Part shown: positions 1 through 64,000 of the stretch, one piece after another
How positions within the stretch are numbered: the stretch's first letter is position 1
Layout of the letters: the number at the start of each line of letters is the position of its first letter
Program-made: the position numbers and the translations under genes
The notes under the pieces: model-generated
Told to the model about the DNA's origin: nothing
The model's database searches: none
What the model saw: the letters and a program-made list of their open reading frames with translations, nothing else
Source of the DNA: Tetradesmus obliquus
Taxonomy: Eukaryota > Chlorophyta > Chlorophyceae > Sphaeropleales > Scenedesmaceae
Direction: 5' to 3'
Assembly: GCA_030272155.1 (NCBI GenBank)
Contig: CP126194.1
Coordinates: 4,145,501-4,209,500, forward strand
Length of the DNA: 64,000 nt

Positions 1-1256
1 TTAAGCTCTGATTCAGCATGGCAGCGAGGCAAGTAGCTGAGCATCGGGTGAAGATTGCGAAGGACGTGACACCCGCCACCACCACACGAGTAGATACGGT
101 AGATTTTGGCGGGATCGCTTGCGTAATGACAACAACTAAAAACCTCGCTCGCTGTCGCCAGAGGTGAAATGAGGCGGTTACAGGTCTTTCGGCTTCGCTC
201 CAAGGGTAGTGATGAGAGCTCATCATGAGGTCACGGTGGCGTGTTCACTTCGATTTTGTCAAGCGAGGTTGACCACGTTAACTCATCAATTGTTTAGTTA
301 AATAACCGTTCTTTTTCTTACTGAGGCGCGTGGAAGGTCGCCAGACGTCGCGCTGTACGACGCTTGAAGCAGTACTGCCCACCTGTAGCTGTACAGCTAC
401 AGTTGACGTCAACCGCCAGTCACTCAGCCAGCCATTGCGTGGCCTGGATGAGCACCACAGTATGGCAATCACAAGCTGCGACAGTGTATCATAATACATC
501 TCTGGTGTCAGTGCCGTTGTCCATTAGCGGGGACGTATGTTACATCTTCAACTGCGTGAATCAGCACGCTGTTGTGCGTTGCAGTACCTTGTAATCAGAG
601 CCGGGTGCACTTGCTGCTGAGCCCCGTCGCTACTCTGCAAACTAGTCAGCTGCACAAGCGCTGCTGTGCGCAACAACTTGCTGTCACTTCGCTTCTTTCC
701 TCGTCATCCAACTGGATACAGCTCCTACTACTAGTAGCAGTGCCACACTGTGACACAAACTCCACCAAACCTGACAGCTTCTACCACTGCACAAGCTGCC
801 CAGCACTCTAAGTGTCCCTCTTGGCTGTACTGCCGTACTGCTGTGTTACCGCTGCATATGACGTTCAGCTATCAAACATAAGACCTCTGTCCTGCCTTAC
901 TGACACCTCAGAGCTGCCAGTTGTGCCGCACAGCTGCATGGCAGCATGCAATGTCTGCTGTGATGGTCTCAACAAACACGAAAAGAGACACCCAACCAGG
1001 TGACACATGCTGCTCATCAGTGCTAACACAGTAACAAACCGGCTGCATCACACAACTGTGCATGCAAACTGGAGAAGGAGCGGCCATGCACAGCACTGCA
1101 AATGCGCAGATGTAAATAGCGGAGCACTGCACATAGGGCGTAGGCCACAGCAGAGCATCAGGCACCGACACAGCAATGTCACGCAACAGCACACTATGAC
1201 ACTCTCATAGTAGCAGCAACACAACGTTTTTTGATTGCCTAGTTAGCACGTGGTTG
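1..1256. other. No convincing gene
   Basis: Open frames here are short and none shows family-like composition or a coherent splice pattern. A minus-strand ATG at 20-18 opens a frame that leaves the window at once, so the 5' end of a leftward gene could lie at the edge, but this is only a possibility. TTTGGCGGG at 105-113 resembles an E2F/DP binding site (TTTSSCGS). One match of this length is weak evidence. The stretch is otherwise CAG/CTG-rich spacer. Confidence 0.4.
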
Positions 1257-1598
1257 CTATGATCCTCCAGCAGTATGGGTTCCGGCCTTCGCCACAAATG
1301 GCCTCAATACAGCGTTGTTGCGCACACCACATCTGTTGCGAATGGTTCCTGCACTTGCCTGCACCGCACGATTTAAATCCATGCCTACTGCCCCCTCTCC
1401 CTTCACGTGGCACTTCCAGGAATAGGCATCGTCGCCAACCATAACACCCAGGTTGCGATCTCCATACTGCCATGCACAGACGGCGTCCATATTGAAACCG
1501 CCACAGTCATAGTCCGTGCACTGCAGCTGCCGGGCTGCAGCGGGGCTGCTGGCACTCAACATCAGGCCCAGGCACAGCAGGGCACACAGCATCTTCAT
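1257..1598 (-). CDS. Small secreted protein with an AYSWKC-type motif
   Basis: Single-exon frame of 113 residues starting at MKMLCALLCLGLMLS. The start at 1598 is preferred over an in-frame ATG 18 bp upstream because it gives a classic signal peptide (short basic start, hydrophobic core, small residues ASSPAAA before the likely cleavage site). The mature part has five or so cysteines and the motif DDAYSWKC followed by VGMDLNRA. From memory, an (A)YSWxC...GxDxNxAC pattern occurs in small secreted bacterial and algal proteins of unknown function. Here the AC of that pattern reads AV, so one cysteine is missing. No enzymatic motif is visible. It is isolated from the other genes and no transcript signal is obvious. 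Confidence 0.5.
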   Translation of the reverse strand: MKMLCALLCLGLMLSASSPAAARQLQCTDYDCGGFNMDAVCAWQYGDRNLGVMVGDDAYSWKCHVKGEGAVGMDLNRAVQASAGTIRNRCGVRNNAVLRPFVAKAGTHTAGGS

Positions 1599-4500
1599 GG
1601 TGCCTGCAACACACACAATGATAACAGCAGAGCAGCAGCGCGCCAGAGAAGTGTTTTTGAGAGCATGTACAGCAGTACACTACTGGTAGTATGCGTCAGC
1701 CTGTTGAGTACAGTACTCAGTAGTACTGCGCAGCATGCAGTGACGGTCACTAACCCGGCCAGAGGGGCCTTCTGACATCACTGCAGCAGCTGCTGCTGCC
1801 AGGTCATCTGGAATGCAAGGCGCTCTTTTCTTTCCGCAGCAGTAATGGCTTCGCCGACCGCACTCCTTGCTGTCTGGCTGTCTAATGTAAGGCGTAGGTG
1901 CGTGTGACCATGGCCAGCTGGCCAGCTGGACACTAAACGTGGGGTGGGGTATGTGATGCTTGCTGTACAGCTGGAAGCCCACCAGGTGGGCGGGGCTGTA
2001 TGTACGGGAAATGGGACCTGCACAGCGACCAATAACAAGTTTTGCTGTTAAAAATACTCCGTTCAGCCTGCAGGCGCGCCTGCACTTCACTAACAGAAAA
2101 TTGCGGGGTCGGTGCACGTGCACACCAAGCACTCACAAGCACACAGCAGGGGCGCAAAGCCGTGAACGCACCAGCAGTCAAATATGTGATTGTTTTAGCG
2201 TATCTGAAGAAATAAAGAAGTATGTCGTCTTCTTTATGGTGGTAAATGGACTGGCGATGCCGCGCCCTATTCAACTGTGCGCCTTCAGCACGCGAGCTTT
2301 CCCTCAAGAAGGTGAAGCTGCTGGAAGGTTGGCGTTCGCACCCGTACGAGGGAGACGCCCACCCTCCTACACACCCAGTGCTGGGTGCCTGGGGCTGGTC
2401 CCAGGCCTGGGACTGCCTAAGCAGCGGGAAGGTGAGTACGACCACTGGCTAGAAGGTAGAAGGTAGACATTCGCACCTGCCGTTCAAACGGGTTCAAGCG
2501 CGCTGATATGGTGATCAGACGGACTATTGCGTTTTCAGTGTTAAGAAGGAGTTCTACACGCAATCACCAACTATCATCCCTGTAGCCGGCACTGTTGCTG
2601 CAACTGCTGCACCTGCAGTGATAGCACAGCTGCTGCTGCCACTACTGCTGCTACTTCTGCTGCTGCACCTCGTAGGGTGCCGAGATGCACCTGCTGCTAC
2701 ATTGACTGCAGAGCACGTCGTGTCAACAGGCCTGCCATGTCTCCTAGTTGCTGCTGCAGTGTGGTGCACTGGCAACATGCATGGTGGTCCTGCAGCAAGC
2801 ACCCAGCTGGGATATGCTGCAGCGTATCAATCACCACCGTGCACTTTCCACCGACCTGCCACAGCAGCAGTTGATCCTGCTGTTGCAATCCTGTAACAAT
2901 ACAAGCCTTCAAGAGGAAGTCAAACTGCGCCCACGCCCCTCTCCTTATGAACATGTTCTGCTACACAAACATGCATCACGTGTGCTGCTGACCACGCATT
3001 GCTGCATCAGCTGATACGCGCATTGCTCGCCTCGCAACATTGGACGGCAGCATCATCTGCATTGCTGCTGCTTTTGGACGTCCTACAACAGCCAAATTGG
3101 TGCCAAATTTGCACGATTCAGAGCTTTAACCCTGGAGGAGAATAGACGGGGCGTTTAGATGCTGTGTCCACACCCCAGTCCGCGCTCTGGACAACAGAAT
3201 GCCAAACATCTTCTGCACTGTATCGCTGATGCAGAGCCCAAGACCGAGAGATCTGGGGTGACAGCATGCACCGCTGTCTACGCGTGCACAACAGCTGTCA
3301 AGGTGCAGCGTTTGCACCGCTGCTGTGCATCGGCACCGCCACATCTTGCAATATGCAACCACGGACGCAACCCCCAGAGCCGCACACCACTAGCTTGTGC
3401 CGGAACTGGTACAATACATATGTAAAGATGCATCTGTCCCTAGTAGAAGCAACATGTTGTAGGCACAGTGTTCAATCAATGCTCACACCTCTGCCTGACC
3501 CAACTCCCCATATGCAGCATCAAATGTGCTCCTCAAGAGTGCGCTCATGTCAAGTGACAGCCTCCCTGACATGCAAGCAAAAATACCATACATAACATGA
3601 TGAAAGCAACCCAAATACGCCACAAAGGTCTAGGGTCGCATGCGCTGTCCCCTCACACCCAGCAGGGCAGCAGCAGCCGCAGCAGTGATTCAAGCTGTCT
3701 TCAAAGCCCGTCAAGCAGTGCACACACCCCAGGTGCACCCAAATTTGAGGCAATCCGTAACACGCAGTCGTGCCCCTAACAAGCAGCCCTTTTGCATGTC
3801 AACAACCTGGCAGGCGCCACGCTGCACAGGTGGCAGCTGAATCCCAAAACAATTCGCTGACAAAATCTCCGCGACTGCTGCTTAGCAGCACGGGTACAGA
3901 CTGCAAAGACATGCACATGTGATCCCCCACCCAACCCCATGTGATGCACAGCAACAGGGTTGCTGCAGGCACCGAAGCTAAGCAGCAGCTATGCATGCTG
4001 CACACTGCATCCCTGGCCGTGACAAAGTCAAGCTACCATTTGGCCCGCAAGGTGCGTTGTATACATGCACATCAGCTGCGGCTGCTCCCTATTCTCTCAG
4101 TGCTGAAGTTCCCGGCCACATCCAACTGCCCAGATGCACTGGACAACAAGCCTGCACTAATTGCGCATGACTGAAAGTGACCTTCTTGGGCCACACACAT
4201 GCATCCTCACCCGATCAGCTGACGCAGGATGACCCCAGCAAATCAAGCAAACATGCTGGGCATATCTCACACTGAACAAGACGAGCGCAAGACATCCTCG
4301 ATGGCCTGAACAGCGGGGATGCAGTTGGTGCTGCAGGCATATATCCAGGCAGATCCAGCTGTACATTGACAGCTTGCAGGAACAGCAAACCAAGCGCTGC
4401 TGCTGTGAGCATACATAACAGGATTTGCAGCGGCAAGCATCAGGTGCCGCGCAAAACTTGCCATGCACTGCTGCTGCATCAGAAAATGATGGGTGCGAAC

Positions 4501-6464
4501 ATCTCCTCCATGCGAAGATGACCTGCCAAGCTGGATTGCTGAGCATCAACTATGAAGCAAACAAACCTGATGGAACCACTGCTACAGACATCTCATCAGT
4601 GCTGTGCTGGCTGCTGTGCTGCTGTTGTGCTGCTCACTGCTGGACCTCCACCTGGATGTTGCTGGCAGATAGATGGTGCATAGCAAAGCGCCAAACAAGA
4701 ACGTTGCGCAGACATGCATCGAGTTATGCTGATCAAAGCACAGCTGGCCATTAATGCATCCCATGGGCATGCATGCTCACACCAAGCAGGGAACTTCGTC
4801 TGCAAAGCACACAACAGACGGCAACTCCTGTGCATGCCAACACGATGTTACTGGCCAGCATAGAAAGGCGAGGCAGTTCAATGCAAACGTGCTGATGCAC
4901 AGCTGTGATCATCAAAAGCTGTAAAACTCTACAAGCAGTGCTGCTGTACGTGTGTGTGTGACACCATGATCAGAGGTTGAAAGCAACGTCCCTGGTCGGA
5001 CAACAGCACAGAAGTCACAGACCACCGCAACATGACCTTGCGGACGATGGCAGTGCTGCTGCAACAAGCAAGAAGGTGCAGGGTGCACACAGCGTACCCA
5101 AACATGTGCTCAGTGTACGACCACACAGGGAGCAATTCCCAGAACACACAACATGGTCTGTGAACCTGGTAGCATCTCAGAGGGTAAGCATCGCCCCCAA
5201 GCAACCCAACAGCAGCGCAGCGGAGCGGGGCTGCGTAATGCCCAACAGCAGTTGTCTAATTGGTCCCAGCAAGCAGCGGAGGATGCCGCTGAATGATTGA
5301 CGTGACAAATCCAACATCTCACACTGACACGCAACACACCACACCACAGCAGTTGGACAGAGACACCCCAGAGCAAGCCATATCTGTGGCGACCCTTAAT
5401 GAAACAGCAAGGCTTCTAGGGCCACACAGCATGACTGCTGCATGCGCTCCCTGAAGTCTTTCAGCAGCAGTACATCAGAAGCAAGCACACACAACTCATC
5501 AGCATACAGCAAAGAAGCCAGCCAGCCAGCATGCAACGGACTCAGCATAGCATTTGAGCACCAACCACTGCATGCTGCACATCTCCGCTGCAGGAGCATG
5601 TTGTGCTTTTAGGCCCCAAAAGCTGCGCAGCATCGAACAGCTGTGCTGCTTCTGCTGCTGTGCTGTGAAGCCCCTTTGCAGCAGTGGGATCCCCCCTGCT
5701 CACCCTTCCAGGACCCCTAGCACCACAGATGAGACCAAGTCAACACAGAAGTCGCATGCGCACCAGTTTGCCAGGCAATGCGGCAGCGTGACGTTGAAAC
5801 GAGTGCAATGTTGCCATGCACAGCCCGGCGTGTGCGGATGATGAAGGACGCCTGAAACCAGCTCAGCGAGCCAACGGCTGCAAACCAACAAACAGACAGA
5901 CACTGAGGGTAGGACGTGGGTTGGACAGGATAAGACTTCAACTGTGTACAGACCAAATGCATTCTTGTGAAGTGCACAAAATGCATGTAACAGACAAAGG
6001 CATCGGCTGTCCGGCATTGAGAGCCGCTGGCACGTGGTTAGCTTCCCATGTTATGTAAGGCAAGCTTTGCAGACCCTTGACCACCAATCTCACAGGCAGG
6101 GGTGTATTTCAAGTAACAACAGCATGTTGGCAGCTGAGGAATCATGGCAACACACATGCACACTCATCTGTGTAACGTAGGAGACAGCGACATATGTAAC
6201 ACAATGTGACTGCGAATGAGTCAACGTGCTGCGCGTCAGACACATGAAGCCAGCGCACATCCATCAATAACATGTAACAACATCCAAACCAAATGACAGA
6301 CAGGCCTCAGCCGCCAACATCTCAAGCCCCACCTCAAATGTCCTCAAGGAAGCAGCACACAGCACGCAATGACACCACAACCAACTGACAACCCCTGCCA
6401 CAAGTCATGTGCGGCACATAACCTGCAGCCCGTTTTCAGTCTTTGAATCATTTCAGTCCTCAAC
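1599..6464. other. Long gene-poor spacer
   Basis: About 4.9 kb with only short frames on both strands. They have no recognisable domains, and the apparent open stretches track CAG/CTG runs (for example near 2620-2700 and 3660-3700). A plus-strand stretch at 2246-2452 and a minus-strand frame at 1680-2132 are open, but their composition resembles random translation of triplet-rich DNA. I see no tRNA-like or rRNA-like sequence. Small or intron-rich genes cannot be excluded. Confidence 0.4.
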
Positions 6465-8136
6465 TCAAATATCATAACAGCATGAGCCCAATGCTGCCTG
6501 GTGCCCTGCAAGCGACCGCACACCAACGTAGCGGTTACGGGCAGCTAGATCCTTGAATACGAGGAACCTCACGTCTATGTAGGCGCTGCTTACTGCTCGG
6601 CCGTACACAGCCGTTTGCACAGCCACATAGGGGCTGCGTGGTGGCTTCACAGCTGCAGCAGGCCTGCCAGCAGCAGCTGCTGCAGCATCACCAGCAGCTG
6701 CAGCAAATGGGCCATGCAGTGACGGTGAGGCTGCCTGCATCTGCAGGCTGTTTCTGGCAGCTGCACCGCTAGCCATGTTCGAGGCAGCAGCAGAGCAGCA
6801 GCCGCTGATGCGCCTGCTGCTGCTGTTGCTGCAGTCTGCCCAAGTGCTATTTGCAGCTGCGCTGGCAATGCTGCTAGCCCTGCTCAGACTGCCGCTGTTG
6901 CTGCTGCTGCTGCTGCATTGTTTGCATGTCTCTGCCTCAGGTCTTGCTGTGCGGCTGCCTTGTGCCTCAACCAGCACCTGGCTCCCACAAGAGCAAGCGT
7001 TCTGCTCCACTTGTGCTGGCACGCCCTCTGCCAGTGGGTCGATCTCAGCTTGCAACTCAAATGACAGGTCAATTGACACAGGTGCACAGCCCTGCCAGGC
7101 GGCTGACCAGCTGCCCCCGGCAGCACTAGTGGTGCCTGCGGCACAAGCAGAGCCACTGCTGCCAGGTCCGCCACACGCTATGCCATAAGGCTCCACATTT
7201 GGAGCGGTTGCTGCTGGATGCACTGCAACTGGTGCTGCTGCTTGTGCTGCTGTCACGTCAGCTAGCCAACTGCCCACACTGCAGGACTGCAGCTCCTGCA
7301 CACCAGCAGCTGACAACTGCAGATACTCGTCAGACAGCCGAGCTTGGGGCGCTGGAACCTCTGGCTGCTGCTGCTGCTGCTGCTGCGCAAGCTGTGGAAG
7401 AGTTAAGATCCCGCCGCACTCACTGCCCTGTGCGTCAACCCTGCTGCTGCCAAAGCTGCTGTTGTGTTTCATATCAGGGTTTGCGGCAGCGTGCTTCAGT
7501 GCCAATCCATCTGCTGTGCCGAGCGGTGATATGGCAGCAAGCACTGCCACTGAGCCACTTGCAGATGAGCAGCCACTGACATAGTGGCAGGAGCTTGTGC
7601 TGCCAGCTGCATGTGCACCTGCAGGCGCTGCTGCATCAGCTGGGCCACAGATGCCGGCCACATGTGCTGCGTTTGCACTGCCTGCTGCCATGGCTGCATA
7701 TGCAGCATCTGCAGGAGCACGTGCTGCACTTGCCCTTTGTGCTGCCTCCAGCAGCTGCTTCACGTGCTGGTTCAGGTCCAGGCATGGCAATGGCGCAGAC
7801 TTTGTGCGAGCGACAGGTGGCAGTGCCTGCTGTAGCTGCCCCTCACAGTTGTAGACACAGTCATCATCCTGATGTGGCGGGCCCAGCTGCTGCTGTTGCA
7901 GTGTGGAGAGGGTGACATGCATGGCATCGCTGCCTGCCCACCTGGACCCTGCGTGGTAGCTGTGGGATCTGCTGACACTGCCAGGTGCTGCTGCTGGAGT
8001 GCAAGGCATGTGGCCACTGCTGTTGCTGCTGTGCAGCAATGGTGCTACGCCATGCAGGTGCTGCTGCTGCTGCTGCTGCTGCTGCTGTGACAGCACGGCG
8101 GCTTCCGCTTGCAGGCTGTGCTCCTGACGCCAAGAC
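6465..8136 (-). CDS. Low-complexity Ser/Ala/Gln-rich exon, probably the C-terminal extension of the kinase
   Basis: A continuous minus-strand frame runs from a good acceptor (GATGCAG, exon start 8136) to a stop at 6465, about 557 residues. It has poly-Gln, poly-Ser and Ala-rich tracts and no recognisable domain. The phase fits a join to the last kinase exon if a weak donor CA/GTGCTG just before the kinase stop (near 8345) is used, giving ...HVQ then SWRQEHSLQAE. Without that splice the kinase ends at 8340 and this is a separate gene whose start is unclear. Sense-strand CAG/AGC/GCA runs are typical of exons in this window, which supports coding on this strand. Near the end it carries FKDLAARN, oddly like the kinase catalytic loop HRDLAARN. 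Confidence 0.45.
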
Positions 8137-8339
8137 CTGCATCCACCATAGCAGCACAGCCGATTAATCATGTCAGAGACTGTGTCGCAACACAGGATCA
8201 AACATACAAAGCTCACAGCAATGCTAGACACACGCATGCTCTGGCTACGCCACGCTATGGGTGTGCCACGGCCATTGACACACATGCCGAGTAAAGCCTG
8301 CAGGTGAATGCGCTGCCAATCAGTTGCATGCATTGGCAA

Positions 8340-8963
8340 CTATTTGCAGCACTGCACGTGCAGAGCAGTGAGGCAGCCCCGCCTGAACAGCGCCAGGATG
8401 TCAGTGAAGCTGGGCCGCTGCTCCGGCTGCGCCGCCCAGCAGTGCAGCATCAGCTGATACACCTCGCGCGGGCAGCGCGGCGGGCGCGCCAGGCGCGCCC
8501 CAGACAGCACGCTTTGTACCACCTACAGCGTTTGTGAGAAGGGCATGTATGGTTAGGCACAGCGTGGATGTGTGGCTTCGCGCCCCATGGACGAGCGTGC
8601 TGTAATCTGAGCTGGCTAGCACACGCGCATAACTGCCGTCTGCGCATGCACAAAGTGCAAACTTGATACTGAACACCGGCATGCATTAAGGCGCGTTTCC
8701 AGCAGCAGCTTGCTGTCTCACTCAGCGATGCACATATGAGACACACAGATGTTCACGCTTATCTTTACTCGCCCGCACCCACCACGCACCTCCTGGTCGT
8801 TCTGCGCAGCGTAGGGCTCGCTGCCGTTGGCAAACACCTCCCACAGCACCACGCCAAAGGCCCACACCTCACTGGCGCCACCCCAGGCCTGCTGCGTGAG
8901 CACCTCCGGGGCTGCCCAGCGCACAGGGATGCTGCTCAGGCCTGAGGCGCTGCTGCTGCTGCC

Positions 8964-8994
<31 letters not shown>

Positions 8995-10310
8995 TGAGCA
9001 TGGCTGAGGCCAAAGTCAGCCACCTGCGCAGTAGCAACGGCGACAGGCGTGTGATGCTTGGTTGTGTTGTGATTGTTTCTTTGACGGCAAATGAGTTGCT
9101 GTTGTGTCATATGTGCCAATGTCTGTCCTGAACTGCAAGCATACTGCACCCATGCTGAGTCAGCACACCCTGGCCCACCACCCTAGCAGCCACTAGCCAC
9201 GCCGCACTCTACACAAATCACTCCTCTTTAACACACGCCCTGCTGTGTTATAGCTCTCACTCTCACCTTGACACGCACAGGGTCCAGTGACGCCACCAGC
9301 ACATTGCGTGCACCGATTCCCCACACCACACAAGTTACTACTGTTTCACAACGTCCCTGCTGTAATGTTGCTCTCACTCTCACCTTGACATGCACCGGGT
9401 CCAATGACGCCACCAGCACATTGCGTGCAGCGAGGTCCCTGTGCAGCACTCCGTCAGCACCCAGCTCAGCCATGGCTGAGCAGACCTGCTCACACATGCT
9501 GAGCTTCACGCGCGTGCGCAGGAACTCCCCGAAATGCAGCAGCACCTTGTCCAGGCTGCCTAGCGCCACCAGCTCCATCACCATGTACTCATTTCCTTGT
9601 GTGTCCTGGGACCACCTGGTGAGGGTGCAGCAGGTACATGATGCAGCAGCAGCAGCAGCAAAAGCAGCACCAGAGGAGCCAGTGATGGCAAGTTTTGAGA
9701 GCTTGTCTATGAAATCACATACATTGACAGGTGGCCCAGCCATGCCCTACAGCAACAGACAGCAGCTCCATCACCATGTACTCATTGCCCTGTGTGTCTT
9801 TAGACCACCTGGTGGTGAAGAAGCAGCAGGCACATGCAGCAGCAGTACCAGCGGCAGCAGCAGCCAGCCCAAAAGGACTGCAGAACAGTTACACTGTCCA
9901 GCAGCAGCAGCAGCAATTGCCGCCCCGGATAGCCCTGCTTCACCCCGCCCACCTGTAGAACTGCACCAGGTTGGGGTGCGTGCCCAGCTGCTGCATCAGC
10001 CGTGCCTCCGTGACCAGCCCACCACCGTGCATGGCCACAATGGCCACAGCTGTGTTGTGCCAGCTGCCGCGCCACACGCACTTGAAAGAGCCGCGGCCAA
10101 TAATTTGGTGAAACACAAGCTCACTGAAGGGCACGAAGGAGCGGCTGCGCAGGTGCTGCTGCTGCTGCTGCTGGTGGTGGTGGTGGTGGTGGTGGTTGTA
10201 GGCAGAGGATGCCCTGCAGCATGGACGGAACAGCAAAAAGTGAGCGTCCTCCGGGCGGTATTGTGAGCGCAGGTTGTGCGGCACGTTTGCGTGGTGGCAG
10301 GTGCACGGTG
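8340..10310 (-). CDS. Tyrosine-kinase-like protein kinase with WNK-like lysine placement
   Basis: Four exons carry the kinase core. The first (about 10310-9953; its 5' boundary is uncertain) has a His/Gln tract, the glycine loop IGRGSFKCVWRG and helix-C glutamate in TEARLMQQL. Exon 9615-9384 has the catalytic loop HRDLAARN. Exon 9023-8790 has VADFGLS, a poly-Ser activation-loop insertion, PVRWAAPEVL and SEVWAFGVVLWEVF. Exon 8522-8340 has the C-lobe CPREVYQLMLHCW and QPEQRPSFTDIL. Phases close across these exons (2, 0, 0). The beta-3 VAIK lysine reads VAIV (codon at 10036-10038), while the glycine loop carries K (10081-10083) at the WNK position. HRD, DFG and APE are intact, so activity is plausible. 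It is probably a Ser/Thr or dual-specificity TKL kinase. Upstream exons are unresolved. Two exon-edge duplications lie in its introns. Confidence 0.8.
9252..9312 (-). repeat. Echo of the donor edge of the kinase catalytic-loop exon
   Basis: This stretch repeats 9369-9430 with about 118 bp spacing. On the minus strand it still reads ARNVLVASLDP followed by VRVKV and a donor-like GTGAGAG. It lies within the intron 3' of the real exon, between the catalytic-loop and DFG exons. Confidence 0.8.
9764..9814 (-). repeat. Echo of the acceptor edge of the kinase catalytic-loop exon
   Basis: This repeats 9571-9621 about 193 bp away and still encodes QGNEYMVMELL on the minus strand behind an acceptor-like CACCAG. 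It lies in the intron between the glycine-loop exon and the catalytic-loop exon, so it could serve as a cryptic acceptor. Reading on from the copy reaches unrelated sequence. Confidence 0.8.
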
Positions 10311-10455
10311 CAACTGGTGCAGCTGCTGCATCGCTGCCGCCACTGACGTGGAACATGCAACGGAACAATGTGCGCACATATGCCACACATGCATGCAGCT
10401 GGGTTTTGTGGCGTTGGGGATGCGTTGCTGCCTGCTGGGAACCGGTGTGATCACC

Positions 10456-11038
10456 TGAATGAGTCCTCAGATGGGGATGCACTCGTTGCATCTGCTGAAA
10501 ACGCTGCGTGGCCGTAGCATGCTGCAGCAGGCACATGCGTCAGCCCTGCTGCTGGGTGCTGCAGTACTGCTTTGCTGCTGCGCAGATCCGTGGCTGAGTC
10601 CCAGATGCTTGCTTTGCTGCCTGCTGCCGTTGCTGGGCGTGCTGCTGCCACGAGCTGGCCATATCTAGCACGTGCTCCTCCTCGTGCAGCGGGACTCGGC
10701 TGGCGCTGCTGGCCAGGCCATGTGCTCCGCTGGCTATCACCTTGGACATTTGGCTGTCTCCAGCACCACCTACAAAGTTGACACGATGTCAGATATTAGG
10801 TATAAGCTATCAAAACAGAAAATATTATGCTGTACGGTGGCGCCGCTAGACGCAGGGAACATAAGAGACTCACCAAGGCATCGTGCCTCAGCTCTGTCAC
10901 TGAGCCGGGTGCCCCATCAAGCACTCTTAAGTGACGTTTTGCGATTATCTCATAGTCACGGCATGGCACCAGCAGGCCCTGTGTGGTCTTTTGGGCCGAG
11001 GGCGATATGAAGAGATTTGAGTCGACCTGGGTGAGCAA
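10456..11038 (-). other. Possible upstream exons of the kinase gene
   Basis: Two stretches look protein-coding. One is about 11038-10875, which includes DSNLFISPSAQKTTQG and RDYEIIAKRHLRVLDG and ends at a strong donor CCTTG/GTGAGT. The other is about 10769-10456, which starts behind a TTTGTAG acceptor, includes HEEEHVLDMASSWQQHAQQR and ends near a CAG/GTGATC donor. I could not make the reading phases close between them or into the glycine-loop exon, so the N-terminus and start codon of the kinase remain unknown. Confidence 0.35.
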
Positions 11039-12260
11039 GATCGTGGTGAGCTGGTGTGATTCGTCTAGTAAGAGTCTGTCATCATGGTGCCGCTGAAATG
11101 CAGGCTTGTGGCGGCCTCACCAGGTCCAAGCTCTGTCTGCTTGCTAGTGACGGAGACAACTGCTGCTGTTAGCCCCCTTCAAGCTATTCTAAACGTTTGA
11201 AAACAATATTTGCGCTGCAGTGGAGAGGATCAGCGGGCGCAGCTAGGGGAAAAAGTCTGTTGCAGCATTTCCAAGCAGCTGCTGGCATGACACGGCTGTT
11301 ATACCTGATCAGACCCGTTGCTATCGCCTAGCGTGCGCTGCAGCCGGGCTCATTCACCAGACATCGCCGTACGACACGTTATAACATTTGGTCCTTTATA
11401 CACCGTTCGATTTCCTTGTCAACTACTGCATGCATCCCAACAATGATGCCTAATAAAGTAATCAAAAGCGTATGAAGTGTCATGCGTGCTACGACCCTGC
11501 GTGTAACCAGCACAACAATGGCACCTGCACCTGTTCCTGCTTTTTGGTCATGACAGGCATGTCTGCAGCTCATGGCTGCTTGCTTGCCTCCAGCAAAGCG
11601 TTCGTGATACGGATATCAAAGCAATTTTCGTAATGTGGCTGCTTAACAATGGCTGGGCGCCTGTCTGGCACCTGCGCCAGCAAGCTCCAAGCCTGCTGCA
11701 CTGCTGCAGCTGGCCGCAGTCCGCAGCCTGGAGGACCCCCGCAGCATGACAAACCAGTACAGCTACCTAGCCAGCTGCGCGCAGACGGAGAGTCATGGCA
11801 TGCACAGCTACGATAAGATGTCGTAAACCTTCCCTTTCCTCTATTTTGACAGCGTTGAAGTTCAAGGGCCCTTTTCACCAACAGAAAACATGTACTGCTT
11901 GTTCGGCACTGCCATTGACGCGTGCCTAAGCCCAGCACTTGTATTTTAACAAAACAACTCACAGCAGCATATGCTCAGCATCGCTGGTCAAATGACATTC
12001 CGAGCATTATTCTAGCTGCCTGCAGGTGCCACCTGCAGTGACTGCCGCTGTTCAACTGCTCACAATGTTACTGATACTAAATAATCAAGTTGCCTCAACA
12101 TCCTCAACACCTACTCAACGCACAGCTGTTGCTGCAGCAAAACACAGAACATGTACAAGAAGTAACCTCTTGCCCATCAAGCCACCAGCCACCCTCCTCA
12201 CATTCAAACTCTGAGCAATGTGCTTCGCCTGAACACACCGACAACGCCGCCTATTCATGG
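11039..12260. other. Intergenic or 5' region of the kinase gene
   Basis: No convincing complete frame. A minus-strand frame at 11570-11962 ends in a plausible helical stretch (QQAWSLLAQVPDRRPAIVKQ), but without partner exons I could join. The stretch must contain the promoter of the leftward kinase gene and the 3' flank of the leftward giant gene. Confidence 0.35.
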
Positions 12261-15200
12261 CTACGCACGCCTACTGCTGCGCACAACCGCCACCGCCTGC
12301 GGCATGACACTATGCAGCTTGCCCGCTGATGCAGCAACCAGCTGCAAAGCCAGCCGCTCCTCAATGCACGCAGCAACAGCAGCCAGCAGCACCAGGCACT
12401 GCTCCACAGGCACCTCTGCAGCAAACAGCGCTGCAGACACACCGGCCAGCAGTGCAGCACCCCAGGGCTTAGCAGCCGACACAGAACCCTCAGCAGCCGC
12501 CACGGCTGCAGCTGCTGCTGTGACAGCATCGCCCACAAGCTGCGCTGTCACAATGTGGCACATCTGGATCTGGCCTTCGGTGCTGCCAGACAGGATTGCG
12601 TGGTGCCTGCCTGTTGCAAGATGAGCCATGTGGCTGCGGCGGTAGCTGCCACATGCTGCTACAGCTAGGTCAATGCAGCTGCTGACCTGTCCTGCTGCTG
12701 CCAGCGCTGCCAGCAGCGCTGGCAGTGCAGCTGGCAGCACAGCAGCAGCAGCAGCGCCCTCACCACCGCTGGCCAGTGCAGCAGTGCAGCAGTCGGCTGC
12801 CAGTGCCAGCAGCTGCCCCTGCTGCTCCATACTGATCACCAGCACCAGCTGAGAACCATCACCACCTGCTGTCACTGCCCCTGCTCCTCCCATCACACTA
12901 CTAGCAGTCACTGGCTGAGGCTCATCATTGCACAGTGCACTGACTCCCAGCAGCTGCATAAGAAAGTCAGCAGCTTCAACTGCATGGCCCCTTGCTACTG
13001 CTCCCTTCATCAAACCCTCCACATGTCCCATCGCCGCCTTTGCCGCCGCCTCATACTGCTGCATGTACTGCTGCTGCTGCCTGGCTGCTGCTGCTGCTGC
13101 TGCTGCTGCCCTGCTGGCATCATTGCCAGCAGCAAAGGTAGAGCTGCTCCTGTACCGCGGCCCTGCTGACTCAGCATCACCAAACACATCCAAGTCCCTA
13201 AACAGCGCATCAAAACCCCAAGCATCAAACTCCCCACCTGACCCGGCCTCCTGAAGACCCAGCCAGCCAGGCAGGTCCTCCTCACTGCTGCTGCTGCTGC
13301 TCACTGCTGCCGAGTCAGCAGCCACATCAGCAGCCAGTGTGCCGTAGTGTGCCAGCAGCTGCTGCAGGGCCTCATCTAGCACCACTGCAGTGTCACCAGG
13401 CGTCAGCTGCACACCCCGCTGCTGCAGCAGCAGCACCAGGAACGCTAGCGCTGGGTGCCTGTTGCGCTTGCACACACGCGCCAGCAGCGGCTGCAGCAGC
13501 GCAGCGCTGCTGCTGCTGCTGCTGCTGCTGCGCTGCAGTGCTGCTGCCACTGCCAGAGCCCTGAGCCCTGCCTCCCAACCATCTTGGCTGTTCACAAACC
13601 CGAGCAGCAGCTGCAGGGCAACTTCGGACTTAACCCCTGCCAGCAAGTCAGTGACAATGGCCTGCCATGCTGCCGCTGCTCCCTCAGGCGTCCTGGTGTC
13701 CGCACTGCTGCTGCTGCTGCTGCCGGCTGTGCTGACTGTACCGCCCATCACAGCCTCCCAAAGGCTGTTAATAACACGCTGACTCAGCTGCATTGACACT
13801 GCCCAGGGGTCCACACCCTCTGCAGCCACCAGTGCTGCATCAAGATCTGCTTCCCTAGCACCTGCCACTGCGCTGCTGCTGCTGCTGTCTGCCTGTGCAA
13901 GCAGCTCAGCAGCACGCAGCAGCGCTGCCAGCGGGCCAGATGCTGCTGAGCTGGACAGTGCAGCTGTCAGGGCGAGGTTGACTGCTGTGAAGTCTCCTGA
14001 CAGTGTCTTGGGCAGAGCAGGGTGCTTGGAGTGCAGCACTGCATTGAGAGCCAGCAGGGGCCAGGGGGAGGTGCTGCTGCTGCTGCTGCTGCTGGTGCTA
14101 TGCTGCAGCAGCAGGGGTACAATCTGCAAGTGACGATGCAGCGGCAGCAGGCAAGGACAGCAAGACAGAGAGATGTCAGGAGTTTTGTGAGCGCATGAGC
14201 AGCCAGCGGTAACATGTAAGCAGTACCTTGCCCGTGCTCCTATTACCTTTTGCAAAGAGCATACAGAACTTTGACTAGCGGCATGGCAAGCCACCAACAG
14301 CATAGCAGCATGACAACTTGGCTTGAAGCCGCTTGCCTTACCTGCATAACTGCCTCATCAAGCGGTATGTGTGCAGACTGGCTCCTGATCTTCCTCACAA
14401 CCTCATCAGGGTCCAAGGCAAGGCTGCCCAAAGCCCCAAACCCTGATCCAATCCCAAACCCTGCACCCTGGCCAGATGCTGCTGCTGCTGCTGAGGCGCC
14501 TGCTGCCATCGCTGAACCAGCATAGCCAAATGCAGGTGCTGCTGCTGCTGCTGGCTCCATGGATGGAGCTTGAGGTGCCTTGGTCCTACCACCCATTGCC
14601 GACCTGTGGCCGCCAGTGCTGCTGCTGCTGGTGCTGCTGCCGGGTGCTGGCATGCATTCGGCTGCTGCAGCTGCTGCTGGTGCAGCATCGCGGATGGTCG
14701 GGGTGCGGGGGCTGTCAGGTGGAGAGACACCTCCATCACCCTGCTTCACACCAGCCGCAGCAGCACCAGCTGCAGCTGCTGCTGCTGTCCCTTCCTTGGT
14801 GCTGCATGCTGCCTCGCTGCCAGACACAGCCAGTGCACCAGCTGTCAATGCAGCAGCACCCCACACCAAACCGACTAGCGCTCCTGCAGCACCATACCCA
14901 GCTGCCAGTGCTGCTGTTGCTGCTGTGGATGCCACAGACAGTGAGACAGCCGCTATCACCTCCAGTGCGTTCTCAGTGACATCAAATGCGCCGCTGTTGT
15001 CACTTTCGTCATCGTCGCTGCTGCTGTCACCGGCGTCTGCTGCTGTCACCCGCACAGGGTGGCTGGTGACACCACCTGCTGCTGCTGCTGCTGCTGCTTT
15101 GGCAGTGCTCGCTGCACCTCTAGCAGCTGCTATGGCAGCAGGATCTGCAAAGCGCAGTTCACCATCCGAAGCCCCTGTTGATGATGCAATGAGCACAGGC

Positions 15201-16724
15201 AGTGCAACACCTTGCTGTGCTGCCACTGCCTTCAGCTGCTGCACAAGCTGTGCCTCCTCAGCATCACTCAGCCCACCTGCTACAGCCATCTGCTGCAGCA
15301 GGGGCAGCCATAACTCCGCACCCTTGCCAAACCCTGCTGCTGCTGCATTCGGCAGCTGCGCAAGCAGCTGCAGCAGCTCCTGGCTGCTGCTGCTGCTGCT
15401 GCCGCTGCCAGCCTGGCCCAATGCGCGTGCTACAGCCGCAGCCAGCGCAGCAGCAGCATCGCCTGGCAGCAGCTCCCGGCTATAGCACAGCACTGCTGCC
15501 AGGTCAGGCAGCGGCAGCAGCAGCTGAGCGCCTAATGGTGATGCGTGCAGTGCCCGCATTCCCCTGAAGGTGCCAAGCACTGCCACTACTGCTGCCAGCA
15601 GCTGCTGCTGCCGCTGCCGCTTCTCTAGCTCGAGTCCAACCCTGGCCTCTTGGTATGCTGCACTTGTGCTGTCTGTGGAGACAATGTCGAGTGCAGCTGC
15701 CAGCAGCCTTGCATATGCTGCTAGTGGCAGGGCTTTTCCAGGCTTCAGGGTATTGCAGAGCAGCGCCAATGCTGCCACAGCCTGGGGAGTGTTGCCACTG
15801 TTTAGGCCTGACTGCCTGACGAGAGTAATCCACTGCTCAGATGACACACGCGGCTGCAGCAGGAGTGTCAGGTACAGCTGGGGCAGTAAAGCTGTCTGGT
15901 ACAGCTGCCCTGCTAATGCATCAACCAGCACAAATGTGCTGCTGCTGCTGCTGCTGCTATTGTAGTGCTGCAAGATTGCAGGTGCCACTGCACCAACCAC
16001 CAGCAGCTGCGTGGCAGCAGCAGCAGCAGCCTGCTGATCATCTCTGTCAGCATTGGTGCTGCTGCTGCTGCTCTTGCCGGGCGCGCGGCGGCGTGACAGC
16101 TCGATTACAAGCTGTGCAGCTGCACTCGCTGCCAGTGGCACACCACGGAACGTTGGCGCTGCTGCTGCTGCTGTGGCAGTGGCAGTGGCAGTGTGCTCTC
16201 CAGTCAGCATCAGATGCAGCAGCTGACCTACTGCCTGCTCAGCCCGGCTAGCAGGCCCAATGCAGTCAGCTGCAGCCATCAGTACTTCAGCATACAGCGC
16301 AGGGCCATTCACATTCACATGCAGCTGCAGCTGAGCCGCCTCCACCACACTGCGCAGCAGCTGCAGCACACCAGCCTCCCCAGCTGCTGCTGCCGCTGCA
16401 GTGGCATGCAGGCCCTCAGCCCATGTTGCTGCTGGCACCATGTCAGATGTCTGCACCAGCAGCTGAGCTGCCAGCTCAGTTGGCAGCAGCAGCTGCGGCA
16501 GCGCAACAAGCAGTGCAGCAGCTGCATCTTCAATGCAGTCGACTGCAAAGGTGTCTGTGGCACTGCTGAGCATCTGTGCTACTGCTGTCCTGGCAGTGCT
16601 CATGCAGGGGATCTGATCGTACTGCTCTGCTGCTGTGCGCAGCTGCTGTAGAGCCCACACAAATGCGCTATCCCCTGCATCTGCAGTTGCTGCTGTCAGC
16701 AGGCTGTTCTGTGCGCGCTCCGCA

Positions 16725-16774
<50 letters not shown>

Positions 16775-19700
16775 TGCAGATGCTGCACCCCACAATAGTG
16801 CATTTTGAGCCCTTTGAGCATGGCTGGCTCTGTCACCTGACTCTGTCACACCTGCCTTGACTGGCTGGCTGCTGCTGCTGCTGCTGTTGGCAGTGCCAGT
16901 TGCTGCAGCCCAACGCAGCGCCGCTGTTGCCTTGCCAGCATGAGCAGCAGCACCTGACGCTGCAGCTGCCCCTGTCCCTGCAGCGCTGCGCAGAGCAGCG
17001 CTGGCAGCAGCAGCATGGCTGCTTGCACTGCTGCCTGCTGCAGCCTGCAGGAGTGCTGCTTCTGCATTGCCAGCATGGCTGCTGCTGCTGCTGCTGCTGC
17101 TGCTGCCGCTGCTGGCACCGCTGGCTCCTGTGCTTGCTGCACGCAGCAGCACCTTCTTGGCCTTGTTCATGTGAATGCCGCCCGCTGCTCCAGCCCTGCT
17201 GTGGCTCTCCAGTGAAGCAGCTGCAGCTGATGCCACCTGTCCTCCAGTTGCTGCTGCTGCTGCTGCTGCTGCCAGCATGTTAGTGAGGCTGTGTGCTACG
17301 CCAGTGCCCTTGTCGAATCCCCACATGGCACAACTGGCGGTCAGCAGCGATGAAGTGATGAGCTGCTTGCAGCTGACACCTTGCCAGCCCTGCTGCTCTG
17401 ACCAGGCATCTGCAGGACACAGCCTTCCACTGGCTTTGGCACTCCCCCTGCTGCTGCTGCTGCTGCTGTCAGTGTCCCAGGGCAGGGCAGCTGCCACTGC
17501 TGCCATCAGCTTTTGCATTGCTGCTCCAGGCAGCAGCTCGTGCAGGTATGCCAGCACCTCTGACAGCTGCTTAGCAGCAGTAGCCACCGCAGCCGGCACT
17601 GCCGCACCGGTCGGCACCGCTACTGCTGCCACTGCTGCCTCCATCGCTGCCATTGCTGCTGCTGTGTCTGGCCCTGCATTTGCCCCATAGCCGCGGGCTT
17701 TCGGGTGCCCGAAAACATAAACCACGGCCTGCGGCAGGGTTTTTCCCAGGGTTGGCGCAAGTGTCACTAACGCCTCAAGCGCCTGCTGCAGAGACAGCGC
17801 CTTCTCTGTCTGGTACAGGCGCTGCAGCAGCTGCACCAGCTGCAGGTTGATGCAGGTTGTAGCTGGCACATCTGCGCTGCTGCTGCTGGGGTAGGCGCCG
17901 CCAGGGCTGCTGCTCTTAGTGAAGTGCACACCGCAGGTGAGCAGTCCCTGCGCCTGCAGCTGCTGCAGCAGTGCTGGCAGGTACCCGGCCAAGCTGTCTT
18001 TCCCTGTTGCCGACACATAGCCATTGACCCTGCTGCTGCTGCTGCTGGCAGCCAACTGCAGGGCAGGCAGCACTGCAGCGCCGCCGGCAGCAGCAGCAAC
18101 ACCAGCACTCACTGCAACAGCAAGCTGGCCATACAACTCACTGCCCTTGCCAGCTGTGGCTGCTGCTGCTGCAGGCAACGCAGCGAGCAGCTCTGCTGCA
18201 TGGCCTTGCCAGCCTGGCGAGGCTGCTGCTGCTGCTGTCTTGCCAGCTGCTTTGACCAGGAAGCTCTCACCAAACTCCGGAAAGCTCCGGCCGACAGCCT
18301 CTGCCAAGTTGTTACTAACGCTATCCGGCGTCAGCACCCCCAGCAGACACAGCACGCGTGCCAGCTGGCCAGCCCAGCTGCTGCTGCTGCTGCTGCTGGC
18401 ATGTGCTGCTTCAGCAGCAGGAGCCAGCCCCCGCATCAAACCCAGCACATGCAGCACAGCAGCAATGTAAGGGTTGGGTGCATCGCCCGGCAGCCCCCAC
18501 ACTCCGCTGCTGCTGCTGCTGGCACTGGCAGTTGACATGAAGCAGTTGCCTGCCTTCAAAGCAGGCTGCAGGTCTGCCAGCAGGCCTGCAAAGTCTGCAA
18601 TGCTAGCTTGCTTGTACTGCGCAAGCAGCGCCCTCAGCGCCCCAGCCACCTCCTCAAACCCATGCCAGTCAACCAGGCACAGCAGCAGCATCCCCCGGTG
18701 CCTACCCATCCAACTGCCGCTAGTTACACCCTTGCTGCTGCCGACAGCCTTGCTGCTGCTTGCGTCTGATTCAAGCAGCAGCTGCAGCGCAGTTTGCAGC
18801 GGCATCCGCTGCAGTATGGCGCCCGCTTCTGCGGGAGACCAGGTGCGCTTGGCTGCCAGGATGGACAGCTGCTGTGCTACTGCTGCTGCTGCTGAGGGAC
18901 ATGAGGGGTGCCAGGCGATGAGGCGGGACAGCAGTTGCTTGAGCAGGGAGGAGATGTGGGCGGGGTCCTGCAGGGAGGCGACGGCAAGGATAGACAGCGG
19001 CAGCAGAGAGGGGTGTTAGCCGTGGTTGTGCGTGGGTTAGGGTGCGCGCATTGGTGAGGCATGTGCTGACAAATGAAATGGTGGCAACGGCCCCAGTTGA
19101 GTACAGGAAGGCAAGCCCGGACCCATTCCATAGTGCCCCATGCATCAAGAAAAACACATGCATGATGTGTCACAGCTGTCCTTACCAGACAATACATCGG
19201 TGCATCAGCGCCAAGCCCTCACCTGCAATGCATCCATAGGATAGCTGCCCGCAGGCACCGCAGCAGGAATGCCTTCAACCAGGTGCACCACCTGCCGCAC
19301 CAGCAGCTGATCAGCAGCAAAGCCCTCGACTGATGCTGCTGCTGCTGCTGCATCCTGAGGCTCCTCCACACCCCAGCGTGCAACTGCCGCAGCTGCTGCT
19401 GCCGTGTTGTCAGATGCAGCAGCAGCACTCTGGCCAAGCTGCCACACCACCTGGCCATCCAAGCCAGAGGAGGATGCATCCACACCTGCTGCTGCTGCTG
19501 CCGCCGCGGAGTGCTTGCGCTGCTGCAGTGTAGCTTCTGCTCTTGCCAGCGCAGCATCAGACACGCCACCCCCTAGCACATCCAGCGTCAGCTGTGCCAG
19601 GGGCAGAGGCAGCTGCGCCACCAGCACTGCCAGCATCTGCTGCAGCGCCGCATTGTCCCTGCCAGCCGCAGCAGCTGCAACGACCAACTCAAAGTGCCCC

Positions 19701-20053
19701 TGCGCACTCAGCACAACTGCACTATCGTCCCCACCGCCACTGCTGCTGCTGCTGGACATTGGCCATGCATTATTCCATGCATAGCCAGTGCTGTAACGCT
19801 TATCTTTCATCCCATTCCCTGCCTGCCAACCAACACTATCAGCAGCAATGCCAAGCCCTGCTGCCCCAGGTAGCCATGGCATGCGGTGCAAGCCCTGACA
19901 CACCTCATCTGCTGACACCAGAAATGCAGGCAGGCGATCAATCAGCAGCTGCGGCGCGGCAGCCGCCAGCAGCTGCACTGCTGTGGCAGCATCTGGCAGC
20001 TCTGCAATGCTGCTGTACAGCTTCAGCAGAGCCTTCTGCAGCCCTGCAAGTGG

Positions 20054-20085
<32 letters not shown>

Positions 20086-23000
20086 CAGTGCCAGCAGCAG
20101 GATCTGCAGCGCTGAATGCTGTTTGGGGCAGCAACCCAGCGGCCAGCCGAGCAAATGCATCAACTGGCAGCACTTCAACGAGTGCTGCAACATGGCAGGC
20201 AGCCGCTGTGGGTGGCAGCTGCTGCAGCACTGTCTCCACAAAGGCGCCAAGGCTGCCAGCAAATGCTGCAGGCGCTGCTGCTGCTGCTGACTCAACAGCA
20301 GTGGTTCCTGCCTGATCCCAGCCATCCCCAATGAAAGGCACACCTGGCACATAGCTGCTGCTGCTGCTGCTGCCAGCTGCTGGCTTGAAGTGCCCCTGCA
20401 GCTCCTGTCTAACATCCCCCAGTGCAAAGTGGGCACACACAACAGCCCAAGCTGCCTCCAACTTCTGCCAGCCACTGCTGCTGCTGCCAGATGTCATGCT
20501 GCCGGCAGCTGCCTTCCGCACACCCCACAGGGTGCCCTCTGTCTTCTGCTGCACCTCTGCTGCTTCGCCAGCCAATGCAGCTGCCAGCTGCTGCCTTGTC
20601 CAACAGAAGGACCCAGCAGCAGGGCTGACGAAGGTAGCCCAAGCTGTTGACCAGGCTGGCATGGGCAGCACTGCCAGCAGTGCAGCAGCCTGTGCAGGGT
20701 CAGCGCGCTCAGCTAGGCTCATCAACATGCTGTAAACAGCACTGCTGAACAGCTGCTTGTTCCTGTTGACTTGCAGGTCCAGCAGCTGCTGTAGCTCCTG
20801 CTGCAGCTGCTCAGCTGGCAGTGCAGCTAGCACATCCACTGCAGCATGCAGCAGGATGTGCTGCTGTTCAGCGCCCGCCACATCACCCCAGCCACTGCTG
20901 CTGCTGCTGCTGCTGAGCTTGAAGACACTGCTGAAGCTGGCGTCAATCAGCTCAGCAAATGACATCACACGTAACGGACTGCTGCTGCCAGCCTCTAGCA
21001 GCAGCTGCAGCAGCTGCAGCTGCCGCGCCGCTGCCCTTGCACTGGTGCTACCGCCAGACCCTTCTGCTGCTGGCTGCAGCAGCAGCACCTGCTGCATGAT
21101 GATCAGCAGCAGGTGCTGCATTGGCTCCAAGCCCAGCAGCAGCACCCTCAGCACCGCCCGGGCTTGAGCAGCAGCGGCTGCAGCGCCCTGCGACAGCTGG
21201 CGCTGGTGCTGCTGGCGGCTCTGCTGTCCATCACCGCCTGATGCTGCATCTGAATCTGATGCATCTGCTACCTCAGGCAGCAAGGCATATGCCACACGGC
21301 TGATGATGTGAGCGATGTGGCTGCTGGTGATGCCAGACAGGCCACCCCAAGCGCTCGATGCCACACTGGACTCAAAAGTCGGCGCATGAACATCCAAGAT
21401 CCCTGCTGCCTCTGCTGCACCTGCTGCAGCTGGCTGCTGCAGCAGCGTGATCCTCCACACTTCAGACCAGCGCGCAGCGAGCTGCAGCTGCCTGCTGCTC
21501 AGCGCCGCCACAACCTCCGGCAGCAGCTGCGGCAGCAGCGCCTCTGGCAGAGCCGGCAGCCCTGCAAGGGCCAGCTGCGGCAGCAGCAGCCAGTGCAGCA
21601 GCAGGGCCTGCAGGACGCCTGCTGGCTGCATTGCCCCCAGGCTGGCGGTGAGATAAGGATCGCTTGGCTCGTTGAGGGGCAGCAGGTGCTTGGCGGCAGA
21701 CAGGAAAGAGGGTCTGCCACGCCTGCAGCACAGGGTGAGGAGGGAGACAGGCAGCAATTGTCGGTGCTAGTGTGATATGCCAATCGCATGCTGCAATGCA
21801 TTGTTTCAGAATGGGAAGGCGGCCCTGCCATGCCTGCAGCGCAGGATGAAGAAGCAGTGCAGGGTGGCAGAGAGCAGTTGTCGGTGCTGCTAGTGTGGTG
21901 TGCTGATCGCATGCTGCAATGCAGGGTGTTGAGCATGCATGTGTAGTGGCAGGATGGCGCTGCTGCAGCCAGTTTCGCGCTGGCATGGAAACACTATGGT
22001 GTGAAAAAAAGTACTCGCTGTACACATGTTGCCACAGCACAACCTGTTGCGGTGTCTTTCTGCCTGCCAGGCAGTGCTGCTAACCTATGATGCGGATGGT
22101 TGGGAAGCCAAGGTCTGAAACTAGTGCCTGAAGTAGGGGGCAACGCCAAAACTGTTCACATCCAACCAATGCTCAGCTGCCTACCTGTGATACACAGCCG
22201 CCAGTGCCACACCCATCTCCAGCAGGCCCAGCCTGTGCTGCACATCAGACAGCACATTGCCTAGCCATGCATCACCGCGGCTGCCGCCCTCGCCGCCACA
22301 CAGCAGCAGCAGCGTGCCCGCGCGCTGCGCAGGGCTCTGCTGCAGCAGCTCTGCTGCAGCCTTGTTGGTCGGCAGCAGCAGGAGCTGCGGCACACTGACA
22401 GGAGTCTGCGGTGTGAGGCCGGTGGTGTGCCTGAATCCTGCTGCTGCTGCCAGTGCCTGAGACAGCAGCTCAACCGCCCAGCAGATAGCTGATGTGGCAT
22501 AAGCCTGGCCATCCTGCTGTGCTGTGCCAGATCCGCTGCTGCTGCTGCCAGCGCTGCCATCAAAGGCGGTGCCTTCACTGGCTGCTGCTTGTGCCGCCGC
22601 CGTTGCTGCCATCTCCCAGGCACGTGGGTCAAAGGTGCCGTCCTGTGCCACCGCTGCTGCAGCATCAGCTGCAGTGAGCTCGCCGACAGCAGCCGCAGCA
22701 GTTGAGGCCTCGTCCATGGCAGCTGCTGCTGCTGCAGCTGCAGCCGCCTCCCAAGCATTAGGGCAGAAGTCATCTGCATAGGGGTGGTGTGGAACACGAC
22801 AGCAGGTGGTCAGATTGATGCTGGATGTGCACATTCAACATGAGTGACGCATGAGACACAGGCAGTGCGAGTTCTAGTGTTGACACCGACCAGAACACGC
22901 GCACGTGGCTGCACAACCTTCGTTACATGAACAAACCTGAGGGCGCTGCAGAGTCGCAACCTAAGCTGCCCACCTGTGGTGCCTGCACCGACTGCCTTGG

Positions 23001-24554
23001 CAGTGACCTTCAAAGGCTTTGCCAGGCTGCCAGCAGCAGCAGCCGCATAACCACCGCCCAAGGAACCCACACCAGAAGCTGCAGCCGCAGCTGCTGCAGC
23101 TGCCAGCAGGGCCCTTCCCAGGGGGAACCCTGCACTACCTGCTGCTTCTCCAGCACCACCTGCTGCTGCACCCGCAGCGCTGGCGCTGCTGCTGCCAGCT
23201 TCATGCAGCAAGGAAGCCATGAGCTGCTTGAACATACTGCGGGCTGCTGCACTGCCACCTGCTGCTGCTGTTGCTGTTGGGGAGGAGGCCTCACTTCCAG
23301 TGCCTCCAGCAGCAGCAGCAGCACCTGGCAGGTAGTCATCTGCCCAGGACTCAAGTGCCTGCTTGATGAGCAGCTCGGTAGGCTGGCTGGCCCTGCTGCT
23401 GCTGCTGCTGCTGCTGACACCCTGCTGGGAAGGGGTGGCTTCAGTGCCGCGTGCCGCAGCCACGGCAGCTGCCAGGCGCTGCGCGAGGTCTGCGAGAGCA
23501 GCCTTGATGCTCTGCTGCTGCTGGGATGTCAGTCGCTTGGTGGTGCTGGGGTTGGTGGGGTTGTTGGGGCTGTTGGGGGTGGCTGCTGCTGATGGCGACG
23601 GGTCCAAGGAGGGGTCAGGTGAGGTGGGTGCCAGGAGGGAGGCCAGGCTGGCCAGGGAACCTTCCAAGGAGCTGAAAGTCACAAGAACAGCGTCAGCAAA
23701 TGGTTGAGCAAAGGGTAAGGACACCATATGGGATGCTGAGATGCAGGGCACATGGCTGTTGCGGTCAAGCTTGCAAGTGGGCATTGTTGTTGCATGCCTG
23801 CAGGTGGAACTGCCCGCAGATGGGGACAAATGTATCCATGCAGTGTACCTTAGCGTTGCGAATGGGCAGCATTGCACGGAACCAGCTTCAAGCCGTTACA
23901 CGTTACAGTACACGGTAGCTGAAATAGACATTATGTCCTAAAGTAGGCAGTGTCGCCTTACCTGAACTGATCCTCGGAACCGTTGCCACCCAGACCATTG
24001 GAGGGCCTGTTCACGAAGCGAAACTTGCCAGCGCGACTGGAGATTGCATTTTTGACGACCTGCGAGCAGACAGGGTTGCCGATGTCCATGCAGCAGGTTC
24101 AAAGCGTGAACTCGTACCACGATCGACCAGGAAAACGATACATGCAATCCCGACCGCCATTTAATGCCAGTCAAACAAATTATATAAGGATTCAAATGTT
24201 AGTTTGAGCATACTATACATCCATGCAGCCAGAAAAGGTGGACCAACACAGTACTGCACTGTTAGCCCCCCCCCGATGCATGCTTCCCCTCACCGCTGCC
24301 GCGCTGAGAATGCTTGCCAGCACATTGTCGTCGATGGAAGCACTCTCGGATCCTCTGTTGGCGTCTTGAGATGCCAGTGACAACAGCCTGTGCCCGTTTG
24401 CTGGGCGGGCAACAGCAGGGGGAGGGGTAGCCGTGCGCAGCTTGCGTGAACCGCCACTGATGGCACGGATGGCAGGTTTGGCAGAGGTGTTGGCACGATT
24501 GGAGCGTCCAGGGGCGTGGGGCCGGCTGGCCAGGGGAAGCCCTGCGCTGATCAT
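12261..24554 (-). CDS. Giant Ala/Ser/Gln-rich helical protein of unknown function (~3,544 aa)
   Basis: Seven exons on the minus strand close in phase: 24554-24294, 24059-23962, 23671-22974, 22773-22185, 21722-19223, 18967-14342 and 14123-12261, giving 10,635 nt. All junctions are GT-AG. The N-terminus is the least repetitive part (KNAISSRAGKFRFVNRPSNG), followed by a Pro/Ser/Thr linker. Most of the rest is Ala/Leu-rich segments resembling amphipathic helix pairs (HEAT/ARM-like in feel), interrupted by poly-Ser, poly-Ala and poly-Gln tracts from AGC/GCA/CAG runs. WEAAAAAA and WEMAATAAA near 22.6-22.8 kb look like an internal repeat. I recognise no catalytic motif, membrane segment or named domain. 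It could be a scaffold or trafficking solenoid, but that is a guess. It is head-to-head with NUP58, 339 bp apart. The ATG was chosen because the upstream codon in the open frame is TTG. Confidence 0.7.
21825..21924 (-). repeat. Echo of the acceptor side of giant-gene exon 5
   Basis: The segment at 21714-21804, which includes the functional acceptor and first bases of exon 5 (exon start 21722), is repeated here with small indels. The copy includes the acceptor-like CTGCAG followed by GCATGGCAG and the shared tail GATCGCATGCTGCAATGC. It lies in intron 4. Confidence 0.75.
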
Positions 24555-24893
24555 GGTCAAGCTATCATGTTGATGGTATCTGCAAGGTGTAAAAGTGTCG
24601 TGTTCAAATCAATGCAAGCAGTTTGCATGCTTAAAATACCGTCCGGCGTGAGCATGCCCAGGAGGGAAGAACTGACATGTGACAAGTTAGCTTTTGAAGC
24701 CCTAGGTCCACTGCTTACTAAGTAGGCTTCAATTTTGCAGAAGGCGGGATCATGAACCTTTAATACCCCTGCAGCAGCCGTTCACGTCTTGTGCAACACA
24801 ACTGCTGTGGCGACAACATTTGAAGCAGGAAATTTTTCAATAAGGGAACAGCCGATCTCATGTAAACATCGTTGAACGATATTATCTGTCACC
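24555..24893. promoter_or_regulatory. Divergent promoter region, giant gene / NUP58
   Basis: The two start codons face away from each other across 339 bp. The NUP58 ATG sits in a good context (GTCACCATGG). A short inverted repeat ATCGTTGAACGAT lies at 24868-24880, close to the NUP58 start. No TATA box is evident. Shared regulation is an inference from geometry only. Confidence 0.45.
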
Positions 24894-27800
24894 ATGGCTT
24901 TCTCCTTTGGGGCCAGCAGCACACCAGCTTTTGGAGCAAGTAGCGCACCAGCCTTTGGAGCCAGCAGTGCACCGGCCTTTGGAGCCCCTGCATCGAGTGC
25001 AAGCGGCTTCTCGTTCGGCTCCTCACCAGCATTCGGCACGCCTAGTAGCACCCCAGCGTTTGGAGCTCCCAGCAGCAGCACCCCAGCATTTGGCGCCAGC
25101 AGTACACCTGCCTTTGGAGCAGCAACAAGCAGCGCGCCGCCATTTGGTGCTGCCACCAGCACGCCAGCATTTGGTGCTGCGAGCAGCACACCAAGCTTCA
25201 GCTTCAGTTCAGCTCCTGCCTTTGGCCAGACAGCTGCTCAGACTGCAGTAGCACCATTTGGTGCCTTCGGGCAGCAACAACAGCAGCAGCAAGCGCAGCA
25301 GCAGCAAGCGTTCACTCACGCCACAAAGTTTGATGATCTGGATCAAGCAATGAAGGATAAGCTCACACAAATACAGTGAGTGCAGGAAGTGTCTGATACC
25401 GGCATGAGCTGACTGTTTCCGCTCGTTTCGTTTCGGTCTGTGCATATCATCGGCCCCATTGTAAACATGCACCAGCTGCTGCAGCTGCGACAGCATAGCA
25501 GCAGCACAGCAGCAGCAGTAGCAGCAGCAGGCCCGGGCGCTACACACCACGCAGCTATGTTGCAGCAACCTGTGCACGCCAGCTAAAGCGCCCTGCGCAG
25601 GAGCACAGCTACATGTCAGTTGCAACCACGAGGGTGGCATGCAGAGCCAGCGGGCAAGGCGCTACCACAGGGCTGGTTGTGGCCAAGCAGGCAACACACT
25701 AACCATGGCCTGCCCCTGACACTGCGCCGTTGTACTACTGCTGTGCTGTGTCTGCCTGCAGGGACCAGATCAGCAAGTATGAGGCAGACAGGCAGAGGGT
25801 GATGCATGCTGAGCACTTGCAGGATAACACGGCACTGCAGCAGGTGTGTGTGCGTGCGTACGCGCAGAGCGGGATAGACAGATGCAGCGCTATGAAGCTG
25901 TGTAGGGTGTGTGTGGTCGGGACACATGCTGCTGCATGTTGTGCGCTGCTGCAGGACTGTGCAGCTGCCTGCGGCAGACGTACAGCAGCTGCAGCAGCCT
26001 GCTGCAGTGGCCAGGGGTGGCTCTTTGTGATCGCTTCACAAGGTAGCACAGCTGTAGCTGTAGCAGTCCAGCTTCTTTCTCAAGCAAAGCAGCGAGGTCG
26101 TGCCGCTATGTCACTGTTGCTGCTGGTGCTGCCGCAGGGTCTTGATGCGGACACGAGCAGCCTGAGTGCGGAGCTGCGGCAGCTGCAGGCCTCCATCAAG
26201 GCTGAGCAGGAGGGGCTGGCTGACTTCAGGGAGGTGAGACGCTGCTGCTGCTGCTGCTGCTGTTGCTACTGCTGTTGTTTGTGCACCAACACGCGGGTAT
26301 TTAGAGTGTGTGGTGACATGTGTGTTGCTGACCGAGGTTGGTGTCTGCCTTGCTGTACGTTGACACACTTGCGCCTTGGTGCCTTGGTGCTTGTTGATGT
26401 TCCTCATTTTGGCCGATCTCAGAACTCAGCATCGTTTGCACAACGTCACTAGCGATATGCCGGCACTACAGCAGCAGTATTGAACCTGGTGCACGCCCTG
26501 CAAGTGCTTTCCCCATATGCACAGCTGCCACCGCCAGCATGTCAGCCGGTGCTGTCACTGCCACTGTTCTGGACTTGGAGCAAGCAGCAGGCAGCTTCTT
26601 ACACATGTCTCCTGCTGTTGTTGTAACCTTGCAGAAAGCCATCCGCCTGCTGAAGAGCACAGAGACAGTCGTGCGAACGTATGAGCGCACCAAGTTGTGG
26701 CGTGACGCGCCAGCCATGTACCAGCGTGAGTGGCTGGGTTAAGCATGCACACATATAGTGGGTGTGTGCCAAAAGGTAGAAGCATGGGTTTCACAATTGC
26801 AGCAGAAGTGAACACAGATACAGCAGCACGTCGTCTTCCCCCTGCCCTGACCGCAACACGTGCACCTACATGTGGCACGGGCACCCCCGCCAGCTGCACC
26901 GAGCTGTCATGGTGTCAGGGCGGCTGGCAGCTGCCCTCAGCTTGAAGCACCGCAGCTGCCTGATCCTCTTGTTGCTTACTGTCATCTACACTATTTGTGC
27001 ACTGCACACATGATGCAACACTCTCTTGTTTACTTGCAGGCCAGGAGGCGCTGAAGCCGGCGCAGCAGGAGCTGCTGCACCAGCCCGTGGTGCTGCCCGG
27101 GCCCTTCCTGGAGGAGGCTGTGGCGGGCTTCAGCAGCAACTGCGCGGAGTACAGCAGGTGCCTGGAGGAGGTGGAGCAGGTGCGGCGCTGCGGGCATGTC
27201 AAGTGCTTAGCAAGGCTGAGAAGGTGTGCTGGGCACATGGATAACCAGCAGGCGCCTGGAGGAGGTGGAGCAGATGGTTGGGCAGCCTGGGGTCACAACG
27301 AGCGGGGTTGGCAAGGTTTAGAAGGTGTCGACAGCAGTGTGCTGGCCAAACAGATAACCAGCAGGTGCCCGGAAGAGGTGGAGCAGGTGCGGCACGGCAT
27401 GCAGGGAGTCAGATGCGCACAAAGTGTTGTATCATTTCTGTGGTGCGATGTGCCGCTCGGCTGGCTGCGCTGCGACTGAATGCAGTGGCACACGGCTAAA
27501 TCAATCCATTCAAATTCACCACACGTCACTAGACTGCTGGCGCGCGCTGCTGCTGCAGGTGCTGGCGGCGTCTTCCCTGCAGGAGACGCCTGCTGGGGAC
27601 GTCAATTGGGTGATGGCGCTACCCACGGTGGTTTCCAACATGCACGACTACTTTGTGGCCACTGCCGCAAAGCTGGAGCGCACACACACAGAGGTGAGGC
27701 TGTGTGGCAACAGTGCGCGCATACAGCGGCTGTGCTGGTTTATGTTGGTAGGCTAGGGCCTGATGCACTAACGCGGTTGTTGGCGTTAGGCATGCTGCAG

Positions 27801-28587
27801 GACACTTCACTGTTGTCCTGGTTGGTGCTGTGTATGCAACCTGCACCCATCGAAGCGTTTGTGCGCGGCAGCAACACACCTGTGCGGATGACAGAATGCT
27901 GGCGGATATACGATGTATGCTGTGTTCATGCATGTGGCAGGTCCAAAAGGCCAAGGCAGCGTACCTGGCACGGCTGCGTGCACGTGGCATCACAGTGGAC
28001 CCCTTCGAGCGCGCACACCGCCAGGAGCAGCAGCTGCAGCTGCAGCAGCAGCAGCGCACCGCAGCAGCGCTGGGCCATGGTGGCCATGGGCAGCTGGCGG
28101 CACTGCCGGCGCCAGCAGCAGCGGCAGCAGGCGGCGTCACAGGGGCCATTGTGCCTGCAGCTGCAGGCAGCCCCGCAGCAGGTGAGGCACGGTGGTGCCG
28201 GATATGAGCAGTCACTGTAGCAACCAGTCTGACAGGAATGACATGGCAGTGCTGTTTTGGAAGTGCATGTCAGCTGTGGGCGGGGCTGCATGTTCGACTG
28301 TGCGATGTGGAGCAGCCAGGAGCAGTGCAGGGCACTGCAGGCTTCTGCTGATGTGGTTCTGCTTATCGCAGCTGATCATTATACTATCCGCCTACTGCCC
28401 TTGCTTCTGCATTGCAGGTGGACTGTTTGGCCAGGCCAGCCCCGCCACACCAGCAGCAGGCTTTGGCACAGCATCCTTTGGGTCGCCGTTTGTATCCACG
28501 GCTACGCCTGCTCCCTTTGGTGGCGCTGCAGCAAACAACTCCCTCAGCCGCAGCACCAGCAAGGGCAGGAGCGGCAAGAAGCGATGA
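24894..28587 (+). CDS. NUP58: Nucleoporin p58/p45 (NUP58), FG-repeat nucleoporin
   Basis: Eight exons close in phase: 24894-25375, 25762-25843, 26138-26233, 26635-26725, 27040-27179, 27559-27693, 27941-28181 and 28418-28587, giving 478 aa. Residues ~1-125 are FG repeats (many PAFGA/PFGA units), followed by a Gln run. [16 protein letters not shown] opens a coiled-coil core of about 200 residues that includes [30 protein letters not shown] and [16 protein letters not shown]. The C-terminus is a second FG patch ([12 protein letters not shown]) and a basic tail ending KKR. FG-coil-FG order and the [15 protein letters not shown]-type motif match plant and animal NUP58 of the central NUP62-NUP54-NUP58 channel complex. 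Function: nucleocytoplasmic transport barrier. The donor edge of exon 5 is echoed twice in the following intron. Confidence 0.9.
27211..27386 (+). repeat. Two echoes of the end of NUP58 exon 5
   Basis: The exon end at 27150-27179 (CTGGAGGAGGTGGAGCAG plus donor) recurs at 27247-27273 and 27361-27386. The two intronic copies share a longer unit (about 63-76 bp, with GATAACCAGCAG before the exon-like part). The second keeps the donor-like GTGCGGC and encodes [10 protein letters not shown]. All lie before the acceptor of exon 6 at 27559. Confidence 0.8.
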
Positions 28588-29255
28588 GCAGGAGCGGCAT
28601 TGTTGACTGCACAGCTTACGTAGCTTGCGCTGCCCTGCATCATGACTGTTGGTGGCAGTCCTGCACTAGCTGGATTTTTTGCACGAACACGATTGTGTCA
28701 GCTGGTTGCTGCTACAGTATTTGCATGGGTTCAACCCATGCAAGTTGCATGTGGCTTGCAGCAGATGAACAGTGACGCATCTGCTTGCATGTGACAACAT
28801 GGCAGTAGCAAACGCAGTGGCATCAGCCACGGGTCTCAAATGCCAGTTTAATACCAATCCCTGTGTCCTCGGGACAGGCACACGCTGCAACCCTTTACCC
28901 TTTGCAGTTTAGCGGCACCTCTTTGCATGTGACGCATTGCACTGGCTAGGGCACTGCATACTGTCCCAACGATTGGACTGATCAGTGGCGGCGCTGTGGA
29001 CCTTTTGCTTTGAGATTCGGGAGGCCAGGACGGGTGCTTGGGAAACCAACTTTTGAACCACAGCACCTGTCAGTCATTGATGTCACTGACAGTTGCTGGC
29101 ATACCACTCACAAGTTGTTCGGTGATGCGTAACTAATGCGATACTTTACCGTATTATTATCTGCAACGTGCACCTTGCTGTGCGCACAACAACCAGCACC
29201 AGATATCGGGGCACCTAGCCCCTTTGCTTCTTGCTTGCTTGCAAGCACTTTGACA
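28588..29255. other. Intergenic region between NUP58 and eIF4B
   Basis: No gene seen. A perfect hairpin GCATGGGTT-C-AACCCATGC lies at 28723-28741 in the NUP58 3' flank. A frame upstream of eIF4B is open from 29136, but the conserved N-terminus begins at 29256. Confidence 0.45.
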
Positions 29256-32248
29256 ATGGATAGCGCCTGGGGCATCAAGCCAGGCAGCTGGGCTGAGGAC
29301 GTTGAGCAGGAGGAGGCCAAGAACGGGCCTCTGCGCGATGAGGAAGCCTTCCCCACGCTTGGGGAGGCCGTCAGCAAGGAACCCAAAGCAAGCAAGGCGG
29401 GAGGCAAGAAGAAGCCTGTCAAGATGGGGCTGACTGACTTCCTGGGTGCCCAGACTGCCCGCCGCACTGCCAGCGACAAGGAGATTCTGATGGCGCTGCC
29501 CAAGGGCAGCAGCGGACTGCCGAAGGAGGAACGTGATTCCAAGGCACTCGGTGGTGGCTTCAAGGACTATGGCGGCAACCGTGGTGGTGCGTCCCGCCTG
29601 TGTCACACATCGTGCGCCCACGCACTCTTGCAGAGTCCAGCAGGCTGTTCCAGTAGTTGCGAAGTGTCGCATGTGGGGTCTTTGACATATTACTTAGCGA
29701 CGTGTGTAGCTGGAAGGGCTCCATGGTAGCGGTTCCTGTGTGCACCTCGTTGGCGGGTAGGCTGTCCTGCCTGCCAGGCTCCAGCTGCTGCTGTTGCTTC
29801 CATGCAGTGCAATGCGGAACGTGACCCAATGACAGGACACGGTGCAGCAGCCAGCCTGTCTTCAATGCATTGCTCATGCAGACTTGCATCCAGGCTCTGC
29901 GTTCAGGGTGTACGAAACTGAGTGTTTGCCACTGTGCTGCTGTCTGTGCACCTTGCCTCCCTCTGTCACCCCATCATGCCGTGTACTGCAGGCTTCGGTG
30001 ACCGCGAGGGGCGGCCAGAGCGCGAGGCATCCCGTGCAGATGCCTCAGGCGACTGGGGGGCAGAGCGCAAGTTTACGCCATCTGACAGCCGCGGCGGCAG
30101 CGGCGGTTTCGGCGGTGGCTTCAGCCGCGACCGCGGCGGTGATCGCGACGGCGGCTTTGGCGACAGGCCTCCCCGCGAGGAGCGGCCTGTGTCTGAGGCA
30201 GACCAGGTTGATGATTGGGGCGCCAACCGCAAGTTCACCCCCAGCAGCGGCGCTGGTGGAGGCGGTGGTGGCTTTGGTGGTGGTTTCAGCCGTGATCGGG
30301 AAGGTGGCGACCGCGGCGCCAGCTTCAGGGACAGGCCAGCACGCTATGAGGACGGCCCGTCTCGTGCAGATGAGGGTGACTGGGGTGCTCGCCGCGGCCC
30401 ACCACCTGCGGCTGATCGTGAGGCTGGCGCTGGCGCCCGCCGTGGCTATGGCTTCAGTGAGCAGCCAGTCAGCCAGGCAGACATGGAGGACCGGTGGTCA
30501 CACCGGCCGCAGCCAGCAGGAGCAGCAGCAGCCAACGGCGCACCAGCTGGTGGTGCCGAGCGGCCACGCCTCAAGCTGGCACCCAGGACCAAGCCCATAG
30601 AGCAGGCAGCAGCAGCGGGCGACGCAGCAGTAGCAGAGGGCATGTCGCCGCGCTCTGATGCAGGCAGTAGCAGCAGCAGCCAGCAGCAGCAGCAGCAGCC
30701 AGCGCGCAAGAGCAACCCCTTTGGCGCTGCGCGGCCGCGTGAGGAAGTGCTCAAGGAGAAGGGCATCGACTACCAGAAGGAGGAGCTCAAGCTGGAGCAT
30801 GGAGAGGTCATCAGGTGCGTGGCTTGCAATGGCTCTTGTCTTGGCTGGGCTTTTGCTAAGTTTTGAGCAGTAGTAGGCTTGTTAGCATTTGTGTAGAGGA
30901 ATATGCGGCTAGCAAAGGCTGTGCATGGTGCGGGTTGATGCATTACAGCACCGGGGCAGCTAAGCAGGGCTGCTGTGCACAGAACACCGGCAGCGTATTG
31001 GACGAGCGCCTGGCGCATAGGTCTCTGGTTTGAGGCAGGCTGGTGTTAGGTTTTTTGCATGCACTTGCGTGCTGTGCTGTGCAGCTATGCTGCTACATGT
31101 TGTTTCTTCGTCCTGACCTATTTTGTACATGAACTCACAGATTGGCTTACAAAAACTGTCTGCTGCCACATCTTCTGCGGTCTGTGGTCTGCTGCTGCTG
31201 CAGGGACAAAACCACTGAGGAGGCAGACATGGAGAAGGAGGTTGAGGAGCTGCGTGTGAAGCTGGAGGGGCTCAAGGAACTGACGCCTGGCGAGACCGAC
31301 ACCATCAACGAGCTTGCCGGCGAGCTCAATGAGAAGGAGAAGGCGCTGTACAGGCTACAGGTGCGCTGGGCGGGGTGGGGTGCTGGCTGGCTGGCTGGGA
31401 AATGGCGCAGTTGCATGTGTAGGGGTGCATCATAATCAGCAGCAGCAGCGTCGGCTCATGCAAGTGTTACAGCTGCTGCTATTTGCAAGTGCTGCATCAG
31501 CGGAGGTGTACGTTGTGCGGTGTGGTGCAGGGCAGTGAGAATGTCAGTGCTGCAGCTGGAAGGACATCATGTTTGTTTTGTTGTCGTCTGGGGGGTGCTT
31601 GCATTTAGTATGTGCATCTGGGGGCGCAGCTCCAGCATGCATCTTACAGGCCTTATCAGCATGGTGTTGATCGTCCTGCCAGGGCTGGCTGTGTAGTCCT
31701 GCCGGCTTGTAACTGCTAGCTGCTGCTGTTGTGCTGGCGCTGTCATCTCAACCCCTGCTCGCTGTGCTCTGCTGCTGCTGTGTTGTCCCCTGCTACCCTC
31801 CCCCTTGCTGCCGCAGGCTGAGCTTGACGACAAGGTGCGCTTCAGCAAAAACAGGCCGGAGCGGGAGCGCAGCGCCGACCCAGTGGCGCGCAGCAGCAGC
31901 AGCAACACCTCAGCAGCAGCAGCAGGCGAGGGCGAGGCAGGCTTTGTGGAGGTGCGCAACCCCCGCAAGGAGCGCAGCGCAGCAGCAGGCCCTGCAGCAG
32001 ACGGCGCAGCAGCAGCGGAGGCGCCCGCTGAGCGGCAAGGCAGCGGCGGCGCGTGGGCGCGCGGCGGCAGCTTTAAAGACAGCAAGGGCGAGGGCAGCAG
32101 GGGCGGTGGCTCCTTCTCCTCTCGTGGCAGGGGTGAGGGTAGGGGTGAGGGCAGGGGTGAGGGTAGGGGTGAGGGCCGGGGTGAGGGTAGGGAGGCAAGG
32201 GGTGGGCGGGGTGGCGGTGCACCTGGCAGGTCTGGTGGCGGCTGGTGA
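29256..32248 (+). CDS. EIF4B: Plant-type translation initiation factor eIF4B
   Basis: Four exons close in phase: 29256-29586, 29992-30814, 31204-31360 and 31817-32248, giving 580 aa. The start MDSAWGIKPGSWAEDVE is chosen over an in-frame ATG 120 bp upstream because plant eIF4B begins with a similar short W..W motif. Seen in order: KMGLTDFLGAQ; repeats DWGAERKFTPS, DWGANRKFTPS and DWGARRGPPP set in Gly/Phe/Arg-rich sequence (FGGGFSRDR); the family signature RPRLKLAPRT, then NPFGAARPREEVLKEKGIDY; an acidic coiled-coil segment (DMEKEVEELRVKLEGL); and an RG/RGG-rich tail. Plant eIF4B lacks a classical RRM, as here. It acts in the cytoplasm with eIF4A/eIF4F to stimulate mRNA unwinding and ribosome loading. 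Intron 3 ends with a Pro/Leu-codon-like pyrimidine tract before the acceptor. Confidence 0.92.
32127..32195 (+). repeat. 12-bp minisatellite coding the RGEG tail of eIF4B
   Basis: About five to six copies of a 12-bp unit (consensus GGTGAGGGYAGG) encode RGEG repeats in the last exon. The length is a multiple of three, so copy-number change would keep the frame. Confidence 0.8.
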
Positions 32249-33729
32249 GTTGCCGGCGGCTGCTGCAGGCGAGCAGGCATGAGTGTGCTGCAGCAGGTGT
32301 GATGTGGTGGGTGCGCTGGGTGGTGGGGTGGCTTGCTGTTGTTGGCGTGCGCCAGCGTGTATGTTGTTGCATCGGTGCTGGTGTTTTGGCGTGCGGCAGT
32401 GGTGGTGGTGGTGTTTCGCAGTAGTGTAGGCACGTGTGTGGTGGTGGCGGTGCGGCAGCTGGCGCTGGAGGCTTGGGGTTGTGTGTCAGCGCTGCTCCTT
32501 GCCTTTTCGAAGCAGCAGTTTTGAGTCTTGTGCACAGAAGTGTGCTGTGTGGTTGGCGTTTGAGCACACGCACGCCCTTACAAGAGTGCGTTTGGTCTTT
32601 CAGGTGATTGTTATTTGCTGCAGGCAGCAGCAGGCAGTAGGCCATGTCTGGCAGTGCACGGCTGTGTACATGTGTGCTGCATGGCACTGTGTCAAGTAGT
32701 AAATGGTATGCATACCATTTACTACTTGTCATGCAGATGCATGTTATGCATTAGAGTTTTTGGTTCACAACATGTCATGAGCAGCTGCCTGGTGCAGAGC
32801 AGCAGCTGTGCAATGGCAGCGCTGCATCTGTCTCCGCTTTCAGTGTTCAAGCATGTTTTTGCTGCAGCTGAACACACAGTCGGTTGTGCTGTTAGCGCTG
32901 TCTAATGCTGGCTGACACATATGTGTACAGTTGCAAATTGGCTTTGTTCAAGCAACATGCAACCTATGCTGTTTGTCAGAGTTGTGTTGGTTGCTGAGGA
33001 GCTTTGCGCACAGATGCTGGTGTCCTTGACAGTGTGACTTGACACATTCTCATGCAACACATTGACAGGTAAATTACATGCTTTGCTAACAGGCCCTATT
33101 TGTGGTATTGTGGGGTGGTCTGTTCATGACACTGCTTCGTGTGCTGGAGGCTGACAGATGAAAGGCCCAGCTGCTGTATGTAGGCTGCTTGGCATGCGAG
33201 TGTAGGGTGCAAATCGGTGCAATAGTAGCACAATATTGAGTTGATTCATTTGGTAACCGCCCATGGCTGCACTGATCTGCACGCAACTGCAATCCACACA
33301 GTTGGTGTGGCAACGGTTGCCAGCAAATGGCTGGCACTCAGTGACTGCTGGGTAAAACCGCAAATGCTCCTGACAGGCGTAAGCATGACTGCAGAATCAC
33401 AGTCTATTACGACGAGAACATGTTCAGGTGTCTTGCACGCACTGCTGAGCAGCAGCAGCAGCTGTGCATCGCGGCACAGGTTAACCTCATCAGGTGACTG
33501 GTCCAACGTTGACCTTCCTTGCCGCACGACATCTCGCATGCACCCTCAGGAGCACAAATAAGCTTTAATTCTGCAGCTCCTTGGGGAACCTAATCAGAAC
33601 AGCAATAATGGCTGGTGTCACTGGCAGTGTCACATGCGGTGGTATGGGAAATTGACGACGGACCCCGCCGCATGGGCATCACGTTGCAGCGACAGTTGCT
33701 GCTGAGGCCTTATACATGAAAAAATCAAA
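32249..33729. other. Intergenic region between eIF4B and the sulfatase
   Basis: About 1.5 kb with no convincing gene. It starts with a G/T-rich stretch (about 32300-32470) and contains a 36-bp perfect palindrome at 32693-32728, described separately. The promoter of the rightward sulfatase must lie at its right end. Confidence 0.45.
32693..32728. repeat. Perfect 36-bp palindrome
   Basis: CAAGTAGTAAATGGTATG is followed with no spacer by its exact reverse complement. The arms are AT-rich compared with the surroundings and can form an 18-bp cruciform or RNA hairpin. Symmetry stops exactly at the ends. Downstream of eIF4B, it could be a 3'-end structure, a protein-binding site or a small-element terminus. 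Confidence 0.95.
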
Positions 33730-34766
33730 ATGACGGCCCTCGAACAGCCTGTTGCGCCCAGCGGGCGACTTTGGAGGAACATCGCGCTTGGGGGTGGTCT
33801 GGTCGTCTTAGTTTTCATGATAATCTGTGAGTGCTACGTAGGATCGGCATATGTGTGCAGGGTTGGAGGGTTGTGTGCGATGTCTTCGGCGTAGCACTAG
33901 GAACTAGCTCTTGCCAGAGGAAGCTTCACTGGCAATCAACAGCGTCAGAAGTTTGCATCATAAAAGTAGATTTGTCGTGTCCGGGGTGTCGGCGGCATGC
34001 AGTACCCCGACAAGTGGCCTTCACCAGCATGGGCAACTAGAGCAACTGAAGGGACACTGAGGCTGATGCACTGTCTTTCGCCGCTGTGGTGCTGCGCAGT
34101 TGTCCCGGTCTACGTTACGACGCAGCAGAAGGTGAGTGACAGTGTTGCAGAAGCCAGCATCATGCACCAAGTAGGGCCTGTCCTCAGGCCAGCAGCAGCA
34201 TGCTGGTGACTCAATCACCCTCTGCCATGTCATGCTGCTGCTGTGTGAACGCAGGCACGGTCCAAATCCAAGGAGCACACGTGTGCAGGTGTGTGATGGC
34301 AGCATGCAGCCATAGTGCCGGGAAGCACTGTCAGGGACAGCACAGCACGGCAAAGCCAGGGCAGCCGCATGGCACATGCCAGCTGAAGCAGTGCTAAACA
34401 CCGTTCTTATATCATATACACCATGAGCTGGTGCATGGTGGTGAGGTGTGCTGCTGCGTCCCTGCAGGCTTCCAGCTGCCACCCAAAGAGGTGCGGCCGC
34501 CCAAGTACCCTGCCAGCAGCAAGCGGCCCAACTTCATCTACATACTAGTGGACGACCAGGGGTGAGCAACAGCAGCGCTGGGGACACACTTTAGCAGCTC
34601 CTGCATGACGGCAACTTGCTGCAACATGCAGCAGGTAGCAGAAGCAGGTTCAAGTGCCATTTGCTGGTATTGGATGAGGCGCCCAGTCATTTCAGCAACA
34701 CAGCAGCTGCCTGTTCAGGATGGCATGGCATGTGCGACAGTAGCCGCCGCCCCCGCCGCAGCAGCA

Positions 34767-34799
<33 letters not shown>

Positions 34800-36257
34800 G
34801 CCATCTGAGTTGTGGCCGGGCGCTGGAGCAATGCATGCAAAAATCCCAGCAACGTCAAAGCAGCTGTGTAAGAGTTACCAGCATGTGACGTCACGGCACC
34901 GCTGCCAGCAGCAGTTCATTCAAGCCAGCAGTGGTTCATCATCACATCTCATCTGCACGCAGAGCGCTTTGAGCTACACTGTAGGTCTGTAACCTGCTGC
35001 TACCCAACACACACCACTCCACCAACATGCCGCCTCATGCTCCTTGGTGCTGCTGCAGCTACGATGACTTGCGGCTGCATCACCCGCCTGGGCCGCTGCA
35101 CAGCTTCATCCAGACACCCAACCTGGACAGGTTCTTCCTGCAAGGCCTGGAGCTTACCAACTTTTACGTGACGCCCATGTGCAGCACCAGCAGGGCGGAG
35201 CTGCTCACAGGTATACATATACCGGCTGACTGCTGCCTTGCACTGCTTACATGTTCTGCTTTTTTGTGGCAGAGTGAGTAGACTGATCAGCAGTCCTTGT
35301 CAGCGAACTGATGTGTATACAAGTTCGTCCTCGAAGCTGCCTTACGTAAGGTACACTGGTTGCCGAACATAGAGGTTGCTAACACCTTATGGTGCTGTTC
35401 TGTGGCTGCACTTTGTGCTTGCAGGCAGGTACTACCCACGCACTGGGGCGATGTACGTCAACAGTGAGTCACACGCAGCACACGGGCCTCGTTGCTGGGG
35501 TGATATCTTGCTGCTTTGCCCTCCGTTCCTGCTCTAGCTCCGGTGCTGTTGCCTGCTACTGGCGATATACTATGCACCCAGCCAGGTATATCGCACGCGC
35601 GCTGTGCAGTGCAGAACCCTGATACGCTCTGCCTGTTCGACTCGTGCTGCTGCAGCTGGCTGGGACTTCCTCAACAGCAATGAGACCAACATCGCGCAGA
35701 TCCTGGGAGCCTCCGGCTACAAGACGTCTGTGTTTGGCAAGTGGCACAACGGGCGCACAGCAGGGTGAGGCACGGTTGGAAGTGTGGATTATAGCATTGT
35801 ATGGGCAACACCGCATTTCAAACCCACTGGCCTGCACCAGCTTATGAGAAGCCGCGTGACTGTACACTCACTGCAAGTCGTACTAGTTGACAAGGCGCGT
35901 GTGAATGCACATGCCAACACTGCAGCCCCCAACTGCTGTGACACATGCGCGGTAGAATTTGCACAGTATGCACGATCTTGCGCTGTGTGTGGCATGCAGG
36001 TACCAGCCGTACGATTTAGGGTTCCAGCACTCGGTGCTGCCCACGCCCTACATCTTCAAAGACAATGCAATGTATGTCAATGGCAACACAAAGCAGACTC
36101 AAGGTAGGCAGCAGCTGATGGCGGCTGGATGTGTGCAGAACAACAGCAGCCGTCGGCTCCCTGCAAGCTGCGCACGTGTTTTGTTGTTGCTAGTCGCATG
36201 GGCCCAGCTGCATTGACTAGGCAGATGCAATGCTAATTCTGGCGTGCTGCGGCTGAC

Positions 36258-36306
<49 letters not shown>

Positions 36307-39300
36307 GCAGGCTGGATGGAGGAGGTGCTGATGGGCAACATCATCGACTATTTGAAAAAGCGGGAGGCAGATGACCAGCCCTTCTTCATGTACTACCCGT
36401 CCTTCTCAGTGCACGCGTGAGTGGCGCTGCTGAGGGGTGCCTGTGCAATGATATATAAAGATGGACAGTCTAGCATGAAAAATGCAAAGTTATATATGCA
36501 GGTGGTTGGTTTGTCACACCTGCACAGTGAAGGGCAGAACCTGGAGCAGCTAACGTGTAGGTGACACGTACCCAGCAAGCAGCACGGCTCACAACAACAC
36601 TCGCCAGATATTGTCAAGCTTGAAGCACCTGTTCCTCTTGTCAATGAAGTGCGTCACTAACATGAGCTACATATGCACGTATGACAGTGCATAAAATGTG
36701 TGTGTATTGCAGTGGCTGGATGCGCTCCGCCGATGATGGCCCGCGCTTCCAGCGGCCCGCGCCGCCCAAGTACACGCGCAAGTTCCAGAACTTGTCGCTC
36801 AGCGATGATACAGCCAACCTGTACGCCATGCTGGAGTACTTCGACGACCAGGTGGATTGACCATTATCATATATTGATTGCGTAGAATAGAATACAACTC
36901 ATACTCCGCAGCAGCAGCAGCAGCAGCAGCAGCAATAACAGCAGCAGCAACAGAGCAGCTAGAGCGGCTGCCGGCCGTGGTGGGCTCGAGACAGGCGGAA
37001 CTTGCTCTGCAACAAGAACTGCGCGCGCAGCGGGCCTGTGCTGTGCGCCCCACTTCAAGGCACAAAGACGATTGTGCCCCAGCACATGCATAGTCGTAGC
37101 TGATTCGCGCCGGGCTTGACATCCAACCACTCGTCTTTTTCGTAGAGCGGGAAATGCGGTTGCAGCACCGTCATGACAGCAGTCATAGACAGCAGCATGA
37201 ACCTCAGCTGTTTGGGTTGTGATTGTGTGCGTGTGCTGCTTCCGCAGTTTGGGCGGCTGCTGCGCTACCTGGAAAGCTCCAAGCTGGCTGACAACACCTA
37301 CATCATGATCAGCGGAGACAACGGTGCGGCTGGCACCAACAGCTGTCTTGTACAGGAAGCAGTACATGCATTGGCAGCTGAATCAATGGGTTATTGTATT
37401 GTGCAGTGCAGAAACTCTGAAGGTGGTGTGCTATCCATTGTGTGCGGCATGTGTCTTGCACTTGCCACCATCATCTGAGCATGTCGCAGCACAACTCAGG
37501 CTCAGGGATCCAAAGAGCTGACATGCATTGGTTCGATTGGTGTGGCTTGCATTGCAGGTCCAGCATTGTTCCAGCATGAGTCAAAGCCGCTGCCAAGAGT
37601 GGTGAGTGATTGCAAATCGAGCTGGCTGGCAGCTGCTGGCAGCATCAATACATGTGCCACACAACTCCGGAAAAAGCAAGCGCAGCCAAGCACATAGGCC
37701 AAACACAGTACAATACAGCGCTACAAACACAGCAGACCACCCAACCTTATGCAAGGGCACATCATTGCCAGGAGCTGTGCAGCTGTGCTGCATGCTGTGC
37801 ATGGCCACCCCTGGTCATGATGTTCAGAGTTGTCAGCAGTGACACCGACCAGCGTTCTCATGTTCTGCATGATAATGCTGTTGTTGCTCCCTCTGCAGGT
37901 GCGCATGCCCAGCGGCATGCAGGGCGCCAAGAAGACAGTCATGGAGGGGGGCGTGCGCAACTTCCTGGCAGTGCGCGGCCCGGGCGTGGCCCAAGGTGCC
38001 AGCAGCGATGCGCTGCTGGGGCTGCTTGATGTCTCTCCTACCCTGGTGGAGCTGGCAGGCATCGCGCAGGTGAGATACAGCGCGAAGACTCATGTGTGAT
38101 TATTGTACGTTGTATGGCTGCTTGACGTTACGCCAACTCCAGTGGAGCTGGCAGGAATCATGCAGGTATGAGTTGGCGTTTTTGTTAAATGTTGTGGCTT
38201 ATTAATATGTTGCATGGCTGCTTGATGTCATGCCCACCCTGGTGGAGCTGGCTGGAATTTTTCTCGCAGATCAGAACAATCATGATTTGGTGGGGGTTAT
38301 TGGGCGGCTGTTTGCTGTGTATACTATGGTGGAGCTGAATGCATGCAGTGTCATGAGTGAGCGGCCACCTGTTGTATGTTGTGGTGTGTGTGCTGCTGCC
38401 TAGTGTTCGACAAGACACATGCTACGCACGGATGCATGTTTTAACACGGCACGGCAGCCGATTGCCCAATCATCGTCAACCTCAAGCTGCCCTGCACCGG
38501 ATCGCTGCCTGCCTGTTAGCAGGTGCCGCAGCACCTGCCATGGCATTTTGTGCATATCACATCGTACATATGTGCTGCCTGCCACATGCGCCCTGCACCT
38601 GCTTGTTTGCCACTCTGCAGGTGCCGCAGCACCTGCCGTGGGATGGCATCAGCTTTGCCAACATCATTCAGGGGCAGGCGCCCTCGCAGCAGCAGCAGGA
38701 GCGGCTGCTGTTCAGCATGGAGACCACCTGCATCCAGGAGGACTTCGTGCCTGCACTGGGGCCGGACAGGTGCGCTGCTGCTGCTGCTGCTGCTCTCTTC
38801 ATTACATAAAGTGTCAAAGTATGCGCGGTCTTGCCACAGCAATTTTCACCTTCAGGAAGATGCTGAGCAGCAGACAGTACAGCATGGCTTACTGATTGTG
38901 GTGTTGCTGGAAGTAGCAAGTTGCTGATGTCAAGTGTGTATGACTGCTGTGCAGGCAAACGCTGAAGCCGCAGCCGCTGCTGGACTACAACACAGGAGGG
39001 GTCCGCGGCAAAGGATTTAAACGGTGCGCACGGGCGCATGCGGCTTGCGTGTGCTTACAGTTGTGTCTTGAACATAATGCTGGTCACGCTGTGCCGCTCA
39101 TGTCTCTTTGCAGCGCGTGCAGCTGGTGTGTCTGCTGCTGTTTGATGGGTATGAGCTGTATTGTACTGCCTGCAGGTGTATTGGAGTGCGGTACAAGCAG
39201 TACAAATGGCTGGCTGATGCACGCAAATCCAAGGGCAGCGGGCCAAGCTACACGGCAGGCAACGCAAGCGTGCCAACAGCGCTGTACAAGTTTGGGGACG

Positions 39301-41062
39301 GCCTGCACCTGGAGCTCCCTTGCATGGAGGTGTGAGAGCGGGAGAGACAGCAACTTTGAGTTTTGCCGTTTTACCTGAGGCATGCGTACATGCATGCAAG
39401 CTCTGCGCTGTGTTTTTCCTGGCTGGTGACCATACAGGCCGCTTCATTGCAACCGTACATGCAACACATGCTGATCTGCCCAGCATATGTCGTGCTTCAC
39501 TCAACGGGCCAGCAAGCAGCTTGCCTCAGGTTGGCCTGAAACTGGGACTTGCTGCCTCATCCTACATGCAACATGCACACGCCCTGCCTCTGTCACGCCT
39601 CGCTCAACAGGTCAGCAAGCACGAGCCGGAGATGCTCCACTTCTTGGAGCAGTCTGCAGAGGCCTATTTTGCTGCCATGCTGGCCAGCAGCCACAGCTTT
39701 GAAAAAGCGCTGTTCTACATTGGGCTGCACGGAAGGCCGGGCACCAATATCGTGGCTGATGGTGCGATTGAGCGCACTCCTGCAAGGGTGAAGGTGCTGC
39801 CCATGGGGCTGTCAGGGTTTTTGCGCAAGGGTGACAGCGCATCGTATCGCGTTAAGGTGGGTTTGCAGTGCTGCTGGGCGCTGCAGGGTGATGAGTTGGG
39901 CATTGATTAAAGCTGGACTCTTCCTGCACACTGTGTTTTGCATATGTGCTGCCTTGGTATGTGCAGCGTGGTGTAGTGGGCGGCTTGATGCGATGCTGAC
40001 GCTGCAGCCTCCTGCTGACTGGCAGGTGCAAAGCAGCTGTTGCTGCCGTGTGACATGTACACGGCCAGTGTGCTTATTGTCGCACCTGTTGCTCTGCTTT
40101 TCTGGCTGGACGCAGGTTGTCACAGCGGGCCAGTATGAGATCACTCTGTACTACCAGTCTGATGAAGCAGCAGTGTTCAGGCTGTGGGTGGGGCCCTATT
40201 CAAAGATCCAAGACGGCACGGCCATGCACCTTGATGCAAGGCTGCCAGCAGATGTGAGTAATATGCATGTGTAACCAAGTGCATGCAGTCAAATGCAAGC
40301 CCTGCTGTGGCGGCGGCTGGCCAGCAACTGTATTTGCATGGTGCATGTACTCCTCTGCACACACTAATGACATGAAGAGTAGACAGCTCTCTTGAAGCCT
40401 GGCTGCCTGGCTGCATCGTGGTTGCATCGCCCACACACATTTACTAGCAATTGGCAGGGGACCGCTCATCGTGATTTCTTTCCGGGGTATGCCAATACCT
40501 TGCTTGCACATCCCTCATCTGGAAACGTCCCTGTACACAACTTCCTCAAACATATTCACCTTCTGCTGCAGCCCAACAAGCGCCACGTGGAGACCATTGG
40601 TACGCTGGCCCTGCCAGCCACACCACCAGGCCAGTCATGGGAGGTGAAGCTGGAGATGGTGCAGGGCAGCGGCAGTCTGCGGCCAGCCATCAAGGCACTG
40701 GACACCATCTTCTTCAAGCGTGTGGTGAGTGTGCTGTGTTTACATTTGGAAGTGGATGTAGCCCTGCTTGAGTCAAGCATGTGAAGTTCTTCAGCATGGA
40801 ACACTCCGGTTGTGCCGCTGCTATTATGCTGCAGCCAACATATGTTGCATCAAAATGGTCATGGCTGAGTCCAGCGCAAAGTAGAACAGCTGCTAGAAGA
40901 CCTGCAGAGGCCGCTGCCTTCTGGTTTAGTGCTGCTGCTGAAAATGGTGATTCACCTGTGCAGGGTGCTGCGGGGCCCATCACACATTACGACCCCAATG
41001 CACAGGAAGGCGTCCGCAGCTGGAAGATCACACACGGCTACAAAAATGTGGTGGGCGGGTGA
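33730..41062 (+). CDS. Membrane-anchored type-I sulfatase with C-terminal beta-rich extension
   Basis: Eighteen exons close in phase to 750 aa: 33730-33826, 34468-34561, 35059-35210, 35425-35463, 35656-35764, 36000-36103, 36311-36416, 36713-36851, 37248-37323, 37558-37601, 37899-38069, 38621-38769, 38955-39023, 39176-39329, 39611-39856, 40116-40253, 40458-40724, 40964-41062. An uncleaved signal anchor ([16 protein letters not shown]) precedes [10 protein letters not shown] (metal ligands D61, D62), the sulfatase signature [11 protein letters not shown] with Cys105 as formylglycine precursor, FGKWHNG (K156, H158) and MISGDNG (D304, N305). It would need a formylglycine-generating enzyme. Arylsulfatase domains are ~500 aa. 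The last ~250 residues ([21 protein letters not shown]) look beta-rich, perhaps carbohydrate-binding. The likely site is the Golgi, vacuole or cell surface, acting on sulfated glycans; the substrate is unknown. Three junctions have intronic echoes. Confidence 0.88.
36261..36305 (+). repeat. (CTG)15 directly before a splice acceptor
   Basis: A pure run of 15 CTG units lies in sulfatase intron 6 and is followed at once by TGCAG and exon 7 (start 36311). It occupies the position of the polypyrimidine tract. Confidence 0.95.
38114..38258 (+). repeat. Two echoes of the donor edge of sulfatase exon 11
   Basis: The end of exon 11 (38017-38069: CTGCTTGATGTC...GTGGAGCTGGCAGG) recurs at about 38114-38165 and 38213-38258, spaced about 98 bp. 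The first copy keeps a donor-like CAG/GTATGA, and the second runs into GGAATTTTTC. Both are inside intron 11. Confidence 0.85.
38518..38545 (+). repeat. Echo of the acceptor edge of sulfatase exon 12
   Basis: GCAGGTGCCGCAGCACCTGCC occurs here (after GTTA) and again at the real exon start (38621) about 100 bp later. It shares intron 11 with the donor-side echoes. Confidence 0.8.
39453..39519 (+). repeat. Echo of the acceptor edge of sulfatase exon 15
   Basis: The stretch with TACATGCAACACATGC and CACTCAACGGGCCAGCAAGC matches 39561-39624, which includes the functional acceptor AACAG/GTCAGCAAGC at 39611. Spacing is about 105 bp. The copy reads CGGG where the acceptor has CAGG, so its splice site is broken. 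Confidence 0.75.
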
Positions 41063-43466
41063 GGCTTGTGTGTGTGTACTCATATCCAGACTGACAGCCA
41101 AGTACCTGGGCTTGCTCAGGTGCTGGCATCTCCATGCAGTTCAGGGCAGCCAGAGTAACTGGCGCTGCTAGATGCATGTGTACACGTGTTCTTGGCACTG
41201 CGTGGTGATGGTTTATACATGCATGGCATCAATCAGCATGAGGCCGTAACAGCTTGCAGCACGCAGCTGTTGCTGCCTTGCACAGCATACAGGAATGTTT
41301 GGAGTCACAGAGTGGGCTGTATTGCCTGGTGCACCAGTGCAGGCTTGGCTGCTCAGGCAGACCAGCAATGCCTAGCAAGGTGTGGCCCACGAGAGGGGGA
41401 ATAAGAGTTGTGTGTGATGGCTTTAACAGCCAAAACAGTGTATTCAGAGTGCACAGCGCCGCTGCACACACCCCTGATGCACTTTTCTAAGTGCTTGTGT
41501 CAGCAGTGTGTGTATGTGTGCATTCACGTGTGTATGTATGCTTTTGGTTGCACCTAGTTTGACAGAACAGTGGCATGGCGAACAGCTGTGTACATCTTTG
41601 CGCGAGTTCCATCGGCTTGGCATCAAAAAACCACAGAGCGTGCATCCGGGGCTTTTCTATCCTCCTTTAAACAGCAGATACTCTTTACCATGATATTTGT
41701 GTTTGCCCAGCCAGACCTGATTCATGATTACCCAGTGACAGCAGGAGTGCACCTGTTCCCAGGTAAAACAGCAGCTGCATGTTCATCTGCAATACTGATG
41801 ACCATAGGGCTGCCAGTTTGACATCTGGTTACGGTTGATTGTTGCAATTTGCTGTGAATGCAGAAGCAATTCAAAGCAGGTCTGCATGGCAACCAGCAGG
41901 CACGTGTTGCATCGTAGTGATGGCCTTGCTGAGCCTCAGGGGGTTCAAAGGGTGGTACCTTCTGCAATACTAATGACAATGACCACCAGCTGGACACCCC
42001 CAGTTGGGACATCTCATTGACGGTTGATTGTTGCGGTCCAGTCTAAGTGCACAGCAGTTCTGCATGGCAACAGAGCTGGCACGTGTTGCACCTCAAAGGT
42101 ATCACCCAGCTTTACTGATGGGCTTGTTGCGAGCGCAGGCGCCTTCAAAGGTCTGCATCCTAGGCAGGGGTGATGAGCAGCAGGTGTGACAATAGCAGGA
42201 GTTGGTGCTATTTATGGATGGCGCCCGCTGCATCACCTGTCATTGCCTGCCTCAATGTCTGTCTCAGGTACAGTTTGTTCATGATTTGTATGCAATGAGC
42301 GCTGTTTGTGTACGGTGCTTGCTGTCTTCAAAGTTGCCAATGCTCTTAAGCTTGGTATGCTGCATCAGGCCATCGTGCGCCCTGCTCTTCGTTGCTGGCC
42401 CTGGCACATGTTGTACCAAATGTACGTGTGCACATGCAGTGTTCGTGCGTCTGTGTGACCTCATGTACACTCAGGTGCGACGATGCATATGTAGTGCGTA
42501 CAACCAGCATGCAGTTTGGGAAATGCAGCTGCTGGTTTATTATTGCGCATTGTCCATACGTAGGAGTTGCAGGGTGTGTCCCAGTGATTATGCCAACTTG
42601 GCTTGCTGGTGCTTGCCCTGAAAGAATGTGCATGCACTGCACGCTATAGGGAGCTGCAGCTGCAGTAACCCATATCAGCTGTGTGTGTGCTAACGCCAGT
42701 GGCGGTGGTTGTTCTGTTTAGGCTGACGGCTGCAGGCACGCACATGTGCTGTACAGCAGCATACGATAGGCGCCATATGTATGCATACAACAGCATCAGT
42801 AGCACGTGTTACCAGTGAATCCAGCTACACGACCTATGAGGCTGCATGCTGCTTGTTGCCATGCTGATGGGTTGTGCCTGCATGCAAATCTGGCTGCAGT
42901 GCTTGCTCAGCCAAACATATCATGATTTGCACCATATGATCGTCCAACTGCACGAAGCGCATATGACACAGCATGCTGCTGCATGGTGTTGTCATACGTA
43001 GCAAAAATTCCAGCGCTTTGGTGTGCTGTCACAGCACGGTGCAATGACAATGTTCATGCTCAACACCTGTGTGTGTTGCCACCACAGCACCCGTGATGGG
43101 TTGGTGGCAGACGTGGCCTGGCCTGCTTGTAAATGGAGGCAAGGCACAATGCGGCATGCAGAGAGGTGCTGACATATAAAAGTATCCACCCACATGTTCT
43201 GAAAAGGTAATGACCGCGCAGCAAACAAGAATCCACCAAATTGACAGCAACACACGACAACAACAAGAACAGGTCCACATGCTGCCTGCTTTGTGAATGG
43301 GCAGCATGACAATCCACACCAGAAGTCAACTTAACTGTGGACTGTTGAACCCACAGAAACAGATCACGTGCTGCCACAGCACACAATGCGCGAGCAGCTT
43401 AACGCTGTGCAGGCACCCTACATGCGGCAGTTGCCAGCCCTATAAAATGTCACAAACACAGACATG
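41063..43466. other. Intergenic spacer with a diverged tandem duplication
   Basis: About 2.4 kb between the sulfatase stop and the PRXL2 stop, where two genes converge. I see no coding pattern on either strand. It contains an imperfect tandem repeat (separate entry) and is otherwise unremarkable TG/CA-rich sequence. Confidence 0.45.
41785..42160. repeat. Diverged ~180-bp tandem duplication
   Basis: Landmarks occur in the same order in two blocks: TCTGCAATACTGATGACCA / TCTGCAATACTAATGACAA, ACGGTTGATTGTTGC (41830 and 42012 regions), TCTGCATGGCAAC, GGCACGTGTTGCA and TTCAAAGG. The spacing is about 175-185 bp. It lies outside any gene I can define. Confidence 0.75.
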
Positions 43467-44801
43467 CTACTGCTCTGCACCCAGGGCCTCCTTTGCTGCT
43501 GCAATGACGTCCTGGGTATCAGGGAACTCCCCAAATGTCTTCTCCGCGTGCATCCATGCAATGCCGCCCTCTCCAGCCTTGACCACCAGCAGGCCACCCA
43601 GGATGCTTGCCTCGCCGTTCACGTTGCTGTCCTTGACATTCTTCCTGCAAGCAGGACAGGCACAGCACAGGTTGGTTGATAAAAAAACACAAAGACGCCA
43701 AACTGGCACGGATGGCAAGCATGGTTTGGAGGACGCCCCACATACCAGGTGCACGTTGCGGCCAGCATCGAGCAGGCGTAGCTGTTACTGCTTGGGACTA
43801 GCCCACCGCAAGTTGTCTTGAGCACACAACACACCAGCCACGAAACCTGTACCACTCACGACCCAACCATCAGCTTCAACAACTTGCCAGCACATGCACA
43901 CTGTTGCACACACACACACACCTTGCAGCCAGGATGCGGCCCCATGCTGGGTTGAGCGGGTTGAGCAGCGCCAGCGAGCTGGCGGTGCGCAGCTCGCCCT
44001 GACCAAAGGCCTTGTAGAATGCCTTGTCAGCGTCATGGTAGATGTCGCCGGCCCAGTACTCTGGCACAAACGCGTTGATCTGCAGGGGAGAATTGGATTG
44101 GAGTCAAGCAGATGGACAGGGGGGGTGGTGAGGTTCCAAAAGCAATGTGCAGGGACAATGCAGTGCGGCAGTAGCGAGACGCTGGACGAAGTGGGTGTGC
44201 TAGTAGAGCCTCTACGGTTTGGAGCTGCTGCTGCAGCTGCGTTGGTGCAAGGAAACCAGCTGCAGCATCAACATGTTGCGGCGACTGTCACTGACAGTGA
44301 CCTGGATACGTTGGCTCCCTCGACTAAAGCTGTTAGCGTGTCAGAGCCTTCCAGGCGGTTGACATCTCACCTCTCTGTCAATCCACTCATGCACAATGCA
44401 TGCCACCTTCAGACCAGCGTCTGTCAGTGCCTGCTGCTCCCTCCAAAGCTTCTGTGCCTCATCCCTGCACAGCACGCATCCTGGTCGCCTGCAAAGCAGA
44501 AGCACAAAACCAGTGATGAAACGAGGCAGAGTGTAACAAGGAACAAACGCCAGCTGAAGTATAACTCTCATCTGCACGCTTGTGGCTGCTGTGTGCCTGG
44601 CTACTGTGCATGCATGAGCAGCTGGCAACCTCACCTGATGCAGTAGAGGAAGCAAGGCTGCTGAGCCCACAGTTCTCTGGCCTTTATCTCTTGTCCTTCT
44701 TTCGTTTTTAATGTAGCCTCGCTGATGAGGCTGAGCGGTGGCAATGACATTTTGGAGGGAAGTGCAGTCAGGGCAGCGAAGGCAGCAACACAGGTGCGCA
44801 T
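43467..44801 (-). CDS. PRXL2: Peroxiredoxin-like 2 (PRXL2/FAM213, AhpC-TSA family) protein
   Basis: Four exons close in phase: 44801-44635, 44488-44371, 44079-43922 and 43644-43467, giving 206 aa. Order: a short hydrophobic N-terminus (MRTCVAAFAALTALPSKMS), LWAQQPCFLYCIRRPGCVLC with the CxxC redox pair C60/C63, EWIDREI, the family segments FVPEYWAGDIYHDADKAFYK and LALLNPLNPAWGRI, then VKDSNVNGEASILGGLLVV and EKTFGEFPD. These match the FAM213/PRXL2 thioredoxin-fold family, whose CxxC takes part in thiol redox regulation. An internal ATG (44750) could serve as an alternative start, which would drop the leader. The leader may target an organelle. The gene is divergent from the ER FKBP gene with only 205 bp between starts. 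Confidence 0.9.
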
Positions 44802-45006
44802 CCCAGATAGAGCTACGCTCTATGCATTAGCAGCGGGCTGGCACCGCACCCCGCTTCTTGTCACCAGCAAAAGGCGTGTCGAACCCTTTTTGACAGTGTT
44901 AGTTGAGGCCTCCGGTGCTTCCCAGTGGTTGTCTCCGGTGTTTGCGTGATGCATTGGTGTTGATGCATCATTTGCCGCTTGCTGAAAACGTACAGCGAAC
45001 ACAACC
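44802..45006. promoter_or_regulatory. Compact divergent promoter, PRXL2 / FKBP2
   Basis: Only 205 bp separate the two start codons. An inverted repeat TGATGCAT (44947-44954) / ATGCATCA (44963-44970) with an 8-bp loop sits near the FKBP start. It could be an operator-like site, but with no known factor this is speculative. Both products handle protein thiols or folding, which makes shared control plausible. Confidence 0.5.
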
Positions 45007-46890
45007 ATGAAGCTCGCTACATTCACCTGCCTGCTGCTGCTGGCAGCAGCGTCTGCTGTGTACGCCGAGGAGAAGGATGTCACTGAACTCAAGATTGAGA
45101 CCACACGTGAGTCAACTGGCAGATGAGCTCGGCATGATGACCTCAGCAGCAGAGCTGCTCAGTGGTTGTGTTGGTTGCGCTATGATCCGTCGTGACTACT
45201 CCGTGATCGGCACATCGCTTAGCGTACCTTGTTGAGTCAAAGTACTGGTTCAAACGTGCAGCGGTGACTGCGCTCTGGCTGTTCGGCAGTGCTGAGAACC
45301 AAGCTGCTGCTGCTCTGGTCCTTGCTTGCCTGCAGACAAGCCCAAGAAGTGCAGCAAGAAGGCAAAGTCTGGTGACAAGGTGTCCGTGCACTACACAGGT
45401 ACGCAGTAGGCGCTGCTAGTATCAGCATACGACTGCAGCTCAAACAGTGTGGGTGCAGGCAGCAGACATGCACAGGTGCTGCTGACACACGCGGCTCGCC
45501 AAACAGGCTAGCATGAAGCACTGTTGAATTATGCGTGTCTGTGCAGTCAATCAATCGCTTGCTGGCTAGCATCAACGGTAAAGAAGCTCGTGGCAATGCG
45601 GTAATGTGTGGCACTGCTGCTGTTGGTGCTTGCAGGAAAGCTGGTGAACGGCAAGCAGTTTGACAGCAGCATCCCCCGCGGCCAGCCCTTTGACTTTGTG
45701 CTGGGAGCAGGCAACGTCATCAAGGGTGAGAGCAGCAGCACAGCGGCCATATGGCCGCGGCTGCCATGTCAGCTGCAGCTGTGCAGTACACTGGGCCGCT
45801 CATGCAGGACAGTGCTTCCAGCTCACCTGCATGCCTCAGCTACTTCAAACAGCATTATTATGCTCAGCAGCTCCTGCTTCTGCCAGCTGAGCTGCAAAGC
45901 AGTCCCCATGACTGAATTTACACTCGCTGCTGATCGTTCAATGCGTGTATGTTTTTCCTGTGTACTTGCGCACCTGCCACCTGCTGCAGGCTGGGATGAG
46001 GGCATCAAGGGCATGTGGTGAGCACACAGATGTCATGCGTTGCTTGCTGAGATGCTCTGCTGACCACGGGGCAGGTGCAGCTGGACAGCTCAGCAACAGG
46101 TCTTGCTAGCCATCTCGGCAGCAGCATCGGCAGGTGGTCCTACAGCCAAATGCAATTCACTTTGCATACTTCCCACATGCGACCACTTTACAGCCGCCCT
46201 GCTGTGCTGTGCAAATCCTATGATTGACCCTTCCGTGCCATTGCCGCTGCTGCTGCTGCTGCCGGCCACCATCTTGTTCAGCGTTGGCGAGAAGCGCATC
46301 CTGCGCATCCCACCTGCCATGGGCTACGGTGACCGTGGCGCAGGCGCTGACATCCCAGGTGGGCGGCTGCTGCTGCTGCTGCTGCTGCGTGATGAAATGG
46401 CTTGCAATGCAGCAGACACGCATGTGTGCAGCGCGTTGCGCGTAATCAGCGCCATGAATCAGCTGTTGGTCGTGTCGAGCTTGTTCTCACGCCCTCAAAT
46501 GCATCGTCCCATTGTAATTCTGCTGTACTGTGTGTGCTGCAGGTGGCGCCACGCTGATCTTTGAGACCGAGCTGGTGGATGTGGAAAGTGACGACGATGA
46601 CTATGCAGGTGCGCGCATTTTACCGCTCAAGTCCTCGGCAGCAACGTAACCCTGGTTTTGCAGCCTGACTTGCTGGTGTTGAGGTGCAGACCATGTGGTG
46701 GGAATTTGCGCGCGGCATTCGCATGAGATTGTTGGAACTGCCTGTTGTGCCTGGACGTGATTTGCTTGCCACCTCTGCGTCTTCAAGCTCGCCATGCTTG
46801 CGATGCTTGTCCACCATGTGGTTAGCTTGACAAGCACTGGCCTGCCTGCCCTGCCTGCTGCTCACAGACCCCGATGAGGAGGAGCTCTGA
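45007..46890 (+). CDS. FKBP2: ER-lumenal FKBP-type peptidyl-prolyl isomerase (FKBP2/FKBP15 type)
   Basis: Seven exons close in phase: 45007-45106, 45336-45398, 45636-45725, 45990-46017, 46282-46358, 46543-46608 and 46868-46890, giving 148 aa. Signal peptide MKLATFTCLLLLAASAVYA. The FKBP fold is complete, with active-site residues in VSVHYTG, FDSS, QPFDFVLG, NVIKGWDEGIKG, PPAMGYGDRG and GATLIFETELVDV, so isomerase activity and FK506 binding are expected. Two cysteines (KKCSKK and GMCVGEK) match the disulfide pair of secretory FKBPs. The C-terminus ends DEEEL, an acidic xxEL tail resembling ER-retention signals (KDEL/NDEL class), so residence in the ER lumen is likely. The 28-nt exon 4 is unusually short. 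Confidence 0.93.
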
Positions 46891-48109
46891 GCACCTGGGC
46901 TACGATCATCATGGGCGGCAGCTGGGCTGTGGGGGGGGAGCTGGCGGCGCATGTCGCATGCGGCTGTCGCGCAAAAACCCATTCCCGCTTGCAGACACAA
47001 CCGTGTTAAGAGGTGGCTGTGGTGCAGCCGAGGTAGCAGGTGTGATACTGGCGCAAGGCGGATATGAAGTTTCTTTCTGCCGGTGCAGCAGTGGCACAGC
47101 GGCGCTGCCGCACAAGATGGATGTCACGGGAGTTTTAGGGCCTGGGCGCGTGGTTTGGCGATTGGCGTCTGTCATGCAACCTAGGGAATGGCACCTGCTG
47201 CTCTAGTGGTGCTCAAGCTGCAGTTGATGAGCATGAGTGTCCCTTGCGGCAATTCTTGCTGCAGGTGCCTGCTCACAGCGCATGTCCAAGGCCGTTGTGT
47301 TGTGCCAGAGGTGCATCAAACAGTTGACTGGTTTGGCATCATCATCATCATGTTACCCATCAGTTGACTGGTTTGGCAGCCTGTTGTCATCATGAGTCAA
47401 TGATTGACACTGCGGCGCGTTATCGGCCTGCCCTGTAACAAACTGCCTCCCAATGGTGAATTAGAATGCACAGATGGTATGTTACACGGCGGGAACATCG
47501 CCCGCTCTCAGCCAGTGACATGCTCATATGAGGGCTGCCAAGGCATGATCGACCTCTGAATCCATTAATCAGGAGTCAGCCAGTACTCTGGTGCGCAGGC
47601 AAGCTCATTCGGCAAGCGCAAACATACTTAATAGGACGAACTCTTCGACTTTTTGCCAGTGTCACAGACATACGTCAGGAAACTCCAGCTTTGCTCCAGC
47701 TTTGCAAAACGAGCTGCACTCGCTCGCCCTGCCGCTGTACTGCTGTCTGGAGTTTCAAACTAGCAGCTGCTGGAGCATGCACCAAGCTGCACAACAACAA
47801 TCAATGCCATGTGCAAGGCAAAGCTACGCTCATTCCTACCATCATGGCAGCTCACAGCTTGAGCTTACCAGACTATTGTTATGTTGCCGACATGGGCGAC
47901 AGGGTGTCCACAAATGTCACCGTCACAAGCCGCACTCCACAGACCTGCCTGGATCCCGTATCAGAGTTCAGCAGATAGGTGTGTGGCCAGCAGACAGCAC
48001 AGACCACTGACTGGCTGGCACATGCATATGCAATACACAGCACGGCTGTGCTGTTGCAACACAGTCACATATCACCAATGGCAGGTGCGAACGATGCAGC
48101 AGTAACTTC
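46891..48109. other. Intergenic region between FKBP2 and the C1orf74-like gene
   Basis: About 1.2 kb between two convergent genes with no convincing frame. The only structure seen is a short direct repeat CAGTTGACTGGTTTGGCA at 47321-47338 and 47361-47378, flanking a (CAT)n stretch. Confidence 0.45.
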
Positions 48110-48682
48110 CTAAAGACTCACTGGCTGAGCGTCAACTTCCGACAGGGACAGCTCAATGTCCGTCCATTCCGGATCCCACTCTACTTCTGTGCCATCAGGT
48201 TCAGTGAATAGCTTAGTGCTGGTGTCAATGAGTAGCTTAGTGCTGGTGACACTGGCAGCTGCCCTTTGCAGCCGTGCTAGCAGCTGCTGCACCTTGCTCT
48301 CAAAAGCATAATCACACAACGCCTCAGGAACAGTGAAAGACAACAGCGCCATACGTCTGCCTGCAATGCTCCTACCGCTGCTGCTATCACAGCCAAAGGC
48401 TGCAAGTGCAGGGCAGTTGCCATGCACCCTGTGCAGCCGCAGCCGCGATGTCGACAGCACCTTGCTTGCTGCTGCTGCTTCCTGCAAACTCCTGACCCAA
48501 TACACAGCAGGATATCCCAGCAGAAAGCCATTCAAGGTAGGCATTGCTGGCAGGCCTCGAACCCTGCCTAGATCTATGACTGGCATCAAGGTGCTGCTGC
48601 TGCTGCTGCTGCTGCTAATGCTGTGGTGTTGCATTGGCGGCTGCGCACGATCTGTCTGGCCTTCTGCAGACAATGCTGCAGC

Positions 48683-48728
<46 letters not shown>

Positions 48729-49997
48729 CATTGCTGCTGCTGCCATGGCTCCAGCTGCTCCTGCACCCCTTTCCAGAACACCCCCAGCTGCTGCTGCAGC
48801 TCCTTGCATTGCTCTGGTTGCGCTAAAGCAGCCTGGCCAGCCGCCTCCCCAAATGAGATGACAGCGGGCCAGCTGATGTTGCTGCTGACATCAGCTTTTG
48901 TCAACCAATGCAGGTGCAGCTGCAGCTTCAGGCTGTCGGCCAGATAGCAGCAGCCATCCAGGTGCAGAATGCAACCTAGCGACATGAGCAGTGCAGGCGA
49001 AGTTCGCAATTTGCCCACCGCATTGACAGCAGGAACAGCACAGGTGTCAGCATTGATCATGCTAATCAGGCTCAGCAACGTACACAGCCAATGGCACATT
49101 GTGCACAGCCAATGGCATGGTGACAATGATACAGTGGGTTAGGAGGTGCGCTACATGCAATGCATGTCCAGCCGACAGCAGGCTGCAGCCAACATGCTGC
49201 GACACCTGCTGGCAACAGCCTACTGCCTGGCCGCCTGCCATTGACTGGCACACTGTGGGCTACACACTGTGCAGGCGAGCAAGCAGGCAGCCAGCTGGGG
49301 CTGGGTTGCTGTTGTTGAGTGCAAAAAACGCCACCACAGCTGGGAAGGCTGCAAGGGCCGCCGATATCTCAGCAGAAAGACAGCACATCGCTGCCATATA
49401 AAAGATCACCACTTTTCTAAGAACCGTCCAGCATGCACATGGGAGCGGCTGTGTAGCACTCGGTACGCACCGCTATGCACAACCAGAACTTAGGCTCACC
49501 ATAAAAGTCCGGCAGCAGCTGCGGCAGCGGCTGCAGCGCCTGCAGCAGCTGGGCAGGTGTGACCCCTGCTGCATGGTCCAGCATGATGAGAGGCCGCAGC
49601 CCTTCAAGCAATGCTGCTAGGTCCAGCAGCAGCTGCGGGCAGGCACGCGCCAGCGGCCGCTGTCGCTTCAGTCGAGGCTGCACGACAGCACAGGCAGCAG
49701 CAGACAAAGGAAAGGCAGTCTGTCAGTGTGAGCTGCAACACCTCAGCAGTTACTATCTTTCAGGTACAGCTGAGCAGGACCGCTGAACAAGAAGATGGCG
49801 CAACTGTCACTTTGACAGCAGCTGCTGGCACTGCAGCGCCATGTGTGCAATCCTGATCTCACAGCGCGGCTTGCTGGTGCATCAAAAACTGCACAGTCTT
49901 GATGCTGCAACACTTGATGCTTCAAAGACAGCACACCGCACAAACTGCATGCTCTTACCTCCAAGACTTGCAGCACCCGCTGCAGCTGGGAAGGCAT
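48110..49997 (-). CDS. C1orf74/UPF0739-family protein (unknown function)
   Basis: Three exons close in phase: 49997-49959, 49677-49500 and 48975-48110, giving 360 aa. Segments seen: ARACPQLLLDLAALLEGLRP, GGCILHLDGCCYLADSLKLQ, ISFGEAAGQ, a poly-Gln tract, then LNGFLLGYPAVYWV and ALLSFTVPEALCDY. The LGYPxxY and SF(S/T)VPE(S/A)L motifs match my recollection of animal C1orf74 (UPF0739), whose role is not known. The poly-Gln insertion (about 14 Gln) and Ser tract make it longer than the ~270-residue animal protein. An alternative upstream start is possible because the first exon is only 39 nt. It follows BLOC1S1 on the same strand with 99 bp between that stop and this ATG. Intron 2 has a 14-bp direct repeat (CACAGCCAATGGCA) near 49082 and 49104. 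Confidence 0.65.
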
Positions 49998-50063
49998 AGC
50001 TCGCAACAAAGTGCTGAGCTGAGGGCTGCTTGCAAGTCAGCTGTCTGAAGCAAAGGAAATGCA

Positions 50064-50096
<33 letters not shown>

Positions 50097-50098
<2 letters not shown>

Positions 50099-51018
50099 AG
50101 CGTGAAGCCCTCTTTGACACAGGCAGATCCAGTGAGGCTTCAGACTGCTGAGGTGTGCTGGACTGTGCTGCTCCTGCCTGCTGCCCACCACCTGTTGCTG
50201 CTGTTGCTGCTAACCCAGCAGCGCTGTCCTGTTGACTGCCAACTTCCAGTGTGCCAGCGTCCTCTGTGGCCTGCCCTGCTGCTGCAGCCTCTGTCTGCGC
50301 CTCAGCAGCTGCTGCTGCTGTCAGCACTTTTGCAAGTGCTGCCGCCTCCCTACTGAGCACTGCCACGTAGTGCTCAAGGTCTCCTGCGTGCTTCAGGCCC
50401 TCCACCAGCTGCTGTGTGGTGTGTGACCAACTGCCCAGCTGCTGCTTGAGGGCTGCCAGCTCAGCTTTCAGCAGCTGGGACTCCCTCTCGAGCTGGCGCT
50501 GCGTGTCATATATCTGGACAAGAGAAATGGCAGTGGGCGCCGTGCAGGCACGGGAAAGACATGTGAGAATCTGGGTTTGCGGAGTCATGTTGGTGCATTG
50601 AGCCAGAGCTTGGACAAAGCGTGCTGCTGCCAATGACATGTTCAGCCTGGGATGGGATGTGCCTTACCAATGTGCTCGCAGCAGGACATGACTTGCTGCA
50701 CGGCACCTCATGTGTGTGGTTGTGTACCCACCTGTCGCACTTCTTCATTCAAATCGTCGACAATGAGGCTGCTGAAGTTGCCAGCAGCAGTAGAGGCACT
50801 CGCTTCCAATTGATCTGGAACCAACAGCAGCACCAGCACCAGCAGCATTAGCAGCGCAGGTGGCAGACTGTCAGCTTGGTGAGCTCGACTTCTCACTTCA
50901 TACAATTTCAACCACAGCGTGGTGATATCATTAGATGCGAGCTGCTTGACTTACCTGCTTCTCTGGTAAGCTCCTCCCGCTTTGCCTGTGCTGTGGCCAC
51001 GATGGACGTGAAGTTCAT
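50097..51018 (-). CDS. BLOC1S1: BLOC-1 subunit 1 (BLOS1/GCN5L1)
   Basis: Three exons close in phase: 51018-50955, 50814-50732 and 50513-50097, giving 187 aa. The start MNFTSIVATAQAKREELTREA leads into a helical core: NFSSLIVDDLNEEVRQIYDT, then QRQLERESQLLKAELAALK, LGSWSHTTQQLVEGLKHAGD and LEHYVAVLSREAAALAKVL. The order 'KR..L...A...A...VD.LN..V...Y..Q..L..E...L.....Q...W......L..IGD.E.' is the BLOS1 pattern. In animals it belongs to BLOC-1 and BORC (lysosome positioning) and has a reported acetylation role; plant BLOS1 acts in endosomal sorting. The last ~75 residues are an Ala/Gln/Thr-rich extension not found in animal proteins of ~125-150 aa. Confidence 0.85.
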
Positions 51019-52115
51019 CCAGGCTGTCAGTTCACAAAACGTGTCTATGCGACGCTACCGTTGGTTTCACGTAAATTCCATGCGAGTCGCAGCTTTCGAG
51101 TTGCTGCACCCACACAACCCTCCACCTGTTGTGACTGTCTGTTCGTGTGCCCGTAGGAGTGTACATCAGATGTTGCAGTCCATTGGACGCCATCAAAGCG
51201 ACGTCTAGCAAACCGTTGAAACAAACTTTGTTGCAAACTGGCTGCACCACTGGCTCGGTTGTCTGGGCTGGTGAGAAGAATGGTGCCTATGGCCACCGGG
51301 AGCCTGTCTGGCGTAGCAACCAGGCAGAGCGGCACCCCGATCTTGCAGGGACTGCGTCAGGTGCGTGCGTAGCTGACGTGCTGGCAGCGAGGCATGTGCA
51401 ACGCTAGCCTCAGGTTGTGCAGTAGAGGACTCGCTGTGCATTCGATGTCCATGCAAGCTTACTAGCGTCCATTGGTACTGGTTCAGTGTCAAAACACATC
51501 CACAATCATACAAACAGGCTGGGCATGTCCTGCAAACCATCCTGGCCAGCAGCTGACATCATGCATGTGGCACTCTCACGTGCAGGCTGGTCACATCAGG
51601 TGCAGCAGCAGCAGCAGCCTTGCTCGCTCAGGCAGGAGCTTGGCAGCAGCATGGACAAGCAGCAGGGCAGGTGAGAGCCCTGGGGAATGTGAAACAGGGA
51701 GCAGCATGTTAGGCCTGAGCAGCTGGCGTGCTGCCTGTGGCTGCTGCAGCACACGCAGCAGATTGTAGCAGTGTGCTGTTCCTTGTGCAATCTTGTTTCA
51801 AGCTACCTGTTCAACTTGGATGAAGGCTGCAAGCTCCTTGCGTGTATGCATGTTGTTTGTGTGGCAAGGAGGAAGAACGGTAGCACAACACATCTACCTG
51901 CATGCTTGGCCATATGCATGCAGTGTGCACACGCATATGGCTGTTGTTTCTGCTGCTTCGTGTTGCACCATGCAGCTATCACCATAGATTCCTGTGCTGC
52001 CACATGCAGACTACCTTTCACCACGTTCCAAATGTATCTTAACAGCACACAGCACACAGACTACCCACAGCTCACAGCAGTACAAATGCTGCAGCAACCA
52101 ACAGACGCACCTGCC
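51019..52115. promoter_or_regulatory. Divergent intergenic region, BLOC1S1 / PreP
   Basis: About 1.1 kb between divergent starts. No convincing gene on either strand. Longer plus-strand frames near 51.8-52.1 kb are continuous with the PreP N-terminal frame and may be 5' UTR. No TATA or other motif stands out. Confidence 0.4.
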
Positions 52116-53123
52116 ATGCGTGCTAACCCTTGTAGTGTTGTCGCTGCTGCTGCCCCTTCTGCCGCAGGCCTGCTGCGCTCCAGCCCGCTGCCAGCAGCAG
52201 CCGGCCGCCGCAGCCTATCAGCCATGGCAGTGGCCGCGCCTGCAGCAGCAGCGCCCGCCAAGGACTTTGCAAAGGAGGCGCATGGCTTTGAGCTGGTGCA
52301 GCAGCAGTTTGTGCGCGAGTACGACTCGCATGTGCTGATGTACAAGCACAAGAAGACAGGTATGTGGGCACAGCAGCAGCTGGCATGCGCGCCCGAGCGT
52401 GCAAAGCAGTTGGGCACAAACGCGTGGTGCTTCGAGTGCTGCTGGGGTGCTTTGTTACGCACTGCGAATGGGCATGGCTCGCACAATCAGCAGCAAAGTT
52501 TAACATGTGCAGAATCCGCATCCTGCTCCTTTGCTCCTTTGCGGCTGCTTCTAATGCCATGCCGTGAAAACCCATGCTGAGATGTGGTGTCAACCTGTGC
52601 TCAGCTCTAACCCATATGCGCCCTGCCTGTGTGCAGGAGCCGAGCTGATCAGTGTGGTCAACGGCGACGAGAACAAGACCTTTGGCGCTGTCTTCCGCAC
52701 GCCAGTCTCCGACAGCACCGGCATCCCCCACATCCTGGAGCACAGCGTGCTGTGTGGCAGCCGCAAGTACCCCATCAAGGAGCCCTTTGTGGAGCTCATG
52801 AAGGGCAGCCTGAACACCTTCCTGAATGCATTCACGTACCCGGACAGGACCTGCTACCCTGTGGCGTCCACCAACACACAGGTGCGACAGGCGGTGTTGG
52901 GCTTGCGTCCACGCGGCAGTTGAGTTTTCTTCGTGCAAGCAGCAGCTGTGCTGTCCTTGTGTGCTCCCCATGTCTTGCAGCAGCTGCGGCGCCAACCCAC
53001 AGTAGCACACTCCTGAGTTATGTGTTTCTTCTCTGCTGCTGCATTGCAGCCGCAAGAGTTTCACAACCTGGTGGACGTGTACCTCGCGGTCGTGCTGCAC
53101 CCGCGCTGCAACTTCATGCATGC

Positions 53124-53161
<38 letters not shown>

Positions 53162-53237
53162 ATTGTACCGCAGGATTTCCACAACCTGGTGGACGTGTAC
53201 CTCGACGGCTTGCTGCACCCGCGCTGCAAATCCATGC

Positions 53238-53274
<37 letters not shown>

Positions 53275-53361
53275 TTGCTGCGTTGTACCGCAGGACTTTT
53301 ACAACCTGGTGGACGTGTACCTTGATGCCGTGCTGCACCCGCGCTGCAACTTCATGCATGC

Positions 53362-53426
<65 letters not shown>

Positions 53427-53524
53427 ATTGTACCGCAGGACTTCTACAACCTGGTGGATGTGTGCCTCGATGCCGTGCTGCACCCGCGCTGCAACCAATA
53501 TGCCTGCTCTGCTGTTGCTGCTGC

Positions 53525-53561
<37 letters not shown>

Positions 53562-53655
53562 TCGTCGCACCCGCAGGACTTCTACAACCTGGTGGACGTG
53601 TACCTCGATGCCGTGCTGCACCCGCGCTGCAACCAATATGCCTGCTCTGCTGTTG

Positions 53656-53687
<32 letters not shown>

Positions 53688-56600
53688 TCGTTGCACCCGC
53701 AGGACTTCTACAACCTGGTGGACGTGTACCTCGATGCCGTGCTGCACCCGCGCTGCATCAGCGACAAGCGCACCTTTGAGCAGGAGGGCTGGCACCTGGA
53801 GCTGGACGATGCACAGGACCCGCTCAGCTACAAGGGCGTGGTGTTCAACGAGATGAAGGGAGTCTACAGCAGCCCTGACAGCATGTTCTACCGCGTAGTG
53901 CAGCAGGTGCGGGACTGCGGCGGTAACCTTACGTGATCTGATTCGACGACACTGCCTGCAGGTGTGCTCAGACTAGCTGTCGTATTTACGCTGCTACCAA
54001 ACAACTTGCTGGCCTGCTCGTCTGCTCCTTGGCCTTCCAACCTGACCCTGAACTGCACACACCGCCACAACACATCGCCAGGCGCTGTTCCCTGACAACA
54101 CCTACAACCACGACAGCGGAGGCGACCCTGAGGTCATCCCGCAGCTCACTTTTGAGCAGTTCCAGGACTTCCACGCGCGCTACTACCACCCCAGCAATGG
54201 CCGCTTCTGGTTCTACGGGGATGACGATGCAGACAAGCGCCTGCAGATCCTGGACGCCTACCTCGGGTGGGTTCGGGGTGCTGGTCGTGGTTAGGCCGCC
54301 TTAACTGCTGCACTGCGCGTCGCGTACCTCGTATGGCTGAGGCACAAACTTCTGGAAGCCGCTAATATTGATGATACGCTAGTCGTGGAAGCAAACTCTG
54401 GCATGCGTTACATGTAGCTGCCTGCAGCAGCAGACCAAAGAATCGCACACCCCTGACGTGACTGCATTGTGCCACCGCCTGCTGCTGTGTTGTTGCTTCC
54501 ACCCCTGTGCGTGCAGCGAGTTTGATGCGCGCCCCGTGGACAGCGACGTGGCCACGCAGCCGCTGCTGCCGGAGCCGCGCAGCGTGACTGCTCACTATGC
54601 TGCCGGCGAGGCTGAGGAGGGTGATGGCAAGGTAGGAAGGGAGGCAGCAGCAGCTGGCGCGATGCATGCACCTGAACACATTAGTACACTGTGTGTTGCT
54701 TCTGGTCAGCGAACCACATCTTCATCAAACAGTACACACTGCTAACTGGTAATCAAAGCGTCTTGCTTCACCTCCGGCGCCTGTGCCCACATCTCCTGTA
54801 CCGTTAACAGCAAGACATGTGCCACATGTTTCGTTCCTCCGCAGGCCTATGCCTCGCTCAACTGGATGCTGACCCGGGAGCCGCTGGACGTGATGAAGCT
54901 GGCGCTGCTTAGATCATTCAAATCCTAAAACATCTACTGCTGGGCCTCAGCGCTGTGCTAATGTTTTTCCCTCTGCAGGCCTACGCGTCCCTCAACTGGG
55001 TGCTGACCCAGGAGCCGCTTGATGTTGAGACGGAGCTGGCGCTGGGCTTCCTGGACTACCTGCTGCTGGGCACACCCGCTGCGCCGCTGCGCAAGGCGCT
55101 GAACGACAGCGGCCTGGGCGCGGCGCTGGTTGGCGGCGGCGTGGATGATGAGCTCAAGCAGCCCATCTTCTGCGTGGGGCTCAAGGTGTGTTGCGTTGGT
55201 GATTCCAACTGAGCTGAAGCTGCTATCGTCTGCAGCTCACATGCATGCATGTATGGCGTGCCAAGAGAAGCCGGCCTGCACTGCTAGCTGCTGTGGAGAA
55301 GCTCATATTTGCCTGCGCTAGAGCCCAATGTGCCTGTTTCACACACTATCCGCTTGTTTTGTTGTCTTCTGCTGCAGGGCGTGGAGCCCTCCAACACTGC
55401 TGCTGTTGAGAAGCTCATCCTGGACAAGCTGGCAGAGCTGGCAGCCACAGGCTTTACTGCTGGGGCCATTGAGGCAGCCGTGAACACCATCGAGTTCAGC
55501 TTGCGCGAGAACAACACCGGCAGCTTCCCTAGGGGGCTCAGCCTGATGCTGCGCGCTGTGGGGGCGTGGATCTACGGCAGGGACCCCTACACACCCATCC
55601 AGGTGCGGCAGCGACAGCTGGTGCTGTACCAGTTGCTGTGTACTGTTAAGTTTGGTGTTGTGATTTGTGGGATGCTTTGGGAGTGAGCTGCGTCAGCTGC
55701 CAAGGATCACTGGACATACTGCAACAATGGCGGCGGTGGCGGTGCACAGCAATGCGCAACATGAGGGGCAATGGGAGACGCACAGCAGCTTGTGTTGTTT
55801 CCGCTGGCACTCACGCCAGCGGCGCCTCAACCATTCTAGTCATAAACTCCCAACACACACGTCACCATGCACTATTCCACAATAATAACATTGCACCAGC
55901 ACTCGTCAACATGCTCTTTGTCGTGTGCATGATTCAAACGCTCACCTGTGCAGTGGGAGGAGGCACTGAACAGCTTCAAGGCCAAGCTGGCTGGCGGCAG
56001 CGACGTGTTTGGCCCGCTCATCCACCGCTTCCTGCTGGACAACCCTCACCGCATCAGCGTGGTCATGCTGCCAGACAGCGCACTGGCAGCAAAGACCGAG
56101 GAAGGCGAGAAGGCTCGGCTGGAGGCCATCCGTGCACAGCTGTCAGAGCAGGAGGTGAGCCTCGTTAGGAGCTGTGGGGTGCAGGCTCGTGTTTGTGTGC
56201 GTGTTGTGTGCTTGTTTTCAGCTGCACATTACATCGGGCCACGGGATAGCTCTTCTTCCTTGTTTGCTGTGGGATGGGCATGTTGGTTGGGTGCTGGGCT
56301 GCAGATGTCCGGTGAGGCAGCATGTGCAGTGACTGGTTCTGATACATGTCAGGATCACTGCCTGCTTGCTGACCCTTGCCCGCCTTGCACCTGCTGCTGC
56401 TGCTGCTGTTTGGTGTCTGCAGCTGAAGCAGGTGGTGGCGGAGACAGCAGCACTGAAGGAGCGCCAGGAGACACCAGACCCTCCCGAGGCCCTGACATGC
56501 ATCCCATCCCTGCAGGTAATGCCAGCTACGGTTTACTGTACATAACCAGCTTGTGCAGATATCACATGTCAGTGCGCTATAGCTTGACCCAAGTTGCAGC

Positions 56601-58408
56601 AGGGGTTGTTCCGCTGACAGCCAGCATGCAAAGCTTGACGCCGCACACAGATGAAATCAAACTGGGCTTGTTGTGTTCGGGCTTGGCATGGTCTGTAGGC
56701 GGGGAAAGCAAGGCATTGTACATGTGCATGCTCAACATATGCTTCCACGGTCCCTGCTGCTGCTCACCCAAGCCCACTGGTTGTGTTTGCTGCGCATTTC
56801 TGTGCAGTGTAATCTGACTTGCGCAGCTGTCGGACATCTCCAAGACCATCATCAAGCCAACTGTTTGTGCTTGCTGCTTCTTGTGCTGTGTTTTGAATGT
56901 AACCGCAGCTATCAGACATCCCCAAGACCATCACCAAGATTCCCACAGCCACCAGCGGCTTGGCAGGCGGCGCCACGCTGCTCACACACGAGCTGTTCAC
57001 AAATGACGTGCTGTACGCGGAGGCAGCATTGGACATGAACGGCCTGCCTGCCAGCCTGCTGCCGCTGCTGCCGCTGTTCTGCAGGAGCCTCACGCAGGTG
57101 GGTGTTGGTGACAGTGAGATTGCAGTTTGCATGTAGAAGAATGCATCATCACCATTTGGTGTGTATGATTACAGCAGCAGATGCAGCAGCTTGAGTCCTA
57201 TCAGTTCAGGTGTTTCGACAGAGGCAGCAGCTTGCTGTAGCATGCATGCATTGCACGTGCCAATAAGTGTGCATAGAGCATTGTGCGGCAGCTGGTGTTG
57301 CCTGCTTGTGCATGTGCCGCTGCCACCCCTGACAATTCATCTGCACCCGCTGCTGCTGCTGTTCCTGCTCCATTCTGCGCCTCCTGTCATAAACCACAAA
57401 CAGATGGGCACGCAGAAGGAGTCCTTCATTGAGCTCACGGAGCGCATCGGGCGCAAGACTGGCGGCATCAGCGTGTACCCCTTTACCAGCGCCAAGCGCG
57501 GCCAGGAGCAGCCCGTGTCGTACCTCATGGTGCGTGTGTGAAATTACAGGATGTGAAACTCAATGTTTTTCGAAAGCACTGTGCAAGAGCGCATGTACAG
57601 CGCAGCTGGCTCATGCTTGTTGAGTTGCATAATGGACACACTGCTGTTCACCCCAGCAGCGACATCCTGCAGCCCTCCATGTTGACACCGAGCATATCAT
57701 TGCACCTTGCCTCACCTCATGCTGCGCAACCCATCCTGCTTTCTTGTCCTGTTGTCTTCTTCGTGTGCAGTTGCGCGGCAAGGGCATGGGCCACATCAGC
57801 GGCGACCTGTTTGAGCTGATGCCCTGAATTCCCATTACACATATGTCAATGCTAACATACATCTGGTCACTAACATCTCACTGTCTCATGCAGGTGCGCG
57901 GCAAGGCCATGGGCCAGTACAGCGGCGACCTGTTTGAGCTGATGGGCGACATCCTGGCCACGGCGCGCCTGGACGACAAGCCGCGCTTCACGCAGATGGT
58001 GGCGGAGACCAAGGCCAACATGGAGGCGGGCATCATCGGCAGCGGCCACAGGTGCGGCGATATGATGCATGTGGCGCACAGGCAGTTTGTGCAAAGTGCC
58101 TTGTGTTTCTTAACAGTGTCGCCTCAAGCTCAATACGTATTGAGTATACTATGCACACGTTTGCTTGCATGTAAGCCTGGCATGAATCGACGTCACGCGC
58201 ACAGCAACGTGCCATACCTCAACATGTGCCCTGTCTGGCTGCGCTACGTTGCTGTGCTGCAGGTATGCCGCCAGCCGCCTGGCTGCGCAGCGCTCCATTG
58301 CCGGCTGGGTGGGCGAGGCCACCGGGGGCCTGAGCTACCTGGAGTTCATCAGGGGGCTGGCCAAGCGCGTGGAGGAGGACTGGGAGGGCGTGCAGGTGGG
58401 GGGGACAG

Positions 58409-58440
<32 letters not shown>

Positions 58441-60179
58441 AATGTTTGTGTGTATATGTCGCTTTTTATCGTGCATGCAACAAAGGTTGTGCAAGCATCA
58501 TTAGATGTGGCAGCAACGAGTGACCGACATTGCTGTGCAAGCGAGTCGCAGCTTGCTTCATGTCCAGCATCCTCACTCTCTGCACTGCCTCGTGCTCATG
58601 TTGTTCCCTCACCACAGGCGGACCTGGAGTCCATCCGCAAGCACCTGCTGCAGCGCAAGGGTGCACTGGTCAACCTCACCGGTGACGACCGCGCGCTGGC
58701 AGCAGCAGCAGCACACGTGGACGCGCTGCTGACGCGGCTGCCGGAGGCTGCAGCAGGTTCCAACGGCAGCGGCTGGTCGGGCGTGCTACCTCGCGTGAAC
58801 GAGGCGCTGGTGGTGCCCACACAGGTGGGTGGGTGTGTTGGGGCAGGGGGAAGGGTTCTTGAGGCAGTCAATTGGTTTTGTGCATTGGATTGCGGTTTGT
58901 GCACTGGGTTACGGGTGAACAGTGGCAGACACTATGACATGTTGAGCCCGGGTGGTGCCTACAGAGGTGTGTGTGGGGCTGGCTGAAGAAGTTGACTTGG
59001 CTCGCATGCAGTAGGATGGTCGACTGAACAGGAAGAATGCAGCAAGGAGGCGGGGAGCGACAGGCAAGTAAAATTATCATCGTTGCGTCCCGTCAATCGT
59101 CCCTGGCCCTGCTCTGCTCTTTCTTCATGCCGCCAGGTCAACTATGTGGGCAAGGCAGCCAACCTGTACGCTGATGCAGGCTACCAGCTGAGCGGCTCCG
59201 CGTACGTGATCGAGAAGCACCTGGGCACCAGTTGGCTGTGGGACAAGGTCCGCGTGGTGGGCGGCGCGTATGGCGGCTTCTGCTCCTTTGACAGCCACAG
59301 CGGCATGTTCACATTCCTCTCATACAGAGGTGAGTGCAGGTTTAATGCTTGTGACAGCAAGCGCTGGTAGCTGGGTGTTTTGTGTGTCAAGTGCTGCAAT
59401 AGCTTCGAGTGCTGTGTGTTGGTAAGGCTTCTGCTCCTCTGACAGCCACAGCGGCATATTCACCTTCCCCTCATACAGGGGTGAGTGCGGCGGGTGGCAG
59501 TGACACTGACAGCAAGCTCTGGCAGGGACTTTATGACATGCCCGGTAGTCTCATCCTGCTGTGCTAGCACATGTACTACATTACAATGCAATTGTGTTCG
59601 AGTGAGGTGCAGCAGGTGATTAGCGGCACTGCAGCCGTTTGACTTCTCAGCGTTTCAGTGCTTGTTGGCGCCCCTGCTCTGCTTGCTGGCTGAGCATTGC
59701 TGCAGCCAACTAGCGTCAGCCTACCTCCCTGCCTTGCTTGCTCACTGCCAACTCTGTTGGTTCTGCATTCTGCAGACCCCAACCTGCTGGACACGCTGGA
59801 GGCCCCTGCTGACGCCTGCTACAACACCCCCACAGCGAATCAACCATTCACCTGCACCTCCCACCTTGCTGTTACATCTGCTGTCGAATCTGTTATCTCA
59901 TGTCTGCAGACCCCAACCTGCTGGACACTCTGGAGGCGTACGATGGCAGCATTGACTTCCTGCGGGGCGTGGAGCTGGACCAGGACGCACTGACTAAGGC
60001 CATCATCGGCACCATGGGAGACCTGGACGCGTACCAGCTGCCCGACGCCAAGGGATACACAGCCTTCTCCAGGTACGGCTCAATTTAGCAACTGTTCCAC
60101 CGCTTTGTATGGCTGGTGTGGTGTGATGCAGCTGAAGCGGTATCGACAGCGTGAAGTTGCCCGTGTGTTTGTAAATCCT

Positions 60180-60219
<40 letters not shown>

Positions 60220-60527
60220 GGTGGCGCCATCACCAGCACAGGCTGCTGCAGCTCTGCAGCTGCACCTTGCTGACACCAACTTCCGGCTGCTGCTGCTGCT
60301 GCTGCTGCTGCTGCGGCAGGTACCTGCTGGGGGTGACGGACGAGGAGCGCCAGGAGCGCCGCGAGCAGGTGCTGGGCACCAGCCTGAAGGACTTTCGGGC
60401 CTTTGCAGAGGTGCTGGACTGCGTGAGGGGCGATGCTGCACGCGTGGTGGCTGTTACAAACGCTGACAAGGCGGCGCAGGTGCTGCAGGAGAAGCCGGGC
60501 TTTTGGGAAGTGCGCAAGGTGCTGTGA
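52116..60527 (+). CDS. PREP1: Presequence protease PreP (M16C metalloprotease)
   Basis: Seventeen exons close in phase to 1,031 aa: 52116-52359, 52637-52881, 53703-53906, 54082-54266, 54517-54631, 54979-55185, 55378-55602, 55954-56154, 56423-56515, 56909-57097, 57404-57529, 57894-58051, 58263-58395, 58618-58824, 59137-59329, 59910-60072, 60320-60527. An Ala/Ser/Arg-rich targeting peptide comes first (in-frame ATGs also at 52086 and 52224). Inverted zinc motif HILEH gives H113, E116 and H117, and E213 in NEMKGVYS is the third ligand. IEFSLRENNTGSFPRGLSLM, GRKTGGISVYPFTS, GGAYGGFCSFDSHSG and TKAIIGTMGDLDAYQLPDAK are near-identical to plant PreP. It degrades cleaved targeting peptides in mitochondria and plastids. 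Domain complement and length are normal. Introns carry echoes of at least six exon edges, including a six-copy tandem array around exon 3. Confidence 0.95.
53054..53633 (+). repeat. Five tandem pseudo-copies of the start of PreP exon 3
   Basis: Copies begin at about 53054, 53173, 53293, 53439 and 53577; the functional copy starts at 53703. Each encodes a version of FYNLVDVYLDAVLHPRC, is preceded by an acceptor-like TACCGCAG or ACCCGCAG (GCCGCAA in the first), and is followed by a CTG run (the longest is (CTG)21 at 53363-53425). Distances between copies are about 119, 120, 146, 138 and 126 bp. None has a recognisable donor after it. Copies 4 and 5 are in frame with the functional exon with no stop between. 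Confidence 0.95.
54841..54910 (+). repeat. Echo of the acceptor edge of PreP exon 6
   Basis: It repeats 54975-55045 about 134 bp upstream. It keeps GCAG/GCCTATGCCTCG and encodes AYASLNWMLTREPLDV, then diverges to a stop. Splicing here from exon 5 would give a premature stop. Confidence 0.9.
56780..56860 (+). repeat. Echo of the acceptor edge of PreP exon 10
   Basis: CGCAG/CTGTCGGACATC plus TCCAAGACCATCATCAAG matches the real exon start at 56909 (CGCAG/CTATCAGACATC, CCCAAGACCATCACCAAG), about 82-87 bp apart. Similarity extends into the preceding intron (GTTTGCTGC). Confidence 0.85.
57771..57826 (+). repeat. Echo of PreP exon 12 ending in a stop
   Basis: Behind GTGTGCAG the copy reads LRGKGMGHISGDLFELMP then TGA. 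The functional exon at 57894 reads VRGKAMGQYSGDLFELMGDI. Spacing is 123 bp. It is in the correct phase after exon 11, so inclusion would terminate the protein. Confidence 0.9.
59421..59490 (+). repeat. Echo of the donor edge of PreP exon 15
   Basis: It repeats 59273-59339, including GGCTTCTGCTCCT, GACAGCCACAGCGGCAT and the donor-like CATACAGGGGTGAGTGC. Spacing is about 151 bp, inside intron 15. Confidence 0.88.
59776..59806 (+). repeat. Echo of the acceptor edge of PreP exon 16
   Basis: TGCAG/ACCCCAACCTGCTGGACACG and CTGGAGGC match the real exon start at 59910, about 134 bp downstream. It lies in the same intron as the exon 15 donor echo. Phase is correct (completes Asp), but the frame soon departs from the PreP sequence. 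Confidence 0.88.
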
Positions 60528-61439
60528 GGCGGGGTGCAGTGTTGGGGCGGGGAGGGGTGGGGAGGGGATTCCCCTCTGGGAGGTGTGGCTTGGGATGCTG
60601 CAGCAGTTGTGAAGTTGTGTTGGGACTGGGGGTTGGTTTGCAGTGTAAGCAGGGGTTGATAACCTGTTTGGTTGTGCACATGTGTTGTGTGCAGTGTGTG
60701 TACACAGGATTGTTGTTACTGATGCTGTATGTGCTGCTGACGCACCTACGGGTGCTGCTTTGAGAAGGTTCAACCGCTGTACACAACCGCTGTACACAAC
60801 CGCGTTGCAGGTGTGTTTGAAATCGAGTGCTGCGACCCTCAGATGTCGAACTTCTCCCATGCTCTCTGGTTGTAATTTCAGTTTTGAGGACAAACCAAAA
60901 CAACAGCTGGGCCTCTGGCACAGTCAGCATTTTGCGTCGGTTGTAGGTTGTAAGTCCATGGTTTCTGCTTGCTCAGCCTGTGGCTACAGTTCTGGATGCT
61001 TGGCAACATCACTTATGTCAATGGACTCTCGCGCTGTTGGCAGTCGTTGCGAATGGGCGAATGTGCCTCACTTGCTCTTGGCATGTGACAAGTCTGCGAG
61101 TAGGCTGGTGCATGCTCCAGAGCAGTGCGCTGTATGGTGCCACGTGGCCCGTCAGCATACCTATCAAATCATACGGACACTATCAAACCTTCAAATCTCG
61201 CTTTCTGTTGGTCCCGCCCCGTGTAGCATTGAACAGAGGCGTGTCTTGGGAAGGGTGTAGTGATGTGGTCACTTCCTTGGCATGACACCAAGCGCTACGT
61301 TTCCTGGAATCCAACACTAAAGAAGTAGTTGAGTCGCCAATAAGCGTCCAAAACACGTTACGTTGCTTGTATCTAGCAGCAGATCTCGACGTTGACGTGC
61401 AGCTTGTGACTCTTGCAGCACCTTTTCACTATTCCAGCC
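60528..61439. other. Intergenic region downstream of PreP
   Basis: About 0.9 kb with no convincing gene. It holds the PreP 3' flank with a TGTAA motif and a short tandem repeat (CAACCGCTGTACA twice near 60770-60800). Confidence 0.45.
60644..60648 (+). terminator. Possible PreP polyadenylation signal (TGTAA)
   Basis: TGTAA, the common polyadenylation signal of chlorophycean algae, occurs 117 nt after the PreP stop codon. A five-base match alone is weak; the position is what makes it plausible. Confidence 0.35.
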
Positions 61440-63790
61440 ATGCATCTATCGACACACTGTAGATCGATGCAATTGCAGCGGTGCAGTTCCGGTTTGCCGA
61501 AGCTGCAGCCATGCATCTCGGTGAACTCCGTGAGGACAGCACGACGGACACTGCGTGTGCGTGCCAGCGGAGATGACGAAAACAAAACGGAGAAAGAAAC
61601 GAAGGCAAAAGAGGGGCGCTACAGCAGGATGGTAGAGGAGCTGGCGAAGACTGGCATGACTCCTGCCAAGGCCAAGGTAGACAGCTGCTCAATAATTGCA
61701 AAGCTGGCGTCTGCAAAGCACAAACCAACAACGTAGATGTCTGCATACAACACGTATCTTATACGTACACGACCAGTGCATGGATAGCAGTCACAGCAGT
61801 GACAGGACTGGCAGCACTGTCGCTGTCATCGCTTCAGCTGTTGCTGCTGCTGCTCCTGATGTATCCTTGCACTCAGCCACATGCTACTGTGCCTGAAGGC
61901 ACCTCACAGCAGCTGCCCCCATCTGCAGCAGCAACGTTGGCCGTGCATCCACGAGTCATGTCTGCCCCTCACGGCACCTTGGACATGCCCGTGTCCTGCT
62001 GTGTGCCACTGCAAACAGCACAACTCATTCTGAGCACTCCTCGTCATCATGGCAGCCAGCCACAGCAATCAATAATGCCATCATGATGTCACCGTGACTC
62101 TGCAATATGTATCTTGCAGGACACGCTGCGCATTTGGGCTGAGCTGGGAGCAAAGGACCCGGAGCAGTTGAAGCAGCTGCTGGTCAAGCGCTCCATGGCG
62201 CCGCTCACAGCGCTGGCAGCGCAAAGCGTGCTGGACTTTGTGGCATGTGGAGGTGAGCCAAAAACTGCAAGCCGCACCCTTGGACAGCAGATGACAGATG
62301 ACAGCGTGTCTGGCAGCAGCAAGACTCCTCAGTGCGTGTGGTGCCTGGGCTACCGCGCAGCGGACAGCAGTCAGCAACCATGCTGTGCTGCGTATCTCAG
62401 GCTCACCTTGCAAGGATAAAACAGCACGAATTGTTTAATGGTCCATCCCATAGCCTGCATGCATCATTTCCTATAAGATAATCAAGCTAAGTGTGAACAC
62501 TTGCAATGCGCACTGTGCAGGCGGCTTCTACATTGGCCGCATCTCCAGCCAGGCTGACTTTCCTGGAGCTATCCTCATCAGCCTGGTGGGATACTTCTTC
62601 GCGTGCTACTACTTCCTGCAGGTGAGCGCTTGGATGTCAACCTGCCAATTGCACAGACGTTACGCTGCAAGGCATTCTCCATGAGTGTGCTGTACATAGT
62701 ACCTGAATCTAGGGTTCGCGTTCATGCTGCCAGTTTGCTGGGTAAAAGCAGTATGCTTGCACATAACCATGCCTAAGCCATACACAGTATTATAAATGCA
62801 TGTGTGGTTTGCAGTCAAGCTCTTACAACTGTAATTACAGTGTGTCAGCTGTGCACCTGGCAGCTGTGCACTGCATCACAGCAGCGCCCTGCTGACCACG
62901 GCCTGCTTGCACCGCCCTGCAACAGGCTGCATTCCAAATCACTGCTCTCACCAGCCTCAGCATGGCAGCACGCCGCTACTCCACAGATGCTGCCGTGCTG
63001 CTGGAGGCTGTGCGGCAGCTGGCTGGACCGGCCAGTGGGCTGTCTGTGGTCGACTCGGCCACGCTGGTGGTTAACACACTCAAAGTTATCCAAACGCTGG
63101 AGAAGATTGGGGAGCAGCTGCAGGTGCGGCTGCAGGACTGATGGACTGTGGGTGCGCCTACATATTGTGTGGTCAGTGAATCCCAACCGCCAGCAGCGCG
63201 CTTGAGCCTGACGGATTGTGGGGGCTTGGTGATGTCTGTGTGCCTATTGCCGCTTCCCTGGCCGGCGCCGCTACTGAGCTGTGTGTGAGTGACTCGACAA
63301 CGCTGGGGTCAGCACACTCAAAGTTATTCAAACGCTGGAGAAGATTGAAGAGCAGCTGCAGGTGCGGCTGCAAAGCTGTGCATTGTGTTTAGGAATGCTG
63401 CCCCAGGAAGTTGCTTTGCGTGCCTTGACACAGTGTTGTTGAGGACCATCTTTACAGACGCCTTGCACTGGTGCTCACAGGACACCCCATCATCTTACAA
63501 TCAGACTGTTTGGCAGCAGATCATGCAGCAGGAAACCATGATCTGCAGCAGTTCATGTACCCGCTGCTGCCGGTATCCACAAACTGCTTGTAGGACATCA
63601 CGGCCGGCGCCAGCAGCCTGGCCAACCTGTCTGCCTACCTCACGCTGCAGCGGGCAGAGGAGGTGTATGGCTTCCAGCCTGACAAGTACGGCCTGAGCGA
63701 GGCGCAGGCGGCTGACATCGCGGGCGTGTTCAGCCGCTACGATACGAATGAAGATGGCAGGCTGGAGCAGAGCGAGCTGCGGCAGCTGTG
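61440..63790 (+). CDS. Putative plastid EF-hand, membrane-associated protein (3' end uncertain)
   Basis: Five exons close in phase: 61440-61676, 62120-62252, 62521-62621, 62926-63123 and 63594-63790, about 288 residues so far. The N-terminus is Ser/Arg/Leu-rich with RTARRTLRVRAS, like a chloroplast transit peptide. The middle has a helical segment (LRIWAELGAKDPEQLKQLL), a glycine-led hydrophobic stretch (GFYIGRISSQADFPGAILIS then LVGYFFACYYFLQ, a likely membrane span), and a coiled region (VVNTLKVIQTLEKIGEQL). The last exon has FSRYDTNEDGRLEQSELRQL, one canonical EF-hand loop (D-N-D-G-E). Either it stops at TGA 63792-63794 or it splices at TG/GTGAGC and continues past the window, probably with a second EF hand. 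I do not recognise the exact family. Confidence 0.65.
63287..63372 (+). repeat. Echo of the donor edge of exon 4 of the EF-hand gene
   Basis: ACACACTCAAAGTTATCCAA and CGCTGGAGAAGATT...GAGCAGCTGCAGGTGCGG at 63074-63130 recur at about 63312-63371 with a few substitutions, keeping the donor CAG/GTGCGG. Spacing is about 241 bp. Confidence 0.9.
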
Positions 63791-64000
63791 GTGAGCAGTA
63801 GAAACAGTGCATGACGTCATGCGCAATGCGTGCTGCACCAGGGCGTGCTACACTGAAGAGTACGGGCGGCTGGGCAGAGCGAGCTGCGGGGGCTGTGGTG
63901 AGCGAGGAATGCGGCTGAGCCAGCCAGGGGCTGGCTTGTGGCGTAATGTCAGCAAAAGTGCTCGGTAGTGCTGGCGGCGTATCCATTTGCATGCTGGTTG
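63791..64000. other. Right edge: intron or 3' flank of the EF-hand gene
   Basis: Apart from the echo at 63862-63906 I see no exon. The window ends before any further exon could be recognised. Confidence 0.4.
63862..63906 (+). repeat. Echo of the donor edge of exon 5 of the EF-hand gene
   Basis: GCAGAGCGAGCTGCGG, then CTGTGGTGAGC occurs at 63771-63796 and again about 107 bp downstream, including the donor-like TG/GTGAGC. The second copy lacks the EF-hand loop upstream. Confidence 0.85.

What the first reader, a model, noticed from the sequence alone, without database searches (positions are those of the whole stretch)
9252..63906. Recurrent 'exon-edge echoes': splice-junction segments duplicated inside adjacent introns in six genes
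Seen directly: about twenty diverged copies, mostly 30-190 bp with spacings of about 80-240 bp, lie next to the exon edge they resemble. They occur in the kinase, the giant gene, NUP58, the sulfatase, PreP and the EF-hand gene, on both strands. Most keep the AG acceptor or GT donor plus exon bases; many then reach a stop or frameshift. Two introns (sulfatase intron 11, PreP intron 15) have echoes on both flanks. Tandem duplication of sequence carrying a splice site is a proposed route to new introns and alternative exons, but I know of no described genome where it marks so many junctions in 64 kb. Inference: an ongoing duplication process focused on splice junctions, or weak selection against intronic tandem duplications.
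Basis: partly seen in the sequence, partly recalled or inferred. Interest (0 to 1): 0.88.

Follow-up and report, generated by a model that had tools for sequence, protein, structure and literature searches.

The report
Decaying tandem copies of exon ends
Many genes of this alga-like genome carry short, decaying, side-by-side copies of their own exon ends, left by a widespread duplication process with a fairly uniform unit of about 120 bases; they probably stand out there because coding DNA preserves one of the two copies, not because splice sites are targeted.

Summary
The window has 16 clusters of local direct repeats, 13 beside a coding-exon end. PreP homology fixes several as intronic copies. 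Three other sampled regions (250 kb) show the same; 100 pairs at score 20 or more over 314 kb, none in two shuffles.

Where testable the duplication includes intron flank: 40 of 51 anchored flanks are homologous. Differences fit a free echo beside a constrained exon. Unit length is narrow: 122 of 192 first-neighbour pairs at 80-170 bp, mode 110-120, 7 at 30-80.

Splice-junction focus is partly supported. Junctions are covered (88 of 503) more than exon midpoints (13 of 152), intron midpoints (18 of 175) and intergenic points (68 of 1944), but stop codons, without splice site, equally (10 of 58). Four of those ten are doubtful, so the control is small. Simulated random duplication predicts more intron-only and intergenic copies than seen. 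I favour size-restricted random duplication, tolerated at exon ends and kept visible by the constrained copy; a preference for coding DNA, or junction-linked breaks, is not excluded. Gene models are my own HMM; no RNA data, no relatives.

The parts
9202..9433 (-). kinase gene: 117-bp tandem duplication over the catalytic-loop region (84% identical)
   Evidence: strong kinase Pfam hit
9567..9814 (-). kinase gene: exon-start copy in adjacent intron, period 193, 89%
27152..27393 (+). FG-repeat nucleoporin-like gene: three copies of an exon end, spacing 94 and 113
38020..38258 (+). sulfatase: exon end plus two downstream echoes, spacing 96 and 100
   Evidence: weak sulfatase Pfam hits
38489..38644 (+). 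sulfatase: exon-start echo upstream of exon 38621, period 101
39456..39621 (+). sulfatase: echo reaching 6 bp into exon 39616, period 107 (weak pair)
53050..53757 (+). PreP: six copies of one exon start separated by CTG-rich stretches; the last runs on into the conserved protein
54818..55044 (+). PreP: echo upstream of exon 54979, period 136
56769..56938 (+). PreP: echo upstream of exon 56909, period 84
57766..57944 (+). PreP: exon-start echo that runs into a stop codon, then the conserved exon, period 123; region single copy in the genome
59275..59488 (+). PreP: exon end 59329 and its donor-side echo in intron 59330-59909, period 151
59723..59937 (+). PreP: acceptor-side echo in the same intron, then exon 59910, period 133
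63019..63372 (+). EF-hand gene: exon end plus 68 bp of intron copied downstream, period 239, 85%
   Evidence: weak EF-hand Pfam hits
63760..63903 (+). EF-hand gene: copy of the stop-codon end downstream, period 108 (no splice site)

Best explanation
The echoes are remains of ordinary local tandem duplications with a narrow unit length of about 80-170 bp, present in all four sampled regions of this genome. Shown: in most tested cases the duplicated unit includes intron flank as well as the exon end, and the copies differ as expected when one is under protein constraint and the other is free. Inferred: duplications wholly inside exons are mostly purged; those crossing an exon end survive because an intact junction and reading frame remain; one copy is then held by selection, so such a pair stays recognisable longer than intron-intron or intergenic pairs, which fade. 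Inferred and untested: the mutation is fill-in repair of staggered or paired-nick breaks about 120 bp apart, joined end to end.
For: 40 of 51 anchored intron flanks beat 95% of controls (17 of 68 sites with the echo on the exon side were dropped). Substitutions 0.13 per site on the exon side and 0.22 on the intron side, near the ratio I expect for one constrained and one free copy (expectation is my estimate). Echo-exon changes fall 161/153/316 on codon positions; 281 synonymous, 338 missense, 11 stop (the 110 rows overlap in arrays). Clean examples of 84 and 215 bp with 5 and 8 bp overlap. Stop-codon ends covered like splice sites (10/58 and 88/503). Clusters at CDS ends are also in excess of the simulation (9 seen, 3.3 expected).
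Against: The simulation, scaled to 81 clusters, predicts edge 20, intergenic 31, intron-only 15; seen 44, 7, 5. Visibility as modelled does not give this, so non-coding copies must vanish faster than simulated, or duplication favours coding DNA or junctions. Exon-side extents cluster at 20-69 bp (42 of 55 rows, some sites twice), where uniform placement would spread to about 120. In 11 of 51 cases no flank homology is detected. Aligned length is at least 0.8 of the period in only 40 of 100 pairs, median 0.64. Four of the ten covered stop codons are doubtful.
Confidence: 0.5

Rival explanations
1. Duplication occurs preferentially in coding (GC-rich, transcribed) DNA; interior events are purged, so survivors sit at both kinds of coding end.
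For: Edge, CDS-end and exon-intron clusters exceed the simulation about 2- to 3-fold (44/20, 9/3.3, 6/3.0), while intergenic and intron-only fall to about a quarter and a third (7/31, 5/15). Intergenic points are 3.5% covered.
Against: Exon-exon clusters are not in excess (10 seen, 9 expected), though purging could hide this. Extents into the exon are short.
Confidence: 0.25
2. The process targets splice junctions themselves (nucleosome phasing, polymerase pausing or splicing-coupled damage), with breaks typically 20-69 bp inside the exon and the rest of the unit in the intron.
For: Coverage peaks on donors and acceptors alike (0.178 in the first 10 exon bases against about 0.065 deeper in exons). 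Narrow exon-side extents. 44 of 82 clusters touch a modelled junction.
Against: Stop-codon ends are covered equally (10/58), with the doubts stated. For acceptors, the need to keep a branch point and pyrimidine tract could limit the extent (inference).
Confidence: 0.15
3. A mobile element or introner family inserts near exon ends with long target duplications.
For: One intergenic case: a 35-bp perfect repeat flanks an element with 49 other listed matches in the genome.
Against: Two of two coding-end cases searched, spacers included, are single copy. Only 17 of 104 spacers match elsewhere in the 314 kb, several through CTG/CAG repeats.
Confidence: 0.03
4. Echoes are functional alternative or poison exon ends.
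For: 51 of 54 keep the splice dinucleotide. One C1 pair (74971/75088) seems by eye to differ only synonymously.
Against: The overall substitution pattern fits free echoes; 26 of 110 rows have a net frameshift and 11 changes make stops. The dinucleotide count is biased by alignment.
Confidence: 0.05

Closest known systems
[quoted passage not shown] potato RdRp case, PMC4974935, passages seen)
   Same: Tandem duplication of the 3' part of an intron with the 5' part of an exon, carrying splice signals; the same potato gene also has an 83-bp duplication inside an intron.
   Different: Here the copies lie, in the PreP cases checked by homology, inside an existing intron and lengthen it; no intron gain is shown. 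Many junctions are affected.
Small tandem duplications from fill-in of staggered breaks (PMC8355091 and PMC5730883, passages seen; Vaughn & Bennetzen 2014 and Schiml 2016 seen only as citations there)
   Same: Short direct head-to-tail duplications.
   Different: PMC8355091 speaks of short (<100 bp) human events; here the mode is 110-120 bp with few at 30-80. Enzymes untested here.
Introner elements (recalled)
   Same: Affects many introns in a small genome.
   Different: No shared sequence family in the two coding-end cases searched.

Membership tests
Tandem genomic duplication spanning a splice site | direct copies of one contiguous segment covering exon and intron | tested here: met
   40 of 51 anchored flanks homologous; not shown for the other 11; clean examples
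Intron gain by tandem duplication | new intron absent from relatives | not testable with these tools
   no related genome held
Intron gain by tandem duplication | the duplicate supplies the splice sites in use | tested here: inconclusive
   In PreP intron 59330-59909 homology supports the outer sites; no RNA data
Break fill-in tandem duplication | direct orientation at short spacing | tested here: met
   96 of 253 direct pairs but 1 of 38 inverted pairs at 80-180 spacing
Break fill-in tandem duplication | dependence on end-joining or fill-in enzymes | not testable with these tools
   needs mutants
Introner | multi-copy insert family | tested here: not met
   single copy, 2 of 2 coding-end cases searched

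The most novel reading that the evidence does not exclude
A duplication process with a characteristic unit of about 120 bp acts on splice junctions in this lineage, with breaks at preferred distances (mostly 20-69 bp) inside the exon, implying a chromatin- or splicing-linked source of paired breaks and a steady supply of spare splice sites.
Probability: 0.15. Interest if true: 0.8.

Novelty: new variant of a known kind. Interest (0 to 1): 0.47.

Why it matters
About one in six modelled splice junctions in the sample (88 of 503) lies in a recognisable local duplication. Such copies are raw material for alternative splice sites and longer introns, and they mislead gene finders: my own HMM read PreP echoes as exons at three places. 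The sharp unit-length spectrum is a testable clue to how the duplications form.

Tried and rejected
Exon-limited copying: at first alignments seemed to stop 2-8 bp past the splice site. Anchored alignment showed that the intron flank is homologous in 40 of 51 cases. It remains possible for the other 11.

First simulation with strict scoring gave edge:intron-only near 1.2:1 against 88:7 observed pairs. With gentler scoring the observed pairs were 46:13 and the simulation 357:256, so the contrast was partly a scoring effect.

The gentler scan has a fault found late: it missed 9 of 94 pairs with periods up to 175, all with periods 72-101, so the cluster counts are lower bounds. The coverage control was therefore redone on the union of three scans (one search used the gentler scan alone: donors 30/252, acceptors 34/251, starts 6/59, stops 7/58). 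I had called the aligned length equal to the period from a mean of 1.12; arrays inflate it and the median is 0.64.

Periods under about 60 were not seen by BLAST self-comparison (culling near the main diagonal, recalled), so the spectrum was redone with an ungapped scan.

Mobile-element reading: not supported in the two cases searched.

Literature: the listings showed no title or abstract start reporting such a density or unit-length spectrum; the library is open-access only. Structure prediction, RNA-family and phage/plasmid searches were not used.

Full report
Setting. The window is G000:C4:4145501-4209500 of a 104.66-Mb genome in 17 contigs. My HMM learnt a donor like GTGAG and an acceptor like TGCAG. 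PreP matches chain 2fge best, which I recall as the Arabidopsis enzyme. A green alga is likely (inference; lineage untested). I fetched 250 kb more: 100 kb of C1, 100 kb of C2, 50 kb of C9. Statistics rest on 314 kb, about 0.3% of the genome, and on my own gene models.

Observation. Local direct repeats are plain in the window: 16 clusters, 13 beside a coding-exon end. PreP homology jumps from FLSYR to DPNLL over intron 59330-59909, which holds an echo of each flank. It also leaves the extra copies of the exon start at 53050-53757 and one copy at 54818-55044 unaligned. Two shuffles give 0 pairs at score 20 or more, against 100 real pairs.

Other regions. Pairs number 39, 89, 25 and 54 in W, C1, C2 and C9, array cross-pairs included. 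The gentler scan gives 82 clusters, a lower bound.

What is copied. Strict BLAST suggested copies ending at the splice site. Alignments anchored at the site show homologous intron flanks in 40 of 51 cases. Aligned length is at least 0.8 of the period in 40 of 100 pairs and under 0.5 in 39. In three of six arrays displayed the part between copies is largely CTG- or CAG-rich repeat, which is masked and hard to align. So whole-unit tandem duplication is the better reading for most tested cases, but a repair insert between copies remains possible in the 11 without flank homology; by eye some well-preserved pairs have no alignable flank.

Unit length. An ungapped scan free of that period limit gives 192 first-neighbour pairs: 21 under 30 bp, 7 at 30-80, 122 at 80-170, 42 above; the pooled mode is 110-120. 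Direct pairs outnumber inverted ones 253 to 38. Ten intergenic first-neighbour pairs also lie at 80-180, so I take the length as a property of the mutation (inference).

Decay. In 110 overlapping rows, 630 echo-exon differences fall 161/153/316 on codon positions: 281 synonymous, 338 missense, 11 stop. My rough expectation for a free echo beside a constrained exon is 43% synonymous; 44.6% was seen. Diverged copies cannot be an assembly artefact; the 8 of 100 pairs at 95% or more could be checked in reads.

Junction focus. Duplicate coverage peaks at splice sites. On the union of three scans: donors 43/252, acceptors 45/251, starts 8/59, stops 10/58, exon midpoints 13/152, intron midpoints 18/175, intergenic 68/1944. 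Junctions exceed exon midpoints (p 0.007) and intron midpoints (p 0.03) but not stops (p 1.0). Stops have no splice site, so the peak may belong to coding ends in general. Four of the ten stops are doubtful: two in weak genes (scores 26 and 39), two with a donor-like GTGAG just before the stop. With 6/58 the test cannot separate equality from a modest junction excess.

Null model. Uniform placement with selection and neutral decay gave 1428 detected of 2436 events: edge 357, intergenic 542, intron-only 256, exon-exon 162, CDS end 58, exon-intron 53. Observed clusters in the same order: 44, 7, 5, 10, 9, 6, plus one mixed. Edge, CDS-end and exon-intron classes are in similar excess, exon-exon is not, and purely non-coding classes are short. 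The comparison sets clusters against single events. Plain random placement of the same footprints gives edge 30-34, intron-only 11-13, intergenic 38-40 of 100; seen 51, 7, 6 with unfiltered exons and 46, 13, 7 with filtered ones. So my decay model is incomplete: either non-coding copies vanish faster, or coding DNA or junctions are duplicated more.

Exon-side extents. In 55 rows (some sites twice) the copy reaches 20-69 bp into the exon in 42, under 20 in 6, 70 or more in 7. Uniform placement would give more long ones. For acceptors, keeping a branch point and pyrimidine tract may limit the extent; for donors I have only the weaker idea that long exon-like echoes are mis-spliced. This is the main support left for junction-linked breaks.

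Known background. PMC4974935 (passages) describes a potato duplication of intron end plus exon start that gave a new intron. Small tandem duplications at staggered breaks are shown in mouse and human cells (PMC8355091, PMC5730883; passages). PMC8226300 (passages) notes long introns in Chlamydomonas relatives and discusses end joining and intron dynamics; the passages I saw do not mention this pattern.

Verdict. Real, present in every region sampled, and of narrow size; a known kind of mutation at a density and with a length spectrum that I did not find described. Junction focus is not shown to exceed that of coding ends in general.

Noticed in passing
L014:6907-7002 (G000:C2:2036907-2037002): An element of about 85 bp with 49 other listed matches genome-wide (45 of them 95-100% identical; a lower bound), including a 225-bp-spaced array near the start of contig C16, flanked here by a perfect 35-bp direct repeat.
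   Followed up: partly
window 53050-53757: Six copies of one PreP exon start, separated by CTG-rich tracts of variable length.
   Followed up: partly
C1 44782-45254 (L005:4782-5254): About four copies of a 120-bp unit, 93-97% identical, mostly within a predicted exon.
   Followed up: no
C1 74971-75158 (L008:4971-5158): Two 71-bp exon copies whose differences look synonymous by eye, a candidate for two functional copies.
   Followed up: no
window, many places: Long CTG/CAG trinucleotide tracts across much of the window.
   Followed up: no
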